This document shows positions 1-48,492 of a stretch of DNA of 48,492 nt, in pieces. Source of the DNA: Muribaculaceae bacterium (GTDB taxonomy: Bacteria > Bacteroidota > Bacteroidia > Bacteroidales > Muribaculaceae); contig JAFLTY010000016.1 of the NCBI GenBank assembly GCA_022509065.1, positions 1 through 48,492 of the forward strand, written 5' to 3'. The notes beneath the pieces are model-generated. The model was not told the origin of the DNA. It did no database searches and worked only from the letters and a program-made list of their open reading frames with translations. Position numbers and translations under genes: made by a program. Positions within the stretch are counted from its first letter, which is position 1. Every line of letters begins with the position of its first letter.

Positions 1-1
1 G

Positions 2-31
2 ATAGCTAACTTAGCTATGGGCGAAAATTAA
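2..31 (+). CDS. possible C-terminal tail of an upstream gene (partial)
   Basis: Frame 2 is open from the window edge to a TAA at 29-31 and would encode a nine-residue tail ending MGEN. The other two forward frames meet stops almost at once. With so little sequence this is only a possible end of an upstream gene lying 47 bp before the holin-like gene. Confidence 0.25.
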   Translation: MANLAMGEN

Positions 32-78
32 CTAACCAAACAACCCAATCCTTTAAACCAATCAAAAAAACGAATACT

Positions 79-516
79 ATGCATACATTTTTCAAACCGA
101 CAGTGGCAGCGTTGCTTGCGATGGGGAGTGCCATGCTGGAGAGTGTCACCCCAATGTTCATATTGACCGGCGGTTTCGTTTTTGCAGACACCGTCACTGC
201 GTATCGTCTACAGCGACGTTTGGCGAGAGCCGGAAAACTCGACCCGGAAAAGGCCAAGTTCTCGAGTTCGCGGTTCGGGCGCGTCTTCATCACACTCGCC
301 CGCATATTTGCGTTGCTGATGTTGACCGCTATGGCCGATTATCTTGTTTTGGCTCCGTTAGGCATCCCTGCCATGAAAATAGTTGCCGGCGCGGTGTGTT
401 TCTGGCAAGCCATCTCTTTATTGGAAAACGAAGCTTCGCAAAACGATGCACCATGGGCATCCCATGCAAGGCATTTCCTGGTGGATAAAGCCAAACGTTA
501 CCTGCGTGAAGATTAA
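79..516 (+). CDS. holin-like small membrane protein
   Basis: The 145-residue product has two or three hydrophobic segments (about residues 8-35, 75-95 and 100-118) and a short basic C-terminus. The layout resembles the phage-holin/toxin-secretion family common in Bacteroidales: a GGFVFADTVTAY segment, then a basic linker, an SSSRFGR segment, and a late stretch reading AISLLENEAS. Holins of this type sit in the inner membrane and are usually found beside an amidase or lysozyme gene. That neighbour would have to lie left of the window. No other phage gene is visible, so it may be a domesticated chromosomal gene. The ATG at 79 is the first start in an open frame. Family assignment rests on pattern only. 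Confidence 0.5.
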   Translation: MHTFFKPTVAALLAMGSAMLESVTPMFILTGGFVFADTVTAYRLQRRLARAGKLDPEKAKFSSSRFGRVFITLARIFALLMLTAMADYLVLAPLGIPAMKIVAGAVCFWQAISLLENEASQNDAPWASHARHFLVDKAKRYLRED

Positions 517-614
517 GAGACTTAACTTTTGTCACAGGATATCTATGAGAGATGCTGTAAGAAATCGTTAGCAGTCCTTACTCTTGAAAATGTGCTTTTT
601 TGATTGGGCTTGGA

Positions 615-1796
615 TTAATCGGCTTCAGTATCCTCGGATTCCTCAACTTCCTCGCGGATGCGGGGGTTGGAGATATATTGTTCGTAATATGACATTATCA
701 ACGATGTCACAGGCAATGCTATTATCATGCCTATTATGCCAAGAAGGCTCCCCCAAACGGATAGCGACAGCAAAATGACCGCCGCGTTAAGTCCAAGCTC
801 TTTGCCCATGATTCGTGGCGTTATGATAAAGTCGCATACTGGTTGAGTAACCGCATACACCAGCAAAGACCGGATGAAAATGGACATGAAGCTGACCGTA
901 CCTCCAAGCGAGTATATGAAGCAGATGAGGGCGAGCGGAATGATTGTGATATATTGGAAGTATGGTATCATATACAATATTCCCACGAGCAGACCCAGGG
1001 GGACTGCAAGCGGTAATCCGACGATACTGAACCCCACGCAATAAAATACTGTCGCGCACAGTGCTACCATCCCCTGACCGCGGAAATAATGGTTCATGCT
1101 GACTTGCATGTCACGAATAACCTCGAGTGTGCCTGAACGGTATTTGTAAGGTATGATAAGTTTGAAACCACGCACAATCTGAGGATAGTCGATAAGGATG
1201 AAAAGGACATAAACCAACGTGAGTGCCCAGTCAAGAAGTTGTCCCAAAACCTCAAGCGATTCTGTTAGCAGTGAGGATCCCCGGCTTAGAAGAGACTCGA
1301 ACTGCATGCTGGATAGCGACTCTTTAATGGCTGCTATATTGAAATGAGAGTTGACAAAGGTGATAAGGCCAGTGAATTCCTCGGGTAGCTGACGTCTGCC
1401 TTCGGTAATGTCCTTGACAATTGTGTCCAGCGTGTCAAATTCCTTGATGACCGAGGGCAAAAGCAAGTACAGGCACAGCGCAATGAAAGCTGTCACCTCC
1501 ACGATGGTCAATATCGAAGAGAATAAACGTCCTTTTTCGTGTGTCCAACGACGATTGAACTCTACGAGTGGCTGTAAAAGGTAAGCGATAAGACACGCCA
1601 CAAAAAACGGGAGCAGAGCATGACTGAGGTAATCCAGCAACCACACTATAGAGCCGGCGAGTGCGAGTCCGATAATGAGCTTCATTATACGGTCTCGAGT
1701 CCAATATTCGGAGTGACGCGGCTTAGATGAAGGATGTTTGGTTTCCTGCGGAGAGCCCGTGGCGTTGGTCGTAGGTATGAGATTTGTGTCAGCCAT
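615..1796 (-). CDS. AI-2E family transporter (PerM/YdiK-like membrane protein)
   Basis: The 393-residue protein has about eight hydrophobic segments. After a polar N-terminus of about 35 residues come two close helices (IIGLALAGSIVWLLDYL and FFVACLIAYLLQPLVEF), then a long extramembrane stretch. The C-terminal half is hydrophobic, with GLPLAVPLGLLVGILYMIPY and a TPRIMGKELGLNA segment typical of the AI-2E/UPF0118 family. Members are proposed to export small molecules or act as antiporters, and most are uncharacterized. The C-terminus is acidic (EEVEESEDTEAD). The gene follows the tsf terminator on the same strand, so it probably has its own promoter, though no clear one was found. Autoinducer transport is a family label, not something shown here. 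Confidence 0.85.
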   Translation of the reverse strand: MADTNLIPTTNATGSPQETKHPSSKPRHSEYWTRDRIMKLIIGLALAGSIVWLLDYLSHALLPFFVACLIAYLLQPLVEFNRRWTHEKGRLFSSILTIVEVTAFIALCLYLLLPSVIKEFDTLDTIVKDITEGRRQLPEEFTGLITFVNSHFNIAAIKESLSSMQFESLLSRGSSLLTESLEVLGQLLDWALTLVYVLFILIDYPQIVRGFKLIIPYKYRSGTLEVIRDMQVSMNHYFRGQGMVALCATVFYCVGFSIVGLPLAVPLGLLVGILYMIPYFQYITIIPLALICFIYSLGGTVSFMSIFIRSLLVYAVTQPVCDFIITPRIMGKELGLNAAVILLSLSVWGSLLGIIGMIIALPVTSLIMSYYEQYISNPRIREEVEESEDTEAD

Positions 1797-1882
1797 GTTT
1801 GAATGATGACAGAGTTAGATTGTCTTACTGTATTGAGTCGACGTGAGGAAGTTTGTATTGCCGACAGGGGTGTGAAATAGAA

Positions 1883-1924
1883 AAATCCGGGCAAGAGGCT
1901 AATTAACCTTCTTTTCCCGGATTT
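1883..1924 (-). terminator. intrinsic terminator after tsf
   Basis: AAATCCGGG (1883-1891) and CCCGGATTT (1916-1924) form a 9-bp stem. On the minus strand the stem runs into a U-rich tract (1875-1885). It lies about 30 bp past the tsf stop codon and would end the rplM-rpsI-rpsB-tsf transcript before the AI-2E-family gene. Confidence 0.85.
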
Positions 1925-1956
1925 GATATTGCGGTCCCGGAGGACACTTGTCTTTA

Positions 1957-2949
1957 TTAGTCTTCGTTAAGGTTGACGCGTTTGAAAGCAACCACTGTGA
2001 GACCCTTCGATGTCTGATCGAGATATTGGCCAATAGTCAGGTTAGCGTCTTTTACAAATTCCTGTTCTACGAGACATGACTCTTTGTAGAATTTGTTTAC
2101 GCGACCTTTGGCGATATTTTCAATCATCTGTTCGGGCATGTTGGATGCTTTGGCTTCGGCAGCGGCTTTTGCTATTTCGCGAGCCTTTGTTGCCTCTTCT
2201 TCGGTAAGCCATCCTTTGGCAATATTCGAGGCGATATGGTCTTCGCTGTCTACCAGGTTGGGATTGATGCCACCTTTCTTAAGAGCTGCTTCAACAGCTT
2301 TTTGGATTTGTTCGGCACGGCTTTTTTCGACAGCCACGTTGTATTCCGAGTCAACTACCGACTGAGGTACGCTTTCGCGGTCGACAGCGACGGGGTTCAT
2401 GGCTGCAACCTGCATAGCCACGTCTTTCATAGCCTGAACGGGAACGTCAGCTTGGTTGAACGAAACGATAGTTGACAATTTGTTGCCAAGGTGGTTATAA
2501 GCGACTACAGATGCGCCTTCAAGGCACTCGTATGCGCCTATTTCAGTCTTTTCGCCTGTTTTTCCGCTTTCTTCCACAACAAGCTCCTCGACAGTGCGTC
2601 CGTCAACAGTAACAGCCTTGAGAGCGTCGAGTGAAGTTACCTTATTGGCAACGGCCAGGTCAAGCAATTTGTTTGTCAGTTCGACGAAGCCGGCATTCTT
2701 GGCCACGAAGTCTGTCTCGCACTTCAAGGCTACGATGGCGGCAAAGCCGTTTTCGCATTTTGCGAGAACACAACCTTCACCGGCGGTGCGGTCTTCGCGT
2801 TTTGCGGCTATGGCCTGTCCTTTTTTGCGTAATATTTCAATAGCGGCTTCCATGTCGCCGTTAGTTTCGTTGAGAGCGTTTTTGCAGTCTGTGAGACCAG
2901 CGCTTGTCAGATGACGAAGTTTTTTGATATCTTCAATAGATACTGCCAT
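1957..2949 (-). CDS. tsf: translation elongation factor Ts
   Basis: EF-Ts is the cytoplasmic guanine-nucleotide exchange factor for EF-Tu. The N-terminal UBA-like helical domain (residues 1-50, IEDIKKLRHLTSAGLTDCK) is clear. It is followed by the conserved KCETDFVAKN motif at about residues 77-86, which inserts into EF-Tu. The 330 residues are longer than the E. coli protein (283), as is common in Bacteroidetes. The ATG at 2949 is followed directly by the canonical N-terminus. It is the last gene of the rplM-rpsI-rpsB-tsf run, 117 bp after rpsB, and a strong terminator follows. Confidence 0.98.
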   Translation of the reverse strand: MAVSIEDIKKLRHLTSAGLTDCKNALNETNGDMEAAIEILRKKGQAIAAKREDRTAGEGCVLAKCENGFAAIVALKCETDFVAKNAGFVELTNKLLDLAVANKVTSLDALKAVTVDGRTVEELVVEESGKTGEKTEIGAYECLEGASVVAYNHLGNKLSTIVSFNQADVPVQAMKDVAMQVAAMNPVAVDRESVPQSVVDSEYNVAVEKSRAEQIQKAVEAALKKGGINPNLVDSEDHIASNIAKGWLTEEEATKAREIAKAAAEAKASNMPEQMIENIAKGRVNKFYKESCLVEQEFVKDANLTIGQYLDQTSKGLTVVAFKRVNLNED

Positions 2950-3066
2950 GATATTTGTTATGTTAATGGGTTAACGATTGGAATTAAATTGAAACATAAG
3001 GACGCCGACAAGCAATTACGGTGTCGGTCGCCCTTATATTATTTTTAGCGGTCAAGACGCTGAGGA

Positions 3067-3927
3067 TTATTCAGCGGCAGGAGCTTCGGGTGCTTCGGCG
3101 GCCGGTGTTTCGGCGACAGTTTCTTCTGCGGCGGGTTCGGCTGCAACGTCGTTACGACGAACGCGACGGCGTTCGCGTTTGGGAGCAGCTGCGGGAGCCT
3201 CTTCGTTTTCGGCTGCGGCTTCTGCATCAATTTTCTCAACCTTGCGTTCCTCCAGACCTTCAGCCATTGCTGAAGTAAGAGTGCCAAGAATAAGTTCGAT
3301 TGATTTTGAAGCGTCGTCGTTGGCGGGAATTACGAAGTCGATGTCGGTAGGATCGCTGTTTGTGTCAACCATAGCGAAAACAGGAATACCGAGACGGTTT
3401 GCTTCTGCAACGGCGATGTGTTCTTTCATAACGTCGACTACCAACAGTGCGGCGGGCAGACGGTTAAGGTCGGCTATTGAACCGAGGGTTTTCTCGAGTT
3501 TGGCGCGCTGACGAGTAATCTGAAGTTTTTCGCGTTTTGAAAGATTGTCAAAAGTGCCGTCCTTTGTCATTTTGTCAATGGTAGTCATTTTTTTGACGGC
3601 TTTGCGGATTGTCGGGAAGTTGGTGAGCATACCGCCGGGCCAGCGTTCGATGACATAAGGCATATTGACTGAGGTTGCGAGATCGGCAACGACTTGTTTG
3701 GCTTGTTTTTTGGTAGCTACGAAAAGCACTTTCTTACCGGATTTCGCAATCTGTTTGAGTGCATTTGCAGCTTCTTCAACCTTAGCGGCTGTTTTATAGA
3801 GATCGATTATGTGGATACCGTTGCGCTCCATAAAGATATAAGGAGCCATTGCAGGATTCCATTTTCTTTTAAGGTGACCGAAATGGCAGCCTGCTTCAAG
3901 AAGTTGGTCAAATGTTGGATTTGCCAT
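3067..3927 (-). CDS. rpsB: 30S ribosomal protein S2
   Basis: S2 is a head protein of the small ribosomal subunit. The canonical core covers residues 1-230, with FGHLKRKWNPAMAPYIF near the N-terminus, ERWPGGMLTNF, and GIPVFAMVDTNSDP before a conserved VIPANDDA. At 286 residues it is about 45 longer than E. coli S2. The excess is an Ala/Glu/Pro-rich tail from about residue 231 that contains one strongly basic patch (KRERRRVRR). Such a tail is low-complexity and may be lineage-specific. The gene is followed by tsf, the usual partner, and preceded by a structured 190-bp spacer after rpsI. Confidence 0.98.
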   Translation of the reverse strand: MANPTFDQLLEAGCHFGHLKRKWNPAMAPYIFMERNGIHIIDLYKTAAKVEEAANALKQIAKSGKKVLFVATKKQAKQVVADLATSVNMPYVIERWPGGMLTNFPTIRKAVKKMTTIDKMTKDGTFDNLSKREKLQITRQRAKLEKTLGSIADLNRLPAALLVVDVMKEHIAVAEANRLGIPVFAMVDTNSDPTDIDFVIPANDDASKSIELILGTLTSAMAEGLEERKVEKIDAEAAAENEEAPAAAPKRERRRVRRNDVAAEPAAEETVAETPAAEAPEAPAAE

Positions 3928-3997
3928 GTTTTGTTTGTTTTTTGTTTACGTTCTGAATTAATACAACCACAGGGTAGGGAACGTGTCCATCGCTGGG

Positions 3998-4107
3998 GTT
4001 TAGATGCTAAACACTGTGTGGCTACATGTCGTTAAGTACAATGCGCCATTTTTTATCTGTGGCATCGGATTCGTGGTGTCTAAAAAGAGGCACACTCGCC
4101 AGATGCC
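3998..4107 (-). promoter_or_regulatory. structured rpsI-rpsB spacer, candidate rpsB leader
   Basis: The 190-bp spacer between rpsI and rpsB is unusually long for this operon. It contains a 6-bp stem with a 3-nt loop (GTTTAG 3998-4003, CTAAAC 4007-4012). A larger imperfect hairpin is closed by GGCATC (4061-4066) and GATGCC (4102-4107). No TAnnTTTG promoter box was found in it. It could be an RNA element that controls rpsB-tsf, for example by S2 autoregulation. This is inferred from structure and position only. Confidence 0.35.
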
Positions 4108-4117
4108 GATGATGAGA

Positions 4118-4504
4118 TTAACGTTTCGAGAATTGGAAGCGTTTACGAGCTTTAGGCTGACCGGGTTTCTTACGTTCAACCGAGCGCGGGTCGCGTGTCA
4201 TGAAGCCTTCCTTGCGGAGAGCCGATTTGTCCTCGGGATTGATTTTTACCAAAGCGCGGGCGATACCCAGACGGAGGGCTTCGGCCTGACCTTTGTAACC
4301 GCCGCCGTCAAGATTGACGTGAATGTCATAATTGCCGGCAACACCAAGGGTGTTGAGGGGTTGTTTAACGATGTATTGAAGAATCGACGAGGGGAAATAA
4401 ACCTCGAGACTGCGCTTGTTAATAATGATGTTGCCTGTACCTTCTTTAACTATAACTCGGGCAACTGCGGCCTTACGGCGGCCAACTGCATTTACTTGTT
4501 CCAT
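4118..4504 (-). CDS. rpsI: 30S ribosomal protein S9
   Basis: S9 sits in the head of the small subunit and its C-terminal tail reaches toward the P-site tRNA. The 128-residue protein has the family N-terminus (VNAVGRRKAAVARV), the central GGGYKGQAEALRLGIARAL motif, and the conserved ending in which KARKRFQFSKR supplies the basic tail. The start is the ATG at 4504. The gene lies 17 bp downstream of rplM, the usual L13-S9 pairing, and is presumably co-transcribed with it. Confidence 0.98.
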   Translation of the reverse strand: MEQVNAVGRRKAAVARVIVKEGTGNIIINKRSLEVYFPSSILQYIVKQPLNTLGVAGNYDIHVNLDGGGYKGQAEALRLGIARALVKINPEDKSALRKEGFMTRDPRSVERKKPGQPKARKRFQFSKR

Positions 4505-4521
4505 GAGTGAGGTTTAGTCGA

Positions 4522-5001
4522 TTATTTCAGTTTGTTGATGTCGATTAACACTGGTTCCTGAGCTTCGTGGGGATGAGTAGGACCGTTATAAACGTGCAGA
4601 TTGCCAAGAAGCTGACGGCCAAGGCGATTTTTGGGGAGCATGCCTTTCATGACGCGCATGAAAAGAGGGTGCATACCGGGTTTGATGTGCTTGTTGAAAG
4701 ATTTTTTCATAAGCACTTCAGGTGTAGTCTCACGTTGTCCGCCGGGGTATCCGGTATAATTCAAGTAAATTTTGTCGGTGAATTTCTTACCAGTCATGAC
4801 GATTTTGTCGGCATTGATGATAATTACGTTGTCACCGCATTCCATGTAAGGGGTATAACCGGGTTTGTATTTACCACGGAGAAGTTTTGCCACTTTGGCA
4901 CACAGACGGCCAAGTACCTGGTCGGTAGCATCGACTACCACCCATTTACGATCCAATGTTTCGGGACCAACGGCAAGTGTTTTGTAGCTTAAAGTATCCA
5001 C
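4522..5001 (-). CDS. rplM: 50S ribosomal protein L13
   Basis: L13 is an early-assembly protein of the large subunit. The 159 residues include the VVVDATDQVLGRLCAKVAKLLRGK segment, NADKIVMTGKK, the GRQLLGNLHVYNGPTHPHEAQ motif, and a short basic C-terminus. The start is a GTG at 5001. An in-frame TAA three codons upstream excludes an earlier start, so the GTG is probably real. It is the first gene of the leftward ribosomal operon, about 100 nt downstream of a near-perfect Bacteroidetes promoter. Confidence 0.97.
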   Translation of the reverse strand: MDTLSYKTLAVGPETLDRKWVVVDATDQVLGRLCAKVAKLLRGKYKPGYTPYMECGDNVIIINADKIVMTGKKFTDKIYLNYTGYPGGQRETTPEVLMKKSFNKHIKPGMHPLFMRVMKGMLPKNRLGRQLLGNLHVYNGPTHPHEAQEPVLIDINKLK

Positions 5002-5104
5002 TTTTAATTATTGGTTAACAGTTAGTTAAATTTGACGGTTAGCACACATTGACTCGGCCAGAAGCCTCCGCGTCTTGCCGTCTGATTGTTATTTTGGATA
5101 TAAT
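5002..5104 (-). promoter_or_regulatory. rplM 5' leader, candidate ribosomal-protein leader
   Basis: From the predicted start of transcription (near 5105) to the rplM GTG there are about 100 nt. They include a GC-rich block at about 5050-5082 in an otherwise AT-rich leader. L13 leaders have been proposed in Bacteroidia, so this may be an autoregulatory site. The fold was not computed. Confidence 0.4.
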
Positions 5105-5111
5105 CGGTGTG

Positions 5112-5142
5112 CAAAAGTACAAACTTTTTGGCAATTAGCAAA
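5112..5142 (-). promoter_or_regulatory. promoter of the rplM-rpsI-rpsB-tsf operon
   Basis: Read on the minus strand, a TTTG -33 box (5139-5142) is followed after exactly 19 bp by TACTTTTG (5112-5119). This matches the Bacteroidetes primary-sigma consensus TTTG...TAnnTTTG. The promoter lies just beyond the 3' end of the ROK kinase gene and drives transcription leftward into rplM. Confidence 0.8.
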
Positions 5143-5168
5143 ATTTTTTTTGAAGTGTATGTTCGAAG

Positions 5169-6125
5169 TTATTTGGCTTCCCAGCCAAGTGCCGATGCTC
5201 CGAGAACTGCGGCATCAGCCTCCTTAAGTTCGCTTAGAATAACTTTTGGTTTGCCTTTGAAGATGCTGAGCATGTTGCGATCCATAGCGGCTCTTAGAGG
5301 ACGCAGTAACATCTCGCCGGCCTTTGCCAAACCTCCGAAAAGTATGAAGGCTTCGGGCGAAGAGAACACAGTCATGTCAGCGAGAGCTTCTCCAAGAATC
5401 TCGCCGGTGTAGTTGAACACGTCAATGGCCAGTTGGTCGCCGGCAATAGCTGCGTCGTAGACATCTTTGGATGTTATGGCCTCGATGGGCATGTTACGAA
5501 GCAATGACGGTTCGTGACGTATTTCGAGGAACTCGCGTGCTGTACGCGCTACTCCTGTGGCTGAGCAATATGCTTCGAGACAGCCGGTACGACCGCAGCC
5601 GCAAAGCCGTCCGTTGTTGCGTTTGACAATTACGTGACCCAGTTCACCTGCAAAACCGTCGTGGCCATAAACTAACTGACCGTTGATGACAATACCCGAG
5701 CCTACACCTGTTCCGAGGGTAATCATGATAAAGTCTTTCATGCCTCGAGCCGCTCCGTATGTCATCTCGCCGATGGCTGCGGCGTTGGCATCGTTGGTGA
5801 CAGCCACGGGGATTCCAAATTGGTCGCGAAGTGTTTGGGCGAGAGGAATGGGAGTAGGCCAAGGAAGATTCACTCCGTCTACAATCATGCCTGTGTAATA
5901 GTTGGCGTTTGGTGCTCCAACTCCTATACCGTGTATTTTGTCAACGGCGTCATGGGTTTGTATCAAGCGTGTTATTTCTTGATGGAGCTCGTCGATATAG
6001 TCGTCAAATTTTGAGTGTTTTGCCGTTTTAATACTGCCCGAAGCAATAACAATGCCACGTGCGTCAACTATACCAAAGACGGTGTTTGTTCCGCCTATAT
6101 CAATACCTATTACGTAAGGTTTCAT
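5169..6125 (-). CDS. ROK-family sugar kinase (glucokinase/RokA-like)
   Basis: This cytoplasmic kinase phosphorylates glucose or a related hexose with ATP. The 318-residue protein has the N-terminal phosphate-binding motif DIGGTNTVFG (residues 8-17), the ROK signature around GLGTGVGSG-like residues 138-146, EXGH (GELGHV) and the zinc-binding CGCGRTGCLEAY motif at about residues 175-186. No helix-turn-helix precedes the kinase fold, so it is an enzyme and not a repressor. In Bacteroides fragilis a ROK kinase (RokA) phosphorylates glucose and N-acetylglucosamine. This homologue could therefore finish the sialic-acid pathway encoded far to the right, but that is inference. It is transcribed leftward, with the rplM promoter just past its 3' end. 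Confidence 0.88.
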   Translation of the reverse strand: MKPYVIGIDIGGTNTVFGIVDARGIVIASGSIKTAKHSKFDDYIDELHQEITRLIQTHDAVDKIHGIGVGAPNANYYTGMIVDGVNLPWPTPIPLAQTLRDQFGIPVAVTNDANAAAIGEMTYGAARGMKDFIMITLGTGVGSGIVINGQLVYGHDGFAGELGHVIVKRNNGRLCGCGRTGCLEAYCSATGVARTAREFLEIRHEPSLLRNMPIEAITSKDVYDAAIAGDQLAIDVFNYTGEILGEALADMTVFSSPEAFILFGGLAKAGEMLLRPLRAAMDRNMLSIFKGKPKVILSELKEADAAVLGASALGWEAK

Positions 6126-6181
6126 GGATAAGATAATTTTATGTTATACTTTGATTTTAATTATAAGCGATGGAAATTTCG

Positions 6182-6943
6182 TCAATTGCCTGTTGAAACG
6201 GTGGTGAAATATCGAAGACCGCCATATTGTACGGGCTGCGGATAGAAAGACAGAGTAACGAAGCTGTTATTGCTGCCCCACCAAGTAGCGGACACCCCTC
6301 CGTTCGAAAGCGACTGTGTACTGACGGGCATTCCGTAGGCTGACATAAGATTGCGGTACACATAATTATATGTACTCATGTCATAGCTGTATGTAGATGT
6401 TGAGAATAATGAGCCTTGGAGATACCCGTTATTGTAATACATTGTAGCATTGGGCCAGTTAACGCCGTACGCCATGACGTTGTTTAGGTAAATGGCGTTA
6501 TTGTTATAGCCCGACACATGGTATCCGTTATTGATCAGGTAATTGACCGAGTTTGACAGCATGGTTCCGAGTGCTATCCCCAAGATGCTGTTGAATGAGG
6601 GCGCATGTGGCGTAGGTCGCCAGGTCGGAGGCGGAGTAGGGCGGTAATAATTGTAATGGGGAGGTGGAGGCGGCATTTGCGGACGTGGCGGCTGAGGGGG
6701 ACGCACATTGGTTGGACCCGGAGGGGTGTTGGGACGCGGCGCAGCATTGGGGGGTTGCTGCCCGGAGGCAGGCGGTTGTGGTTGGGGGGTAGGGCGAGAA
6801 TTAGGTGTCGCCGGGCGCTGTGAGGGAGCACTTACACCGGGACGTGAATTGTTGGCGGCGTTTTGGCGTCCCCGGTTTTGGGCGAATGTCATGCCGATTG
6901 CCATCGCCGCGCATATAGTTAAAATGATGTAACGGGTTTTCAT
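6182..6943 (-). CDS. secreted Pro/Asn/Gln-rich protein of unknown function
   Basis: Not a family I recognise. The 253-residue protein starts with a signal peptide (TRYIILTICAAMAIGMTFAQ). A low-complexity stretch (about residues 24-100) rich in Pro, Arg, Asn and Gln follows. The C-terminal part (about residues 110-250) is predicted to be globular and is rich in Tyr, Asn and Ser, with a repeating YNNN/YLNN flavour and several aromatic residues. It probably acts in the periplasm or at the cell surface. It is read divergently from rho; a TAATTTTG -7 box on its strand lies at 6990-6997 without a clear -33 box. Confidence 0.75.
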   Translation of the reverse strand: MKTRYIILTICAAMAIGMTFAQNRGRQNAANNSRPGVSAPSQRPATPNSRPTPQPQPPASGQQPPNAAPRPNTPPGPTNVRPPQPPRPQMPPPPPHYNYYRPTPPPTWRPTPHAPSFNSILGIALGTMLSNSVNYLINNGYHVSGYNNNAIYLNNVMAYGVNWPNATMYYNNGYLQGSLFSTSTYSYDMSTYNYVYRNLMSAYGMPVSTQSLSNGGVSATWWGSNNSFVTLSFYPQPVQYGGLRYFTTVSTGN

Positions 6944-6989
6944 GTTTCGAGGCTTAGATGAAGTGTGATTGGAGAAAAATTCATTTCCA

Positions 6990-6997
6990 CAAAATTA
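6990..6997 (-). promoter_or_regulatory. -7 box upstream of the Pro-rich secreted protein
   Basis: CAAAATTA on the plus strand reads TAATTTTG on the minus strand, matching TAnnTTTG. It lies about 47 bp before the ATG at 6943. No good -33 box was found at the usual distance, so strength is uncertain. Confidence 0.45.
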
Positions 6998-7015
6998 TGC
7001 AAAACTTTTTAATTT

Positions 7016-7046
7016 TTTGTTATTTGAAAGAGATTTTGTAACTTTG
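7016..7046 (+). promoter_or_regulatory. promoter of rho
   Basis: A TTTG -33 box at 7016-7019 is followed after 19 bp by TAACTTTG at 7039-7046, a close match to the Bacteroidetes promoter consensus. Transcription would start near 7053. Confidence 0.75.
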
Positions 7047-7052
7047 TGCCGA

Positions 7053-7337
7053 AAAGCGATGCCCGACGACGCACTATTTGCGGCAACTTCGGACTAAAAA
7101 CATGCAGGAAGTGTTATAATTTCATCGCCAAAATATTTTTCAGCATCGCAATTCTGTCACATTTGACATTATTTCACTCAATTTTTTAATAATACACGTT
7201 TTTCGGCTTAAAAATCCATGCTGTATGGATTGAGCACGTAATTTAAATCCACGAACCTTTTCTGTGACTGTAAAGTCCCAAACGCCTCACGGCAGTGATT
7301 CTTGTGCCGTTGGCGATATAAACACATTAATAAACAT
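7053..7337 (+). promoter_or_regulatory. long rho 5' leader (about 285 nt)
   Basis: Between the predicted transcription start and the rho ATG lie about 285 nt with no ORF of note. It includes a GC-richer segment near 7255-7315 in which GGCAGTGATTCTTGTGCCG could fold. A long untranslated leader ahead of rho suggests autogenous attenuation, as known for E. coli rho. Here it is only inferred. Confidence 0.4.
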
Positions 7338-9356
7338 ATGTATAATATTGCGGAATTAGAATCAATGGACGACGCGGCAATGAAGGAATATGCCGCTTCA
7401 ATCGGTGTAAAAAACCCCGAGAAAGCTTCGCGTCAGGAACTCATATATGATATATTAGATCAACAAGCTATCAACAAGGCTACAGCCGATGCCGCCAAAC
7501 AACCCAAGAAACGTCGCGCAAAGGCCGAAGAGGGTACTTCGACAATCGACAGCGGACAGCCTGTCTCCGCATCTGCGGATACGGTAAATGAACCAGCGCC
7601 AAAAAAACGAGGGCGCAAAAAGAAAGTAGCCGATGAACAAGCAGAAGCATCATCCATCCAGACCGATGTTCAAGTTCCGAACGAAAACGTCTCTGCCGGA
7701 GGTGATGAAACCAAATCCGATGACGCGGCTCCGAAAAAGCGCGGACGTAAAAAAAAGTCCGAACAGCAAGCTGCGGCTTCGGCATCAGATATGCCTGCTT
7801 CCCGTCCTGCCACTGAAGAACATGACCCTATCAGCCAACATGATGCTTCGAACGAGGCACCTGAAAGCGCAACGGCAGACAAGGGTCAGCAACCTGTTGA
7901 TACTTCGTTCAACGACTTTTTTGGTGGCGCAACGAAAGGCCGTACTTTTGTGCCGCGTAGCGAACGCGAACGCAAAGAACAGCCTCTGCAACCCAGACAG
8001 CCGCAGGAGCGGCCTCGTTTCGAGAAGAAGCAGAAACAAACCAATCAACAGCAAAACGCTTATCAGCGCAACAACGAGCAACAGTTTACCGAGGATGTCC
8101 CCCAGACACCTCTGCAGATACAACTCATCAATCCGACACAGAATAATCAGGCTGCCCCCCCCGCACCCGGGCAGGGAGGTAAGAAAAACAAGAAGAATCG
8201 TGCGGCCAACCGCATGGTTGACCCGTCATATAACTTTGACGGCATAATACAGGTTACCGGTGTCTTGGATATAGAACCACAGGGGTGTGGCTACCTCCGT
8301 TCGGCCGATTACAACTACCTGCCTTCGCCCGATGATGTCTATCTGACTCAACAACAGATTAAGGCCAACGCACTCAAAGAAGGCGACGTAGTGACAGCCT
8401 ACGTTCGACCACCGCGTGAAAACGAGAAGTTCTTTCCTCTTACAGAGGTGATAAACGTCAACGGCCGTTCACCGCAATTTGCTCGCGACCGAGTACCCTT
8501 CGAGCACTTGACACCGCTTTTCCCCGATGAAAAGTTTGATCTTACGGGAGGCGCCACAACAAATAATCTGAGCACCCGTGTCGTAGACATGTTCGCGCCT
8601 ATCGGTAAAGGCCAGCGCGGTCTTATTGTAGCTCCTCCAAAAACCGGTAAGACCCTCCTTCTTAAAGATGTCGCCAATGCTATTGCCGAGAATCATCCCG
8701 AGACATATATCATGATTCTTCTCATTGACGAACGCCCCGAAGAAGTCACCGATATGAAACGCAGTGTCAACGCCGAAGTTATCGCTTCGACCTTTGACGA
8801 ACCGGCCGAGCAGCATGTACGCATTGCCGGCATCGTTCTCGAAAAAGCCAAACGAATGGTCGAATCGGGTCACGATGTTGTAATTCTTCTCGACTCCATC
8901 ACTCGCCTTGCTCGCGCGTACAACACATGCGCTCCGGCATCGGGTAAGATACTTTCAGGCGGTGTGGACGCTAACGCTCTTCAAAAACCCAAAAGATTCT
9001 TTGGCGCGGCGCGTAACATAGAAGGCGGAGGCTCGCTCACCATCATAGCGACAGCGCTCACCGAGACATCGTCAAAAATGGACGAGGTTATCTTCGAAGA
9101 GTTTAAAGGTACCGGCAATATGGAGTTGCAGCTTGACCGCAAACTGTCTAACAAACGTATCTTCCCGGCCGTGGACATCATGGCTTCCTCAACGCGCCGC
9201 GATGACCTGTTGCTTCGTCCCGAAACGTTGCAACGCATGTGGATTTTGCGTCGATTCCTTGGCGACCGCAATTCAGTCGAGTCGATGGAATTTATTCAAG
9301 ACCGCATGAAGCGCACTCACGACAATGACGAACTGCTGCGCACCATGAATGAATAA
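7338..9356 (+). CDS. rho: transcription termination factor Rho with large disordered insertion
   Basis: Rho is the hexameric ATP-dependent RNA helicase that terminates transcription. The protein is 672 residues from the ATG at 7338, against about 420 in E. coli. Residues 1-45 form the Rho N-terminal helical domain ([19 protein letters not shown]). Residues of about 48-285 are a low-complexity, charged, Gln/Pro-rich insertion with two copies of KKRGRKKK and a later KKNKKNR patch. The RNA-binding cold-shock fold follows ([20 protein letters not shown]). The RecA-like ATPase carries Walker A (APPKTGKT), Walker B ([16 protein letters not shown]) and the Q/R-loop region. An open frame extends 36 nt upstream from a TTG, but the ATG fits the family start. 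In Bacteroides a similar insertion is reported to drive phase separation of Rho. Confidence 0.97.
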
Positions 9357-9382
9357 ACGATAACACAATATTGTTACAAAGT

Positions 9383-9425
9383 CACGACATGACGTAAGAT
9401 TTATTATGTCATGTCGTGGTTTTTA
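9383..9425 (+). terminator. intrinsic terminator after rho
   Basis: CACGACATGAC (9383-9393) and GTCATGTCGTG (9408-9418) form a perfect 11-bp stem with a 14-nt loop. A GGTTTTTAAT tail follows. It lies about 27 bp past the rho stop codon. Confidence 0.85.
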
Positions 9426-9664
9426 ATATATAAAACCTGTAAAATGAGGTTTAAAAAGTTTTTATAGATAATTTTAAAATGCAGATTAACAGAATAATAG
9501 CAAGTATTATTTAAATATTAACATAGTTTAACATAATATCATTTGACAAAAGTGCAATCCCGAATGTTATATAATCAAAGTCACAGAGATGACAAGCCGA
9601 CTCCCTCGGAAATCTAAATTGAAAGCAACACAAGAGTTAATATATAACGAAACAAAGTTTAATT

Positions 9665-9748
9665 ATGCAAAGACCCGCATCGAGTCTGATAGGATTGAAA
9701 AACACAAAGACATACACCTTGCTTCAGGTGAAACAAAGAAGCTCATGA
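9665..9748 (+). CDS. candidate 27-residue small protein or leader peptide
   Basis: An ATG at 9665 opens a 27-codon frame ending at TGA 9746-9748. The product begins MQRPASSLIG and ends KQRSS, and is basic with a Lys/Thr/Leu-rich centre (GLKNTKTYTLLQ). It sits in a 630-bp gap between the rho terminator and the SGNH gene. A strong GNRA-loop hairpin follows 27 bp later. This promoter-ORF-hairpin layout suggests a short independent transcript, but whether the peptide is made cannot be decided from sequence alone. Confidence 0.4.
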   Translation: MQRPASSLIGLKNTKTYTLLQVKQRSS

Positions 9749-9775
9749 TTGGTTAATTGATTGGTTTATATTCGA

Positions 9776-9806
9776 CGAAACCCCGCGATGTGAATCGCGG
9801 GGTTCG
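9776..9806 (+). terminator. strong hairpin with GTGA tetraloop, probable terminator
   Basis: CGAAACCCCGCGAT (9776-9789) pairs with ATCGCGGGGTTCG (9794-9806) with one bulged A, closing a GTGA (GNRA) tetraloop. Only a short U-tract (CCGTTTAT) follows. It could end a small transcript carrying the 27-residue ORF or form the 3' end of a small RNA. Confidence 0.6.
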
Positions 9807-9936
9807 CCGTTTATATACCTCCACACAAAATTATCTTACGCAAGCGCGCCATACAAGCACACTATTCAAACACACCATACAAGACGTTTTCCAAATACAT
9901 AGCTTCGTTCACCACGGCCGTTTCAAAAAATATAGC

Positions 9937-9944
9937 TATATTTG
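9937..9944 (+). promoter_or_regulatory. -7 box upstream of the SGNH hydrolase gene
   Basis: TATATTTG matches TAnnTTTG and lies 43 bp before the ATG at 9988. The -33 region is weak, so this is a plausible but unproven promoter for the SGNH-tilS pair. Confidence 0.45.
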
Positions 9945-9987
9945 CAACAACAAACCCATTAACCTAACTTAAACCTGTAAATCGGTC

Positions 9988-11133
9988 ATGAAATTCAATC
10001 ATTTGTTTTCTATACTTGCCGTGGCGACGCTGACGACAGGTTTCACGGCCTGGGCCGAAGAAACCGAGCAACCATGGAAACTCGTCAACGCCACCGACCT
10101 TCGTATCATAAATAAAGCCTTCGACGATACCGAACGCACATTTTCGCGTCTTCCCGCTGACATCAAAGACAGCATACCGGAGGGACGCGACCTTTGGGAC
10201 CGCCAGCAGTGTTCCACGGGTATAGGTGTTCGTTTCGCCACCAATTCCAGCCGTATCGGCGTAAAATACGAATTGTTGTGGGACACCCATCTCATCCACA
10301 TGGCCGACACCGGTCTGAAAGGCACCGACCTGTATATTTTCGAGGGTGATTCTGTCTGGCGGCATGTAAACACCAACCGTCCCTATGTAAAGAAAGACGC
10401 GGACGGAAACAAAACAAAACTTGTTGAGTCGACCTACGTCTCCAACCTCGACGGCGACATGCACGAATATATGATATACCTTCCGTTGTACGATGGCATA
10501 GAAGAACTTTTCGTTATGGTTGACAGCTCGGCTGTCATCACTCCCGGCAACCTCGATATTATCGACAAGAACCGCCGCATCGTAGCCTACGGAACGAGTA
10601 TCCTTCAAGGTGGTTGTGCTTCGCGCACCGGTATGGCGGCCACAAACATCATATCGCGTGAACTCAACGCCGAAGTCATGAACCTCGGATTTTCTGGCGA
10701 GGGCAAAATGGACAATTTCATGGCTTACGCAATGGCACGCATCCCCGATGTCGACGTCTATCTCATCGACCCGGTGCCCAATTGCACCGAGATGATGTGC
10801 GACACACTGACATACGACTTTATCAACATATTGCGTACCCTTCGCCCCGAAGTACCCATTGTCATGCTTGAGGGTCCGTTATATCCTTACTACCGCTACG
10901 ACTCGATGTTCAATAAATATCTTCCGGCAAAAAACGCCGCCTATCATCGCAACTACGAGCGTCTCATAGCCGAGAATCCCGCCAACCTGTACTATGTCAC
11001 CGCCGAAGGTCTTGACGGACCCGAGGATGATGGTACAGTGGACGGCATACACCTCACCGACCTCGGTTTCCGTCATTACGCAGACAAACTGGTACCCGTT
11101 CTAAGACCGTTTGTCGAGAAACATAGCCATTAA
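9988..11133 (+). CDS. secreted SGNH/GDSL hydrolase with N-terminal GxDLY domain
   Basis: This is probably an exported esterase acting on acylated carbohydrates. The 381-residue protein has a signal peptide (residues 1-23, cleavage after AWA). An N-terminal beta-rich domain carries the GTDLY signature of the GxDLY family at about residues 111-115. The C-terminal SGNH domain has the block I motif GTSILQGG with the likely nucleophile Ser204, an NLGFSGEGK block, and the DGIHLTDLG block with Asp352 and His355 as the other catalytic residues. The substrate is unknown; carbohydrate acetylesterases have this architecture. It ends 14 bp before tilS, so the two are probably co-transcribed, although no functional link is obvious. 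Confidence 0.9.
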   Translation: MKFNHLFSILAVATLTTGFTAWAEETEQPWKLVNATDLRIINKAFDDTERTFSRLPADIKDSIPEGRDLWDRQQCSTGIGVRFATNSSRIGVKYELLWDTHLIHMADTGLKGTDLYIFEGDSVWRHVNTNRPYVKKDADGNKTKLVESTYVSNLDGDMHEYMIYLPLYDGIEELFVMVDSSAVITPGNLDIIDKNRRIVAYGTSILQGGCASRTGMAATNIISRELNAEVMNLGFSGEGKMDNFMAYAMARIPDVDVYLIDPVPNCTEMMCDTLTYDFINILRTLRPEVPIVMLEGPLYPYYRYDSMFNKYLPAKNAAYHRNYERLIAENPANLYYVTAEGLDGPEDDGTVDGIHLTDLGFRHYADKLVPVLRPFVEKHSH

Positions 11134-11147
11134 GCCATCGGCAAACG

Positions 11148-12488
11148 ATGCATCCTTTTGAGGAACACATAAAAAACACCATTGAGAGTCGCGGCTTGCT
11201 GCGACTCTCGTCGCCGGTGCTTGTTGCTTTGAGTGGAGGCGCCGACTCGGTGGCGTTATTGTCCGTTTTAGTCTCTTTGGGGTATGACTGTGTGGCTGCT
11301 CATTGTAATTTTCATTTACGCGGCAGCGAGTCGGTGCGCGACATGCGGCACGCACAAGAAGTGTCGCGCCGGTTGGGTGTCAATATATATGTACGCGACT
11401 TCAACGTCAAGGAACGCATGGCGCATACCGGCGAGTCGGTCGAGATGGCCTGCCGCAGCCTTCGGTACGCCTGGTTCGACGACTTGCTCGACCGTGACCG
11501 CTTCCAGGCCATTGCCGTGGCGCATCATCGCGAAGACAACATAGAGACGTTCTTTATCAACCTTTTCCGGTCGGCGGGACTGCCCGGACTTACAGGCATG
11601 GACTTCCGTCGCCGTTATGTAGTGCGTCCCATGCTCGATGTGAGCCGCCGTGACATAGAGAACTATCTTGCTGACAAAGGGCTCGAATATGTCATTGACA
11701 GTACCAACGCTCAGAATGTTTTTTTGCGTAACCGCTTGCGTAACGTGTTCCTTCCTGACCTGGAGGAAAACTTCCCGGGCGCGCTCAACGCTGTCGAGTC
11801 CGTCATGTCCCATTTGCGGGATGCAAACCGTCTCCTTGATTATCTTGTCGAGAAAGACACTGCTTTGTATCGGAGGGAGTCAGGCAAATACGATGTGAAA
11901 GCCTTGCTTGACGACCACGGAGCAGAACAAGGCATCCGGCTTATGTACGCTATGCTAAAAAACGTGGGATTGAACGCTTCGCAGGTGTCTGACATTGCGC
12001 GTGCCGTCTCTGATGGCGCGACGGGACTCCGTTTCCCTATCGGCAACGACACTTTCGCCGAACTCGACCGAGGCGTTCTTAGCGTGCACACATCTTTTGA
12101 CGTGCACAACAATGATATACACACGGTTACCTTGAAGCGTGATGTGCTCACCCCAGTCCATATTGCAGTCACGTATCACGATGTGGCCGAATTCTGCCCC
12201 GAACGCGACAATACCGTCATGTATTTAGATGTTCGGGCGATAGAAGGCGACGCGACATTCGCTATCCGTCACCCCCGGCGCGGCGACCGTATACGACCTT
12301 ACGGCATGAACGGCAGCCGTCTTGTCAGCGACATACTCAAGGATGCCAAACTCTCGGCCGCTGACAAACGCCGCGTATGGGTACTGACACGCAACGACAT
12401 CATATTGTGGATTATAGGCATACGTGCAGCCGCCCATTTCTCTGTAGGACCCAAAACACGCAGGTATTTACGACTCAAAGCCGATTGA
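11148..12488 (+). CDS. tilS: tRNA(Ile)-lysidine synthase
   Basis: TilS adds lysine to C34 of the CAU-anticodon tRNA-Ile so that it reads AUA, using ATP in the cytoplasm. The PP-loop motif SGGADS is at about residues 29-34, and the family HCNFHLRGSES and HHREDNIETFF motifs follow. The C-terminal TilS domain includes IRHPRRGDRIRPYG and a final KTRRYLR segment. The length of 446 residues fits the two-domain bacterial enzyme. The start is the ATG at 11148, 14 bp after the SGNH gene. Confidence 0.96.
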   Translation: MHPFEEHIKNTIESRGLLRLSSPVLVALSGGADSVALLSVLVSLGYDCVAAHCNFHLRGSESVRDMRHAQEVSRRLGVNIYVRDFNVKERMAHTGESVEMACRSLRYAWFDDLLDRDRFQAIAVAHHREDNIETFFINLFRSAGLPGLTGMDFRRRYVVRPMLDVSRRDIENYLADKGLEYVIDSTNAQNVFLRNRLRNVFLPDLEENFPGALNAVESVMSHLRDANRLLDYLVEKDTALYRRESGKYDVKALLDDHGAEQGIRLMYAMLKNVGLNASQVSDIARAVSDGATGLRFPIGNDTFAELDRGVLSVHTSFDVHNNDIHTVTLKRDVLTPVHIAVTYHDVAEFCPERDNTVMYLDVRAIEGDATFAIRHPRRGDRIRPYGMNGSRLVSDILKDAKLSAADKRRVWVLTRNDIILWIIGIRAAAHFSVGPKTRRYLRLKAD

Positions 12489-12566
12489 TATGGGTTAAAA
12501 ACTCCAATAAGTTGGACTTTTTGGAAAAATAGGACTCGAGATTGCTCGGGTTCTAATATTTTTTTG

Positions 12567-12574
12567 TATTTTTG
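12567..12574 (+). promoter_or_regulatory. -7 box of the DUF4493 lipoprotein operon
   Basis: TATTTTTG matches TAnnTTTG and lies 79 bp before the first lipoprotein gene. An ATTG at 12541-12544 is a weak -33 candidate at a slightly long spacing. A small imperfect hairpin just upstream (about 12534-12551, followed by T-rich sequence) may help terminate tilS transcription. Confidence 0.5.
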
Positions 12575-12653
12575 CTCCAAATTGGCTTTTTTAGGTCAAT
12601 AGCATACAATCGAATATTAACCATCATTTATCAATAAACCAAAATCAAAGACA

Positions 12654-15053
12654 ATGAAGAAAAGTATTTTGATGGGAATCGGTGTACTTGCCGCTACCGC
12701 TCTTTTCGTGTCATGTCATGACGATTTGGGACTGACCGTTGAAAAAGGTAACGGTCTCATCTCCCCGTTCGTCGAACTGAACACAGAGACGGTGACCTCG
12801 CGCAGCACCGCTCCGTCATCGCGTGCAGACGGCCAGTCCGACGCGATTACCGTCAACGATTTGACTCTTCGTCTCACCAAGGCCGACGGTTCGCGTTCAT
12901 GGGAATGGCCGCTTGACTCCTTCCCTACCGAGCAAGGCTTCGGGGTGGGTAACTACACCATGGAAGCTTACTATGAACACCAAACTGCCGAAGGTTTCGA
13001 CTGCCCATCCTTCTATGGCTCGCAGACATTGACAGTCAAAGATGGAGAAACCTCAACTGTCAGCCTTAAGGCGCAGCACTCTAAAAGTAAGATAACCATC
13101 GCTTATACCGACGCGTTCCGTAAGTATATGGCCGATTGGAGTGCTAAAATAAACAATGTCGAGTATACCAGGGAAGAAACTCGTCCCGTATATGTAAAAC
13201 CCGGCAATGTCGAAATAAAAATCAACATCACCAAGCCCAACGGCATATCAGCCGAAATGACACTCGACCCCGTCAAGGTCGAGGCACGCCACCACTACAC
13301 CATCACTGTGGATGTTAACGGCGGTGAAGTGGGCGACGCTTCGCTCAACATTTCTTTCGATGACTCTCTCGAACAGGAGGACATAAATATAGACCTTAAC
13401 GACCAGCTGCTGTCAGCTCCTATTCCTGTTATCAAGGCTAAAGGTTTCGAGTCTGCCGAAATGGTTGAAGCCGTAGCCGGACTACCAGCAGATAGAACTC
13501 TGTCTATGAGCCTTATCGCCATGGCCGGTCTTAAGGAAGTTAATCTTCACACCGAATCCGAATCGCTCATTAAGCAAGGATGGCCAGAAGACATCGACCT
13601 TATGACAGCCGATGCCGCCATGCAGACAAAACTCACCGACCTTGGTCTCGGTGTCACAGGTTTGTGGAAAAATCCCGGCGAAATGGCGCTCCTCGATTTC
13701 ACAAATGTCACCAGGTATATGTCTAACACAGGTAATGGCGAAAACGAGTTTACCGTACGCATCAAAGACAAACTGATACGCGAAGGTGAAGAAGCCGCTC
13801 TCAAGTTCAACTTACAGAATGTTGAATTCGACCTTACTGCCGATGACCAGTATTACGAACCCAACTCTCCTCTCAAGGTCACTCTTGGATTTAACGGAGG
13901 CGGTCGTGACATTATAAAAGAGAAGATCACTATCGAATACAAAAACGAGATATCAGGCACATGGCGTCCCCTGGAAATCACCGACATATCCGAAGGCCGT
14001 AGCCGCGCCATGCTCAACTACACGCTGACTGTCACAACTCCTGATATAGAAGGCGTCCTTAAACTACGCGCCAACTATAAACTACGCCCCAACGATGAAG
14101 GCACCTACAGCGGCGAAATAGAAATCGACCCGTACGTCGTTCAAGTATCACCTAACAATGTTTTTGCAAAATATGCTTATATTAAAGTTGTTGGAGTTAA
14201 TACAGAGAATCCCGTTACAATTAAGATTACTAAAAATGGTGGTTCACAAATCCAAGAATCACTTACTATACAAGATGGGTTCTTAAAAGTAACCAATCTT
14301 GACCCTGCCTCTCAATATTCTGTTGAAGTACAGCCTCAAAATATGTATTCAAAAACAGTAGAATTTACAACCGAAGATGAAATCCAATTACCAAACTCTT
14401 CTTTGGACAATTGGTCTTATACAGAAGTAGGTAGCAATAATAACAAATGTAAAGTGTGGAATTGTGAAGGTTGGGCTACTTTCAACGAGTTAACTACCTC
14501 AAAAACTTCCGGAAGTACTTATTCAGCTCTAAGTTCTACTCTCCCAGAAAATGAAACCAATCCACAAACTGCTTTAATTAGAACAGTAGGATTTGATGTA
14601 AATTCAAATTCAATTTTAGGTAATAATAATTTTCAACAATCCTCTCAAGGAGAATTATTTCTTGGAACTTATGATTTAGTAAACGGAGCTGCTTATGGAA
14701 TCACTCATGAATCTCGTCCACAAGCCTTTTCCTTCCAATATAAATATACTCCCCAGAATCCCAATGATAAAGGTTATGCTGAGATAACCTTACTTGATAT
14801 TAACGGAGAAACATTAGTGACTAAAACATGGGATTTGGATAAAGCTGAGGCATATACCGAACAAAATGTTGACTTCGAATATCCAATAGGAAGTCCAAAG
14901 GCCGCAGTAATCAAAGTAATATTCCGTTCAACAAACGCCGGAGATACTTATTTAAATTCCAATGACATTCCCAAGAAATCGTCAGTGGGTTATTTAACTG
15001 ATTATTATGTTGGTTCCAAACTCTATGTCGATGACATTCAATTAATATACTAA
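12654..15053 (+). CDS. DUF4493-type lipoprotein with C-terminal carbohydrate-metabolism (PCMD-like) domain
   Basis: The 799-residue lipoprotein has a lipobox ending at Cys21 followed by HDD, an acidic pattern compatible with surface export in Bacteroidetes. Residues of about 50-245 resemble the DUF4493 domain seen in Bacteroidales lipoproteins. A middle region of beta-rich, fibronectin-like repeats follows, and the last 220 residues resemble the PCMD putative carbohydrate-metabolism domain (start near LPNSSLDNWSY, end near LYVDDIQLIY). Its job is unknown; adhesion or glycan binding is plausible. The DNA becomes much more AT-rich from about 14150 to the stop, so the C-terminal part may have a different origin. 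It is first in a three-gene set with an 10-bp gap to the next gene. Confidence 0.75.
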   Translation: MKKSILMGIGVLAATALFVSCHDDLGLTVEKGNGLISPFVELNTETVTSRSTAPSSRADGQSDAITVNDLTLRLTKADGSRSWEWPLDSFPTEQGFGVGNYTMEAYYEHQTAEGFDCPSFYGSQTLTVKDGETSTVSLKAQHSKSKITIAYTDAFRKYMADWSAKINNVEYTREETRPVYVKPGNVEIKINITKPNGISAEMTLDPVKVEARHHYTITVDVNGGEVGDASLNISFDDSLEQEDINIDLNDQLLSAPIPVIKAKGFESAEMVEAVAGLPADRTLSMSLIAMAGLKEVNLHTESESLIKQGWPEDIDLMTADAAMQTKLTDLGLGVTGLWKNPGEMALLDFTNVTRYMSNTGNGENEFTVRIKDKLIREGEEAALKFNLQNVEFDLTADDQYYEPNSPLKVTLGFNGGGRDIIKEKITIEYKNEISGTWRPLEITDISEGRSRAMLNYTLTVTTPDIEGVLKLRANYKLRPNDEGTYSGEIEIDPYVVQVSPNNVFAKYAYIKVVGVNTENPVTIKITKNGGSQIQESLTIQDGFLKVTNLDPASQYSVEVQPQNMYSKTVEFTTEDEIQLPNSSLDNWSYTEVGSNNNKCKVWNCEGWATFNELTTSKTSGSTYSALSSTLPENETNPQTALIRTVGFDVNSNSILGNNNFQQSSQGELFLGTYDLVNGAAYGITHESRPQAFSFQYKYTPQNPNDKGYAEITLLDINGETLVTKTWDLDKAEAYTEQNVDFEYPIGSPKAAVIKVIFRSTNAGDTYLNSNDIPKKSSVGYLTDYYVGSKLYVDDIQLIY

Positions 15054-15063
15054 AGCATTAACG

Positions 15064-16392
15064 ATGAAACACAATATATTTAATATACTTACTGTTTGCG
15101 CATCGCTCTCTTTGGGGTTGACGTCGTGTCACGACAACCCTGATATGCCTGCGCCCGAAGAGACGCGAACCGGTCAGGTTCAGCTTAGCTCGCTCGGCAT
15201 AGAGATGAACAACGTCGAACAGGTTATCAACTCGTCGGCCGGGCGTACCACAACAGATGTCAACGATTTTATCGTGACTATCACTCCCGAGACCGAAGGA
15301 CTCGCGTCGCATGTTTACCGTTATGGCGATATGCCCGAAGTTCTTACACTCCCTGTCGGTAAATACGACATTAAAGTCGAATCTCACAAGATAGAGAAGG
15401 CAGCATGGGAAGCTCCTTACTACACCGGCAGTACAGAATTTAGCATTACCGACGGCGAAATAACCAACATAGGCACCATCATAGCTAAATTCGCTTCGCT
15501 AAAGGTTACAGTAATCTTTAGCGACGACCTTCGCAAAGTCATAGGCGACGATGTTACCGTTACGGTCTATTCGAACGATGAAGGCGAATTGGTATTTACT
15601 CCGCAGGAAACCCGTTCAGGTTACTTCGAAGTTATTCCAGGCTCGACCACTATGGTAGCTCGTTTCGTGGGCACTATAGACGGCGTCAGAACGGAACAAG
15701 AAACCTCGTTCGCCGACATAGCCGCCGGGCAACACCGCATCATTACCTATAAGACCAAAGCCGGTCCCGAGATTCCCGAGCAGACCGGTTCAGTATCGCC
15801 CGGTATCGGTCTTGACACTGATATTGAGAGCGAAGATTTGAGCGGCAATGTCACCGTTGACGAGAACGATAACAACTATGACAATTCCGACCGTCCCGGT
15901 CATGAAGAACTGCCCGATGTCGACGACCCGACACCTCCCGGTCCCGATGTACCTGACAACCCGGGTCCTGACGACCAACCGGCAGCAACCTTCGAAGCTA
16001 CAGATTCACCAAACCTCAAACTCGATGAGGTAAATACTGTAAGTGACGATTTTGGCAATGCAATCGTAACAATTTTCTGTGAAAAAGGCATCAAAAACCT
16101 GGTGGTAACCATCAATACTGACAGCGACGATTTTTCCTCCGCTCTTGAAGACCTCGGTTTAAACGAACCTTTTGATCTTGCCTATCCCGGTGATCTTGAA
16201 GACAAGATTGGCGAAGATGGTCTCGGTTTAGCAACAGGAGACAAGGTTATCAATCAAACAGAAGTTCCTTTCGACATAACTCTGTTTGTCCCCATGTTGG
16301 CGGGTTTCCCCGGACTTCATACGTTTACTTTGTCGGTCACAGATAATGATAATAATATTGAGTCTTTAACCCTTCGCTTTAAAGCTGAATAA
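15064..16392 (+). CDS. DUF4493-type lipoprotein, short form
   Basis: The 442-residue protein has a lipobox ending at Cys22 followed by HDN. Its N-terminal 220 residues align by eye with the same domain in the flanking lipoproteins, including the LPVGKYDIKVES and TGSTEFSITDGEITNI pattern. A low-complexity Asp/Pro/Asn linker (about residues 265-315) separates this from a final beta-rich domain of about 115 residues that resembles a middle domain of the neighbours. Unlike both neighbours it lacks the C-terminal PCMD-like domain. It is the middle gene, with gaps of about 10-12 bp on each side, and function is unknown. Confidence 0.72.
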   Translation: MKHNIFNILTVCASLSLGLTSCHDNPDMPAPEETRTGQVQLSSLGIEMNNVEQVINSSAGRTTTDVNDFIVTITPETEGLASHVYRYGDMPEVLTLPVGKYDIKVESHKIEKAAWEAPYYTGSTEFSITDGEITNIGTIIAKFASLKVTVIFSDDLRKVIGDDVTVTVYSNDEGELVFTPQETRSGYFEVIPGSTTMVARFVGTIDGVRTEQETSFADIAAGQHRIITYKTKAGPEIPEQTGSVSPGIGLDTDIESEDLSGNVTVDENDNNYDNSDRPGHEELPDVDDPTPPGPDVPDNPGPDDQPAATFEATDSPNLKLDEVNTVSDDFGNAIVTIFCEKGIKNLVVTINTDSDDFSSALEDLGLNEPFDLAYPGDLEDKIGEDGLGLATGDKVINQTEVPFDITLFVPMLAGFPGLHTFTLSVTDNDNNIESLTLRFKAE

Positions 16393-16404
16393 TACCTTCC
16401 CATT

Positions 16405-18543
16405 ATGAAAAAGATAAATTTATATATTGCCGGAATAGCCGCGCTGATGCTCGGCACCGGTTGCAGCCATGAAATGCTGCTCGATACAGAAGGCGAGGGT
16501 AAGCTTGTGCTTCACACAACAGTAAGCACCGATATGCAAGTGGTGTCGCGTGCTGTCGAACAAGACTTGCAAGACAACTGCATGATTTGGATATCCAACG
16601 CCAAGGGGTTGGTGCGTCGCTACGATAAATTCGCCGACATGCCGCAGACTATCGATCTTGCCAGCGGTCACTATGTCGCCGAGGCTTGGACAGGTGACTC
16701 AGTGCCTGCTTCGTGGACTGCACGTTGGTTCAAAGGTATGACAGAGTTCGACATCACCAAAGGACAGACAACCCAAGCCACACTGCAATGTAAAATAGCC
16801 AACGTTGCCGCCAGTGTTAAATACACTGAAGGTTTAGAGGCAGCCTTACACGATTTCAGCATGTCTATCGGACACGCCGGTGACACTCTGCTCTATGTTG
16901 GCCGCGAAGAACGTATGGGTTACTTCATGATGCCGTCTTTCGACAAGAATTTGACATTCACTCTCACCGGTAAACAAGTCAACGAATCAGACTTTACCTA
17001 TACGGGCACGATAGAAAACGCTAAGCCCGGCACCCATTACATCATCAACGTCAAGTACACACAAGAGACTAACGAAGTGGGTGGCGGTATATTCTCTATC
17101 GAGATTGACGAAGAAAAAATAGACTTGCCTCAAGAGGTAGAACTCATCGCTGCTCCTAAGTTTACTGGCTATGGCTTTGATGTAAATCTTCCCGTAACGG
17201 GTGAAGCAAACAATATTGGCGAAAGAGTTATTTACGTCTCAAGCGCAACTGAGATTACCGTACTTCATCTCAAGAGCGATTTGTTCTTCGAATGGGTTCC
17301 GGCGCTTAGTTCCGATGATTTGGAATGGTTTGGAATGAATGAACAAGGTAAGGCCGCTCTTACAGAAGCAGGAATAAATATTGCCAAACAAAAAATAGAC
17401 AACGAGGAACAGACCCTGATAAAGATCGGTTTTTCGGCTGATCTCTTAAATGGTCTTGAGGATGGTAAATATTCTATCGATTTTAAAGCCACTGATAAAG
17501 ATAATAAAGTTTCCTCTCTCACAATGAACATAATTGTGAGCAATGCATATGTGATACCAACTCCTGTCGAGGAAAAAGACGCTTCGTATTTCTCTGTCAC
17601 TCTTCATGGGACAATGCAAAGAGAAGGGTTGACAAACGTTGGGTTCAACTACCGTAAAGCGACCAATAGCCGAGCTGACGATGAATGGACTTTTGTTGAA
17701 GGTCATTTTACCGATAATCAACATTTTGAGGCTACAATCAACGACCTTACGCCCGGCACAACTTATGAGTACACTACTGTTTGCGACGGTTATATTTACA
17801 ATGAAATCCTTTCAATTAAGACTCGTCCAACCACTCAGTTGCCTAACTCAGGTTTTGAAGATTGGTTCTATTACAATAACAAAATTTGGGTTCCAGGCAC
17901 CGGCTATCCGGACACTTTCTGGGATTCGGGTAACCATGGCGGTGCCACTGTGAGTAAGAACTTTACAACAAGAAACGATAATTATAAACATTCCGGAAAT
18001 TACTCAGCGTGTTTGAAATCAGAGAAAGTTGTAATTCAGTTCGCTGCAGGTAATATATTTGCCGGTAAATATCTGGCTACCGACGGCACTAACGGTGTAC
18101 TTGGTTGGGGTCGCCCATTTACTGAAACACCTAAATCCGTTAACATTTGGGTAAAATATGTTCCCGTTAATGTCACAGATGGAGGCTCGTATATTAAAAA
18201 AGGAGATCTTGACCAAGGAATTATTTATATGGCTCTTGTTGATGACACTAAACAATCGTACAACGGAGAACAATGGCCGTGTGTTATTAAGACAAAAGCA
18301 GCTGATCGTAACCTCTTCGATAAAGACGGTGATAATGTAATAGCTTATGGTGAACACGTGTTTACTTCTGCCACCGATGGTGATGATCTTATTCTAATAA
18401 ATATTCCGTTGGAATATTATAAGGAAGGAGTATATCCTTCAAATATCATCTTCGTTGCTTCAGCAAGTCGTTACGGAGATTACTTCCAAGGAGGTAGCGG
18501 TTCTACCATGTACATTGATGACATTGAGCTGATTTACGAGTAA
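16405..18543 (+). CDS. DUF4493-type lipoprotein with PCMD-like domain
   Basis: The 712-residue lipoprotein has a lipobox ending at Cys20. The N-terminal domain (about residues 25-230) repeats the plan of the two preceding genes, with GHYVAEAWTGDS and GMTEFDITKGQTTQATL in the same order. A middle beta-rich domain leads into a fibronectin-like repeat. The final 230 residues (from about LPNSGFEDWFYYNN to MYIDDIELIYE) are PCMD-like and match the end of the first protein. Three tandem paralogues with different C-termini suggest duplication and domain exchange. Surface localization and glycan or adhesion function are inferred. Confidence 0.74.
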   Translation: MKKINLYIAGIAALMLGTGCSHEMLLDTEGEGKLVLHTTVSTDMQVVSRAVEQDLQDNCMIWISNAKGLVRRYDKFADMPQTIDLASGHYVAEAWTGDSVPASWTARWFKGMTEFDITKGQTTQATLQCKIANVAASVKYTEGLEAALHDFSMSIGHAGDTLLYVGREERMGYFMMPSFDKNLTFTLTGKQVNESDFTYTGTIENAKPGTHYIINVKYTQETNEVGGGIFSIEIDEEKIDLPQEVELIAAPKFTGYGFDVNLPVTGEANNIGERVIYVSSATEITVLHLKSDLFFEWVPALSSDDLEWFGMNEQGKAALTEAGINIAKQKIDNEEQTLIKIGFSADLLNGLEDGKYSIDFKATDKDNKVSSLTMNIIVSNAYVIPTPVEEKDASYFSVTLHGTMQREGLTNVGFNYRKATNSRADDEWTFVEGHFTDNQHFEATINDLTPGTTYEYTTVCDGYIYNEILSIKTRPTTQLPNSGFEDWFYYNNKIWVPGTGYPDTFWDSGNHGGATVSKNFTTRNDNYKHSGNYSACLKSEKVVIQFAAGNIFAGKYLATDGTNGVLGWGRPFTETPKSVNIWVKYVPVNVTDGGSYIKKGDLDQGIIYMALVDDTKQSYNGEQWPCVIKTKAADRNLFDKDGDNVIAYGEHVFTSATDGDDLILINIPLEYYKEGVYPSNIIFVASASRYGDYFQGGSGSTMYIDDIELIYE

Positions 18544-18566
18544 TCGTAAGTTTGTAATCCTATACG

Positions 18567-18608
18567 GCGACCTGCGTTCTCAATAACGAGAGCGCAGGTC
18601 GCTTCTTG
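18567..18608 (+). terminator. terminator after the DUF4493 operon
   Basis: GCGACCTGCGTTCTC (18567-18581) pairs with GAGAGCGCAGGTCGC (18588-18602) over 15 positions with a single T-G wobble, around a 6-nt loop. TTCTTGT follows. It lies 24 bp past the last lipoprotein stop. Confidence 0.85.
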
Positions 18609-18645
18609 TATGGCAGTCCCACAGACCGTCCTACAGCCCTCCAGG

Positions 18646-18676
18646 TTGCTTATGTTATAAAATTTGATTAATTTTG
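18646..18676 (+). promoter_or_regulatory. promoter of ychF
   Basis: TTG at 18646-18648 is followed after 20 bp by TAATTTTG (18669-18676), matching the Bacteroidetes -33/-7 pattern. It ends 32 bp before the ychF ATG. Confidence 0.65.
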
Positions 18677-18708
18677 CAGGACTTTTATAAACATCTTATC
18701 TTGTATTT

Positions 18709-19812
18709 ATGGCACTGCAATGCGGTATTGTCGGACTGCCTAACGTGGGCAAGTCAACGCTTTTCAATTGTTTGTCCAACGCAAAGGCTCAATCGGCAAA
18801 CTTTCCTTTCTGTACTATCGAACCCAATGTGGGAGTCATCAGTGTACCCGATGAGCGACTCAACAAGCTCGTCGAGATGTGCAATCCGCGGTCGGTGGTG
18901 CCTGCCACTGTCGAGATTGTCGATATAGCAGGTTTGGTAAAAGGCGCGTCGAAGGGCGAAGGTCTGGGCAACAAGTTTTTGGCCAATATACGCGAGACCG
19001 ATGCCATAATACATGTGCTGCGTTGCTTTGACGATGACAATGTCACTCATGTTGACGGCAGTGTAGACCCGATTCGCGACAAGGAGATAATTGACTACGA
19101 GTTGCAGCTCAAAGACCTGGAGACTGTCGAATCGCGCATAGCAAAGACACAAAAGGCCGCACAGACAGGCGGCGATAAGACAGCAAAGCTGCAGTACGAA
19201 GTGCTGTGCCGCTATAAGGAGGCTCTTGACGCCGGTCAACCGGCTCGTACTGTCACCTTCGAAACAGCCGACGAACAGAAATTTGCTCGCGAGCTTTTCT
19301 TACTGACTGCCAAACCGGTGTTATATGTATGTAATGTCGATGATGCTTCGGCCGTGACAGGCAATAAATATGTCGAGGCCGTGCGCGAGGCAGTTAAGGA
19401 CGAGAACGCTGAGATTCTTGTGGTGGCGGCGCAGGCCGAGAGTGATATCGCCGAACTCGATACCTACGAGGAACGCGCCGAGTTCCTCGCCGAGATGGGA
19501 CTGACCGAATCGGGTGTGTCTCGTCTGATACGCGCGGCGTATCATCTGCTGGATCTCCAGACATTCTTTACCGCCGGTGCCGACGAGTGTCGCGCTTGGA
19601 CTTTCCGTCGCGGGTGGAAGGCTCCGCGATGCGCCGGTGTCATACACACCGATTTCGAGAAAGGATTTATACGTGCCGAAGTCATCAAGTATGACGACTT
19701 TGTCAGCCTTGGAGGCGAACAGGGCGTAAAAGAGGCCGGAAAGCTATCGGTCGAAGGAAAAGATTATGTCACGCAGGACGGCGACATAATGCATTTCCGC
19801 TTTAATGTATAA
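18709..19812 (+). CDS. ychF: redox-regulated ATPase YchF (OLA1-type, Obg-related)
   Basis: YchF is a cytoplasmic ribosome-associated P-loop NTPase that prefers ATP. The G1 motif GLPNVGKST is at residues 8-16, the G3-like [17 protein letters not shown] follows, and NVDD stands at the G4 position. The C-terminal TGS domain ends with [16 protein letters not shown], the usual family ending. The 367-residue length is typical. It is a single-gene transcription unit by spacing and has its own promoter. Confidence 0.97.
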
Positions 19813-19865
19813 AAGAGGGAACGGGACGGGCTTAAGCTTGCAAAGCCAACGGAGTGGCTGATGAT

Positions 19866-20813
19866 TTATCCGCCGATTTCCTCGGGAATGTTTTCTTCGT
19901 TGTTTTTGTTTACTTTTTCTTCCTTGGGCGCTGTGTCGTGAAGTTTGACCTTGATCTGGTCAAACCCCTTGCCGTACACACCGTTGACATTAGCCTGTGT
20001 GACGAGCGCCTCGGAGTCTATCGATTTGATGATACGGAAAATGGTGACCGATTCGATGCGTCGGCACATCACCAGAAGAACCTTGACGGGTTGCTTTGAA
20101 TACCACCCCATACCTTCGATAACGGTACATCCGCGGTTGGCTTCGTTATTGATAGCGTTGGCGATATCACGCCATTTGGACGAGAAGATTGTGAACTGAA
20201 CGGCCTGACGGTTGGTGTTGATAATCATGTCGGCGACAAAGGGAGCCAGTCCCGACACTATGAAGCCATAGACTACGTTCTCTATGTCGTGGAAAACAAA
20301 AAACGATGATGAGATGATGACGAAGTCACAGTAAAGCATCATGCGACCCACAGTCACGTTGGTATGCTTGGACACCATGGCGGCCACGATATCAGTACCG
20401 CCCGATGACCCGTTGTGGGTGAATGTCATGCCCACGCCGATACCTATTAACAAACCGCCAAGAACAACGTTCATGAAAGGCTCGCCCTGTACAATGCCAT
20501 TGGCAAACAAAGGCTGGAATATGCCTATCCACACCGATATCATGGTGGCTCCGAAGATAGTGCCCAGGACGAACTTTCGCCCTACGACCTTATAGGCTAT
20601 AGCCAACAGTATAAGATTAAGTCCGTAGTTGGTGATCGCTACCGGTACGTCCATTGTGTAGAATACAATTGAGCTGATGCCGGCAAGACCACCGATAACA
20701 ACGCCTTGGGGAAGAATGAAGGCACATAGTCCGAAAGCGTAAAGACCCATGCCGAAAACTATGAAAAAATAGTCCCGTGAGGTTCTCCAAATTTTGTCGC
20801 GTGAAACGTCCAT
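19866..20813 (-). CDS. YitT-family membrane protein with C-terminal DUF2179 domain
   Basis: The 315-residue protein has five or six membrane segments in its first 200 residues, including GVVIGGLAGISSIVFY and the THNGSSGGTDIVA loop typical of the YitT family. The C-terminal soluble domain (about residues 205-290, TIFSSKWRDIANAIN to ANVNGVYGKGFD) matches DUF2179, a ferredoxin-like fold thought to bind a ligand. It acts in the inner membrane. The substrate is not established. An acidic/Asn tail (KEEKVNKNNEENIPEEIGG) follows. It is convergent with ychF. Confidence 0.9.
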   Translation of the reverse strand: MDVSRDKIWRTSRDYFFIVFGMGLYAFGLCAFILPQGVVIGGLAGISSIVFYTMDVPVAITNYGLNLILLAIAYKVVGRKFVLGTIFGATMISVWIGIFQPLFANGIVQGEPFMNVVLGGLLIGIGVGMTFTHNGSSGGTDIVAAMVSKHTNVTVGRMMLYCDFVIISSSFFVFHDIENVVYGFIVSGLAPFVADMIINTNRQAVQFTIFSSKWRDIANAINNEANRGCTVIEGMGWYSKQPVKVLLVMCRRIESVTIFRIIKSIDSEALVTQANVNGVYGKGFDQIKVKLHDTAPKEEKVNKNNEENIPEEIGG

Positions 20814-20846
20814 AAAGGTTGATGTTTTGTGTGTTATGTCATTGCG

Positions 20847-21590
20847 TTATTTTAGACGGAAATTATAACCCAGACACGCGCTGAGCGACATTGTGCGCGA
20901 GGCGCTGAACTCGTCCGATTTCGACGAGGGATATATGTTGCCCAGTCCGAAGTAAAAGCGAACATCGAACGTCATCGAGTTACGTGGGGTTAGATAATAT
21001 TCGAAACCGACACCGGCCGTAATGCCGTAATCGAATTTGTTAGAGATGTCCATACCCATTTGGTTGACCCGGCGCGTTCCGGGCAAAAACTGCACGGCGT
21101 TCTTGTAATCGAAATTACTCGATATACTGTTGCTTAACATGAAACCGACTTCCGGCCCAAGATTAAAGAAGCATTTGGCGCGCGGCGAACCGAAACTAAT
21201 GTGTGTCATGATAGGTAAGGTGACATAAGAAAGCGAACGTTCGTAACGCAACTCGGGATTGTCCGCAAAGAGTTCTTTCCAACCGCGCTGCACAAAATTT
21301 AGTTCGGCCAGGACACCGACAAGACGCTCCTCGGCATAGCGTATCTGTATTCCCCCCATAGGCCCGAATTTCCATGACTGAGGAACCTCAGGAGCAAACG
21401 ACATGCGGCTGACAGCCATGCCGGCGTGCGCACCTACCGATATGTGAGGCTTATAATGTGTCTCGGCACGCAGTCCGATAGCGGCGAAGACGGCCAGGAC
21501 AAGTATGACATACGACCTTAGTCTATGTCCCGACCTATGTTTGCCTTCGGGATATGTGCCCGATACCGGTTGCAGCGTGTGTCGTGTCAC
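20847..21590 (-). CDS. PorT-like outer-membrane beta-barrel protein
   Basis: The 247-residue protein has an N-terminal signal sequence (YVILVLAVFAAIGLRA) followed by a beta-barrel-like pattern of alternating strands and a final aromatic-rich strand (LSACLGYNFRLK). The motif order (AHAGMAVSRMSF, GGIQIRYAEERLVGVLAELNFVQRGWKE, FNLGPEVGFMLSN) matches the PorT family. PorT is needed for gliding/type IX secretion in some Bacteroidetes, but many homologues are generic barrels. The start is a GTG at 21590 overlapping the previous stop codon by four bases, so it is translationally coupled to the LysM gene upstream. Confidence 0.8.
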   Translation of the reverse strand: MTRHTLQPVSGTYPEGKHRSGHRLRSYVILVLAVFAAIGLRAETHYKPHISVGAHAGMAVSRMSFAPEVPQSWKFGPMGGIQIRYAEERLVGVLAELNFVQRGWKELFADNPELRYERSLSYVTLPIMTHISFGSPRAKCFFNLGPEVGFMLSNSISSNFDYKNAVQFLPGTRRVNQMGMDISNKFDYGITAGVGFEYYLTPRNSMTFDVRFYFGLGNIYPSSKSDEFSASRTMSLSACLGYNFRLK

Positions 21591-23425
21591 AGCACCTCTA
21601 TTTTCTGGGTGCCTTCTTCATTAAAGGTCACCATGATTAATGTATCGTTGTATAAACCGCCCCCGTAGACGGGTTTGAAGCGATAGTACATCTGAGCTCC
21701 AGTATCGCTCTTTGTCTCCAAAATAGTGTCACGTGTCACTTCCCCTCGTGAGCCCAGTTCCAACATCCATCGCGCAACGTCAAATCCATAGAGCACCTGA
21801 TTGGGGATGCCGTCGGGAAGTTCTTCGCCGTAAACGGAGCTGAATAACCGGGCTATAGCCTCGGTGTCACGCGAGGTGGCGTCATTGAAGAACCGCGAGT
21901 AGAAAGTAGTGCCGATAGCCTTAAGTTTGTCATAAGCATCGCCCGTCAGACGAGTGTATTCCGGATAACCGAAAAGACGAACTGACCCTGAAGAGCTGTT
22001 TTCAGCCAAAGCCGCTTTGTAGTTGCTTAGCGCTGTGGCGAATTTGTTGAATTCGGTAGGCGATCCGCCATTGGGTACAAAGACGTAGTCGTTGTCGCTC
22101 ACAGGTAGTTTCTCGAGAATGGCAGAAGAAGTCAATACGCCGTCAAAAGCGAGTGTGCGGTAGTCAATGCCAGTGGATACAAGACGCGAGGACAGCATGT
22201 CGACAAACTGCGATTTGTCGCGTTTACCCTTTACATTGTCAAGAAAAACCGGAGTGGCGCCGTTGAGGTGTGATATGAAATATTCGACGACCTTGTCGTA
22301 CATGTCCGAAGCCGGTATATTGCCTTGCAACATATACGGGTTGTCAATAAATAACGAATCGCGAGCTTGGAACACATTGAAGACGAAAACATCCTTGTCT
22401 CTGCCGAACCGAGCCAGATAAGCCAAACCATCCTGGTTGTCGGGTGCAACTATGATATCGGCGTCACTGAGCCGGGCTATGGCGTGGCGGACATCGGGGT
22501 TGCTTATGTCGTTGCCACAGTCCACAGCTGTCACTTGTACGGGCACATCGGAATAGAATTGGTGGAGACTGTCTATAGCCAGCAGGAAACCACGGTAAAA
22601 GTCAGTGGCATACTGAGCGGGTTTGCCGGGCTCTTCCTCATTAAGCATGAAGGGCAAGCATATTCCAACCTTGAGAACAGGCATTTGGGTTCCATCTGCC
22701 CCTTGGTCTTGACCGTCCATTTCCACCGTAAAGGAATCATCGGCCACAACGGACGTATCAGACGAATCCGGAACGTCAGAAGCTGAGGTGTTGGTCGGCG
22801 CCCCATCGTTAGGAAAGGTCTCGGCTGTGTTGTTGGTAATAGCCTCAACAGATTCAGTCTCTTTTTCTGCCGGACGCTGGGCAGGTGTAGGATTACTGCG
22901 GAGATGCTGAGGTTGCTGCTCGACAGGTGAATTTTGAGCAGACTGGTTTGCAGGTGCTCCCTGAGGCTGTTGCACTACTGTGCCACCGGGGATTAATATT
23001 TTTTGTCCCTCCTTTATGCCTTTATCCACTCCGGGGTTCAAAGCTATTATAGCATCGGTAGGGACGCCATATTTACCTGCAAGGCTAAACAGGGTGTCGC
23101 CTTTTTTAACAACATGCTCGGTCATGGTAGTGCTTCCACCGTAACCTTCTCCAAACTCGGACACAGGGAAGTAAAGGATCATACCGGCTTTCAATCCATC
23201 GAAAAGGGAAGGATTGTATTTTACTATGTCGGCCGGCGATATGCCGATTTTATTCGAAATACTGTATATTGTCTCGTCCGGTTCAACACTATAACAGAAA
23301 TACTCCTGTCCTTTCAACGTCTTGACAGGCATATCATATCCTAAAACGCATAGGTGGAAAGCACATACAGCAAAGACGCAAACTACAGTGCGACTAATTT
23401 GATATATGATCTTCTTTAGTTTCAT
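21587..23425 (-). CDS. LysM-domain protein fused to a periplasmic-binding-protein-like domain
   Basis: The 612-residue protein has a signal peptide (residues about 1-29), two LysM peptidoglycan-binding repeats (about 43-88 and 103-147, the second reading VVKKGDTLFSLAGKYGV), and a Gln/Pro/Thr-rich linker to about residue 245. The remaining 360 residues resemble a type 1 periplasmic-binding fold (LKVGICLPFML, then GFLLAIDSLHQF and DADIIVAPDNQDGLAYLARFG). The likely site is the periplasm, bound to peptidoglycan. The ORF could open at a TTG at 23440, but the ATG at 23425 gives a clean signal peptide. It is coupled to the PorT-like gene by a four-base overlap. What the binding-like domain recognises is unknown. 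Confidence 0.83.
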   Translation of the reverse strand: MKLKKIIYQISRTVVCVFAVCAFHLCVLGYDMPVKTLKGQEYFCYSVEPDETIYSISNKIGISPADIVKYNPSLFDGLKAGMILYFPVSEFGEGYGGSTTMTEHVVKKGDTLFSLAGKYGVPTDAIIALNPGVDKGIKEGQKILIPGGTVVQQPQGAPANQSAQNSPVEQQPQHLRSNPTPAQRPAEKETESVEAITNNTAETFPNDGAPTNTSASDVPDSSDTSVVADDSFTVEMDGQDQGADGTQMPVLKVGICLPFMLNEEEPGKPAQYATDFYRGFLLAIDSLHQFYSDVPVQVTAVDCGNDISNPDVRHAIARLSDADIIVAPDNQDGLAYLARFGRDKDVFVFNVFQARDSLFIDNPYMLQGNIPASDMYDKVVEYFISHLNGATPVFLDNVKGKRDKSQFVDMLSSRLVSTGIDYRTLAFDGVLTSSAILEKLPVSDNDYVFVPNGGSPTEFNKFATALSNYKAALAENSSSGSVRLFGYPEYTRLTGDAYDKLKAIGTTFYSRFFNDATSRDTEAIARLFSSVYGEELPDGIPNQVLYGFDVARWMLELGSRGEVTRDTILETKSDTGAQMYYRFKPVYGGGLYNDTLIMVTFNEEGTQKIEVL

Positions 23426-23453
23426 TTTCAGTGTTAACAACTAATTTTGTGCG

Positions 23454-23461
23454 CAAATTTA
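23454..23461 (-). promoter_or_regulatory. -7 box of the LysM-PorT gene pair, with an upstream palindrome
   Basis: The minus strand reads TAAATTTG, matching TAnnTTTG, and lies 28 bp before the ATG at 23425. A perfect 12-bp palindrome TCCCGGCCGGGA (23485-23496) covers the expected -33 region and could be an operator. Confidence 0.5.
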
Positions 23462-23530
23462 CATAAAATTATCAAGGAAGCACTTCCCGGCCGGGATAAA
23501 CTTACCAAACGTCGCGATATTGTCCGGACA

Positions 23531-24355
23531 TCAATGTTGGTTAAACGCATTTTTTACAATAGCAGCCGGATTAGGTGTGTCTTTTTTGGGAGGTGTAACT
23601 GGTTCTTCGACCGGCTGTGGTTTGACATCCGCTATCGGTGTTTTGGTATCTTTTATTGGTGCTTTGGCTTCTGTTATCTGTGATTCTACTTTTTTATCTT
23701 CCATGTCCTGAACCAGCGTGTATTGCTCATCGTTACCAGATGTCTTGGCATCGGCCAAAAGACCGTTTAATGCCGGGACTCGTCCTGAACCGTTATAATG
23801 AGTGACGTAATAGTTACTCTCGATAGACGATTCGATGACACCTGAAGACGTGGAAGCGTGAATCATAACACCATCACCGATATATAGACCGACATGTGAT
23901 GTTTTGCCGGAGCCGGCCTTGGATGAGAAAAACACAAGGTCGCCGGGAACGAGGTCTTTTTTATCGATACGGTGACAGTATTCGTGTTGTTCGCGTGAAC
24001 TGCGAGGGAGACTTATATCCAAAGCTTTTACGAAGACTTGCATTACGAAGCCCGAACAGTCAGTTCCACCCTTATCCTTCCCACCGTATCGATACGGGGT
24101 ACCTAACCACTCGCGAGCCTCGGCTATCAACTTCTTAATCTCCTTGGATATAGTGGGGGAAACTTCCTGTACTTTCTTGTCCGAACCTGTCGAACCTGTC
24201 AAGGGCTTTGGCGATACCTCAGAAGACTTGTTATACTGACGGTCGGCGCTAACAGTGTTTTTTTTACTTCCGCAACCCGTCATTAACAAAACGATCCCAA
24301 ACAGCAACGCAGTCAGAACAGTTTGATGTCGAGAGACTTTATATTTCAGCAACAC
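23531..24355 (-). CDS. NlpC/P60-family (C40) peptidase lipoprotein
   Basis: This is probably a cell-wall hydrolase that cuts peptide stems of peptidoglycan. The 274-residue lipoprotein has a lipobox ending at Cys28 (LMTGC). The NlpC/P60 domain spans about residues 70-195, with catalytic Cys100 in GGTDCSGF, His154 in TSHVGLYIGDG and a third polar residue near His166. The final 70 residues are Lys/Pro-rich low complexity. The reading frame starts at a GTG at 24355. A TATCTTTG box (24405-24412) upstream on the same strand would give a leader of about 40 nt. It lies 105 bp upstream of the LysM gene on the same strand. Confidence 0.92.
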   Translation of the reverse strand: MLLKYKVSRHQTVLTALLFGIVLLMTGCGSKKNTVSADRQYNKSSEVSPKPLTGSTGSDKKVQEVSPTISKEIKKLIAEAREWLGTPYRYGGKDKGGTDCSGFVMQVFVKALDISLPRSSREQHEYCHRIDKKDLVPGDLVFFSSKAGSGKTSHVGLYIGDGVMIHASTSSGVIESSIESNYYVTHYNGSGRVPALNGLLADAKTSGNDEQYTLVQDMEDKKVESQITEAKAPIKDTKTPIADVKPQPVEEPVTPPKKDTPNPAAIVKNAFNQH

Positions 24356-24404
24356 TTGTTGTCAGTTTTGATTGATTATCATCAGAATCGGTGGTTACCC
24401 AATG

Positions 24405-24412
24405 CAAAGATA
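24405..24412 (-). promoter_or_regulatory. -7 box of the NlpC/P60 lipoprotein gene
   Basis: CAAAGATA on the plus strand is TATCTTTG on the minus strand, matching TAnnTTTG. It lies 50 bp before the GTG start. No clear -33 box was seen. Confidence 0.5.
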
Positions 24413-24507
24413 AATAAATTTTTTGATTCTAAGGACTTTGCGTCCCAAATAATCCCAAAATAACAATGAAGACAAAAAATGATGAATCGTCTAATCTGTT
24501 CTTGTAT

Positions 24508-24543
24508 TGTCTCACAAAATGAGACATTGTAATTGTATCTTTG
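24508..24543 (+). promoter_or_regulatory. palindrome overlapping a promoter-like sequence
   Basis: TGTCTCA (24508-24514) and TGAGACA (24520-24526) form a perfect 7-bp inverted repeat with a 5-nt spacer. TATCTTTG at 24536-24543 is a good -7 box, and the palindrome covers the -33 position. This looks like an operator-controlled promoter reading rightward. No ORF begins within the next 270 nt. The rest of the 463-bp gap (24356-24818) is AT-rich with nothing else recognisable beyond TATTTTTG at 24792-24799, a -7-like box near the next gene. Confidence 0.45.
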
Positions 24544-24818
24544 CACGCAAAAATATTATATGAACATCAATAATAATCTCAGTTGAATGAAATACACTTA
24601 TAAATCAACAAATTATAATATATATATTGCATCTCGATGCTAAAAACCAAAAGTTTTCCAAACAATGAAGTACAAATCTTATGTTGCAAAAATAAACGAT
24701 AGGTAATATATTGTCTCTTCGTTTTGTTACACTTTTAAATAATTCATTTTCAATGTGTCCAATATCCATCCCCTTCAGCAATTTGAAGACTTATTTTTGA
24801 TAAACTAATATTACTGTC

Positions 24819-25241
24819 ATGTTACAACGTATATCGAGGTTAAATATACCGAAGGTCGACTTGGTAGAACCCTTTTATATAGGAAATTTTATTCATAAAA
24901 GAAGTTTGATATGTACCGATCTTCTTAATGAAGCCCAGAACCTCCTTATCTCTTTGGGCTATAATGGAGATTTTACCATGTATTATCATCTTGAAAATCC
25001 GTCCATAGTGCGACTTTATTTCAAAATATCCTATGTCAGTGTGATTTACATTGATGGTGGTTGGGATGAGATTAAGCGTGACATGCAAACCTTTGTATCT
25101 TATGTCATAGCTTTTCAAAATATCAGAAAGCATGCTGACAAGTTGACTTGTTGTTGGATTGAACAGAACGCAAAAGAAATTGATTGGATAAGTGAAGATT
25201 ATACTAAAAATGCCATACAGAAATATAAAACAGAGCTTTAG
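24819..25241 (+). CDS. hypothetical 140-residue protein
   Basis: I do not recognise the family. The product is soluble, with no signal peptide or membrane segment, and an even mix of helix- and strand-favouring residues (strand-like VRLYFKISYVSVIYIDG in the middle, then a helix-like acidic stretch). The DNA is AT-rich, unlike the core genes to the left. A TATTTTTG box (24792-24799) lies 19 bp before the ATG. It may belong with the WYL cassette downstream, but a 212-bp gap separates them. Confidence 0.6.
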   Translation: MLQRISRLNIPKVDLVEPFYIGNFIHKRSLICTDLLNEAQNLLISLGYNGDFTMYYHLENPSIVRLYFKISYVSVIYIDGGWDEIKRDMQTFVSYVIAFQNIRKHADKLTCCWIEQNAKEIDWISEDYTKNAIQKYKTEL

Positions 25242-25302
25242 CTCGGTTTACATGAATACTTATCGCGTTATCGTCTTGTAAATGAAATAATTAACATACA
25301 TG

Positions 25303-25366
25303 TATACTGATTAACTAAAAAATACTATTAACTAACAACTATACTGTTTTACTGATAAGTATACTG
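25303..25366 (+). repeat. three TATACTG direct repeats upstream of the WYL regulator
   Basis: TATACTG occurs at 25303-25309, 25340-25346 and 25360-25366. ATTAACTAA also occurs twice (25310-25318 and 25327-25335), so part of the block is duplicated. They lie upstream of the WYL gene promoter and could be binding sites of that regulator. This is inference from position. Confidence 0.4.
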
Positions 25367-25401
25367 AAAAATAAACTTCTAATTGGTGTGGGTATTATAG
25401 G

Positions 25402-25434
25402 TTGAACACACTTGACAAAATTTATGTATTTTTG
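25402..25434 (+). promoter_or_regulatory. promoter of the WYL cassette
   Basis: TTGA at about 25402 is followed after about 21 bp by TATTTTTG at 25427-25434, a good -7 box. It ends 19 bp before the WYL gene ATG. Confidence 0.55.
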
Positions 25435-25453
25435 CGTAAAAGAAGGCTAAAAT

Positions 25454-26365
25454 ATGAGACAGATTCAGAAATACACATGGTTGATAAACACTTTGCACAA
25501 TTCTAAAGGTCTTTCTTTTGAAGAAATATCAGATTATTGGGCAAAAAACACTATGTTGAGTGACGGAAATTCTCTCTCTCGAGCCACTTTCAACCGATGG
25601 CGCGATTGTATTGAAGCTATTTTTCATATAAGGATATCTTGTAAAAGAAAATCCGGAAATAGATATTACATAGACAATCCGGAAGTTCTTGAAGGTGATG
25701 GAGTAAGAAGATATATCCTTGATTCGATAGCAATGGGTAATTTAATTTATGAGAACCTGTCTTTGAAAGACCGAATAATTATTGACAAAAGGCCTTCGGG
25801 ATATACGTATTTCTCTCCTATGCTCGCAGCCATGAAGGAGAACAGAATGGTAACAATGACGTATCAATCGTATGAAGATTCCTACCCGAGAACTTTTCGC
25901 TTTGAACCCTACTGTGTCAAACTTTTTGAGAACAGATGGTACGCATTAGGACGTGACCTGCAATCTAACAGACTGCTGTGTTATGGATTGGATCGAATTT
26001 TAAATATGGTACTGGAGGACGTCCATTTTAGGGTTCCTGACTCATTTTCAGCCGACAAATTCTATCAACACCTTTATGGCATTGTTTCAACTTTAACCCA
26101 TAAGCCACAGTCTATAATTATCCGCGCATACAAGAAACATGCTAAATATCTTGAGTCGCTCCCTCTTCATCATAGTCAGACCAAGGTGTCTGAAACTAAC
26201 GAATACGCTGATTTCGAATTATTCCTTGTGCCGGAATATGATTTCATAATGCGCTTGCTCCATGACGGCGCTCTGGTAGAGGTCTTAAAACCAATGAGCT
26301 TGCGCAAAGCCATGAAAGGTTGGATAAGTGATATGTACGATTTATATGAAGATACTGAGAACTAA
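25454..26365 (+). CDS. WYL-domain transcriptional regulator
   Basis: The 303-residue protein has an N-terminal winged-helix-like DNA-binding region (about residues 1-75, including a SLSRATFNRWRDCIEAIF helix pair). A WYL domain lies at about residues 120-190, with the signature region FENRWYALGRDL. A C-terminal WCX-like extension (about 200-300) completes it. WYL proteins sense ligands, often nucleic acid or nucleotides, and several (BrxR, CapW) repress phage-defence operons. It is the first of three rightward genes. Function in this cassette is inferred from family and position only. Confidence 0.88.
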   Translation: MRQIQKYTWLINTLHNSKGLSFEEISDYWAKNTMLSDGNSLSRATFNRWRDCIEAIFHIRISCKRKSGNRYYIDNPEVLEGDGVRRYILDSIAMGNLIYENLSLKDRIIIDKRPSGYTYFSPMLAAMKENRMVTMTYQSYEDSYPRTFRFEPYCVKLFENRWYALGRDLQSNRLLCYGLDRILNMVLEDVHFRVPDSFSADKFYQHLYGIVSTLTHKPQSIIIRAYKKHAKYLESLPLHHSQTKVSETNEYADFELFLVPEYDFIMRLLHDGALVEVLKPMSLRKAMKGWISDMYDLYEDTEN

Positions 26366-26390
26366 TCCTATACGCAATTCTGTTGACACG

Positions 26391-27116
26391 ATGTCCATAG
26401 ACCAGCTTATTAAATATGCCCGGCGTGGACAAGGCGTCTATATCAAATTATTAAAGGAGATCACATTATGGCAGTTAAATCACCCTGAGGAATATAAAAT
26501 ACTCCCATATACGGATGAAGAATTGATTACGCTTATTTCTCATGGTATAAAAGAAAACGGGACTATCCGAGTCTGCGAGTACAGTTGGTTAAGTCCTAAT
26601 GACTTGAAAGCAGCTATCGACAACCCTGCAGTGTATTCATATTTAAAGAAAAAGGCCATAAGCGGGGACTCTCATAGTCTTCAAGTTGTTAACGAGTATG
26701 AGCAGGATAACGAGGAAAAAGTTAATGGATTGATTAATAAAATTTGCTTTAGTAATAAACCGTTAAATTCCATCGATATAAACGATATAAACCGTATAGT
26801 GGTAAGCCGCAGACTTGCAGAAGGGTTAACGCTTAGCGTTCCCATTAAAATCAATCAGGAATTTTGGGATTCAATTTTCTCCAACATACGTTTGTATCAA
26901 ACTTTTATCAACGGGCTAATTATATTTATTGGGATGAATCCCTTAAATAGCCCAGACAAACACTCCGAGACAAATGAGATAATATTAAATCTGTTGGGTT
27001 TGACCGATATAGCGAAAGATATTGATGCTGTGCCAGGCTTTGGGCTAAGTGACGAAATTGAGCCCGGTTACCTTGATATTACGTTCATTGTTGGTTATAG
27101 ACCCCTTAATCAATGA
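26391..27116 (+). CDS. hypothetical protein of the WYL cassette
   Basis: No family is recognised. From the ATG at 26391 the product has 241 residues. It has an N-terminal helix-rich part, a DDINRIVV-like stretch in the middle, and a C-terminal part with one hydrophobic run (FINGLIIFIGMN) that looks buried and not membrane-spanning. Earlier in-frame ATGs at 26328 and 26346 would overlap the WYL gene by up to 38 nt and are possible. It lies 25 bp after the WYL stop and 46 bp before the next gene, so it is probably co-transcribed. Confidence applies to the gene and not to a function. Confidence 0.6.
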   Translation: MSIDQLIKYARRGQGVYIKLLKEITLWQLNHPEEYKILPYTDEELITLISHGIKENGTIRVCEYSWLSPNDLKAAIDNPAVYSYLKKKAISGDSHSLQVVNEYEQDNEEKVNGLINKICFSNKPLNSIDINDINRIVVSRRLAEGLTLSVPIKINQEFWDSIFSNIRLYQTFINGLIIFIGMNPLNSPDKHSETNEIILNLLGLTDIAKDIDAVPGFGLSDEIEPGYLDITFIVGYRPLNQ

Positions 27117-27162
27117 GTCATAAAAACATGATTATTAACGAAACTTCTATAAATGACATAAA

Positions 27163-28050
27163 ATGAAAGAGATTGACTATCTACCAATTGAAGAAAAGAG
27201 TATAAACGACAGGTTAATTAATCTTTACGGAACACATCTTGTTGGTTTATATAGTGAAATGGAAAAAATATACCATGATCCCATCTATGATATTAAGCCG
27301 GCTGCGCCATTGCTTATTGAACTGTCAGATGACGAGGACAAGTATCCCTATGAGAGTGCAGAACTGCGTGTGATGGTTTTCGGACGCGAAAACAATAATT
27401 GGAATGATAAAGGGAATAGAGGCAATGCTGAAATATACACCCAATATTCTACTTATAATTTTCATCTTGAAAACACAGAAGATATATTAACGGAAATCAG
27501 AGGCAAACATACTGATGACTCAGAAAACGAGTTGCTACCTGAGCAGGAGATGTACGGTCTGACCGACATTTATCATGACTATTGTTTTGAGGAAACTGGT
27601 GTCGCGAAAAATCAGTTTACCAAACGGATGTACCAATTCATTGAGATGTTAGAACAAAAAACAGGTAAACAAGTTGGATGTGTATGGAATAATTTATTTA
27701 AAATAGGAAGAGGGAAAGTTGGATTCGGTGGTTGTTGCGCCCAATCGCCGGACTATATTAAAGATATCGAAAAAAGAACATTCGATGTGATTGGCAAGGA
27801 GATAGAGATACTCAAACCTGATATAATCATCTTTATGACCGGCATTGAGGTGGATGATGCCATTGTGGAAAAACTTAATCTTCCAAGCGGCGAGTTTCCC
27901 ATTATTGATGCCAGTCTGCCACACCTAAGAAAAGTTGTGATTCCGGGGGTAAAATATGCCGCGAGAACAATACATCCAAGCCGTAAGAGCAATGAAATTT
28001 TCAACAAATATTGTGCTGCTCTGATAGAAGATATTATTCAGAATATTTAG
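27163..28050 (+). CDS. uracil-DNA-glycosylase-like protein
   Basis: The 295-residue protein shows motifs that resemble the uracil-DNA-glycosylase superfamily: a strand plus loop LRVMVFGRENNNW (about residues 67-79), the middle VWNNLFKIG, the strand ILKPDIIIFMTG, and a C-terminal RTIHPSR at the position of the family HPS motif. I have not shown that the catalytic residues are present. No signal peptide is seen. As the last gene of the WYL cassette it suggests a nucleic-acid role, possibly defence or repair. Confidence 0.5.
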   Translation: MKEIDYLPIEEKSINDRLINLYGTHLVGLYSEMEKIYHDPIYDIKPAAPLLIELSDDEDKYPYESAELRVMVFGRENNNWNDKGNRGNAEIYTQYSTYNFHLENTEDILTEIRGKHTDDSENELLPEQEMYGLTDIYHDYCFEETGVAKNQFTKRMYQFIEMLEQKTGKQVGCVWNNLFKIGRGKVGFGGCCAQSPDYIKDIEKRTFDVIGKEIEILKPDIIIFMTGIEVDDAIVEKLNLPSGEFPIIDASLPHLRKVVIPGVKYAARTIHPSRKSNEIFNKYCAALIEDIIQNI

Positions 28051-28155
28051 TGACGTAATGTACCACCAATTGATGGCAGTAAGATTACTCTTTTTAGAAG
28101 GTAGGGAGTAGGGGTATTTCGGATTGTTTAAAGTGTATTTTCGCTGACTACTTTC

Positions 28156-29358
28156 TCAGTTTTCTTCGAACATCTTACGGCGGGCGGTCATGCATGCTCC
28201 AATAATTCCGGCTTTATCGCTCAATTTGGAACTTACTATTTTACTATCGCTATTGACCAGTTTCAAAGAATATTTCTTAACGGCTTGTTTAATTGGTTGT
28301 ATCAGGTATTCACCTGCTGCAGAGAGCGTGCCGCCGATGATCACCAGTTCGGGATTGAAGATATTAATCATATTGGCCAGTTGTTTCCCTAATTTCTCAC
28401 CGATGCTCTCGATATGTTCGATGCATAATAAATCTTCGTGATTTATGGCTTCGATAATATCAGACAAGGTGATATTTTCATTTTCCTCGACTTTTTTTGA
28501 AAGGATGGAGATCTTACCGTTTTTTATACTTTCAATTATTTCTCTGTGAAGAGCACTTCCGGAAACTTCGGTTTCAAGACAACCTCTTTTGCCGCAATGG
28601 CATAATATCTCATTGTCAAACGCGCTTATATGGCCGAATTCGCCGGCAAAACCTGATTTGCCTTCATAAAGGATGCCATTTATCATTATGCCTAATCCCA
28701 TTCCCCATCCTAAATTTACATAAAGCACGTTTTTTTCGCCTGCTATGGTGTTGCCTTTTAGACATTCGCCATAAGTCATCGAGCGTGTGTCGTTTTCGAT
28801 ACAAACAGGGATGCCTATTTTTTCGGAAATGATTTCAGTGAGGGGCGTTTCGGAAAAATTAAAAGAACTATAGCTGTAGCCGGTGGAGGGATTAACCCGC
28901 CCTCCAATATTTATACAAGCGTTTAGTATCTTAGATTTTTCTATACCGGATGTCTTAATGAAATCAGATATTATCTGACATATTTCATTAAGCTCATCCA
29001 TTTGCGAGGACTGCTTGTTATAGTTAATCTCAAAATCCTGGCGAACTATCTCGCCGTTAAAATTGCATAATCCTAAATTTATGTAATTCTTTTTGATATC
29101 AACGCCCAGAAAATATCCGGAATGGGGATTCAAACCATATATGTTCGGTTTTCTGCCGGTTTTTGAATCGCTTTTCCCATAGTCTGTCAGTATTCCTTCC
29201 GCAACCATTTCATTGACAAGTTTGGTAACGGTTGGTATACTTAGATAGAGTTCTTTAGCCAATTCAGGAATCGTGGAATTGATGTTATAGAAAAAAGCGG
29301 TAATGATCTTTTTCATACTGGAGCCACGTTCAGTATTTGGTAGAGATTCTATAGACAT
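28156..29358 (-). CDS. ROK-family transcriptional regulator of the sialic-acid-type locus
   Basis: The protein joins an N-terminal winged helix (helix pair NSTIPELAKELYLSIPTVTKLVNE, then a basic wing KTGRKPN) to a ROK sugar-kinase fold with the zinc-binding CHCGKRGCLE motif. Such proteins (NagC, Mlc and relatives) bind sugar or sugar-phosphate and repress operons. The ATG at 29358 gives 400 residues. A TTG at 29394 would extend it, but that region carries a TAATTTTG -7 box (29392-29399), so the ATG is preferred. It is read divergently from the nanQ-nanA-epimerase operon and is the likely repressor. The effector is inferred to be sialic acid, ManNAc or a derivative. Confidence 0.88.
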   Translation of the reverse strand: MSIESLPNTERGSSMKKIITAFFYNINSTIPELAKELYLSIPTVTKLVNEMVAEGILTDYGKSDSKTGRKPNIYGLNPHSGYFLGVDIKKNYINLGLCNFNGEIVRQDFEINYNKQSSQMDELNEICQIISDFIKTSGIEKSKILNACINIGGRVNPSTGYSYSSFNFSETPLTEIISEKIGIPVCIENDTRSMTYGECLKGNTIAGEKNVLYVNLGWGMGLGIMINGILYEGKSGFAGEFGHISAFDNEILCHCGKRGCLETEVSGSALHREIIESIKNGKISILSKKVEENENITLSDIIEAINHEDLLCIEHIESIGEKLGKQLANMINIFNPELVIIGGTLSAAGEYLIQPIKQAVKKYSLKLVNSDSKIVSSKLSDKAGIIGACMTARRKMFEEN

Positions 29359-29391
29359 AATAGTGTTTGTTATAAGTCTTACTAACTTTCG

Positions 29392-29399
29392 CAAAATTA
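29392..29399 (-). promoter_or_regulatory. -7 box of the ROK regulator gene
   Basis: On the minus strand this reads TAATTTTG, matching TAnnTTTG. A TTTA 18 bp upstream is a weak -33. Transcription would start about 27 nt before the ATG at 29358. Confidence 0.55.
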
Positions 29400-29416
29400 A
29401 TAAAAAATTTTCATAA

Positions 29417-29445
29417 GTAAAATACTGAAGATAAAGATATTTTAC
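29417..29445. promoter_or_regulatory. inverted repeat, candidate ROK-regulator operator 1
   Basis: GTAAAATA (29417-29424) and TATTTTAC (29438-29445) form a perfect 8-bp inverted repeat with a 13-nt spacer. It lies over and upstream of the ROK gene's -33 region, where autorepression would be expected. Confidence 0.45.
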
Positions 29446-29537
29446 GAAAACCTCTTAAATGAAGTTTAGAATAGCCAATTAATAGTGCAAAAGGGGATGT
29501 ATAAGGAAATCACACAACTTTAATAATTACACTTTCG

Positions 29538-29557
29538 TTTATAAAATATTTTATAAA
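29538..29557. promoter_or_regulatory. 20-bp perfect palindrome, candidate ROK-regulator operator 2
   Basis: TTTATAAAATATTTTATAAA is identical to its own reverse complement. Its TAAAATA/TATTTTA core matches the inner parts of the inverted repeat at 29417-29445. Both lie in the 551-bp divergent gap (29359-29909), which otherwise shows only AT-rich sequence and the promoters listed. Confidence 0.45.
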
Positions 29558-29854
29558 TCTTACGAGTTTACGAGAGTGTGTCTTATGAAATATGCTATAT
29601 GATAAAATGAGTAGGTGCTTTTAATATAGGTCTCACTGCTATGATTTAATATTAATGTTGGTAAACTGCATTATTTATTAAAATCAGCATTTAAAAAATG
29701 AGATAAAGTTATTTACGATGCGAATATTGCACTTATATGTGTGTTTTTGCTGTAAAATCGCCTCTGTTTCTTAAAATGTAATTGTTGAAATAGGTCAGTT
29801 TTTATATTAACACAGGTAAAATTATTAACATTAAGAAATATTTTTATTAAAAGA

Positions 29855-29886
29855 TTTGGTTAATTAAAAATTAATTTATTAATTTG
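29855..29886 (+). promoter_or_regulatory. promoter of the nanQ-nanA-epimerase-susCD operon
   Basis: TTTG at 29855-29858 is followed after 20 bp by TTAATTTG at 29879-29886. The -7 box deviates from TAnnTTTG at the second base only. It lies 23 bp before the first gene. Confidence 0.55.
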
Positions 29887-29909
29887 TGGCCAATATAATT
29901 TAATATGCC

Positions 29910-30362
29910 ATGAAAGTAGGAAAACTTAGTAAAACAGATCGAGCGGAGAAACTTCATCCCTCGTTTAAACTTCTTTTTGACTTTGTAAAAAGAACCGATT
30001 TCGATACTCTTCCCTTTGGGAAAATCACGGTTGACGGTGATAATGTTTACATCATGAACTTGGAAATCCAAGGAAAAGATAAAAGCGAGCAACCTCTTGA
30101 AATACACAGGGAGTATATCGACGTGCATATTCTTTTGAAAGGAAAAGAGTTGATTGGTTGGAAACCATTTGACGAAATTACAACTTTCAGCCAAGAATAT
30201 GACAAGACGGCCGATTGCGCTTTAAGCGAAGAAGCTTCTCGCTTTTATGTCGAGCTTCATCCGGGTGAGTTTTGTATTGTTTATCCTGAAGATGCTCATT
30301 CTCCCGCCATAAACGATGGTCCTATCCGTAAACTGATAGGCAAAGTAAAGATTTATCAATAA
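29910..30362 (+). CDS. nanQ: YhcH/YiaL-family protein, probable sialate anomerase
   Basis: The 150-residue cupin-like protein has the family's metal-site motifs: HREYIDVHILLKG near residues 68-80 and EDAHSP near residues 128-133, with a conserved GKVKIYQ C-terminus. E. coli YhcH (NanQ) is an anomerase that supplies N-acetylneuraminate lyase with the open-chain form of its substrate. Here it lies directly upstream of a NanA-like gene, which supports that role. It is cytoplasmic (no signal peptide) and opens the operon. Some family members act on other sugars, so the symbol depends on context. Confidence 0.82.
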   Translation: MKVGKLSKTDRAEKLHPSFKLLFDFVKRTDFDTLPFGKITVDGDNVYIMNLEIQGKDKSEQPLEIHREYIDVHILLKGKELIGWKPFDEITTFSQEYDKTADCALSEEASRFYVELHPGEFCIVYPEDAHSPAINDGPIRKLIGKVKIYQ

Positions 30363-30389
30363 TTTCAAATTAAAAAAATCATAACACAC

Positions 30390-31313
30390 ATGGAAAAAAT
30401 TAAAGGTTTAATCGATGCGCCTTTTACTCCCATGCATCACAACGAGGATATTAATGTGGAGATAATTCCGGCGTATGCTGAAATGCTCGTAAAGAACGGA
30501 CTAAGAGGAGTTTTTGTAAATGGATCTTCCGGTGAAGGTTACATGCTGACCGGAGAGGAACGCAAGAAAATAGCTGAGGCATGGGTAAAAGTAGCCCCGA
30601 AAGATTTTAAGGTTATTGTGCATGTCGGCAGTTGTTGTTTGAGGGAAAGCGAAGAATTGGCAAGACATGCTCAGGAAATTGGTGCTTGGGGAATAGGATC
30701 AATGGCACCTCCATTCCCCAAAATAGGGAGAATCGAAGATTTGGTTAAATACTGCGAGAGAATAGCAAACGCGGCCCCGAATCTTCCTTTCTATTATTAC
30801 CATATCCCTGCTTTTAACGGAGCGTATTTCTCCATGCTTGAATTACTTAAAGCAGTTGACGGACGTATTCCTAATTTTGCCGGTATTAAATACACCTACG
30901 AGTCATTATATGAATATCATCAGTGTCGCTTATATGACAACGGCAAATTTGACATGTTGCACGGTCAAGACGAGACAATCCTGGCGGCACTTGCTCTTGG
31001 TGGCGCGCAAGGTGGTATTGGCGGAACAACAAACTATAATGGCCGTGAATTAACCGGTATAATTGAAGCATGGAACAATGGCGACATTGACGTCGCGCGC
31101 GAAAAACAAACATTCTCGCAGGATGTCATCAATGTCATTTGCAAATATCGCGGAAACATTGTTGCCGGTAAACGTATAATGAAACTTATCGGATTAGATC
31201 TCGGTCCCAATCGAGTACCTTTCCACAATATGAGCGACGCAGAAGAAGCCGAAATGAAAGCTCAACTTGAAAAAATTGGATTCTTTTCTCGTTGTAACAA
31301 ACTTGAAATATGA
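30390..31313 (+). CDS. nanA: N-acetylneuraminate lyase
   Basis: The enzyme cleaves sialic acid to ManNAc and pyruvate through a Schiff base, in the cytoplasm. The 307-residue TIM barrel has GSSGEG (45-50), Tyr137 in YYYHIP and Lys167 in FAGIKYT, placed as in E. coli NanA (Tyr137, Lys165). It belongs to the DHDPS superfamily, but the neighbouring NanQ-like and AGE-family genes make the sialate lyase call much stronger than dihydrodipicolinate synthase. The 3' end overlaps the next gene by four bases (ATGA), so translation is coupled. Confidence 0.9.
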   Translation: MEKIKGLIDAPFTPMHHNEDINVEIIPAYAEMLVKNGLRGVFVNGSSGEGYMLTGEERKKIAEAWVKVAPKDFKVIVHVGSCCLRESEELARHAQEIGAWGIGSMAPPFPKIGRIEDLVKYCERIANAAPNLPFYYYHIPAFNGAYFSMLELLKAVDGRIPNFAGIKYTYESLYEYHQCRLYDNGKFDMLHGQDETILAALALGGAQGGIGGTTNYNGRELTGIIEAWNNGDIDVAREKQTFSQDVINVICKYRGNIVAGKRIMKLIGLDLGPNRVPFHNMSDAEEAEMKAQLEKIGFFSRCNKLEI

Positions 31314-32485
31314 TCGATACGGCTTTTTTATCGAGCTGTTCGAAGACCTATATGGAAGGGTTGATGAACAGCATAATGCCATTTTGGATGCAGCACGGAC
31401 TAGACAAGATAAACGGAGGTGTTTATACTTGTCTAGACCGCGACGGTTCTATAATGGACACCACAAAATCGGTGTGGTTTCAGGGACGCTTTGGATATAT
31501 AGCTGCTTTGGCCTATAATAACATTGAAAATAATCCCGAATGGCTTGCCGCTTCAAAAAGTTGCGTGGAATTTATCGAAAAATATTGTTTCGATACAGAC
31601 GGTCGCATGTATTTTGAAGTAAAAGCTGATGGCACACCATTACGTAAAAGGCGATATGTCTTTTCAGAATGTTTTGCAGCCATTGCGATGGCTGCGTACT
31701 CCACAGCTTCTAATGACCCGAGTTATGCGCAGAAAGCTTTGAAGCTTTTTAAGGATATACGAACCTTCATAAACACCCCGGGATTTCTGGAACCGAAATA
31801 CCTCCCGACGCAGCCGGCAATTGGACATTCCATAACAATGATCCTCATCAATACAGCCTCAATAATCAGACAAGTAATAAAAGACCCCGAATTGGATGAA
31901 CAGATAGAACAATCCATTCAAAATCTGAAGCTTTTCATGCATCCTGAATTTAAGGCTCTCCTCGAAATGGTTACCCCTTCGGGCGAACTGATTGACACTT
32001 GTTGTGGAAGAACCATAAATCCTGGACACTGTATTGAAACAGCATGGTTCCTGCTCGAAGAGTCAAAATACAGAGGATGGGACGCCGAACTGACGGCGAT
32101 GGCGACAACCATTCTGGATTGGTCTTGGGAATGGGGCTGGGATAAGGAGTTTGGCGGTATCATCAATTTCCGCGATTGTCGTAATTTCCCTCCTCAGGAT
32201 TATTCACAAGATATGAAATTTTGGTGGCCGCAGACCGAGGCTATTATAGCGACGCTCTATGCTTTCTTAGCCACTAAAGACGAAAAATATCTTGAATGGC
32301 ACCGGATGATTCATGAATGGACTTATGCCCACTTCCCCGACTGGGAATATGGCGAATGGTTCGGCTACTTACATAGAGACGGAACTGTAGCGCAACCTGC
32401 TAAAGGAAATTTATTTAAGGGCCCGTTCCATATCCCCAGAATGATGATCAAAAGTTGTACGCTCGCTGAAGAAATAATAACTTAA
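31310..32485 (+). CDS. nanE: AGE-family N-acylglucosamine 2-epimerase
   Basis: This enzyme interconverts ManNAc and GlcNAc without phosphorylation. The 391-residue alpha/alpha barrel carries the family motifs VWFQGRFGYIAALAY near residue 46, GHCIETAWFLLE near residue 240 and KFWWPQTEAI near residue 304. In Bacteroides fragilis an enzyme of this type works on free ManNAc after sialic acid cleavage. It starts at the ATG inside the nanA stop (ATGA overlap). The next gene, susC, is 35 bp away. It belongs to a different fold from the phosphosugar NanE of E. coli, although the same symbol is used in Bacteroides. Confidence 0.87.
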   Translation: MIDTAFLSSCSKTYMEGLMNSIMPFWMQHGLDKINGGVYTCLDRDGSIMDTTKSVWFQGRFGYIAALAYNNIENNPEWLAASKSCVEFIEKYCFDTDGRMYFEVKADGTPLRKRRYVFSECFAAIAMAAYSTASNDPSYAQKALKLFKDIRTFINTPGFLEPKYLPTQPAIGHSITMILINTASIIRQVIKDPELDEQIEQSIQNLKLFMHPEFKALLEMVTPSGELIDTCCGRTINPGHCIETAWFLLEESKYRGWDAELTAMATTILDWSWEWGWDKEFGGIINFRDCRNFPPQDYSQDMKFWWPQTEAIIATLYAFLATKDEKYLEWHRMIHEWTYAHFPDWEYGEWFGYLHRDGTVAQPAKGNLFKGPFHIPRMMIKSCTLAEEIIT

Positions 32486-32520
32486 AAATATAATTCTTTA
32501 ACTAATCAAATTAACTGACC

Positions 32521-35511
32521 ATGACAAAAAAATTCTTTATTTTTCTTTTGGCCTTTTTGTCTTGTTTGACAATGTCGGCTCAAGAGATAAAAGTCACCGG
32601 TACGGTAACTGATTCTGAAGGAGAACCACTTATAGGTGTCTCTATTGTGGATAAGAGTACCCCCGGGAAAGGTGCTATCACAGACATTGACGGTAATTAT
32701 TCTATTTCTATGCCAACCAATGGAAAGCTTACTTTCGGTATGGTTGGCTACGTTACAGAAACCATTTCCATTGATGGCCGTAGCGAGATAAACGTTGTAA
32801 TGAAAGAAGACACCAACATTCTTGACGAACTGGTAGTCGTTGGTTACGGAACGCAAAACCGCTCCAAGATGTCTTCCTCGGTTGCCACAGTGTCAGCTAA
32901 AGATGCTATAAAACAACAATCATCCAACGTCGCTTCCTCGCTGCAAGGACGCGCAGCCGGTGTCGATGTCGTACAACAAGGCGGTATTGCCGGAGCAGAT
33001 GTAAATATAGTCGTACGTGGTGCAGCCTCGCTGACAGCTACCGACCCTCTTTATATCATAGACGGTGTATTTGCAAATAGCGGTTTGTCAACCCTTAACC
33101 CTTCGGACATTGAAACCATTCAAGTCTTAAAAGACGGCGCTGCCGCCGCTATCTACGGTTCACGTGCCGCTAACGGCGTTGTTATCATTACGACTAAGAA
33201 CGGTCAAAAAGGCTCGGTAAAGGTGAATGCCAATTTCGGTTTCAGCGTACAAACGCTCGCTCATACCCCCAAATTCCTTAACGCATCCCAATGGCGTGAG
33301 TTCGCCAATATGGTAAGTGACAATAGCGGTCTGGCTCGCGCCCCCGAAAATGTAAATCCCACCGATCCCTCAATCGATACAGACTGGGTTGATGTTTGGA
33401 CTCGTAATGCTCCCATCTATACAGCAGACGCACAGATTTCAGGAGGTAACGACTACGGAACATACTCTTTCTCGCTGGGATATCTCAATCAAGAAGGTGT
33501 TACCTTGAAATCTGAATATGAAAAATACAGTGCCCGTACGAACTCGAACTGGCAGTTCGGACGCTTCTTTGTTTCGGAAAACGCACAGATTGTATGGCGT
33601 CATCGCACTCCCACCTCGACCTTCAACATTGGCATGCCGACACTTCCTGTCACCGACCAGTATGGCCGTTATGCCTCGTGGGGTTCGCAATACTATATAG
33701 AAGCTGAAGACGCACGACGCAATAATCCCTTCGGAGGGTTATACGCAACCGACACTTATACAAATTACTTTGATGTAATGGGCGGTTTCAGCGCAGGTGT
33801 CGAGATAATCAAAGGTCTTAAATTTACAACATCGTTCAGCGGCAACTATACGGCATCGCATGGTTATACCCACACTCCTATATATTATACAATGTGGGAT
33901 GAAAACGGGACTCCCGATAGCGACTATGGCAATCCTAAAAACTCGTTGAGCGAAAGCCGTGGACAGACATCAAACTATACGTGGGATAATGTATTTAACT
34001 TTGACCGTGACTTTGGTAAACATTCGCTTTCTGTTACTTTGGGACAGAGTTGGATGCGCGAGTTCTACCGTGGCATGAGCTACGAGACAATAGACGACCT
34101 GGGTGCCTCCAATATTGTGGGTGTAACAAACGTGGACGCGAAGGTATCCTCTAACGAGAAAAATGCTGCTCTGCTTTCGTTCTTTGGTCGTGCCAACTAT
34201 GACTTCGACGGAAGATATCTTCTGTCGGCAAGTCTCCGTCGTGACGAATCCTCGAAGTTCCATAAAAACCATCGCGTAGGTTATTTCCCCGCCGTATCGG
34301 CCGGTTGGAACATGCACAACGAGAAATGGCTACAAGGTACAACTGTTTCGCTCCTTAAAATCACTGCCTCTTACGGCGAATTGGGAGCAAACTTCCTCAA
34401 CCCTTACAACTTCGACAATATTGCTTTCGGTCCTATCGTATATACCGTAGGTGGAATACGTTATGTTGACGGCCGCGCCGCTTATCTTAAAACAACAAAC
34501 CTTAAATGGGAAACATCGAAAACAGCAGACGTAGGGTTGGAATTAGGTTTGTTTAATAACGAAGTTACTTTCCATGTCAACTACTTCTATAAGAAGAATG
34601 TCGACCTTTTGGCAACAATTGACCTTAACCTCTCTTCCGGTCAGATTTTTGAAGTCAACACCTCTAACGAAACACCATACGTTAATACTGCCTCTGTACA
34701 GAACAAAGGTTGGGAATTCATGGTGAATTGGCACCGTAACTTCACACGTGATTTCCGTATTAATGCCACAGCAAACCTTTCAACTTTGAGCAATAAGGTT
34801 CTTGCACTTGGTGACAATGTTCAACCCATTACCTCAGGTACATTCTCGTCTAAATTCTCGGATGCGGCCACGATTACTCGTCCGGGCGATCCTATCGGCT
34901 CATTCTATGGCTATAAAATTGACGGATTCGATGCCGACGGTAACTTTATTTTCCACGATGAAAATGGTGACGGTATAGTGACCGCCGACGATAAAGTGAT
35001 ATTGGGTAGCTCGATACCTAAAATCAGCTATGGTCTCAACCTGGACTTTATTTATAAAGATTTCGACCTCTCATTGTTCTTCAACGGTGTAGGCGGAAAT
35101 AAGATATTCAATGCACAGAAATATCAATATTATTTTAACTATGCGAATAACATGGTTGTTGATGTGTTGAATTCTTGGACACCCGACAATAAGAATACCT
35201 ACGTGCCTGTTGCTAAGGTTACCAATGCCGATGGCGGTAACTCTCTCCCCAGCGAATTTTATGTTGAAGATGGTTCATATTTCCGTCTGAAAAACGTTCA
35301 GTTAGGTTATACCCTTCCTGAAAGACTTTCAAAAAAGGCATATATGAGCAACCTTCGTTTCTACTTCTCGGTTCAGAATGTCTTTACTTGCACAAAGTAT
35401 TCAGGATTTGACCCAGAAGTTAGCTCGAATACATTGTTCGCTCGTGGCGTTGACCAGAATTCTTATCCCAACGCACGGACATATACTATCGGTTTTAATC
35501 TAACATTCTAA
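32521..35511 (+). CDS. susC: SusC-family TonB-dependent outer-membrane transporter
   Basis: This is the outer-membrane channel of a glycan importer. The 996 residues start with a signal peptide (to about residue 20). A carboxypeptidase-regulatory-like domain (about 24-100), the TonB-box region LDELVVVGYGTQ (about 101-112), the plug (PLYIIDGVF, then DGAAAAIYGSRAANGVVIITTK) and a long beta-barrel ending in an aromatic (IGFNLTF) follow. There is no anti-sigma STN domain, so it is not tied to an ECF sigma switch. It is followed by its SusD partner. Substrate is inferred from the neighbouring sialic-acid genes, since the symbol only names the family. Confidence 0.95.
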   Translation: MTKKFFIFLLAFLSCLTMSAQEIKVTGTVTDSEGEPLIGVSIVDKSTPGKGAITDIDGNYSISMPTNGKLTFGMVGYVTETISIDGRSEINVVMKEDTNILDELVVVGYGTQNRSKMSSSVATVSAKDAIKQQSSNVASSLQGRAAGVDVVQQGGIAGADVNIVVRGAASLTATDPLYIIDGVFANSGLSTLNPSDIETIQVLKDGAAAAIYGSRAANGVVIITTKNGQKGSVKVNANFGFSVQTLAHTPKFLNASQWREFANMVSDNSGLARAPENVNPTDPSIDTDWVDVWTRNAPIYTADAQISGGNDYGTYSFSLGYLNQEGVTLKSEYEKYSARTNSNWQFGRFFVSENAQIVWRHRTPTSTFNIGMPTLPVTDQYGRYASWGSQYYIEAEDARRNNPFGGLYATDTYTNYFDVMGGFSAGVEIIKGLKFTTSFSGNYTASHGYTHTPIYYTMWDENGTPDSDYGNPKNSLSESRGQTSNYTWDNVFNFDRDFGKHSLSVTLGQSWMREFYRGMSYETIDDLGASNIVGVTNVDAKVSSNEKNAALLSFFGRANYDFDGRYLLSASLRRDESSKFHKNHRVGYFPAVSAGWNMHNEKWLQGTTVSLLKITASYGELGANFLNPYNFDNIAFGPIVYTVGGIRYVDGRAAYLKTTNLKWETSKTADVGLELGLFNNEVTFHVNYFYKKNVDLLATIDLNLSSGQIFEVNTSNETPYVNTASVQNKGWEFMVNWHRNFTRDFRINATANLSTLSNKVLALGDNVQPITSGTFSSKFSDAATITRPGDPIGSFYGYKIDGFDADGNFIFHDENGDGIVTADDKVILGSSIPKISYGLNLDFIYKDFDLSLFFNGVGGNKIFNAQKYQYYFNYANNMVVDVLNSWTPDNKNTYVPVAKVTNADGGNSLPSEFYVEDGSYFRLKNVQLGYTLPERLSKKAYMSNLRFYFSVQNVFTCTKYSGFDPEVSSNTLFARGVDQNSYPNARTYTIGFNLTF

Positions 35512-35522
35512 ACTTAAGCAAC

Positions 35523-37220
35523 ATGAAATACTTAAATAAAATATTTACGATCGGTGTTGCTGCGCTTCTTCTTACTTCGTGTAATGATGTTTTCGATGAT
35601 CTTGCAGTGAATCCGCAGCAGCCCAGTATGGACTCATACTTCACCACACCCGAAGCTGTAAACGAAGCTGTCATGGTTTGTTACGGTTATGTCCAGACAC
35701 AACGTAGCTTTGGAGCCTCGGCATCAAAAACAATGATTATCCGTTCGGACGAGGCTTCCTCAAACTCCGATTACGGTCGCCCGGGTATGTATGGTTCGGG
35801 ACTTAACTCAAGTTATTATACAATAATGCAGCCTTTTGGCTTGATTTATTCAACGGCTTCACAGGCTACATACGTGATAGAGAATATCGATAAGGTAGAG
35901 TTTTACGACCAGACCCAAAAGAACGCTTATCTTGGTGAAGCGTATTTTTGGAGAGCTTTCGCTCATTTCTATCTGTTGACCAATTATCGTAAAGTCGCTC
36001 TAATCAAACACGCGCCTAAGGGCATGGAGGATTATGTGCGCGATTTGAACACTCCCGACGAAGTCTGGGATTTTATCGCGGAAGATTTGCAATATGCTAA
36101 AGAATACCTTCCCAAAAAAGGATATTGGAAAGGTCCCCAACTCGGTCGTGTGACTGCAGCTTCTGCAGCTGCGTTACGTGGTAAAGCTTTTCTGTATCGT
36201 AGCGGTATCGAGCCCATATATGGCACATCAACCAAAACTTACTATGACGAAGCCGCTACCGAATTTGATGAAATCATCAAAGGTACCTACGGCAGCTATA
36301 ACCTTGTCAACTATGAATACAACTTTGATGTAGCTCACGAAAACAACGACGAAAGCATTTTAGAACTCCAGTTCTTAGGTGATGTTATCAATAACACCTT
36401 CAACCCGGGTCAGTCGACTTCAGGCTTGGCTTTCGACCCTCGTGGCCTCATGTTGCCCGGTGCGGGATCAGGATACGAAGGCGTTGTCCACGAATGGTTA
36501 TATGACGCTTTTGTCAACAGCATTGACAAGGACGGTTATACGGATATGCGTATGTTCCATACCATGTTCTTCAACGACCTTGCTCCTGAAATCAAAGCGC
36601 GTCCGGGTCAGCGTGTAACCGGCCCCGGCGGTTATCACTTCGAAGACCTGTATCCTCAGGGTAATTTCTCGACAGCCGCTAATACACGCACTCACCCTTA
36701 TAAAGCTGGATTCCTTAAAGGAATGGATCTGTCAATGCCTATGCGTAACAACGACCCCACTTCATTGGCAGGTGTCGGCGCAGGTGTGCAGGAATACATC
36801 TATAACCAGCCTCGCGCGCATGGCGTGAACTGGAGATGGATCCGTTATGCCGATGTACTTCTTATGTATGCCGAAGCTGTGATCAGCGGAGGTAAAGCAG
36901 GTTCGACTTCGGCTGTTGAAGCATTCAACAAAGTGAGAGAACGTGCCAACATGGCTCCTGTGAGCGGCCTGACAATGGAAACGATTAAGAACGAGCGTAT
37001 TCTTGAATTCGCACTCGAAGGACATCGTTTCTACGACCTGCTCCGTTGGGGTGAACTGGCAGATCGTTTCCATGAATTGGAACGGAAGGATCCCAACTTC
37101 AAAAAACTGATTTCGGATACCGATTATGAAGGCTTTACGGCAAACAAACACGAATGGTTGCCTATCCCTATCTCGGAGATTGAATCTAATCCTAAAGCAC
37201 AACAGAACCCCGGTTATTAA
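35523..37220 (+). CDS. susD: SusD-family outer-membrane glycan-binding lipoprotein
   Basis: SusD-type proteins cap the SusC channel and bind glycans at the surface. The 565-residue lipoprotein has a lipobox ending with Cys20 (LLTSC). It has the tetratricopeptide-like helical N-terminal half with the AYFWRAFAHFYLLTNYRKVAL segment, and a C-terminal domain with RWIRYADVLLMYAEAV and the ending NPGY typical of the family. It begins 11 bp after susC and ends 2 bp before the first propeller gene. Confidence 0.95.
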   Translation: MKYLNKIFTIGVAALLLTSCNDVFDDLAVNPQQPSMDSYFTTPEAVNEAVMVCYGYVQTQRSFGASASKTMIIRSDEASSNSDYGRPGMYGSGLNSSYYTIMQPFGLIYSTASQATYVIENIDKVEFYDQTQKNAYLGEAYFWRAFAHFYLLTNYRKVALIKHAPKGMEDYVRDLNTPDEVWDFIAEDLQYAKEYLPKKGYWKGPQLGRVTAASAAALRGKAFLYRSGIEPIYGTSTKTYYDEAATEFDEIIKGTYGSYNLVNYEYNFDVAHENNDESILELQFLGDVINNTFNPGQSTSGLAFDPRGLMLPGAGSGYEGVVHEWLYDAFVNSIDKDGYTDMRMFHTMFFNDLAPEIKARPGQRVTGPGGYHFEDLYPQGNFSTAANTRTHPYKAGFLKGMDLSMPMRNNDPTSLAGVGAGVQEYIYNQPRAHGVNWRWIRYADVLLMYAEAVISGGKAGSTSAVEAFNKVRERANMAPVSGLTMETIKNERILEFALEGHRFYDLLRWGELADRFHELERKDPNFKKLISDTDYEGFTANKHEWLPIPISEIESNPKAQQNPGY

Positions 37221-37222
37221 TT

Positions 37223-38926
37223 ATGACACTCCATAAAATAACAAAGTTCTTCATCGCAGGTATAGCCATAGCGGCAACTTTTGCCGCTAATGGCTATGCA
37301 TCTGGTGAAACGCTCTATAATGGCATACAGTTGCCCGAGCAATGGCCTCCAAGGTACGCTGAACCTGATACAGCATGCGAAATGCCCGTCCCTTATCTTG
37401 TCAATAAGCCCTCTGTTATTCCTATTAATGTAGGAAGACAGCTCTTTGTTGATAATTTCTTAATTGCATCTTCCGATATGACTCCGGTCTACCACACTCC
37501 TGACTTCTATGTGGGCAATCCTGTATTGGAGCCAACCGAAGAATGGGAGAATACCATCGAAGGCGCGCCTTACGCTGCTCCTTTTAGCGATGGTATATGG
37601 TATGACGATAACGACGGAAAGTACAAAATGTGGTATCTCGCAGGTGCAGGAACCATCCATAAGCAAGACAAACAGACGTTTTACACAGGTTACGCTGAAT
37701 CAAACGATGGCATACACTGGACAAAACCGAAACTTGACATAATGGATGGAACATGTATTGTAGATACGGCTAATCGTGACGCAGCCACAATATGGCTTGA
37801 CAAAAAAGAAATCGATCCGTCGAGACGATTCAAGATGTTTAACGTGGAACGTCGTCCCACCGACCGCCGATGGCAGTTCATCCTTAAATATTCGCCCGAT
37901 GGCATACATTGGAGTGAAGGTGTAGCACAATCGGGAGACTTGTATGACCGCTCTTCTGTTTTCTATAACCCGTTCCGCGATGTTTGGTGCTTGTCAATGA
38001 GATACAGCACAAACGTTTCATCTCGTTCACGCAGCTATCTCGAAGCTCATGACCCTGAAACAGCCGTTTCAATGGCACATCGTGTGCGTAAAGGTGTCCC
38101 CGATAAAAATGTCGTGTATTGGTTTACGCCGGACGACAAGGAACCAAGACATCCGAACTTCCCTGAAGTAAATCCGGGCATTTATAACTTCGACTGCATT
38201 CCTTATGAAAGCATTATGTTAGGTCAATATGCTATATGGCAAGGACCCGAAAATAATATATGCGCGGATTTAGGAATACAGAAGCGTAACGAAATCGGAT
38301 TGGGTTATTCGCGTGACGGTTTCCATTTTTCGCGTCCTTCTCATAAACCTTTTATGGCCAATGATACTACCGAGGGCGCATGGAACTGGGGCAATATGCA
38401 GTCTATAGGTGGTGTTCCTCTAATCGTTGGCGATTCACTGTATTTTTATTGTAGCGGTCGCCGATTGAACGACATTATGTGGGACAGTTATACATCTACC
38501 GGATTGGCCAAATTGCGCCGTGACGGTTTCGTGTCGATGAATGCCGGTAAATCGGAAGGGACTCTTCTAACCGAACCAGTAATCTTTGACGGTGAATACC
38601 TTTTTGTCAATGCTGATGTAAAGGGTAAAAAATCAGAGTTGTTAGTCGAAGTTACCGATCTTGAAGGGAATCCCATACCAGGATTTGAGAAAAAAGACTG
38701 CATCGGGATGAAACGTGCTGATTCCACAAAGAATAGAATTCAGTGGAAGAATAACGATACACTTGCTTCATTAAAAGGCCAACCCGTTAGGTTTAAATTC
38801 TACGTCACCGACGGAGATTTATACTCATTCTGGGTATCGCCATGGGAAACAGGCGAGAGTCGTGGCTATACTGCAGGCGGTGGCCCGGGTCTTTCCAAAA
38901 CCGGCCAAGATATTCCGGCCATTTAA
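37223..38926 (+). CDS. secreted beta-propeller glycosidase-like protein, paralogue 1
   Basis: The 567-residue protein has a signal peptide (cleavage near residue 27). RQLFVDNFLI at 72-81, APFSDGIWYDD at 119-129 and KMWY near 135 belong to a large, poorly characterized Bacteroidetes/Planctomycetes group with a five-bladed propeller fold like GH32/GH43. Repeated SxDGxxW motifs (SNDGIHW 160-166, SPDGIHW, SRDGFHF) resemble Asp-box-type turns of propellers. A beta-sandwich tail ends with GYTAGGGPGL, shared by all three paralogues. Enzymatic activity is not shown. Location between susD and a lipoprotein paralogue, in a locus with NanA and the epimerase, suggests it acts on a sialylated glycan. Likely periplasmic. 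Confidence 0.82.
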   Translation: MTLHKITKFFIAGIAIAATFAANGYASGETLYNGIQLPEQWPPRYAEPDTACEMPVPYLVNKPSVIPINVGRQLFVDNFLIASSDMTPVYHTPDFYVGNPVLEPTEEWENTIEGAPYAAPFSDGIWYDDNDGKYKMWYLAGAGTIHKQDKQTFYTGYAESNDGIHWTKPKLDIMDGTCIVDTANRDAATIWLDKKEIDPSRRFKMFNVERRPTDRRWQFILKYSPDGIHWSEGVAQSGDLYDRSSVFYNPFRDVWCLSMRYSTNVSSRSRSYLEAHDPETAVSMAHRVRKGVPDKNVVYWFTPDDKEPRHPNFPEVNPGIYNFDCIPYESIMLGQYAIWQGPENNICADLGIQKRNEIGLGYSRDGFHFSRPSHKPFMANDTTEGAWNWGNMQSIGGVPLIVGDSLYFYCSGRRLNDIMWDSYTSTGLAKLRRDGFVSMNAGKSEGTLLTEPVIFDGEYLFVNADVKGKKSELLVEVTDLEGNPIPGFEKKDCIGMKRADSTKNRIQWKNNDTLASLKGQPVRFKFYVTDGDLYSFWVSPWETGESRGYTAGGGPGLSKTGQDIPAI

Positions 38927-38938
38927 AAATGTAAAAAG

Positions 38939-40690
38939 ATGCGATTAAAGAATATATTAGGTATTGCGTTGAGTGTTGGTTGCCTTCTTGGCTCATGCAG
39001 CAAGGAGAATGAACCTACGTCTCCTCCCAACAATAGCGAAGGAACTAACGAACAACCGACCACACCGGCCACACCGGCCACACCCGCTTACCCTGAAATT
39101 CCGAATCCCGATCCCACTTCCAGGTTACTCTACAATGGGATTTCTTTACCGACGGTTTGGCCTCCAACGACATCGACGGCTTATGTAACCTCCGGTATGA
39201 CTCCCAATTATCTATTTAACAAACCTTCAGTTATAGATATTACGATAGGGAGGCAATTATTTGTTGATGATTTTCTTATTTCGCAAACATCGCTTAAACG
39301 CAACTGGCATCGCGCTGAGTATCATCCTTCTTCGCCGGTTCTTGTCCCTGAAAAGGAATGGGAACTCAACGGAAAAGGAGGCGGTTCGGCTGCTCCGTTC
39401 AGCGATGGTGTTTGGTATGACGAAACTGACAACAAATTCAAGATGTGGTATATGGCTGCCGGAGGCTCTTACGGCGGAGGTAATATGGTGACTTGTTATG
39501 CAGAGTCTGCAGACGGTATTAACTGGACACGACCTTCATTGAATGTCGTTGCCGGAACCAATATTGTGCATTCCGGAAAGAATAGAGACTCCAATACCGT
39601 GTGGCTTGATAAGAACGCTGCTAATGAATATGAGCGATACAAAATGTTCCAATCAAGCGATGGTGCAGGCAACTGGAAATATCATTATTACACATCTTCT
39701 GATGGTAAAGCCTGGCGCGAAGTGAATGAATCAAAATCGATTGCAGACCGTTCGACTGTGTTTAAAAATCCATTCCGTGGAGTTTGGGTATGGTCTTTAC
39801 GACATAACGTGCGGGTAAATTCAGCGACCCTGATACGTGGTAGAGATTACATGGAGAACGCCGATGCGACTGCCGGCAATAAGTTGGCTGAAGCTGATTT
39901 GCAGAGGTTTTGGTTCGGAGCATGGCCTTCGGAACCCACGCATCCTGTTTATACCGATGTGCAACCGGCTATTTATAACTTGGACGCTATAGGTTATGAA
40001 AGTGTTATGCTTGGAATATTCTCTGTATGGTCGGGACCTGAGAATGACGTATGTTCTGCCGATGGTGTAATCAAACGCAATCAATTGCTTCTTGGCTATA
40101 GCCGAGACGGATGGAACTGGTATAGAGAAGATTTCGTGCCCTTCTGTCCCGTAAGCGATGATAAGTCAGCTTGGAATAACGGCAATATTCAATCGGCTGT
40201 GGGCTCGCCCATCATAGTTGGAGACAAATTGTATTTCTATATGAGTGGTAGGCATTTTAGCTCTACCGGTCAGGAGATTGTTTCTACAGGACTTGCAACA
40301 CTTCGACGCGATGGGTTTGCTTCAATGTCCGGGACAGGCGAGATTCTTACAGAACCACTCAAATTCTCCGGTGAGTATTTCTTCGTGAATGCAGCTATAA
40401 AGGGCTCATTAACCGTAGAAATCCAGGATGAAAAAGGAACCCCGATTACTGGGTTTACGAAAAGTGACTGTGTGAGCGTCACCGGTGACGGAACTTGTAA
40501 GCAAGTTAAGTGGAAAAACAATGAGACCCTCTCGTCTCTTAAAGGTAGAACTATAAGAGTCAAATTCTTTGTAAATGATGGCGACCTTTATGCGTTCTGG
40601 ATAACACCGTTTGAAAAGGGCAACAGTTTCGGATATACTGCCGGAGGTGGCCCCGGATTATACAAACTTGGAATTGATGCTCCGTATTAA
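38939..40690 (+). CDS. beta-propeller glycosidase-like lipoprotein, paralogue 2
   Basis: The 583-residue protein is a lipoprotein (Cys20, then SKENE) with a flexible linker containing TPATPATPA (about 42-50), consistent with anchoring at the cell surface. It has QLFVDDFLI at 106-114, the APFSDGVWYDE and KMWY motifs, SADGINW and SRDGWNW repeats, and the shared GYTAGGGPGL ending. It resembles paralogue 1 over its whole length. As the anchored member it may make the first cut outside the cell, followed by paralogue 1 in the periplasm. That division of labour is an inference. Confidence 0.82.
   Translation: MRLKNILGIALSVGCLLGSCSKENEPTSPPNNSEGTNEQPTTPATPATPAYPEIPNPDPTSRLLYNGISLPTVWPPTTSTAYVTSGMTPNYLFNKPSVIDITIGRQLFVDDFLISQTSLKRNWHRAEYHPSSPVLVPEKEWELNGKGGGSAAPFSDGVWYDETDNKFKMWYMAAGGSYGGGNMVTCYAESADGINWTRPSLNVVAGTNIVHSGKNRDSNTVWLDKNAANEYERYKMFQSSDGAGNWKYHYYTSSDGKAWREVNESKSIADRSTVFKNPFRGVWVWSLRHNVRVNSATLIRGRDYMENADATAGNKLAEADLQRFWFGAWPSEPTHPVYTDVQPAIYNLDAIGYESVMLGIFSVWSGPENDVCSADGVIKRNQLLLGYSRDGWNWYREDFVPFCPVSDDKSAWNNGNIQSAVGSPIIVGDKLYFYMSGRHFSSTGQEIVSTGLATLRRDGFASMSGTGEILTEPLKFSGEYFFVNAAIKGSLTVEIQDEKGTPITGFTKSDCVSVTGDGTCKQVKWKNNETLSSLKGRTIRVKFFVNDGDLYAFWITPFEKGNSFGYTAGGGPGLYKLGIDAPY
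39061..39090 (+). repeat. short tandem repeat in the linker of propeller paralogue 2
   Basis: Three copies of a nine-base ACCGGCCAC-like unit encode the TPATPATPA part of the linker after the lipid anchor. Such a repeat may vary in copy number by slippage, changing only linker length. Confidence 0.55.
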
Positions 40691-40732
40691 TTTCAAATTT
40701 ACCAATTGTTTAATCAATCAATTAACAATATT

Positions 40733-42565
40733 ATGTTTAAGAAATTTTATAAAGGCCTATTGCTTGGAGCAATTACCATTTTTGCGGTTTCGTGCTCCGA
40801 AGACCATGAGTTCTATAACACCGCCGCTAAGGCCGGTATAGAACAAATGGGAGGAGAATATGAAGTTGGAGTTCCAATAACATTTAAAGACACAAGCGTG
40901 CCTACCGAAGGGACACGCATTGTGAGTTATTTCTGGGAATTCGGTGACGAGGATAATTCCACATCTACCGAAATGACACCAACCTTTACTTATAAAAAAG
41001 ACGGTACTTACACGGTAAAATTGACTGTGGAAGACTCAAATGAGCTAAAGGCATCCACCACAACCAAAGTTGTCATCGTCAATCCGACAAAAGCAGACTT
41101 CGAACTTGATCAGGAGGAATATCTGCTTGGCGACGTGGTTAATTTTAAAGACATCTCCACAACAAAAGGTTCAACAACAATCGTTGGTTGGTTCTGGGAA
41201 TTTGCAGATGAAAACCGTTCTACATCAACAGAGCAGAATCCCTCGTTCAAGTATCAGACCGCAGGTTCTTATCCCGTGAAACTGACTGTGACAGACTCTT
41301 ATGGTCTGACAGCTTCCGTGACAAAGAGTGTCAACATTCTCGATCCTACCATGATTATTGCCACACAATGGACAATGTCACTTGGTGGGGCTGTTAAAGC
41401 GGGTTCGTCGCCAGCGATGTCTCCCGATGGAAGCACCCTCTACATGATGCGTAGTAAAGCTGATACGGATCTTGCAGCTTTATATGCCTATGATTCCTCT
41501 AGCGGACAGGTTAAGTGGACATTAGACTTGAGCGAAGCTATGCAGGGATGTTCGCCTACGGCAACTGCTACTGATGTATTCAGTTCTCCCTCAGTAGGAG
41601 CGGACGGAACAATCTATATGATTGTACGCGACCTTCAGTCTACAAGCGCCGATCGCGTAGGCCCGGTTACCATTGCCGTTAATCCTAACGGTTCGGTTAA
41701 GTGGGCTAAAGCTAATGGTGCCGGCGGTACTAACTTATACGCTATTACTCCTGCAATCGACACTAACGGCAATATACTTGTTGCTACTCGTGGTAACGAA
41801 ATGTGGAAATATACACCTGACGGAGCTTGTACGATATTCAGCACCGAAGGAATCGGAGCTACCGCCGGTATATCTGTCTCAAAATCAGGCGTAGCTTACG
41901 CGGCAGCCAACGGTAAGAACGGTTTCTTCGCTACAGATATTAACTCAGGTGCACAACTTTGGAAGTATACGACAAATCTTGGTGGCGCAGCCGATGCGTT
42001 TACAGGTGCTTTGCGTTCGGCTCAGGCTTCTATCGGAGCTGACGGTACTATATACTTCGTAACTGACGCAGATTCAGGAGGAGGTGAAGTTATTGCATTA
42101 AACGCCAACGGCTCAACCAGTTGGATTTACAAGACTGCCGGGGCTATTCCCGATGGCGGTGTGGCAATCGGTGAAGATGGCACACTCTATGCAAATGGTG
42201 GCACATCGGCAGCCGAAGGGCTGATAGCTCTTGACAAGAACGGTAACCTGTTATGGAATTTCGCTACCAAAGCTAACGTACAGACTACTCCCACAATTGA
42301 CGACCGCGGGTACATCCATATTATAGACGCTCAAGCCAACTATTATGTGGTGAAACAAGACGGGACATTGTTCGCGGAAGATAACCTCGGGCAATCATGT
42401 ACTTCTACTCCCGTAATGGATGCTACCGGTCGTTTGTATGTTGCGGTAATTAAAGATGGTGTTGCGACAATGGTCTGCGTCTCCTCGAAAGCATCATCGT
42501 ACAACACAGTATCGGCTTGGCCGATGCGTGGTCAGAACCCGAGTCGCACAAGTTTACAGAAATAA
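40733..42565 (+). CDS. lipoprotein with two PKD domains and a PQQ-like beta-propeller
   Basis: The 610-residue lipoprotein has a lipobox ending at Cys21 followed by SED, an acidic surface-export-like signal. Two PKD domains follow (about residues 42-117 and 120-203, each with the FWEFGDE or FWEFADE motif and a TYTVKLTV or SYPVKLTV strand). The rest is a PQQ-type eight-bladed propeller pattern (ALYAYDSSSGQVKW, then repeated AVNPNGSVKW and ALNANGSTSW units). It sits where a surface glycan-binding protein is expected in a polysaccharide-utilization locus. Binding, rather than catalysis, is the likely role. The ATG at 40733 gives a proper lipobox; a TTG at 40706 is also in frame. Confidence 0.85.
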   Translation: MFKKFYKGLLLGAITIFAVSCSEDHEFYNTAAKAGIEQMGGEYEVGVPITFKDTSVPTEGTRIVSYFWEFGDEDNSTSTEMTPTFTYKKDGTYTVKLTVEDSNELKASTTTKVVIVNPTKADFELDQEEYLLGDVVNFKDISTTKGSTTIVGWFWEFADENRSTSTEQNPSFKYQTAGSYPVKLTVTDSYGLTASVTKSVNILDPTMIIATQWTMSLGGAVKAGSSPAMSPDGSTLYMMRSKADTDLAALYAYDSSSGQVKWTLDLSEAMQGCSPTATATDVFSSPSVGADGTIYMIVRDLQSTSADRVGPVTIAVNPNGSVKWAKANGAGGTNLYAITPAIDTNGNILVATRGNEMWKYTPDGACTIFSTEGIGATAGISVSKSGVAYAAANGKNGFFATDINSGAQLWKYTTNLGGAADAFTGALRSAQASIGADGTIYFVTDADSGGGEVIALNANGSTSWIYKTAGAIPDGGVAIGEDGTLYANGGTSAAEGLIALDKNGNLLWNFATKANVQTTPTIDDRGYIHIIDAQANYYVVKQDGTLFAEDNLGQSCTSTPVMDATGRLYVAVIKDGVATMVCVSSKASSYNTVSAWPMRGQNPSRTSLQK

Positions 42566-42581
42566 TTTGCACTGAACATCT

Positions 42582-43847
42582 ATGAATTCCATACGTTTAA
42601 AAAAATGGTATCCATGGATGGTCGTAGCACTCCTTTGGGTGGTAGCTCTGCTGAACTATATGGATCGGCAGATGCTATCCACCATGAGGGATGCGATGGC
42701 TATCGACATCACAGACCTTGAAAGCAAGGTGTTGTTTGGAAAGGTTATGGCCGCATTCATGTGGATTTATGGGTTTATGAGCCCCGTCTCAGGTATTGTG
42801 GCCGACCGTGTCAACAGAAAATGGTTAATAGTCCTTTCATTGGGTGTATGGTCTACAGTAACCCTTTTGATGGGCTACGCAACCTCGTATGACCAGGTCT
42901 ATTGGTTAAGAGCTCTGATGGGTGTTTCAGAGGCGTTATATATTCCGGCCGCTCTGTCTCTTATTGCCGATTACTTTACCGGCAAACAATTAAGTTTGGC
43001 AATCGGTATTCATATGACCGGTCTATATATGGGTCAGGCAATAGGTGGTTTTGGCGCTTTCGTAGCCGAATCAATCTCTTGGCAATCGACATTCCATTGG
43101 TTCGGAATAGTAGGTATCGTATATGCTTTTGTACTTGTGGCTTTCCTTTATGAATCACGCCGCGAGACTGCCGCTCAGAAAGAAGAAGAGAAGAAACAAA
43201 CCTTGGGAGAAACATTGCGGAGTAATTTTGCCGCAATCCGGTCATCTTTAGGCATCTTACTAACAAATATCGCCTTTTGGACTATTATTTTCTTCTTCGC
43301 TTCATGTTCGGTTCCCGGTTGGGCTACGAAAAACTGGCTTCCGACGCTATTCTCCGACAGCTTAGATGTCCCAATGTCAGTTGCAGGCCCTATTGCAACG
43401 ATAACTATCGCGTTTGCTTCGTTCATTGGAGTTATGATAGGTGGTCCTATGGCTGATAAATGGTCCAAGAAAAATCTTAAAGGACGTATATACACCAGCG
43501 CTATCGGTTTAACTCTCATGATACCGTCATTGGTGCTTATGGGCTTCGGAACAACATTTGTTGCGGCTGTAGGCGCCGGCATATTGTTCGGATTAGGATA
43601 TGGATTGTTCGATGCAAACAATATGCCCATACTTTGTCAATTTGTAAGCGACCGCTCGCGTGCAACTGCATACGGAATGATGAATATGTCCGGATTATTC
43701 ATTGGTGCTTTGGCCACTAACGTTTTAGGCTCTCTTGCTGAAAAAGACATGATGGGTCTCGGATTCGCATGTATGGCAGGAGCATTATGCCTGGCACTTA
43801 TACTTCAATTGGCGGTTCTCAAACCCAAAACACTCAATAAGGTCTAA
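42582..43847 (+). CDS. MFS transporter, probable sialic-acid importer
   Basis: The 421-residue protein has 12 predicted membrane segments and an ALLNYMDRQMLSTM N-terminal motif typical of the anion:cation-symporter (ACS) branch of MFS, which includes NanT-like and hexuronate carriers. A cytoplasmic loop at about residues 195-215 (ETAAQKEEEKKQTLGETLRSN) separates the two bundles. In B. fragilis an MFS permease (NanT) imports free sialic acid. Here the gene follows the lipoprotein by 16 bp and precedes a terminator-like hairpin. Substrate is inferred from the nanQ-nanA-epimerase cluster. Confidence 0.87.
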   Translation: MNSIRLKKWYPWMVVALLWVVALLNYMDRQMLSTMRDAMAIDITDLESKVLFGKVMAAFMWIYGFMSPVSGIVADRVNRKWLIVLSLGVWSTVTLLMGYATSYDQVYWLRALMGVSEALYIPAALSLIADYFTGKQLSLAIGIHMTGLYMGQAIGGFGAFVAESISWQSTFHWFGIVGIVYAFVLVAFLYESRRETAAQKEEEKKQTLGETLRSNFAAIRSSLGILLTNIAFWTIIFFFASCSVPGWATKNWLPTLFSDSLDVPMSVAGPIATITIAFASFIGVMIGGPMADKWSKKNLKGRIYTSAIGLTLMIPSLVLMGFGTTFVAAVGAGILFGLGYGLFDANNMPILCQFVSDRSRATAYGMMNMSGLFIGALATNVLGSLAEKDMMGLGFACMAGALCLALILQLAVLKPKTLNKV

Positions 43848-43859
43848 TCTTTTGATTGG

Positions 43860-43925
43860 AGGTTGTCGGTTGTGTTCTGAAATGATATTTCAATCAAACA
43901 CACCGACAACCTTACTCTTTTATTT
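43860..43925 (+). terminator. terminator-like hairpin after the MFS gene
   Basis: AGGTTGTCGGT (43860-43870) and ACCGACAACCT (43902-43912) form a perfect 11-bp stem, extended inward by an imperfect TGTGTT...AAACACA pairing, with TACTCTTTTATTT following. It lies between the MFS and permease genes. It may be a partial stop, since the permease-propeller-flavoprotein genes begin only 35 bp later with no clear promoter. Confidence 0.75.
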
Positions 43926-43947
43926 CCCAATTGACTGCTAATAAAAA

Positions 43948-45522
43948 ATGGCACTTATTATCTCTTTATTACCTTTAGCCCTTCTTTTCATTTTAATGCT
44001 TGGCTTTAAGATGACCGGATATAAAAGTGCTTTCTTTACTCTGATAATTACAATTGCTCTTGTGTTTATAGGAGTGCCGTATATCGATATTTTACCTGAG
44101 CGTTTTGCAGAAACTTCTTTAAGTCAATTGGTGTTATGGAGTTCTATCGAGGGTGTCTTGAAAGCTCTTTTCCCGATTTTTCTTATAATCCTGATGGCAA
44201 TATTCAGCTATAATATAGTAGTTGAATCGGGACAAATTGAGATAATTAAGAAACAATTAACATCTCTTACCGACGATAAAGGGATTCTTGTGCTATTAAT
44301 GGTATGGGGATTCGGTGGTCTTTTGGAGGGTATGGCCGGTTTCGGGACAGCAGTAGCTATTCCAGCAGCTTTGCTAATAGGACTTGGGTTTAGGTCAGTA
44401 TTCTCTGCATTTGTTGCCTTGCTGGGAAATACTGTGGCAACAGGTTTTGCAGCTCTCGGAGTACCGATTATTACTCTTTGTAACGAAGCTGTAGTTGGGG
44501 GTGGGGCACCCACTTCAATGATTAATGAAATTTCTGCATTTACGATAATTCAATTATCTCCGTTATTTTATTTGATTCCTTTCCTCATTCTGACTTTTAC
44601 AGACAAGAAAGCATGGGTTAAAAACATATTCCTGACATTGTGGGTAGGGACAGTCTCTTTATTTGTTCAATTCATTAGCGTCATTTATATCGGAGTTGAA
44701 GCTCCTGCAATCTTAGGTTCGATAGCTGCTATTCTTGCGTTGATTGTCGCCGCTAAATTTATAAAGAAAGAAAAGTCTCAAATATTGGGACATTCTTTCG
44801 TCGAATGTCTAAGGTCATGGAGTGTATATATAGTTATTCTCATTCTTGTATTGCTTTCCGGACCTCTTTGTGCGCCGATAAATAATTTTCTAAAATCACA
44901 TCTTATTTCGACGGTTCCTCTTCCCGTACTTGAGAATGTTTTTAAGTTCGGATGGATTTCAAATGCTGCTTTTATCCTTCTTTTAGGTAGTATCATAGGA
45001 GGATTAATTCAAGGATTGTCCTTAAAGAAATTAATAAAAATACTCTGTAAAACTCTGCTTAATCTTAGAAAAACGGCATTGACGATATGCTCATTAATTG
45101 TTCTCGCTTCAATAATGAATTATACCGGAATGATTAATGCGATAGCCAATAGTCTTGCAGGGATAACGGGCTCGTTTTACCCCTTGCTGGCGCCGATGGT
45201 CGGTGCGGTGGGAACTTTTGTTACCGGAAGTGACACATCGTCTAACATCTTATTCGCTAAACTTCAGATAATGATGGCAGATAAATTAGGGATGACAGGT
45301 AATCTTGATTTGGTGGGAATCACCGGCAGTGAGTCAAATTGGTTGCTGTCCGCAAATACTACCGGAGCAACCGGCGGCAAAATGATTTCACCGCAAAGTA
45401 TTGCAGTTGCCACTGCTGCATGCTCGATCAACGGAGAGGATAGCAATATCTTAAAATCTGTATTACCTTTTGCTCTCATCTATGTGATAATAGGTGGTAT
45501 ATTAGTCTATTTTCTTTCATAA
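43948..45522 (+). CDS. LctP-family permease (lactate/glycolate type)
   Basis: The 524-residue inner-membrane protein has about 13 hydrophobic segments. GFGGLLEGMAGFGTAVAIPAALLI is the hallmark of the L-lactate permease family (LctP, GlcA). A second half-repeat has GAVGTFVTGSDTSSNILFAKLQ. E. coli GlcA, in the same family, carries glycolate. In a sialic-acid locus, deacylation of N-glycolyl sugars would release glycolate, so a glycolate role is attractive but unproven. Lactate from O-lactylated sialic acids is another possibility. DNA here is more AT-rich than in the susCD genes. It is followed 4 bp later by a third propeller gene. Confidence 0.87.
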   Translation: MALIISLLPLALLFILMLGFKMTGYKSAFFTLIITIALVFIGVPYIDILPERFAETSLSQLVLWSSIEGVLKALFPIFLIILMAIFSYNIVVESGQIEIIKKQLTSLTDDKGILVLLMVWGFGGLLEGMAGFGTAVAIPAALLIGLGFRSVFSAFVALLGNTVATGFAALGVPIITLCNEAVVGGGAPTSMINEISAFTIIQLSPLFYLIPFLILTFTDKKAWVKNIFLTLWVGTVSLFVQFISVIYIGVEAPAILGSIAAILALIVAAKFIKKEKSQILGHSFVECLRSWSVYIVILILVLLSGPLCAPINNFLKSHLISTVPLPVLENVFKFGWISNAAFILLLGSIIGGLIQGLSLKKLIKILCKTLLNLRKTALTICSLIVLASIMNYTGMINAIANSLAGITGSFYPLLAPMVGAVGTFVTGSDTSSNILFAKLQIMMADKLGMTGNLDLVGITGSESNWLLSANTTGATGGKMISPQSIAVATAACSINGEDSNILKSVLPFALIYVIIGGILVYFLS

Positions 45523-45526
45523 GCTT

Positions 45527-47062
45527 ATGAAAATTAAAACATCACATATCGGAATTCTACTCGTTGGATCTGTCTTCTTTACGTATCCTATGCTGTTTAG
45601 TCAAGGGAGGAATTTAATAATTCCCTCTAATATTGACTCGATATATAATGCGCGGATATGTTTTAATTATCCCATAGAGTATGATGCCAATCCAATAATA
45701 ATAGCCGATAAGCCTTGGGAATTTAACGCAAACGGAGATCCTTACGCAGCCCCATTTAGTGGTGGTGTCTGGTACGATGAAGAAGTGTCGCTTTTCAAAA
45801 TGTGGTATTCGGCAGGCGGACATAAAAAGCATGGGTTAATAACATGTTATGCAGAATCTAAAGATGGTATAGATTGGCATAAACCATCATTAGATGTTAT
45901 TGAGGGGACAAATATTGTTGATACTTTAGAGCATGATTGTGTGACGGTTCTTTTAGATAAATACGAATGTGATAGAAGCAAGAGATACAAGATGTTTTGC
46001 GTTCAATTCGACACTCCGAGCGCAGTTTCGATGGTGTTGAAATATTCTAAAGACGGAATACATTGGGGTGACCATGTCGCGCTTTCAGGTGATTTGTATG
46101 ACAGATGCTCTGCATATTACGACCCTTTTAGAGATACATATGTTCTCTCACTAAAAACGAAAGACGCAGACAATCGCAGAGCAAGAAATTATTTAGCGAA
46201 TAAGGATCCGGAATTGGCGGTAAGTTTAGCACACAGAGTATATGGGAATAATCATGATAAATTTATAAAGTTTTGGTTTTCTGCCCAAGATGATGATCCC
46301 AGACATCCTGACTTTCCGGAAATAGCCCCTGCTATTTATAATCATGATGCCATAGCATACGAAAATATTTTATTAGGCCAATTTGTAGTCTGGCAAGGGC
46401 CTGAGAATAAAGATTGTGTTAAGCTCAATGTGCAAAAAAGAAACGAAATACTTATCGGTTTTTCAAAGGACGGATTTCACTGGGAAAGACCGGATAAAAC
46501 GCCGTTTATTGGTGTAAGTAGTGATTCGTTGGCCTGGAATGCGGGAAACATACAGTCATCTATGGGTTCTCCATTAATAGTCGGTGATTCTCTATATTTT
46601 TATTATAGCGGAAGATATAATAGCAGACCGGTACATCCGTCTAACTTTGCAACGGGATTGGCAAAAATGCGTCGAGACGGATTTTCAAGAGCTCAAACAA
46701 AAGGGAAAGGATTTATTATAACCAAGCCTACAACTATTTGTGGCGACATTCTCTTTATAAATGCTGATGTCTCTAACCCCGACGCGTGTATAGAAATTGA
46801 GATATTAAATGACAATTACGAGAAAATAGGTTCTTTCCAGACTGTTTCTGACATTAATTCAACAAAATATATGTGTGTCCCGGAAAGCCAAGAAATGTTG
46901 AATAAAATAAAAGGGAAACAAGTATGTCTTAAATTCAATATGACTGATGCTGCTCTTTATTCGTATTGGTTTAGCAACTCTCCAAATGGCGAAAGCGGTG
47001 GTTATACTGCCGGTGGAGGGCCAGGCCTTTCATCATCCGGGAAAGATATTGCAATGCCTTAA
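45527..47062 (+). CDS. secreted beta-propeller glycosidase-like protein, paralogue 3 (lacks the QLFVDDFLI segment)
   Basis: The 511-residue protein has a signal peptide (to about residue 25). It shares APFSGGVWYDEE, KMWY, SKDGIDW, SKDGIHW, SKDGFHW and GYTAGGGPGL with paralogues 1 and 2, and the DLYDRCSAYYDPF region with them too. It lacks the N-terminal RQLFVDDFLI-containing segment and is shorter at the front, so it may have a changed or lost function. DNA is AT-rich. It lies 4 bp after the LctP-like gene and 9 bp before the flavoprotein. Confidence 0.82.
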   Translation: MKIKTSHIGILLVGSVFFTYPMLFSQGRNLIIPSNIDSIYNARICFNYPIEYDANPIIIADKPWEFNANGDPYAAPFSGGVWYDEEVSLFKMWYSAGGHKKHGLITCYAESKDGIDWHKPSLDVIEGTNIVDTLEHDCVTVLLDKYECDRSKRYKMFCVQFDTPSAVSMVLKYSKDGIHWGDHVALSGDLYDRCSAYYDPFRDTYVLSLKTKDADNRRARNYLANKDPELAVSLAHRVYGNNHDKFIKFWFSAQDDDPRHPDFPEIAPAIYNHDAIAYENILLGQFVVWQGPENKDCVKLNVQKRNEILIGFSKDGFHWERPDKTPFIGVSSDSLAWNAGNIQSSMGSPLIVGDSLYFYYSGRYNSRPVHPSNFATGLAKMRRDGFSRAQTKGKGFIITKPTTICGDILFINADVSNPDACIEIEILNDNYEKIGSFQTVSDINSTKYMCVPESQEMLNKIKGKQVCLKFNMTDAALYSYWFSNSPNGESGGYTAGGGPGLSSSGKDIAMP

Positions 47063-47071
47063 TATCGACTT

Positions 47072-48385
47072 ATGGATAGGTTCAAAGAAATATCACAATC
47101 ATATAATATTGCAGACGCGATTAAGGAAGCTCAAAGATGCCTTCACTGCAAAGTGCCGGGATGCAAAAAAGGTTGTCCAATCAATAATGACATACCCGAT
47201 TGGATTAATGAACTTGCTCATGGTAATTTTGGAAATGCTTTCGAGATTATACGCAACAGAAGTAACCTTCCGGCTGTGTGTAGTCGAGTCTGTGGTCATG
47301 AACGTCAATGTGAAGGAGGATGTGTACTCGCAAAGAAAGGTGAAGCCATACATATTGGTAGATTGGAACGGTTCCTTTCCGACTTTGATTCTGAAGCCGG
47401 TTGGAGACATGAAAAATTACCTGAAAAGAATAGAGGTCGAGTTGCCGTTATTGGCTCGGGGCCAGCAGGATTAACTATCGCGGGAGATCTTTCAAGAAAA
47501 GGGTTTCATGTTGAGATTTTTGAAATGGAACTGGAAGCCGGTGGAGTTCTTATGTTTGGTATTCCTGAATATCGACTTCCTAAGAATGTAGTCCGCAGTG
47601 AAATCCAAAACATCGAGAATATGGGTGTTAAATTTCACCTGTCTACTACAATAGGAAAAGATTACACAATCGACCAACTATTTGAACAAGGATTCGATGC
47701 GATATTTATAGGAACCGGAACGGGAAAACCTAATAGGCCGGAAATACCGGGTATTAATCATCCTGGAGTGCGTCAGGCGATAAGATTTCTTCGTCGTGTG
47801 GGACTTTATGAGAACGGTTACATCTCGAGAGACGAAGTAGTAGTAGGCAATGGAGATAAAGTTGCTGTCATTGGATGTGGGAACACAGCAATGGATGCTG
47901 CGCGCACAGCTATCAGAATGGGAGCAACAGATGTCAAAGTTATATATCATAACACTATTGAACAAATGACGGCATTAAAGACGGAATATGATGATGCTGT
48001 CAAAGAAGGCACTCAATTCCTTTGGAACTCCCGTGTTACAGAAATTATTGGCGGAGAAGGGACTCAATTAAAACAAATTACTGTTGAAACAAACGGTGTG
48101 CAAAACATAATACCTGTCGATAAACTCATACTGGCTATTGGGTCGCTTCCAGCTGCCCGTATAGTTTCAACAACGGAGGGTATCGAGGTAGATGAAAAAG
48201 GTTATGTCTTGACTCGTGAAATGCCTTATGGTATGACAACACGAAAAGGTGTTTTTGCAGGTGGCGATGTAGCAAACCATCCGGCGACAGTGGTTCATGC
48301 TATGCAAGATGCAAAGCGTGTGGCCGAAGGTATAACACAATATGTTGATGCTGTAAAACTTATGGCCTCTATATCCAAACATTAA
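47072..48385 (+). CDS. GltD-like NAD(P)H-dependent flavoprotein (orphan glutamate-synthase-beta family)
   Basis: The 437-residue protein has the N-terminal cysteine cluster of glutamate-synthase beta subunits (CLHCKVPGCKKGCPI and CSRVCGHERQCEGGC, likely [4Fe-4S] ligands). An FAD motif (GSGPAGLTIAG) and an NAD(P) motif (GCGNTAMDAART) follow. Proteins of this shape (GltD, NfnL, PreT-like) pass electrons from NADPH to a partner. No large subunit is in view. A partner may lie right of the window. Its position behind the propeller gene by 9 bp ties it to the locus but its job there is unknown. Confidence 0.85.
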   Translation: MDRFKEISQSYNIADAIKEAQRCLHCKVPGCKKGCPINNDIPDWINELAHGNFGNAFEIIRNRSNLPAVCSRVCGHERQCEGGCVLAKKGEAIHIGRLERFLSDFDSEAGWRHEKLPEKNRGRVAVIGSGPAGLTIAGDLSRKGFHVEIFEMELEAGGVLMFGIPEYRLPKNVVRSEIQNIENMGVKFHLSTTIGKDYTIDQLFEQGFDAIFIGTGTGKPNRPEIPGINHPGVRQAIRFLRRVGLYENGYISRDEVVVGNGDKVAVIGCGNTAMDAARTAIRMGATDVKVIYHNTIEQMTALKTEYDDAVKEGTQFLWNSRVTEIIGGEGTQLKQITVETNGVQNIIPVDKLILAIGSLPAARIVSTTEGIEVDEKGYVLTREMPYGMTTRKGVFAGGDVANHPATVVHAMQDAKRVAEGITQYVDAVKLMASISKH

Positions 48386-48442
48386 TTACATAATCATAAT
48401 AATAAAAACTATCTAAATAATTAACTAATAAATTTTTAAGTT

Positions 48443-48492
48443 ATGAAAAAAGTCGTTTTATTGCTCGTCCTCGCATTGGGTAGCTCGATGGC
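48443..48492 (+). CDS. start of a secreted protein gene (cut by the window end)
   Basis: An ATG at 48443 opens MKKVVLLLVLALGSSM, a good signal-peptide start, and the frame runs off the window. It lies 57 bp after the flavoprotein stop on the same strand. No family can be named. Confidence 0.5.
   Translation, partial: MKKVVLLLVLALGSSM

Follow-up and report, generated by a model that had tools for sequence, protein, structure and literature searches.

A five-bladed propeller family encoded beside sialic-acid genes in Bacteroidota and Firmicutes, with a possible role in releasing sialic acid

The closest described counterparts of the locus considered here are the nanLE/nanT/nanOU/nanH genes of Tannerella forsythia and Bacteroides fragilis. 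In the part of the published account drawn on here, the genes induced by sialic acid in these organisms include the sialidase nanH (PMC3969230). The same part describes NanU as a protein that binds sialic acid in its free form but does not bind sialyllactose (PMC3969230). Sialidases apart from GH33 also occur, and the cited section on Amuc_1547, a GH181 enzyme from a gut mucus bacterium, presents one such case (PMC10067855).

The window, that is, the whole 48,492-nucleotide stretch of DNA that was analyzed, is an entire contig (C8) of a Muribaculaceae genome of 2.28 Mb that is 95.47% complete. It has in common with the nanLE/nanT/nanOU system, as outlined in the cited part of that account, an N-acetylneuraminate lyase (NAL), an epimerase, an MFS importer and a SusCD-type pair (PMC3969230). 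In contrast, the described system possesses nanH, while none was found in the window, which encodes three propeller proteins (prop1, prop2 and prop3). These belong to a gene run extending from 28156 to 47062, in which all genes but that of the ROK/HTH regulator lie on the plus strand (Table 1).

Table 1. Features of the gene run and the gene that follows it.
Feature	Position	Strand	Assignment and basis
ROK/HTH	28156-29394	-	ROK-family protein, N-terminal HTH; Pfam ROK E 1e-55, HTH_24 E 4e-6
NanQ-like	29910-30362	+	Predicted NanQ/YhcH-like sialate anomerase; DUF386 E 1.2e-41
NAL	30390-31313	+	N-acetylneuraminate lyase; DHDPS E 3.4e-47
AGE	31310-32485	+	N-acylglucosamine 2-epimerase, ManNAc to GlcNAc; 8bry E 5e-129
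SusC	32521-35511	+	SusC-like TonB-dependent transporter; sequence
SusD	35523-37220	+	SusD-like lipoprotein; among solved structures closest to 5lx8, a SusD homolog
prop1	37223-38926	+	Predicted five-bladed propeller and C-terminal beta-sandwich; apparent signal peptide I
prop2	38939-40690	+	Paralogue; apparent lipoprotein (LGSC lipobox)
PKD/PQQ	40706-42565	+	PKD and PQQ-type propeller protein; PKD_4 E 1.4e-28, PQQ_2 E 5.5e-16
MFS	42582-43847	+	MFS permease; MFS_1 E 1.2e-47
LctP	43948-45522	+	LctP-family permease; Lactate_perm E 3.6e-99
prop3	45527-47062	+	Paralogue, shorter N-terminal segment; apparent signal peptide I
Gene after prop3	47072-48385		Resembles glutamate-synthase small subunit; contig ends at 48492

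Judged by their sequence matches, the identities of NAL and AGE are solid. The PDB list for NAL, 39 sequences long, has N-acetylneuraminate lyases at its top (6arh, E 6e-62), and N-acetylneuraminate lyase is also its best NCBIfam model, below cut-off. The PDB match of AGE, 8bry, is an N-acylglucosamine 2-epimerase, and its NCBIfam AGE match (E 1.2e-100) is likewise below cut-off, as is that of the NanQ-like protein to acetylneur_anom (E 3.4e-24). The ROK/HTH protein is probably the regulator of the operon, acting as a repressor. The MFS permease is a candidate inner-membrane sialate importer; the sialate:H+ symport subfamily, matched weakly, is one of many MFS subfamilies that it matches in NCBIfam. 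The genes identified agree with the original prediction, made from the DNA letters, of SusCD, MFS, NanQ-, NanA- and epimerase-like genes in this operon. Of the "complete" intracellular sialate route that it described, the NanQ, NAL and AGE steps stand, while no GlcNAc kinase was seen in the operon. It had also stated that the operon lacks a classical sialidase, and in agreement a Pfam scan of ten proteins, SusC and SusD not among them, gave no BNR match; the contig ends at 48492. Two genes that it had passed over lie inside the same run: the PKD/PQQ-propeller protein, perhaps a surface glycan-binding protein, and the LctP-like permease.

The SusD of the window matched 5lx8 (E 6e-33) and other SusD homologues in the PDB, with NanU (4l7t) at E 3.8e-6. 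Import of a longer saccharide followed by cutting in the periplasm would fit a SusD far from NanU, together with two apparently periplasmic propeller copies and a lipoprotein.

As predicted, the three propellers are related paralogues, prop2 and prop3 being 49 and 46% identical to prop1 (alignment A1). None of them has a Pfam or NCBIfam match above cut-off to a characterized family, an outcome that had been named as speaking against the original prediction, and none matches Pfam BNR at E ≤ 1. With a two-sequence GH33 profile, the hhalign probability was 3%. Comparison with GH130 gave an NCBIfam BMBP match at E 6e-5, scoring 22.5 bits where the cut-off is 450. When prop1, alignments A1 and A2 and a Firmicute member were compared with PDB sequences, no match was better than E 0.001, and a phmmer search of the PDB with prop1 (E ≤ 10) did not list GH181 Amuc_1547. 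A search of the open-access literature found no publication on the family and no sialidase of this kind; "undescribed" is used below with respect to that literature and to Pfam and NCBIfam.

The AlphaFold2 model of prop1 (pLDDT 94.5, pTM 0.92) is a five-bladed propeller with a C-terminal sandwich, the blade count being read from the strand list, and supports the fold that had been foreseen. The structural comparison suggested with that prediction was carried out on prop1, and its outcome is glycosidase-like. Among the matches listed, GH32, GH130, GH43 and a GalNAc deacetylase come closest in fold, and each of them is remote in sequence. Foldseek placed GH32-type chains at the top (E 8e-12), with a TMt of 0.69 for GH130. 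The model has the GH32 architecture with a high rmsd across both domains, and the likeness is one of shared architecture rather than close superposition. GH33 and GH181 were absent among the best 50 matches listed by either fold search, and a relation to them may still exist. GH33 enzymes are six-bladed, whereas the prop1 model is five-bladed. GH156 comprises inverting exosialidases with a TIM-barrel, whereas prop1 is a propeller. From the model, the fold matches and the apparent signal peptide, prop1 is predicted to be a periplasmic glycosidase-type enzyme.

The conserved residues were drawn from 80 aligned rows, of which 59 represent the window, the Bacteroidota and the Firmicutes and the remaining 21 other groups. 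At least 90% of the rows keep D186, D242, R243, R268, R270, Y321, Y328, E329, K354, N356, R371, N388, N391, Q393 and R413. Because prop1, prop2 and prop3 all retain the conserved residues, no copy in the window looks dead. By the order of strands in the model, D186, D242-R243, R268/R270, K354-N356, N388-Q393 and R413 would lie at strand ends on one face. Several of the conserved Arg would by this order be close to the pocket, where GH33 enzymes have an Arg triad with Tyr/Glu and Asp. By pattern, D186 presumably occupies the place of the Asp in the GH32 RDP motif and D242 that of the Glu in the EC motif. We take the place of the NDPN nucleophile to hold, apparently, Phe-Ser instead of Asp in the propellers; the NDPN motif does not occur in alignment A1.

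An Arg-rich face of this kind might suit a carboxylate or other anionic ligand better than a metal held by His, although this is a slight hint. It bears on the proposal that the propellers remove acetyl groups from sialic acid or sialoglycans, as deacetylases or O-acetyl esterases, by analogy with a five-bladed enzyme of Flavonifractor plautii that deacetylates GalNAc. The metal ligands of that enzyme are His residues, whereas no invariant column of the propeller family is His, and H91, the only His kept in more than 90% of rows, is absent from prop3. Furthermore, N-deacetylated sialic acid would, from general knowledge, be ill-suited to the NAL/AGE route. Despite the resemblance in fold, deacetylation or de-O-acetylation is an improbable function.

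A scan of genome contigs yielded 72 loci, a selected set, since it draws on the 80 highest-ranking among 216 confirmed stretches. In 20 of the 72 (L004-L009, L011-L013, L015-L020, L026-L028, L032 and L049), a relative of NAL (at least 40% identical) and/or AGE (at least 34%) lies inside the fetched stretch. The order of the genes varies: the nan genes precede SusCD in the window and L004, follow the propellers in L006 and L008 and stand at the far end in L017 and L018, and the L028 stretch is without SusCD. A SusC at least 44% identical to that of the window occurs in 31 of the 46 Bacteroidota-side loci. Additionally, a GDSL/SASA esterase-like protein is found near the propeller in L016. Across the 46 propeller genomes, NAL is present at 65% identity or more to that of the window in 32 and at 35-47% in 7 more; the raw count of matches, 44 of 46, takes in DapA-like relatives.

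Two loci belong to Firmicutes, L036 from Bacillus sp. FJAT-50079 and L065 from a Candidatus Caccovicinus MAG. Both encode a NAL-like protein for which N-acetylneuraminate lyase is the top NCBIfam model without reaching its cut-off (E 6e-71 and 2e-69), a NanE that passes its NCBIfam cut-off, a ROK kinase of unsettled specificity and, as read from the sequences, ABC-transporter-like genes. Their propellers are 60-62% identical and by eye carry no signal peptide, and each locus has a second propeller 21-25% identical to prop1. In the tree they nest within the prop1 part of the Bacteroidota, forming a set of three with L025 (SH-aLRT 99), while the prop2 and prop3 clades comprise 12 and 10 rows (SH-aLRT 100 each). 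A third locus labelled Firmicute, L033, comes from a Tepidanaerobacteraceae MAG; its contig of 3.3 kb has no NAL-like, NanE or kinase genes and may be mis-binned. A role of the propellers in sialic-acid use is well supported by their co-location with NAL, AGE, NanQ, NanM or NanE in varied arrangements and in two phyla.

The substrate in such a role could be free sialic acid or one of its derivatives, with the propellers acting as mutarotases, lactonases or hydratases of anhydro or dehydro forms. The Firmicute members, lacking a signal peptide and standing beside an ABC transporter, could reflect import of free sialate. Moreover, NanM is itself a propeller, described as six-bladed in the cited portion of one report (PMC10017367), and a search of the window genome did not find NanM. 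However, a NanM-family mutarotase adjoins the propeller in L017 and L032 (by Pfam) and in L018 and L026 (by BLAST to L017), and the window has its own NanQ-like gene. A five-bladed propeller with a sandwich is also the architecture of a glycosidase, and action on free sialate appears very unlikely.

Outside the Bacteroidota and Firmicutes, Planctomycete, Hydrogenedentota and similar members are 41-48% identical and keep most of the conserved residues. In 23 of the 24 loci from these other groups, 70 of 109 listed neighbors were scanned, and among the 25 commonest of 84 families counted, BNR_2 occurred in 2 and SASA in 1. L047 has one DHDPS-like protein, whose best NCBIfam model is DapA and not NAL, and no common pathway emerged among the scanned neighbors. 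Because sialic genes are rare among them, the family may have further substrates.

Whether the propellers stand in for GH33 is a separate question. A GH33 gene of the same operon just beyond the window would have spoken against the original prediction; none was found in the genome. BNR_3 had no match, and neither did a two-row GH33 profile at E ≤ 1e-20, which matches 28 of 197 members of the family sample. One GH33 protein also found no match, in a search that had no known positive and so shows little. BNR_2 matched two pieces of one protein on another contig (C23), whose similarity to PDB sialidases is weak (E 7e-5) and whose neighbors include GH76, GH3, an aldose epimerase, a ROK protein and a phosphomannose isomerase. 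Because of the GH76, GH3 and phosphomannose isomerase neighbors and the weak sialidase match, this protein was read as part of a mannan-type cluster.

Among the 46 propeller genomes, 32 have a GH33-like match and 14 have no match to the GH33 profile. BNR_2 is present in 6 of these 14, strongly in G249 and G274. In G249, the Muribaculaceae Isolate-110 genome that contains L005, the BNR_2 domain (E 1.8e-81) is fused to an alpha-L-rhamnosidase, and the protein was for this reason not counted as a sialidase. The remaining 8 genomes, negative for both, are those of B. gallinarum DSM 18171 (L012), B. propionicigenes NSJ-90 (L025), Bacillus FJAT-50079 and five MAGs, one of them that of L065. Seven of the 8 possess NAL, five at 74-82% identity and two by their best NCBIfam model, below cut-off.

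Close members of the propeller family are rare. Of 247 genomes sampled across the order, 26 match at E ≤ 0.001 and only 3 (G000, G180 and G102) at E < 1e-200. In the window's family sample of 197 genomes, the propeller (E ≤ 1e-60) occurs in 4 and NAL (E ≤ 1e-40) in 31, and 3 of the 4 propeller genomes have NAL (Fisher p 0.013). One genome of this sample, G381, appears to be that of L005, its coordinates being identical to those of G249. GH33-profile matches are found in 21 of the 31 NAL-positive genomes; of the 10 without, 2 have the propeller, G381 being one of them, and 8 have neither. Mutual exclusion of propeller and GH33 was not supported, the association of propeller with GH33 absence among NAL-positive genomes having a p of 0.24. 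The genomic link of the propellers is to sialate use, not to the absence of GH33, and because such absence is common among sialate users it is by itself weak evidence. Replacement of a missing sialidase by the propellers is plausible but unproven. The original proposal, that the propellers may be a sialidase family or may cut a linkage exposing or carrying sialic acid, is thus partly supported, well for the sialic-acid role and as a plausible idea for the sialidase itself.

The propellers could instead be glycosidases that attack a different linkage of sialylated glycans, such as that of a galactoside, hexosaminide or mannoside, and so expose or process the core, with sialic acid coming from elsewhere. 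GH33 with BNR_assoc_N is the gene adjoining the propeller in L028 and L032, and L028 also encodes a protein with GLAA-B (GH110-type) barrels. The presence of GH130, GH43 and GH32 among the best folds is likewise compatible with such an activity. However, no other sugar route or sialidase was recognized among the listed, partly scanned ORFs of the two Firmicute clusters, whose genomes have no BNR_2 match. A recurrent second sugar route was not noticed in the Bacteroidota operons either, as an impression without a tally. Cleavage of another bond is accordingly a rather unlikely explanation.

In conclusion, because the family accompanies sialic-acid genes in unrelated bacteria, the propellers may free sialic acid from glycans. 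The best reading, to which we give a probability of about one half, is that they form an undescribed glycosidase-type family acting on sialylated saccharides, most likely by cleaving the sialic acid ketoside; substrate, bond and mechanism are inferred, as are cellular location and the order of steps. Lipoprotein prop2, at the outer membrane and perhaps on the surface, would trim the sialoglycan, and SusCD would take in a sialo-oligosaccharide from which periplasmic prop1 and prop3 would free sialic acid. The MFS permease would then move sialic acid inward, NanQ would open its ring, and NAL and AGE would convert it to pyruvate and GlcNAc. Linkage specificity may vary among the three copies. A fuller version, somewhat less probable, is that the propellers are a new GH family of sialidases with a five-bladed, GH32-like ketosidase architecture in bacteria that eat sialic acid without GH33. 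Horizontal transfer would have carried them from Bacteroidota into Firmicutes, in which they would be cytoplasmic, and triplication in gut Bacteroidales would have given a set with different linkage specificities.

Many gut bacteria predicted to use sialic acid lack a recognized sialidase; the cited portion of one report gives about 40% as the share of predicted Neu5Ac-utilising strains in which one was identified (PMC10017367). If real, a further sialidase family would redraw the line between bacteria counted as primary mucin desialylators and those counted as scavengers, and it would be a new tool for glycan work. Direct testing is possible because members occur in named species, among them B. 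gallinarum, B. xylanisolvens, P. vulgatus and Capnocytophaga.

Among known systems, GH181 Amuc_1547 is six-bladed with a CBM-like domain, as given in the cited parts of two reports (PMC12018670, PMC10067855), whereas the prop1 model has five blades. The F. plautii enzyme (FpGalNAcDeAc, 6n1a) shows a weak sequence relation to the propellers (profile E 0.005), which unlike it have no invariant His. Compared with the GH130 phosphorylases and hydrolases, prop1 has an extra C-terminal domain, and the propellers have no Pfam GH130, GH43 or GH32 match. With the GH32 fructosidases of clan GH-J, however, the prop1 model shares a five-bladed propeller followed by a C-terminal sandwich, and both groups of enzymes would act on ketosides.

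Besides the sialate-route genes, the window operon encodes a protein with two PKD domains and a PQQ propeller, which perhaps occupies the slot of a surface glycan-binding protein, and has a lactate permease (LctP) family gene, whose product may carry sialate or pyruvate/lactate. A relative of the PKD/PQQ protein is also carried by all 10 of the 10 loci that have all three propeller types. An amidohydrolase is placed after the PKD/PQQ or MFS gene in three loci (L004, L005 and L049), with the L005 and L049 copies 76-82% identical to that of L004; judged by its sequence, it looks like a candidate GlcNAc-6-phosphate deacetylase.

The sialate clusters of two Firmicutes, Bacillus sp. FJAT-50079 (L036) and a Candidatus Caccovicinus MAG (L065), both include a second propeller. 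These proteins share 45% identity with each other and 21-25% with prop1, and neither had a match in Pfam.

In four other loci the propeller is adjoined by, or lies within about 8 kb of, a glycerophosphodiesterase-like gene (pairwise identity 53-81%), and no N-acetylneuraminate lyase or N-acylglucosamine 2-epimerase gene was found in these four loci. This neighbour may hint at phosphodiester-linked or lipid-anchored sialoglycans.

A BNR_2 protein with an additional fn3-like part belongs to what is probably an alpha-mannan locus (L091) on another contig of the window genome. In the genome of L005 (Muribaculaceae Isolate-110) a BNR_2 domain is fused behind an alpha-L-rhamnosidase domain.

Features of the window operon and of other loci
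Locus	Position	Feature	Remark
Window	40706-42565	Two-PKD + PQQ-propeller protein	Directly after prop2
Window	43948-45522	LctP family	Between MFS and prop3
L004	16617-17774	Amidohydrolase	Pfam Amidohydro_1
L005	15265-16503	Amidohydrolase	
L049	15268-16488	Amidohydrolase	
L036	15213-16655	Second propeller	Sialate cluster
L065	9206-10645	Second propeller	Sialate cluster
L022	11610-12554	Glycerophosphodiesterase-like	
L038	7754-8689	Glycerophosphodiesterase-like	
L040	3-938	Glycerophosphodiesterase-like	
L041	10179-11138	Glycerophosphodiesterase-like	
L091	G000:C23:1-20000	GH76, GH3, aldose epimerase, phosphomannose isomerase, ROK, BNR_2 cluster	
L080	34-2526	Alpha-L-rhamnosidase (GH78-type) domain, then BNR_2 domain	Genome of L005
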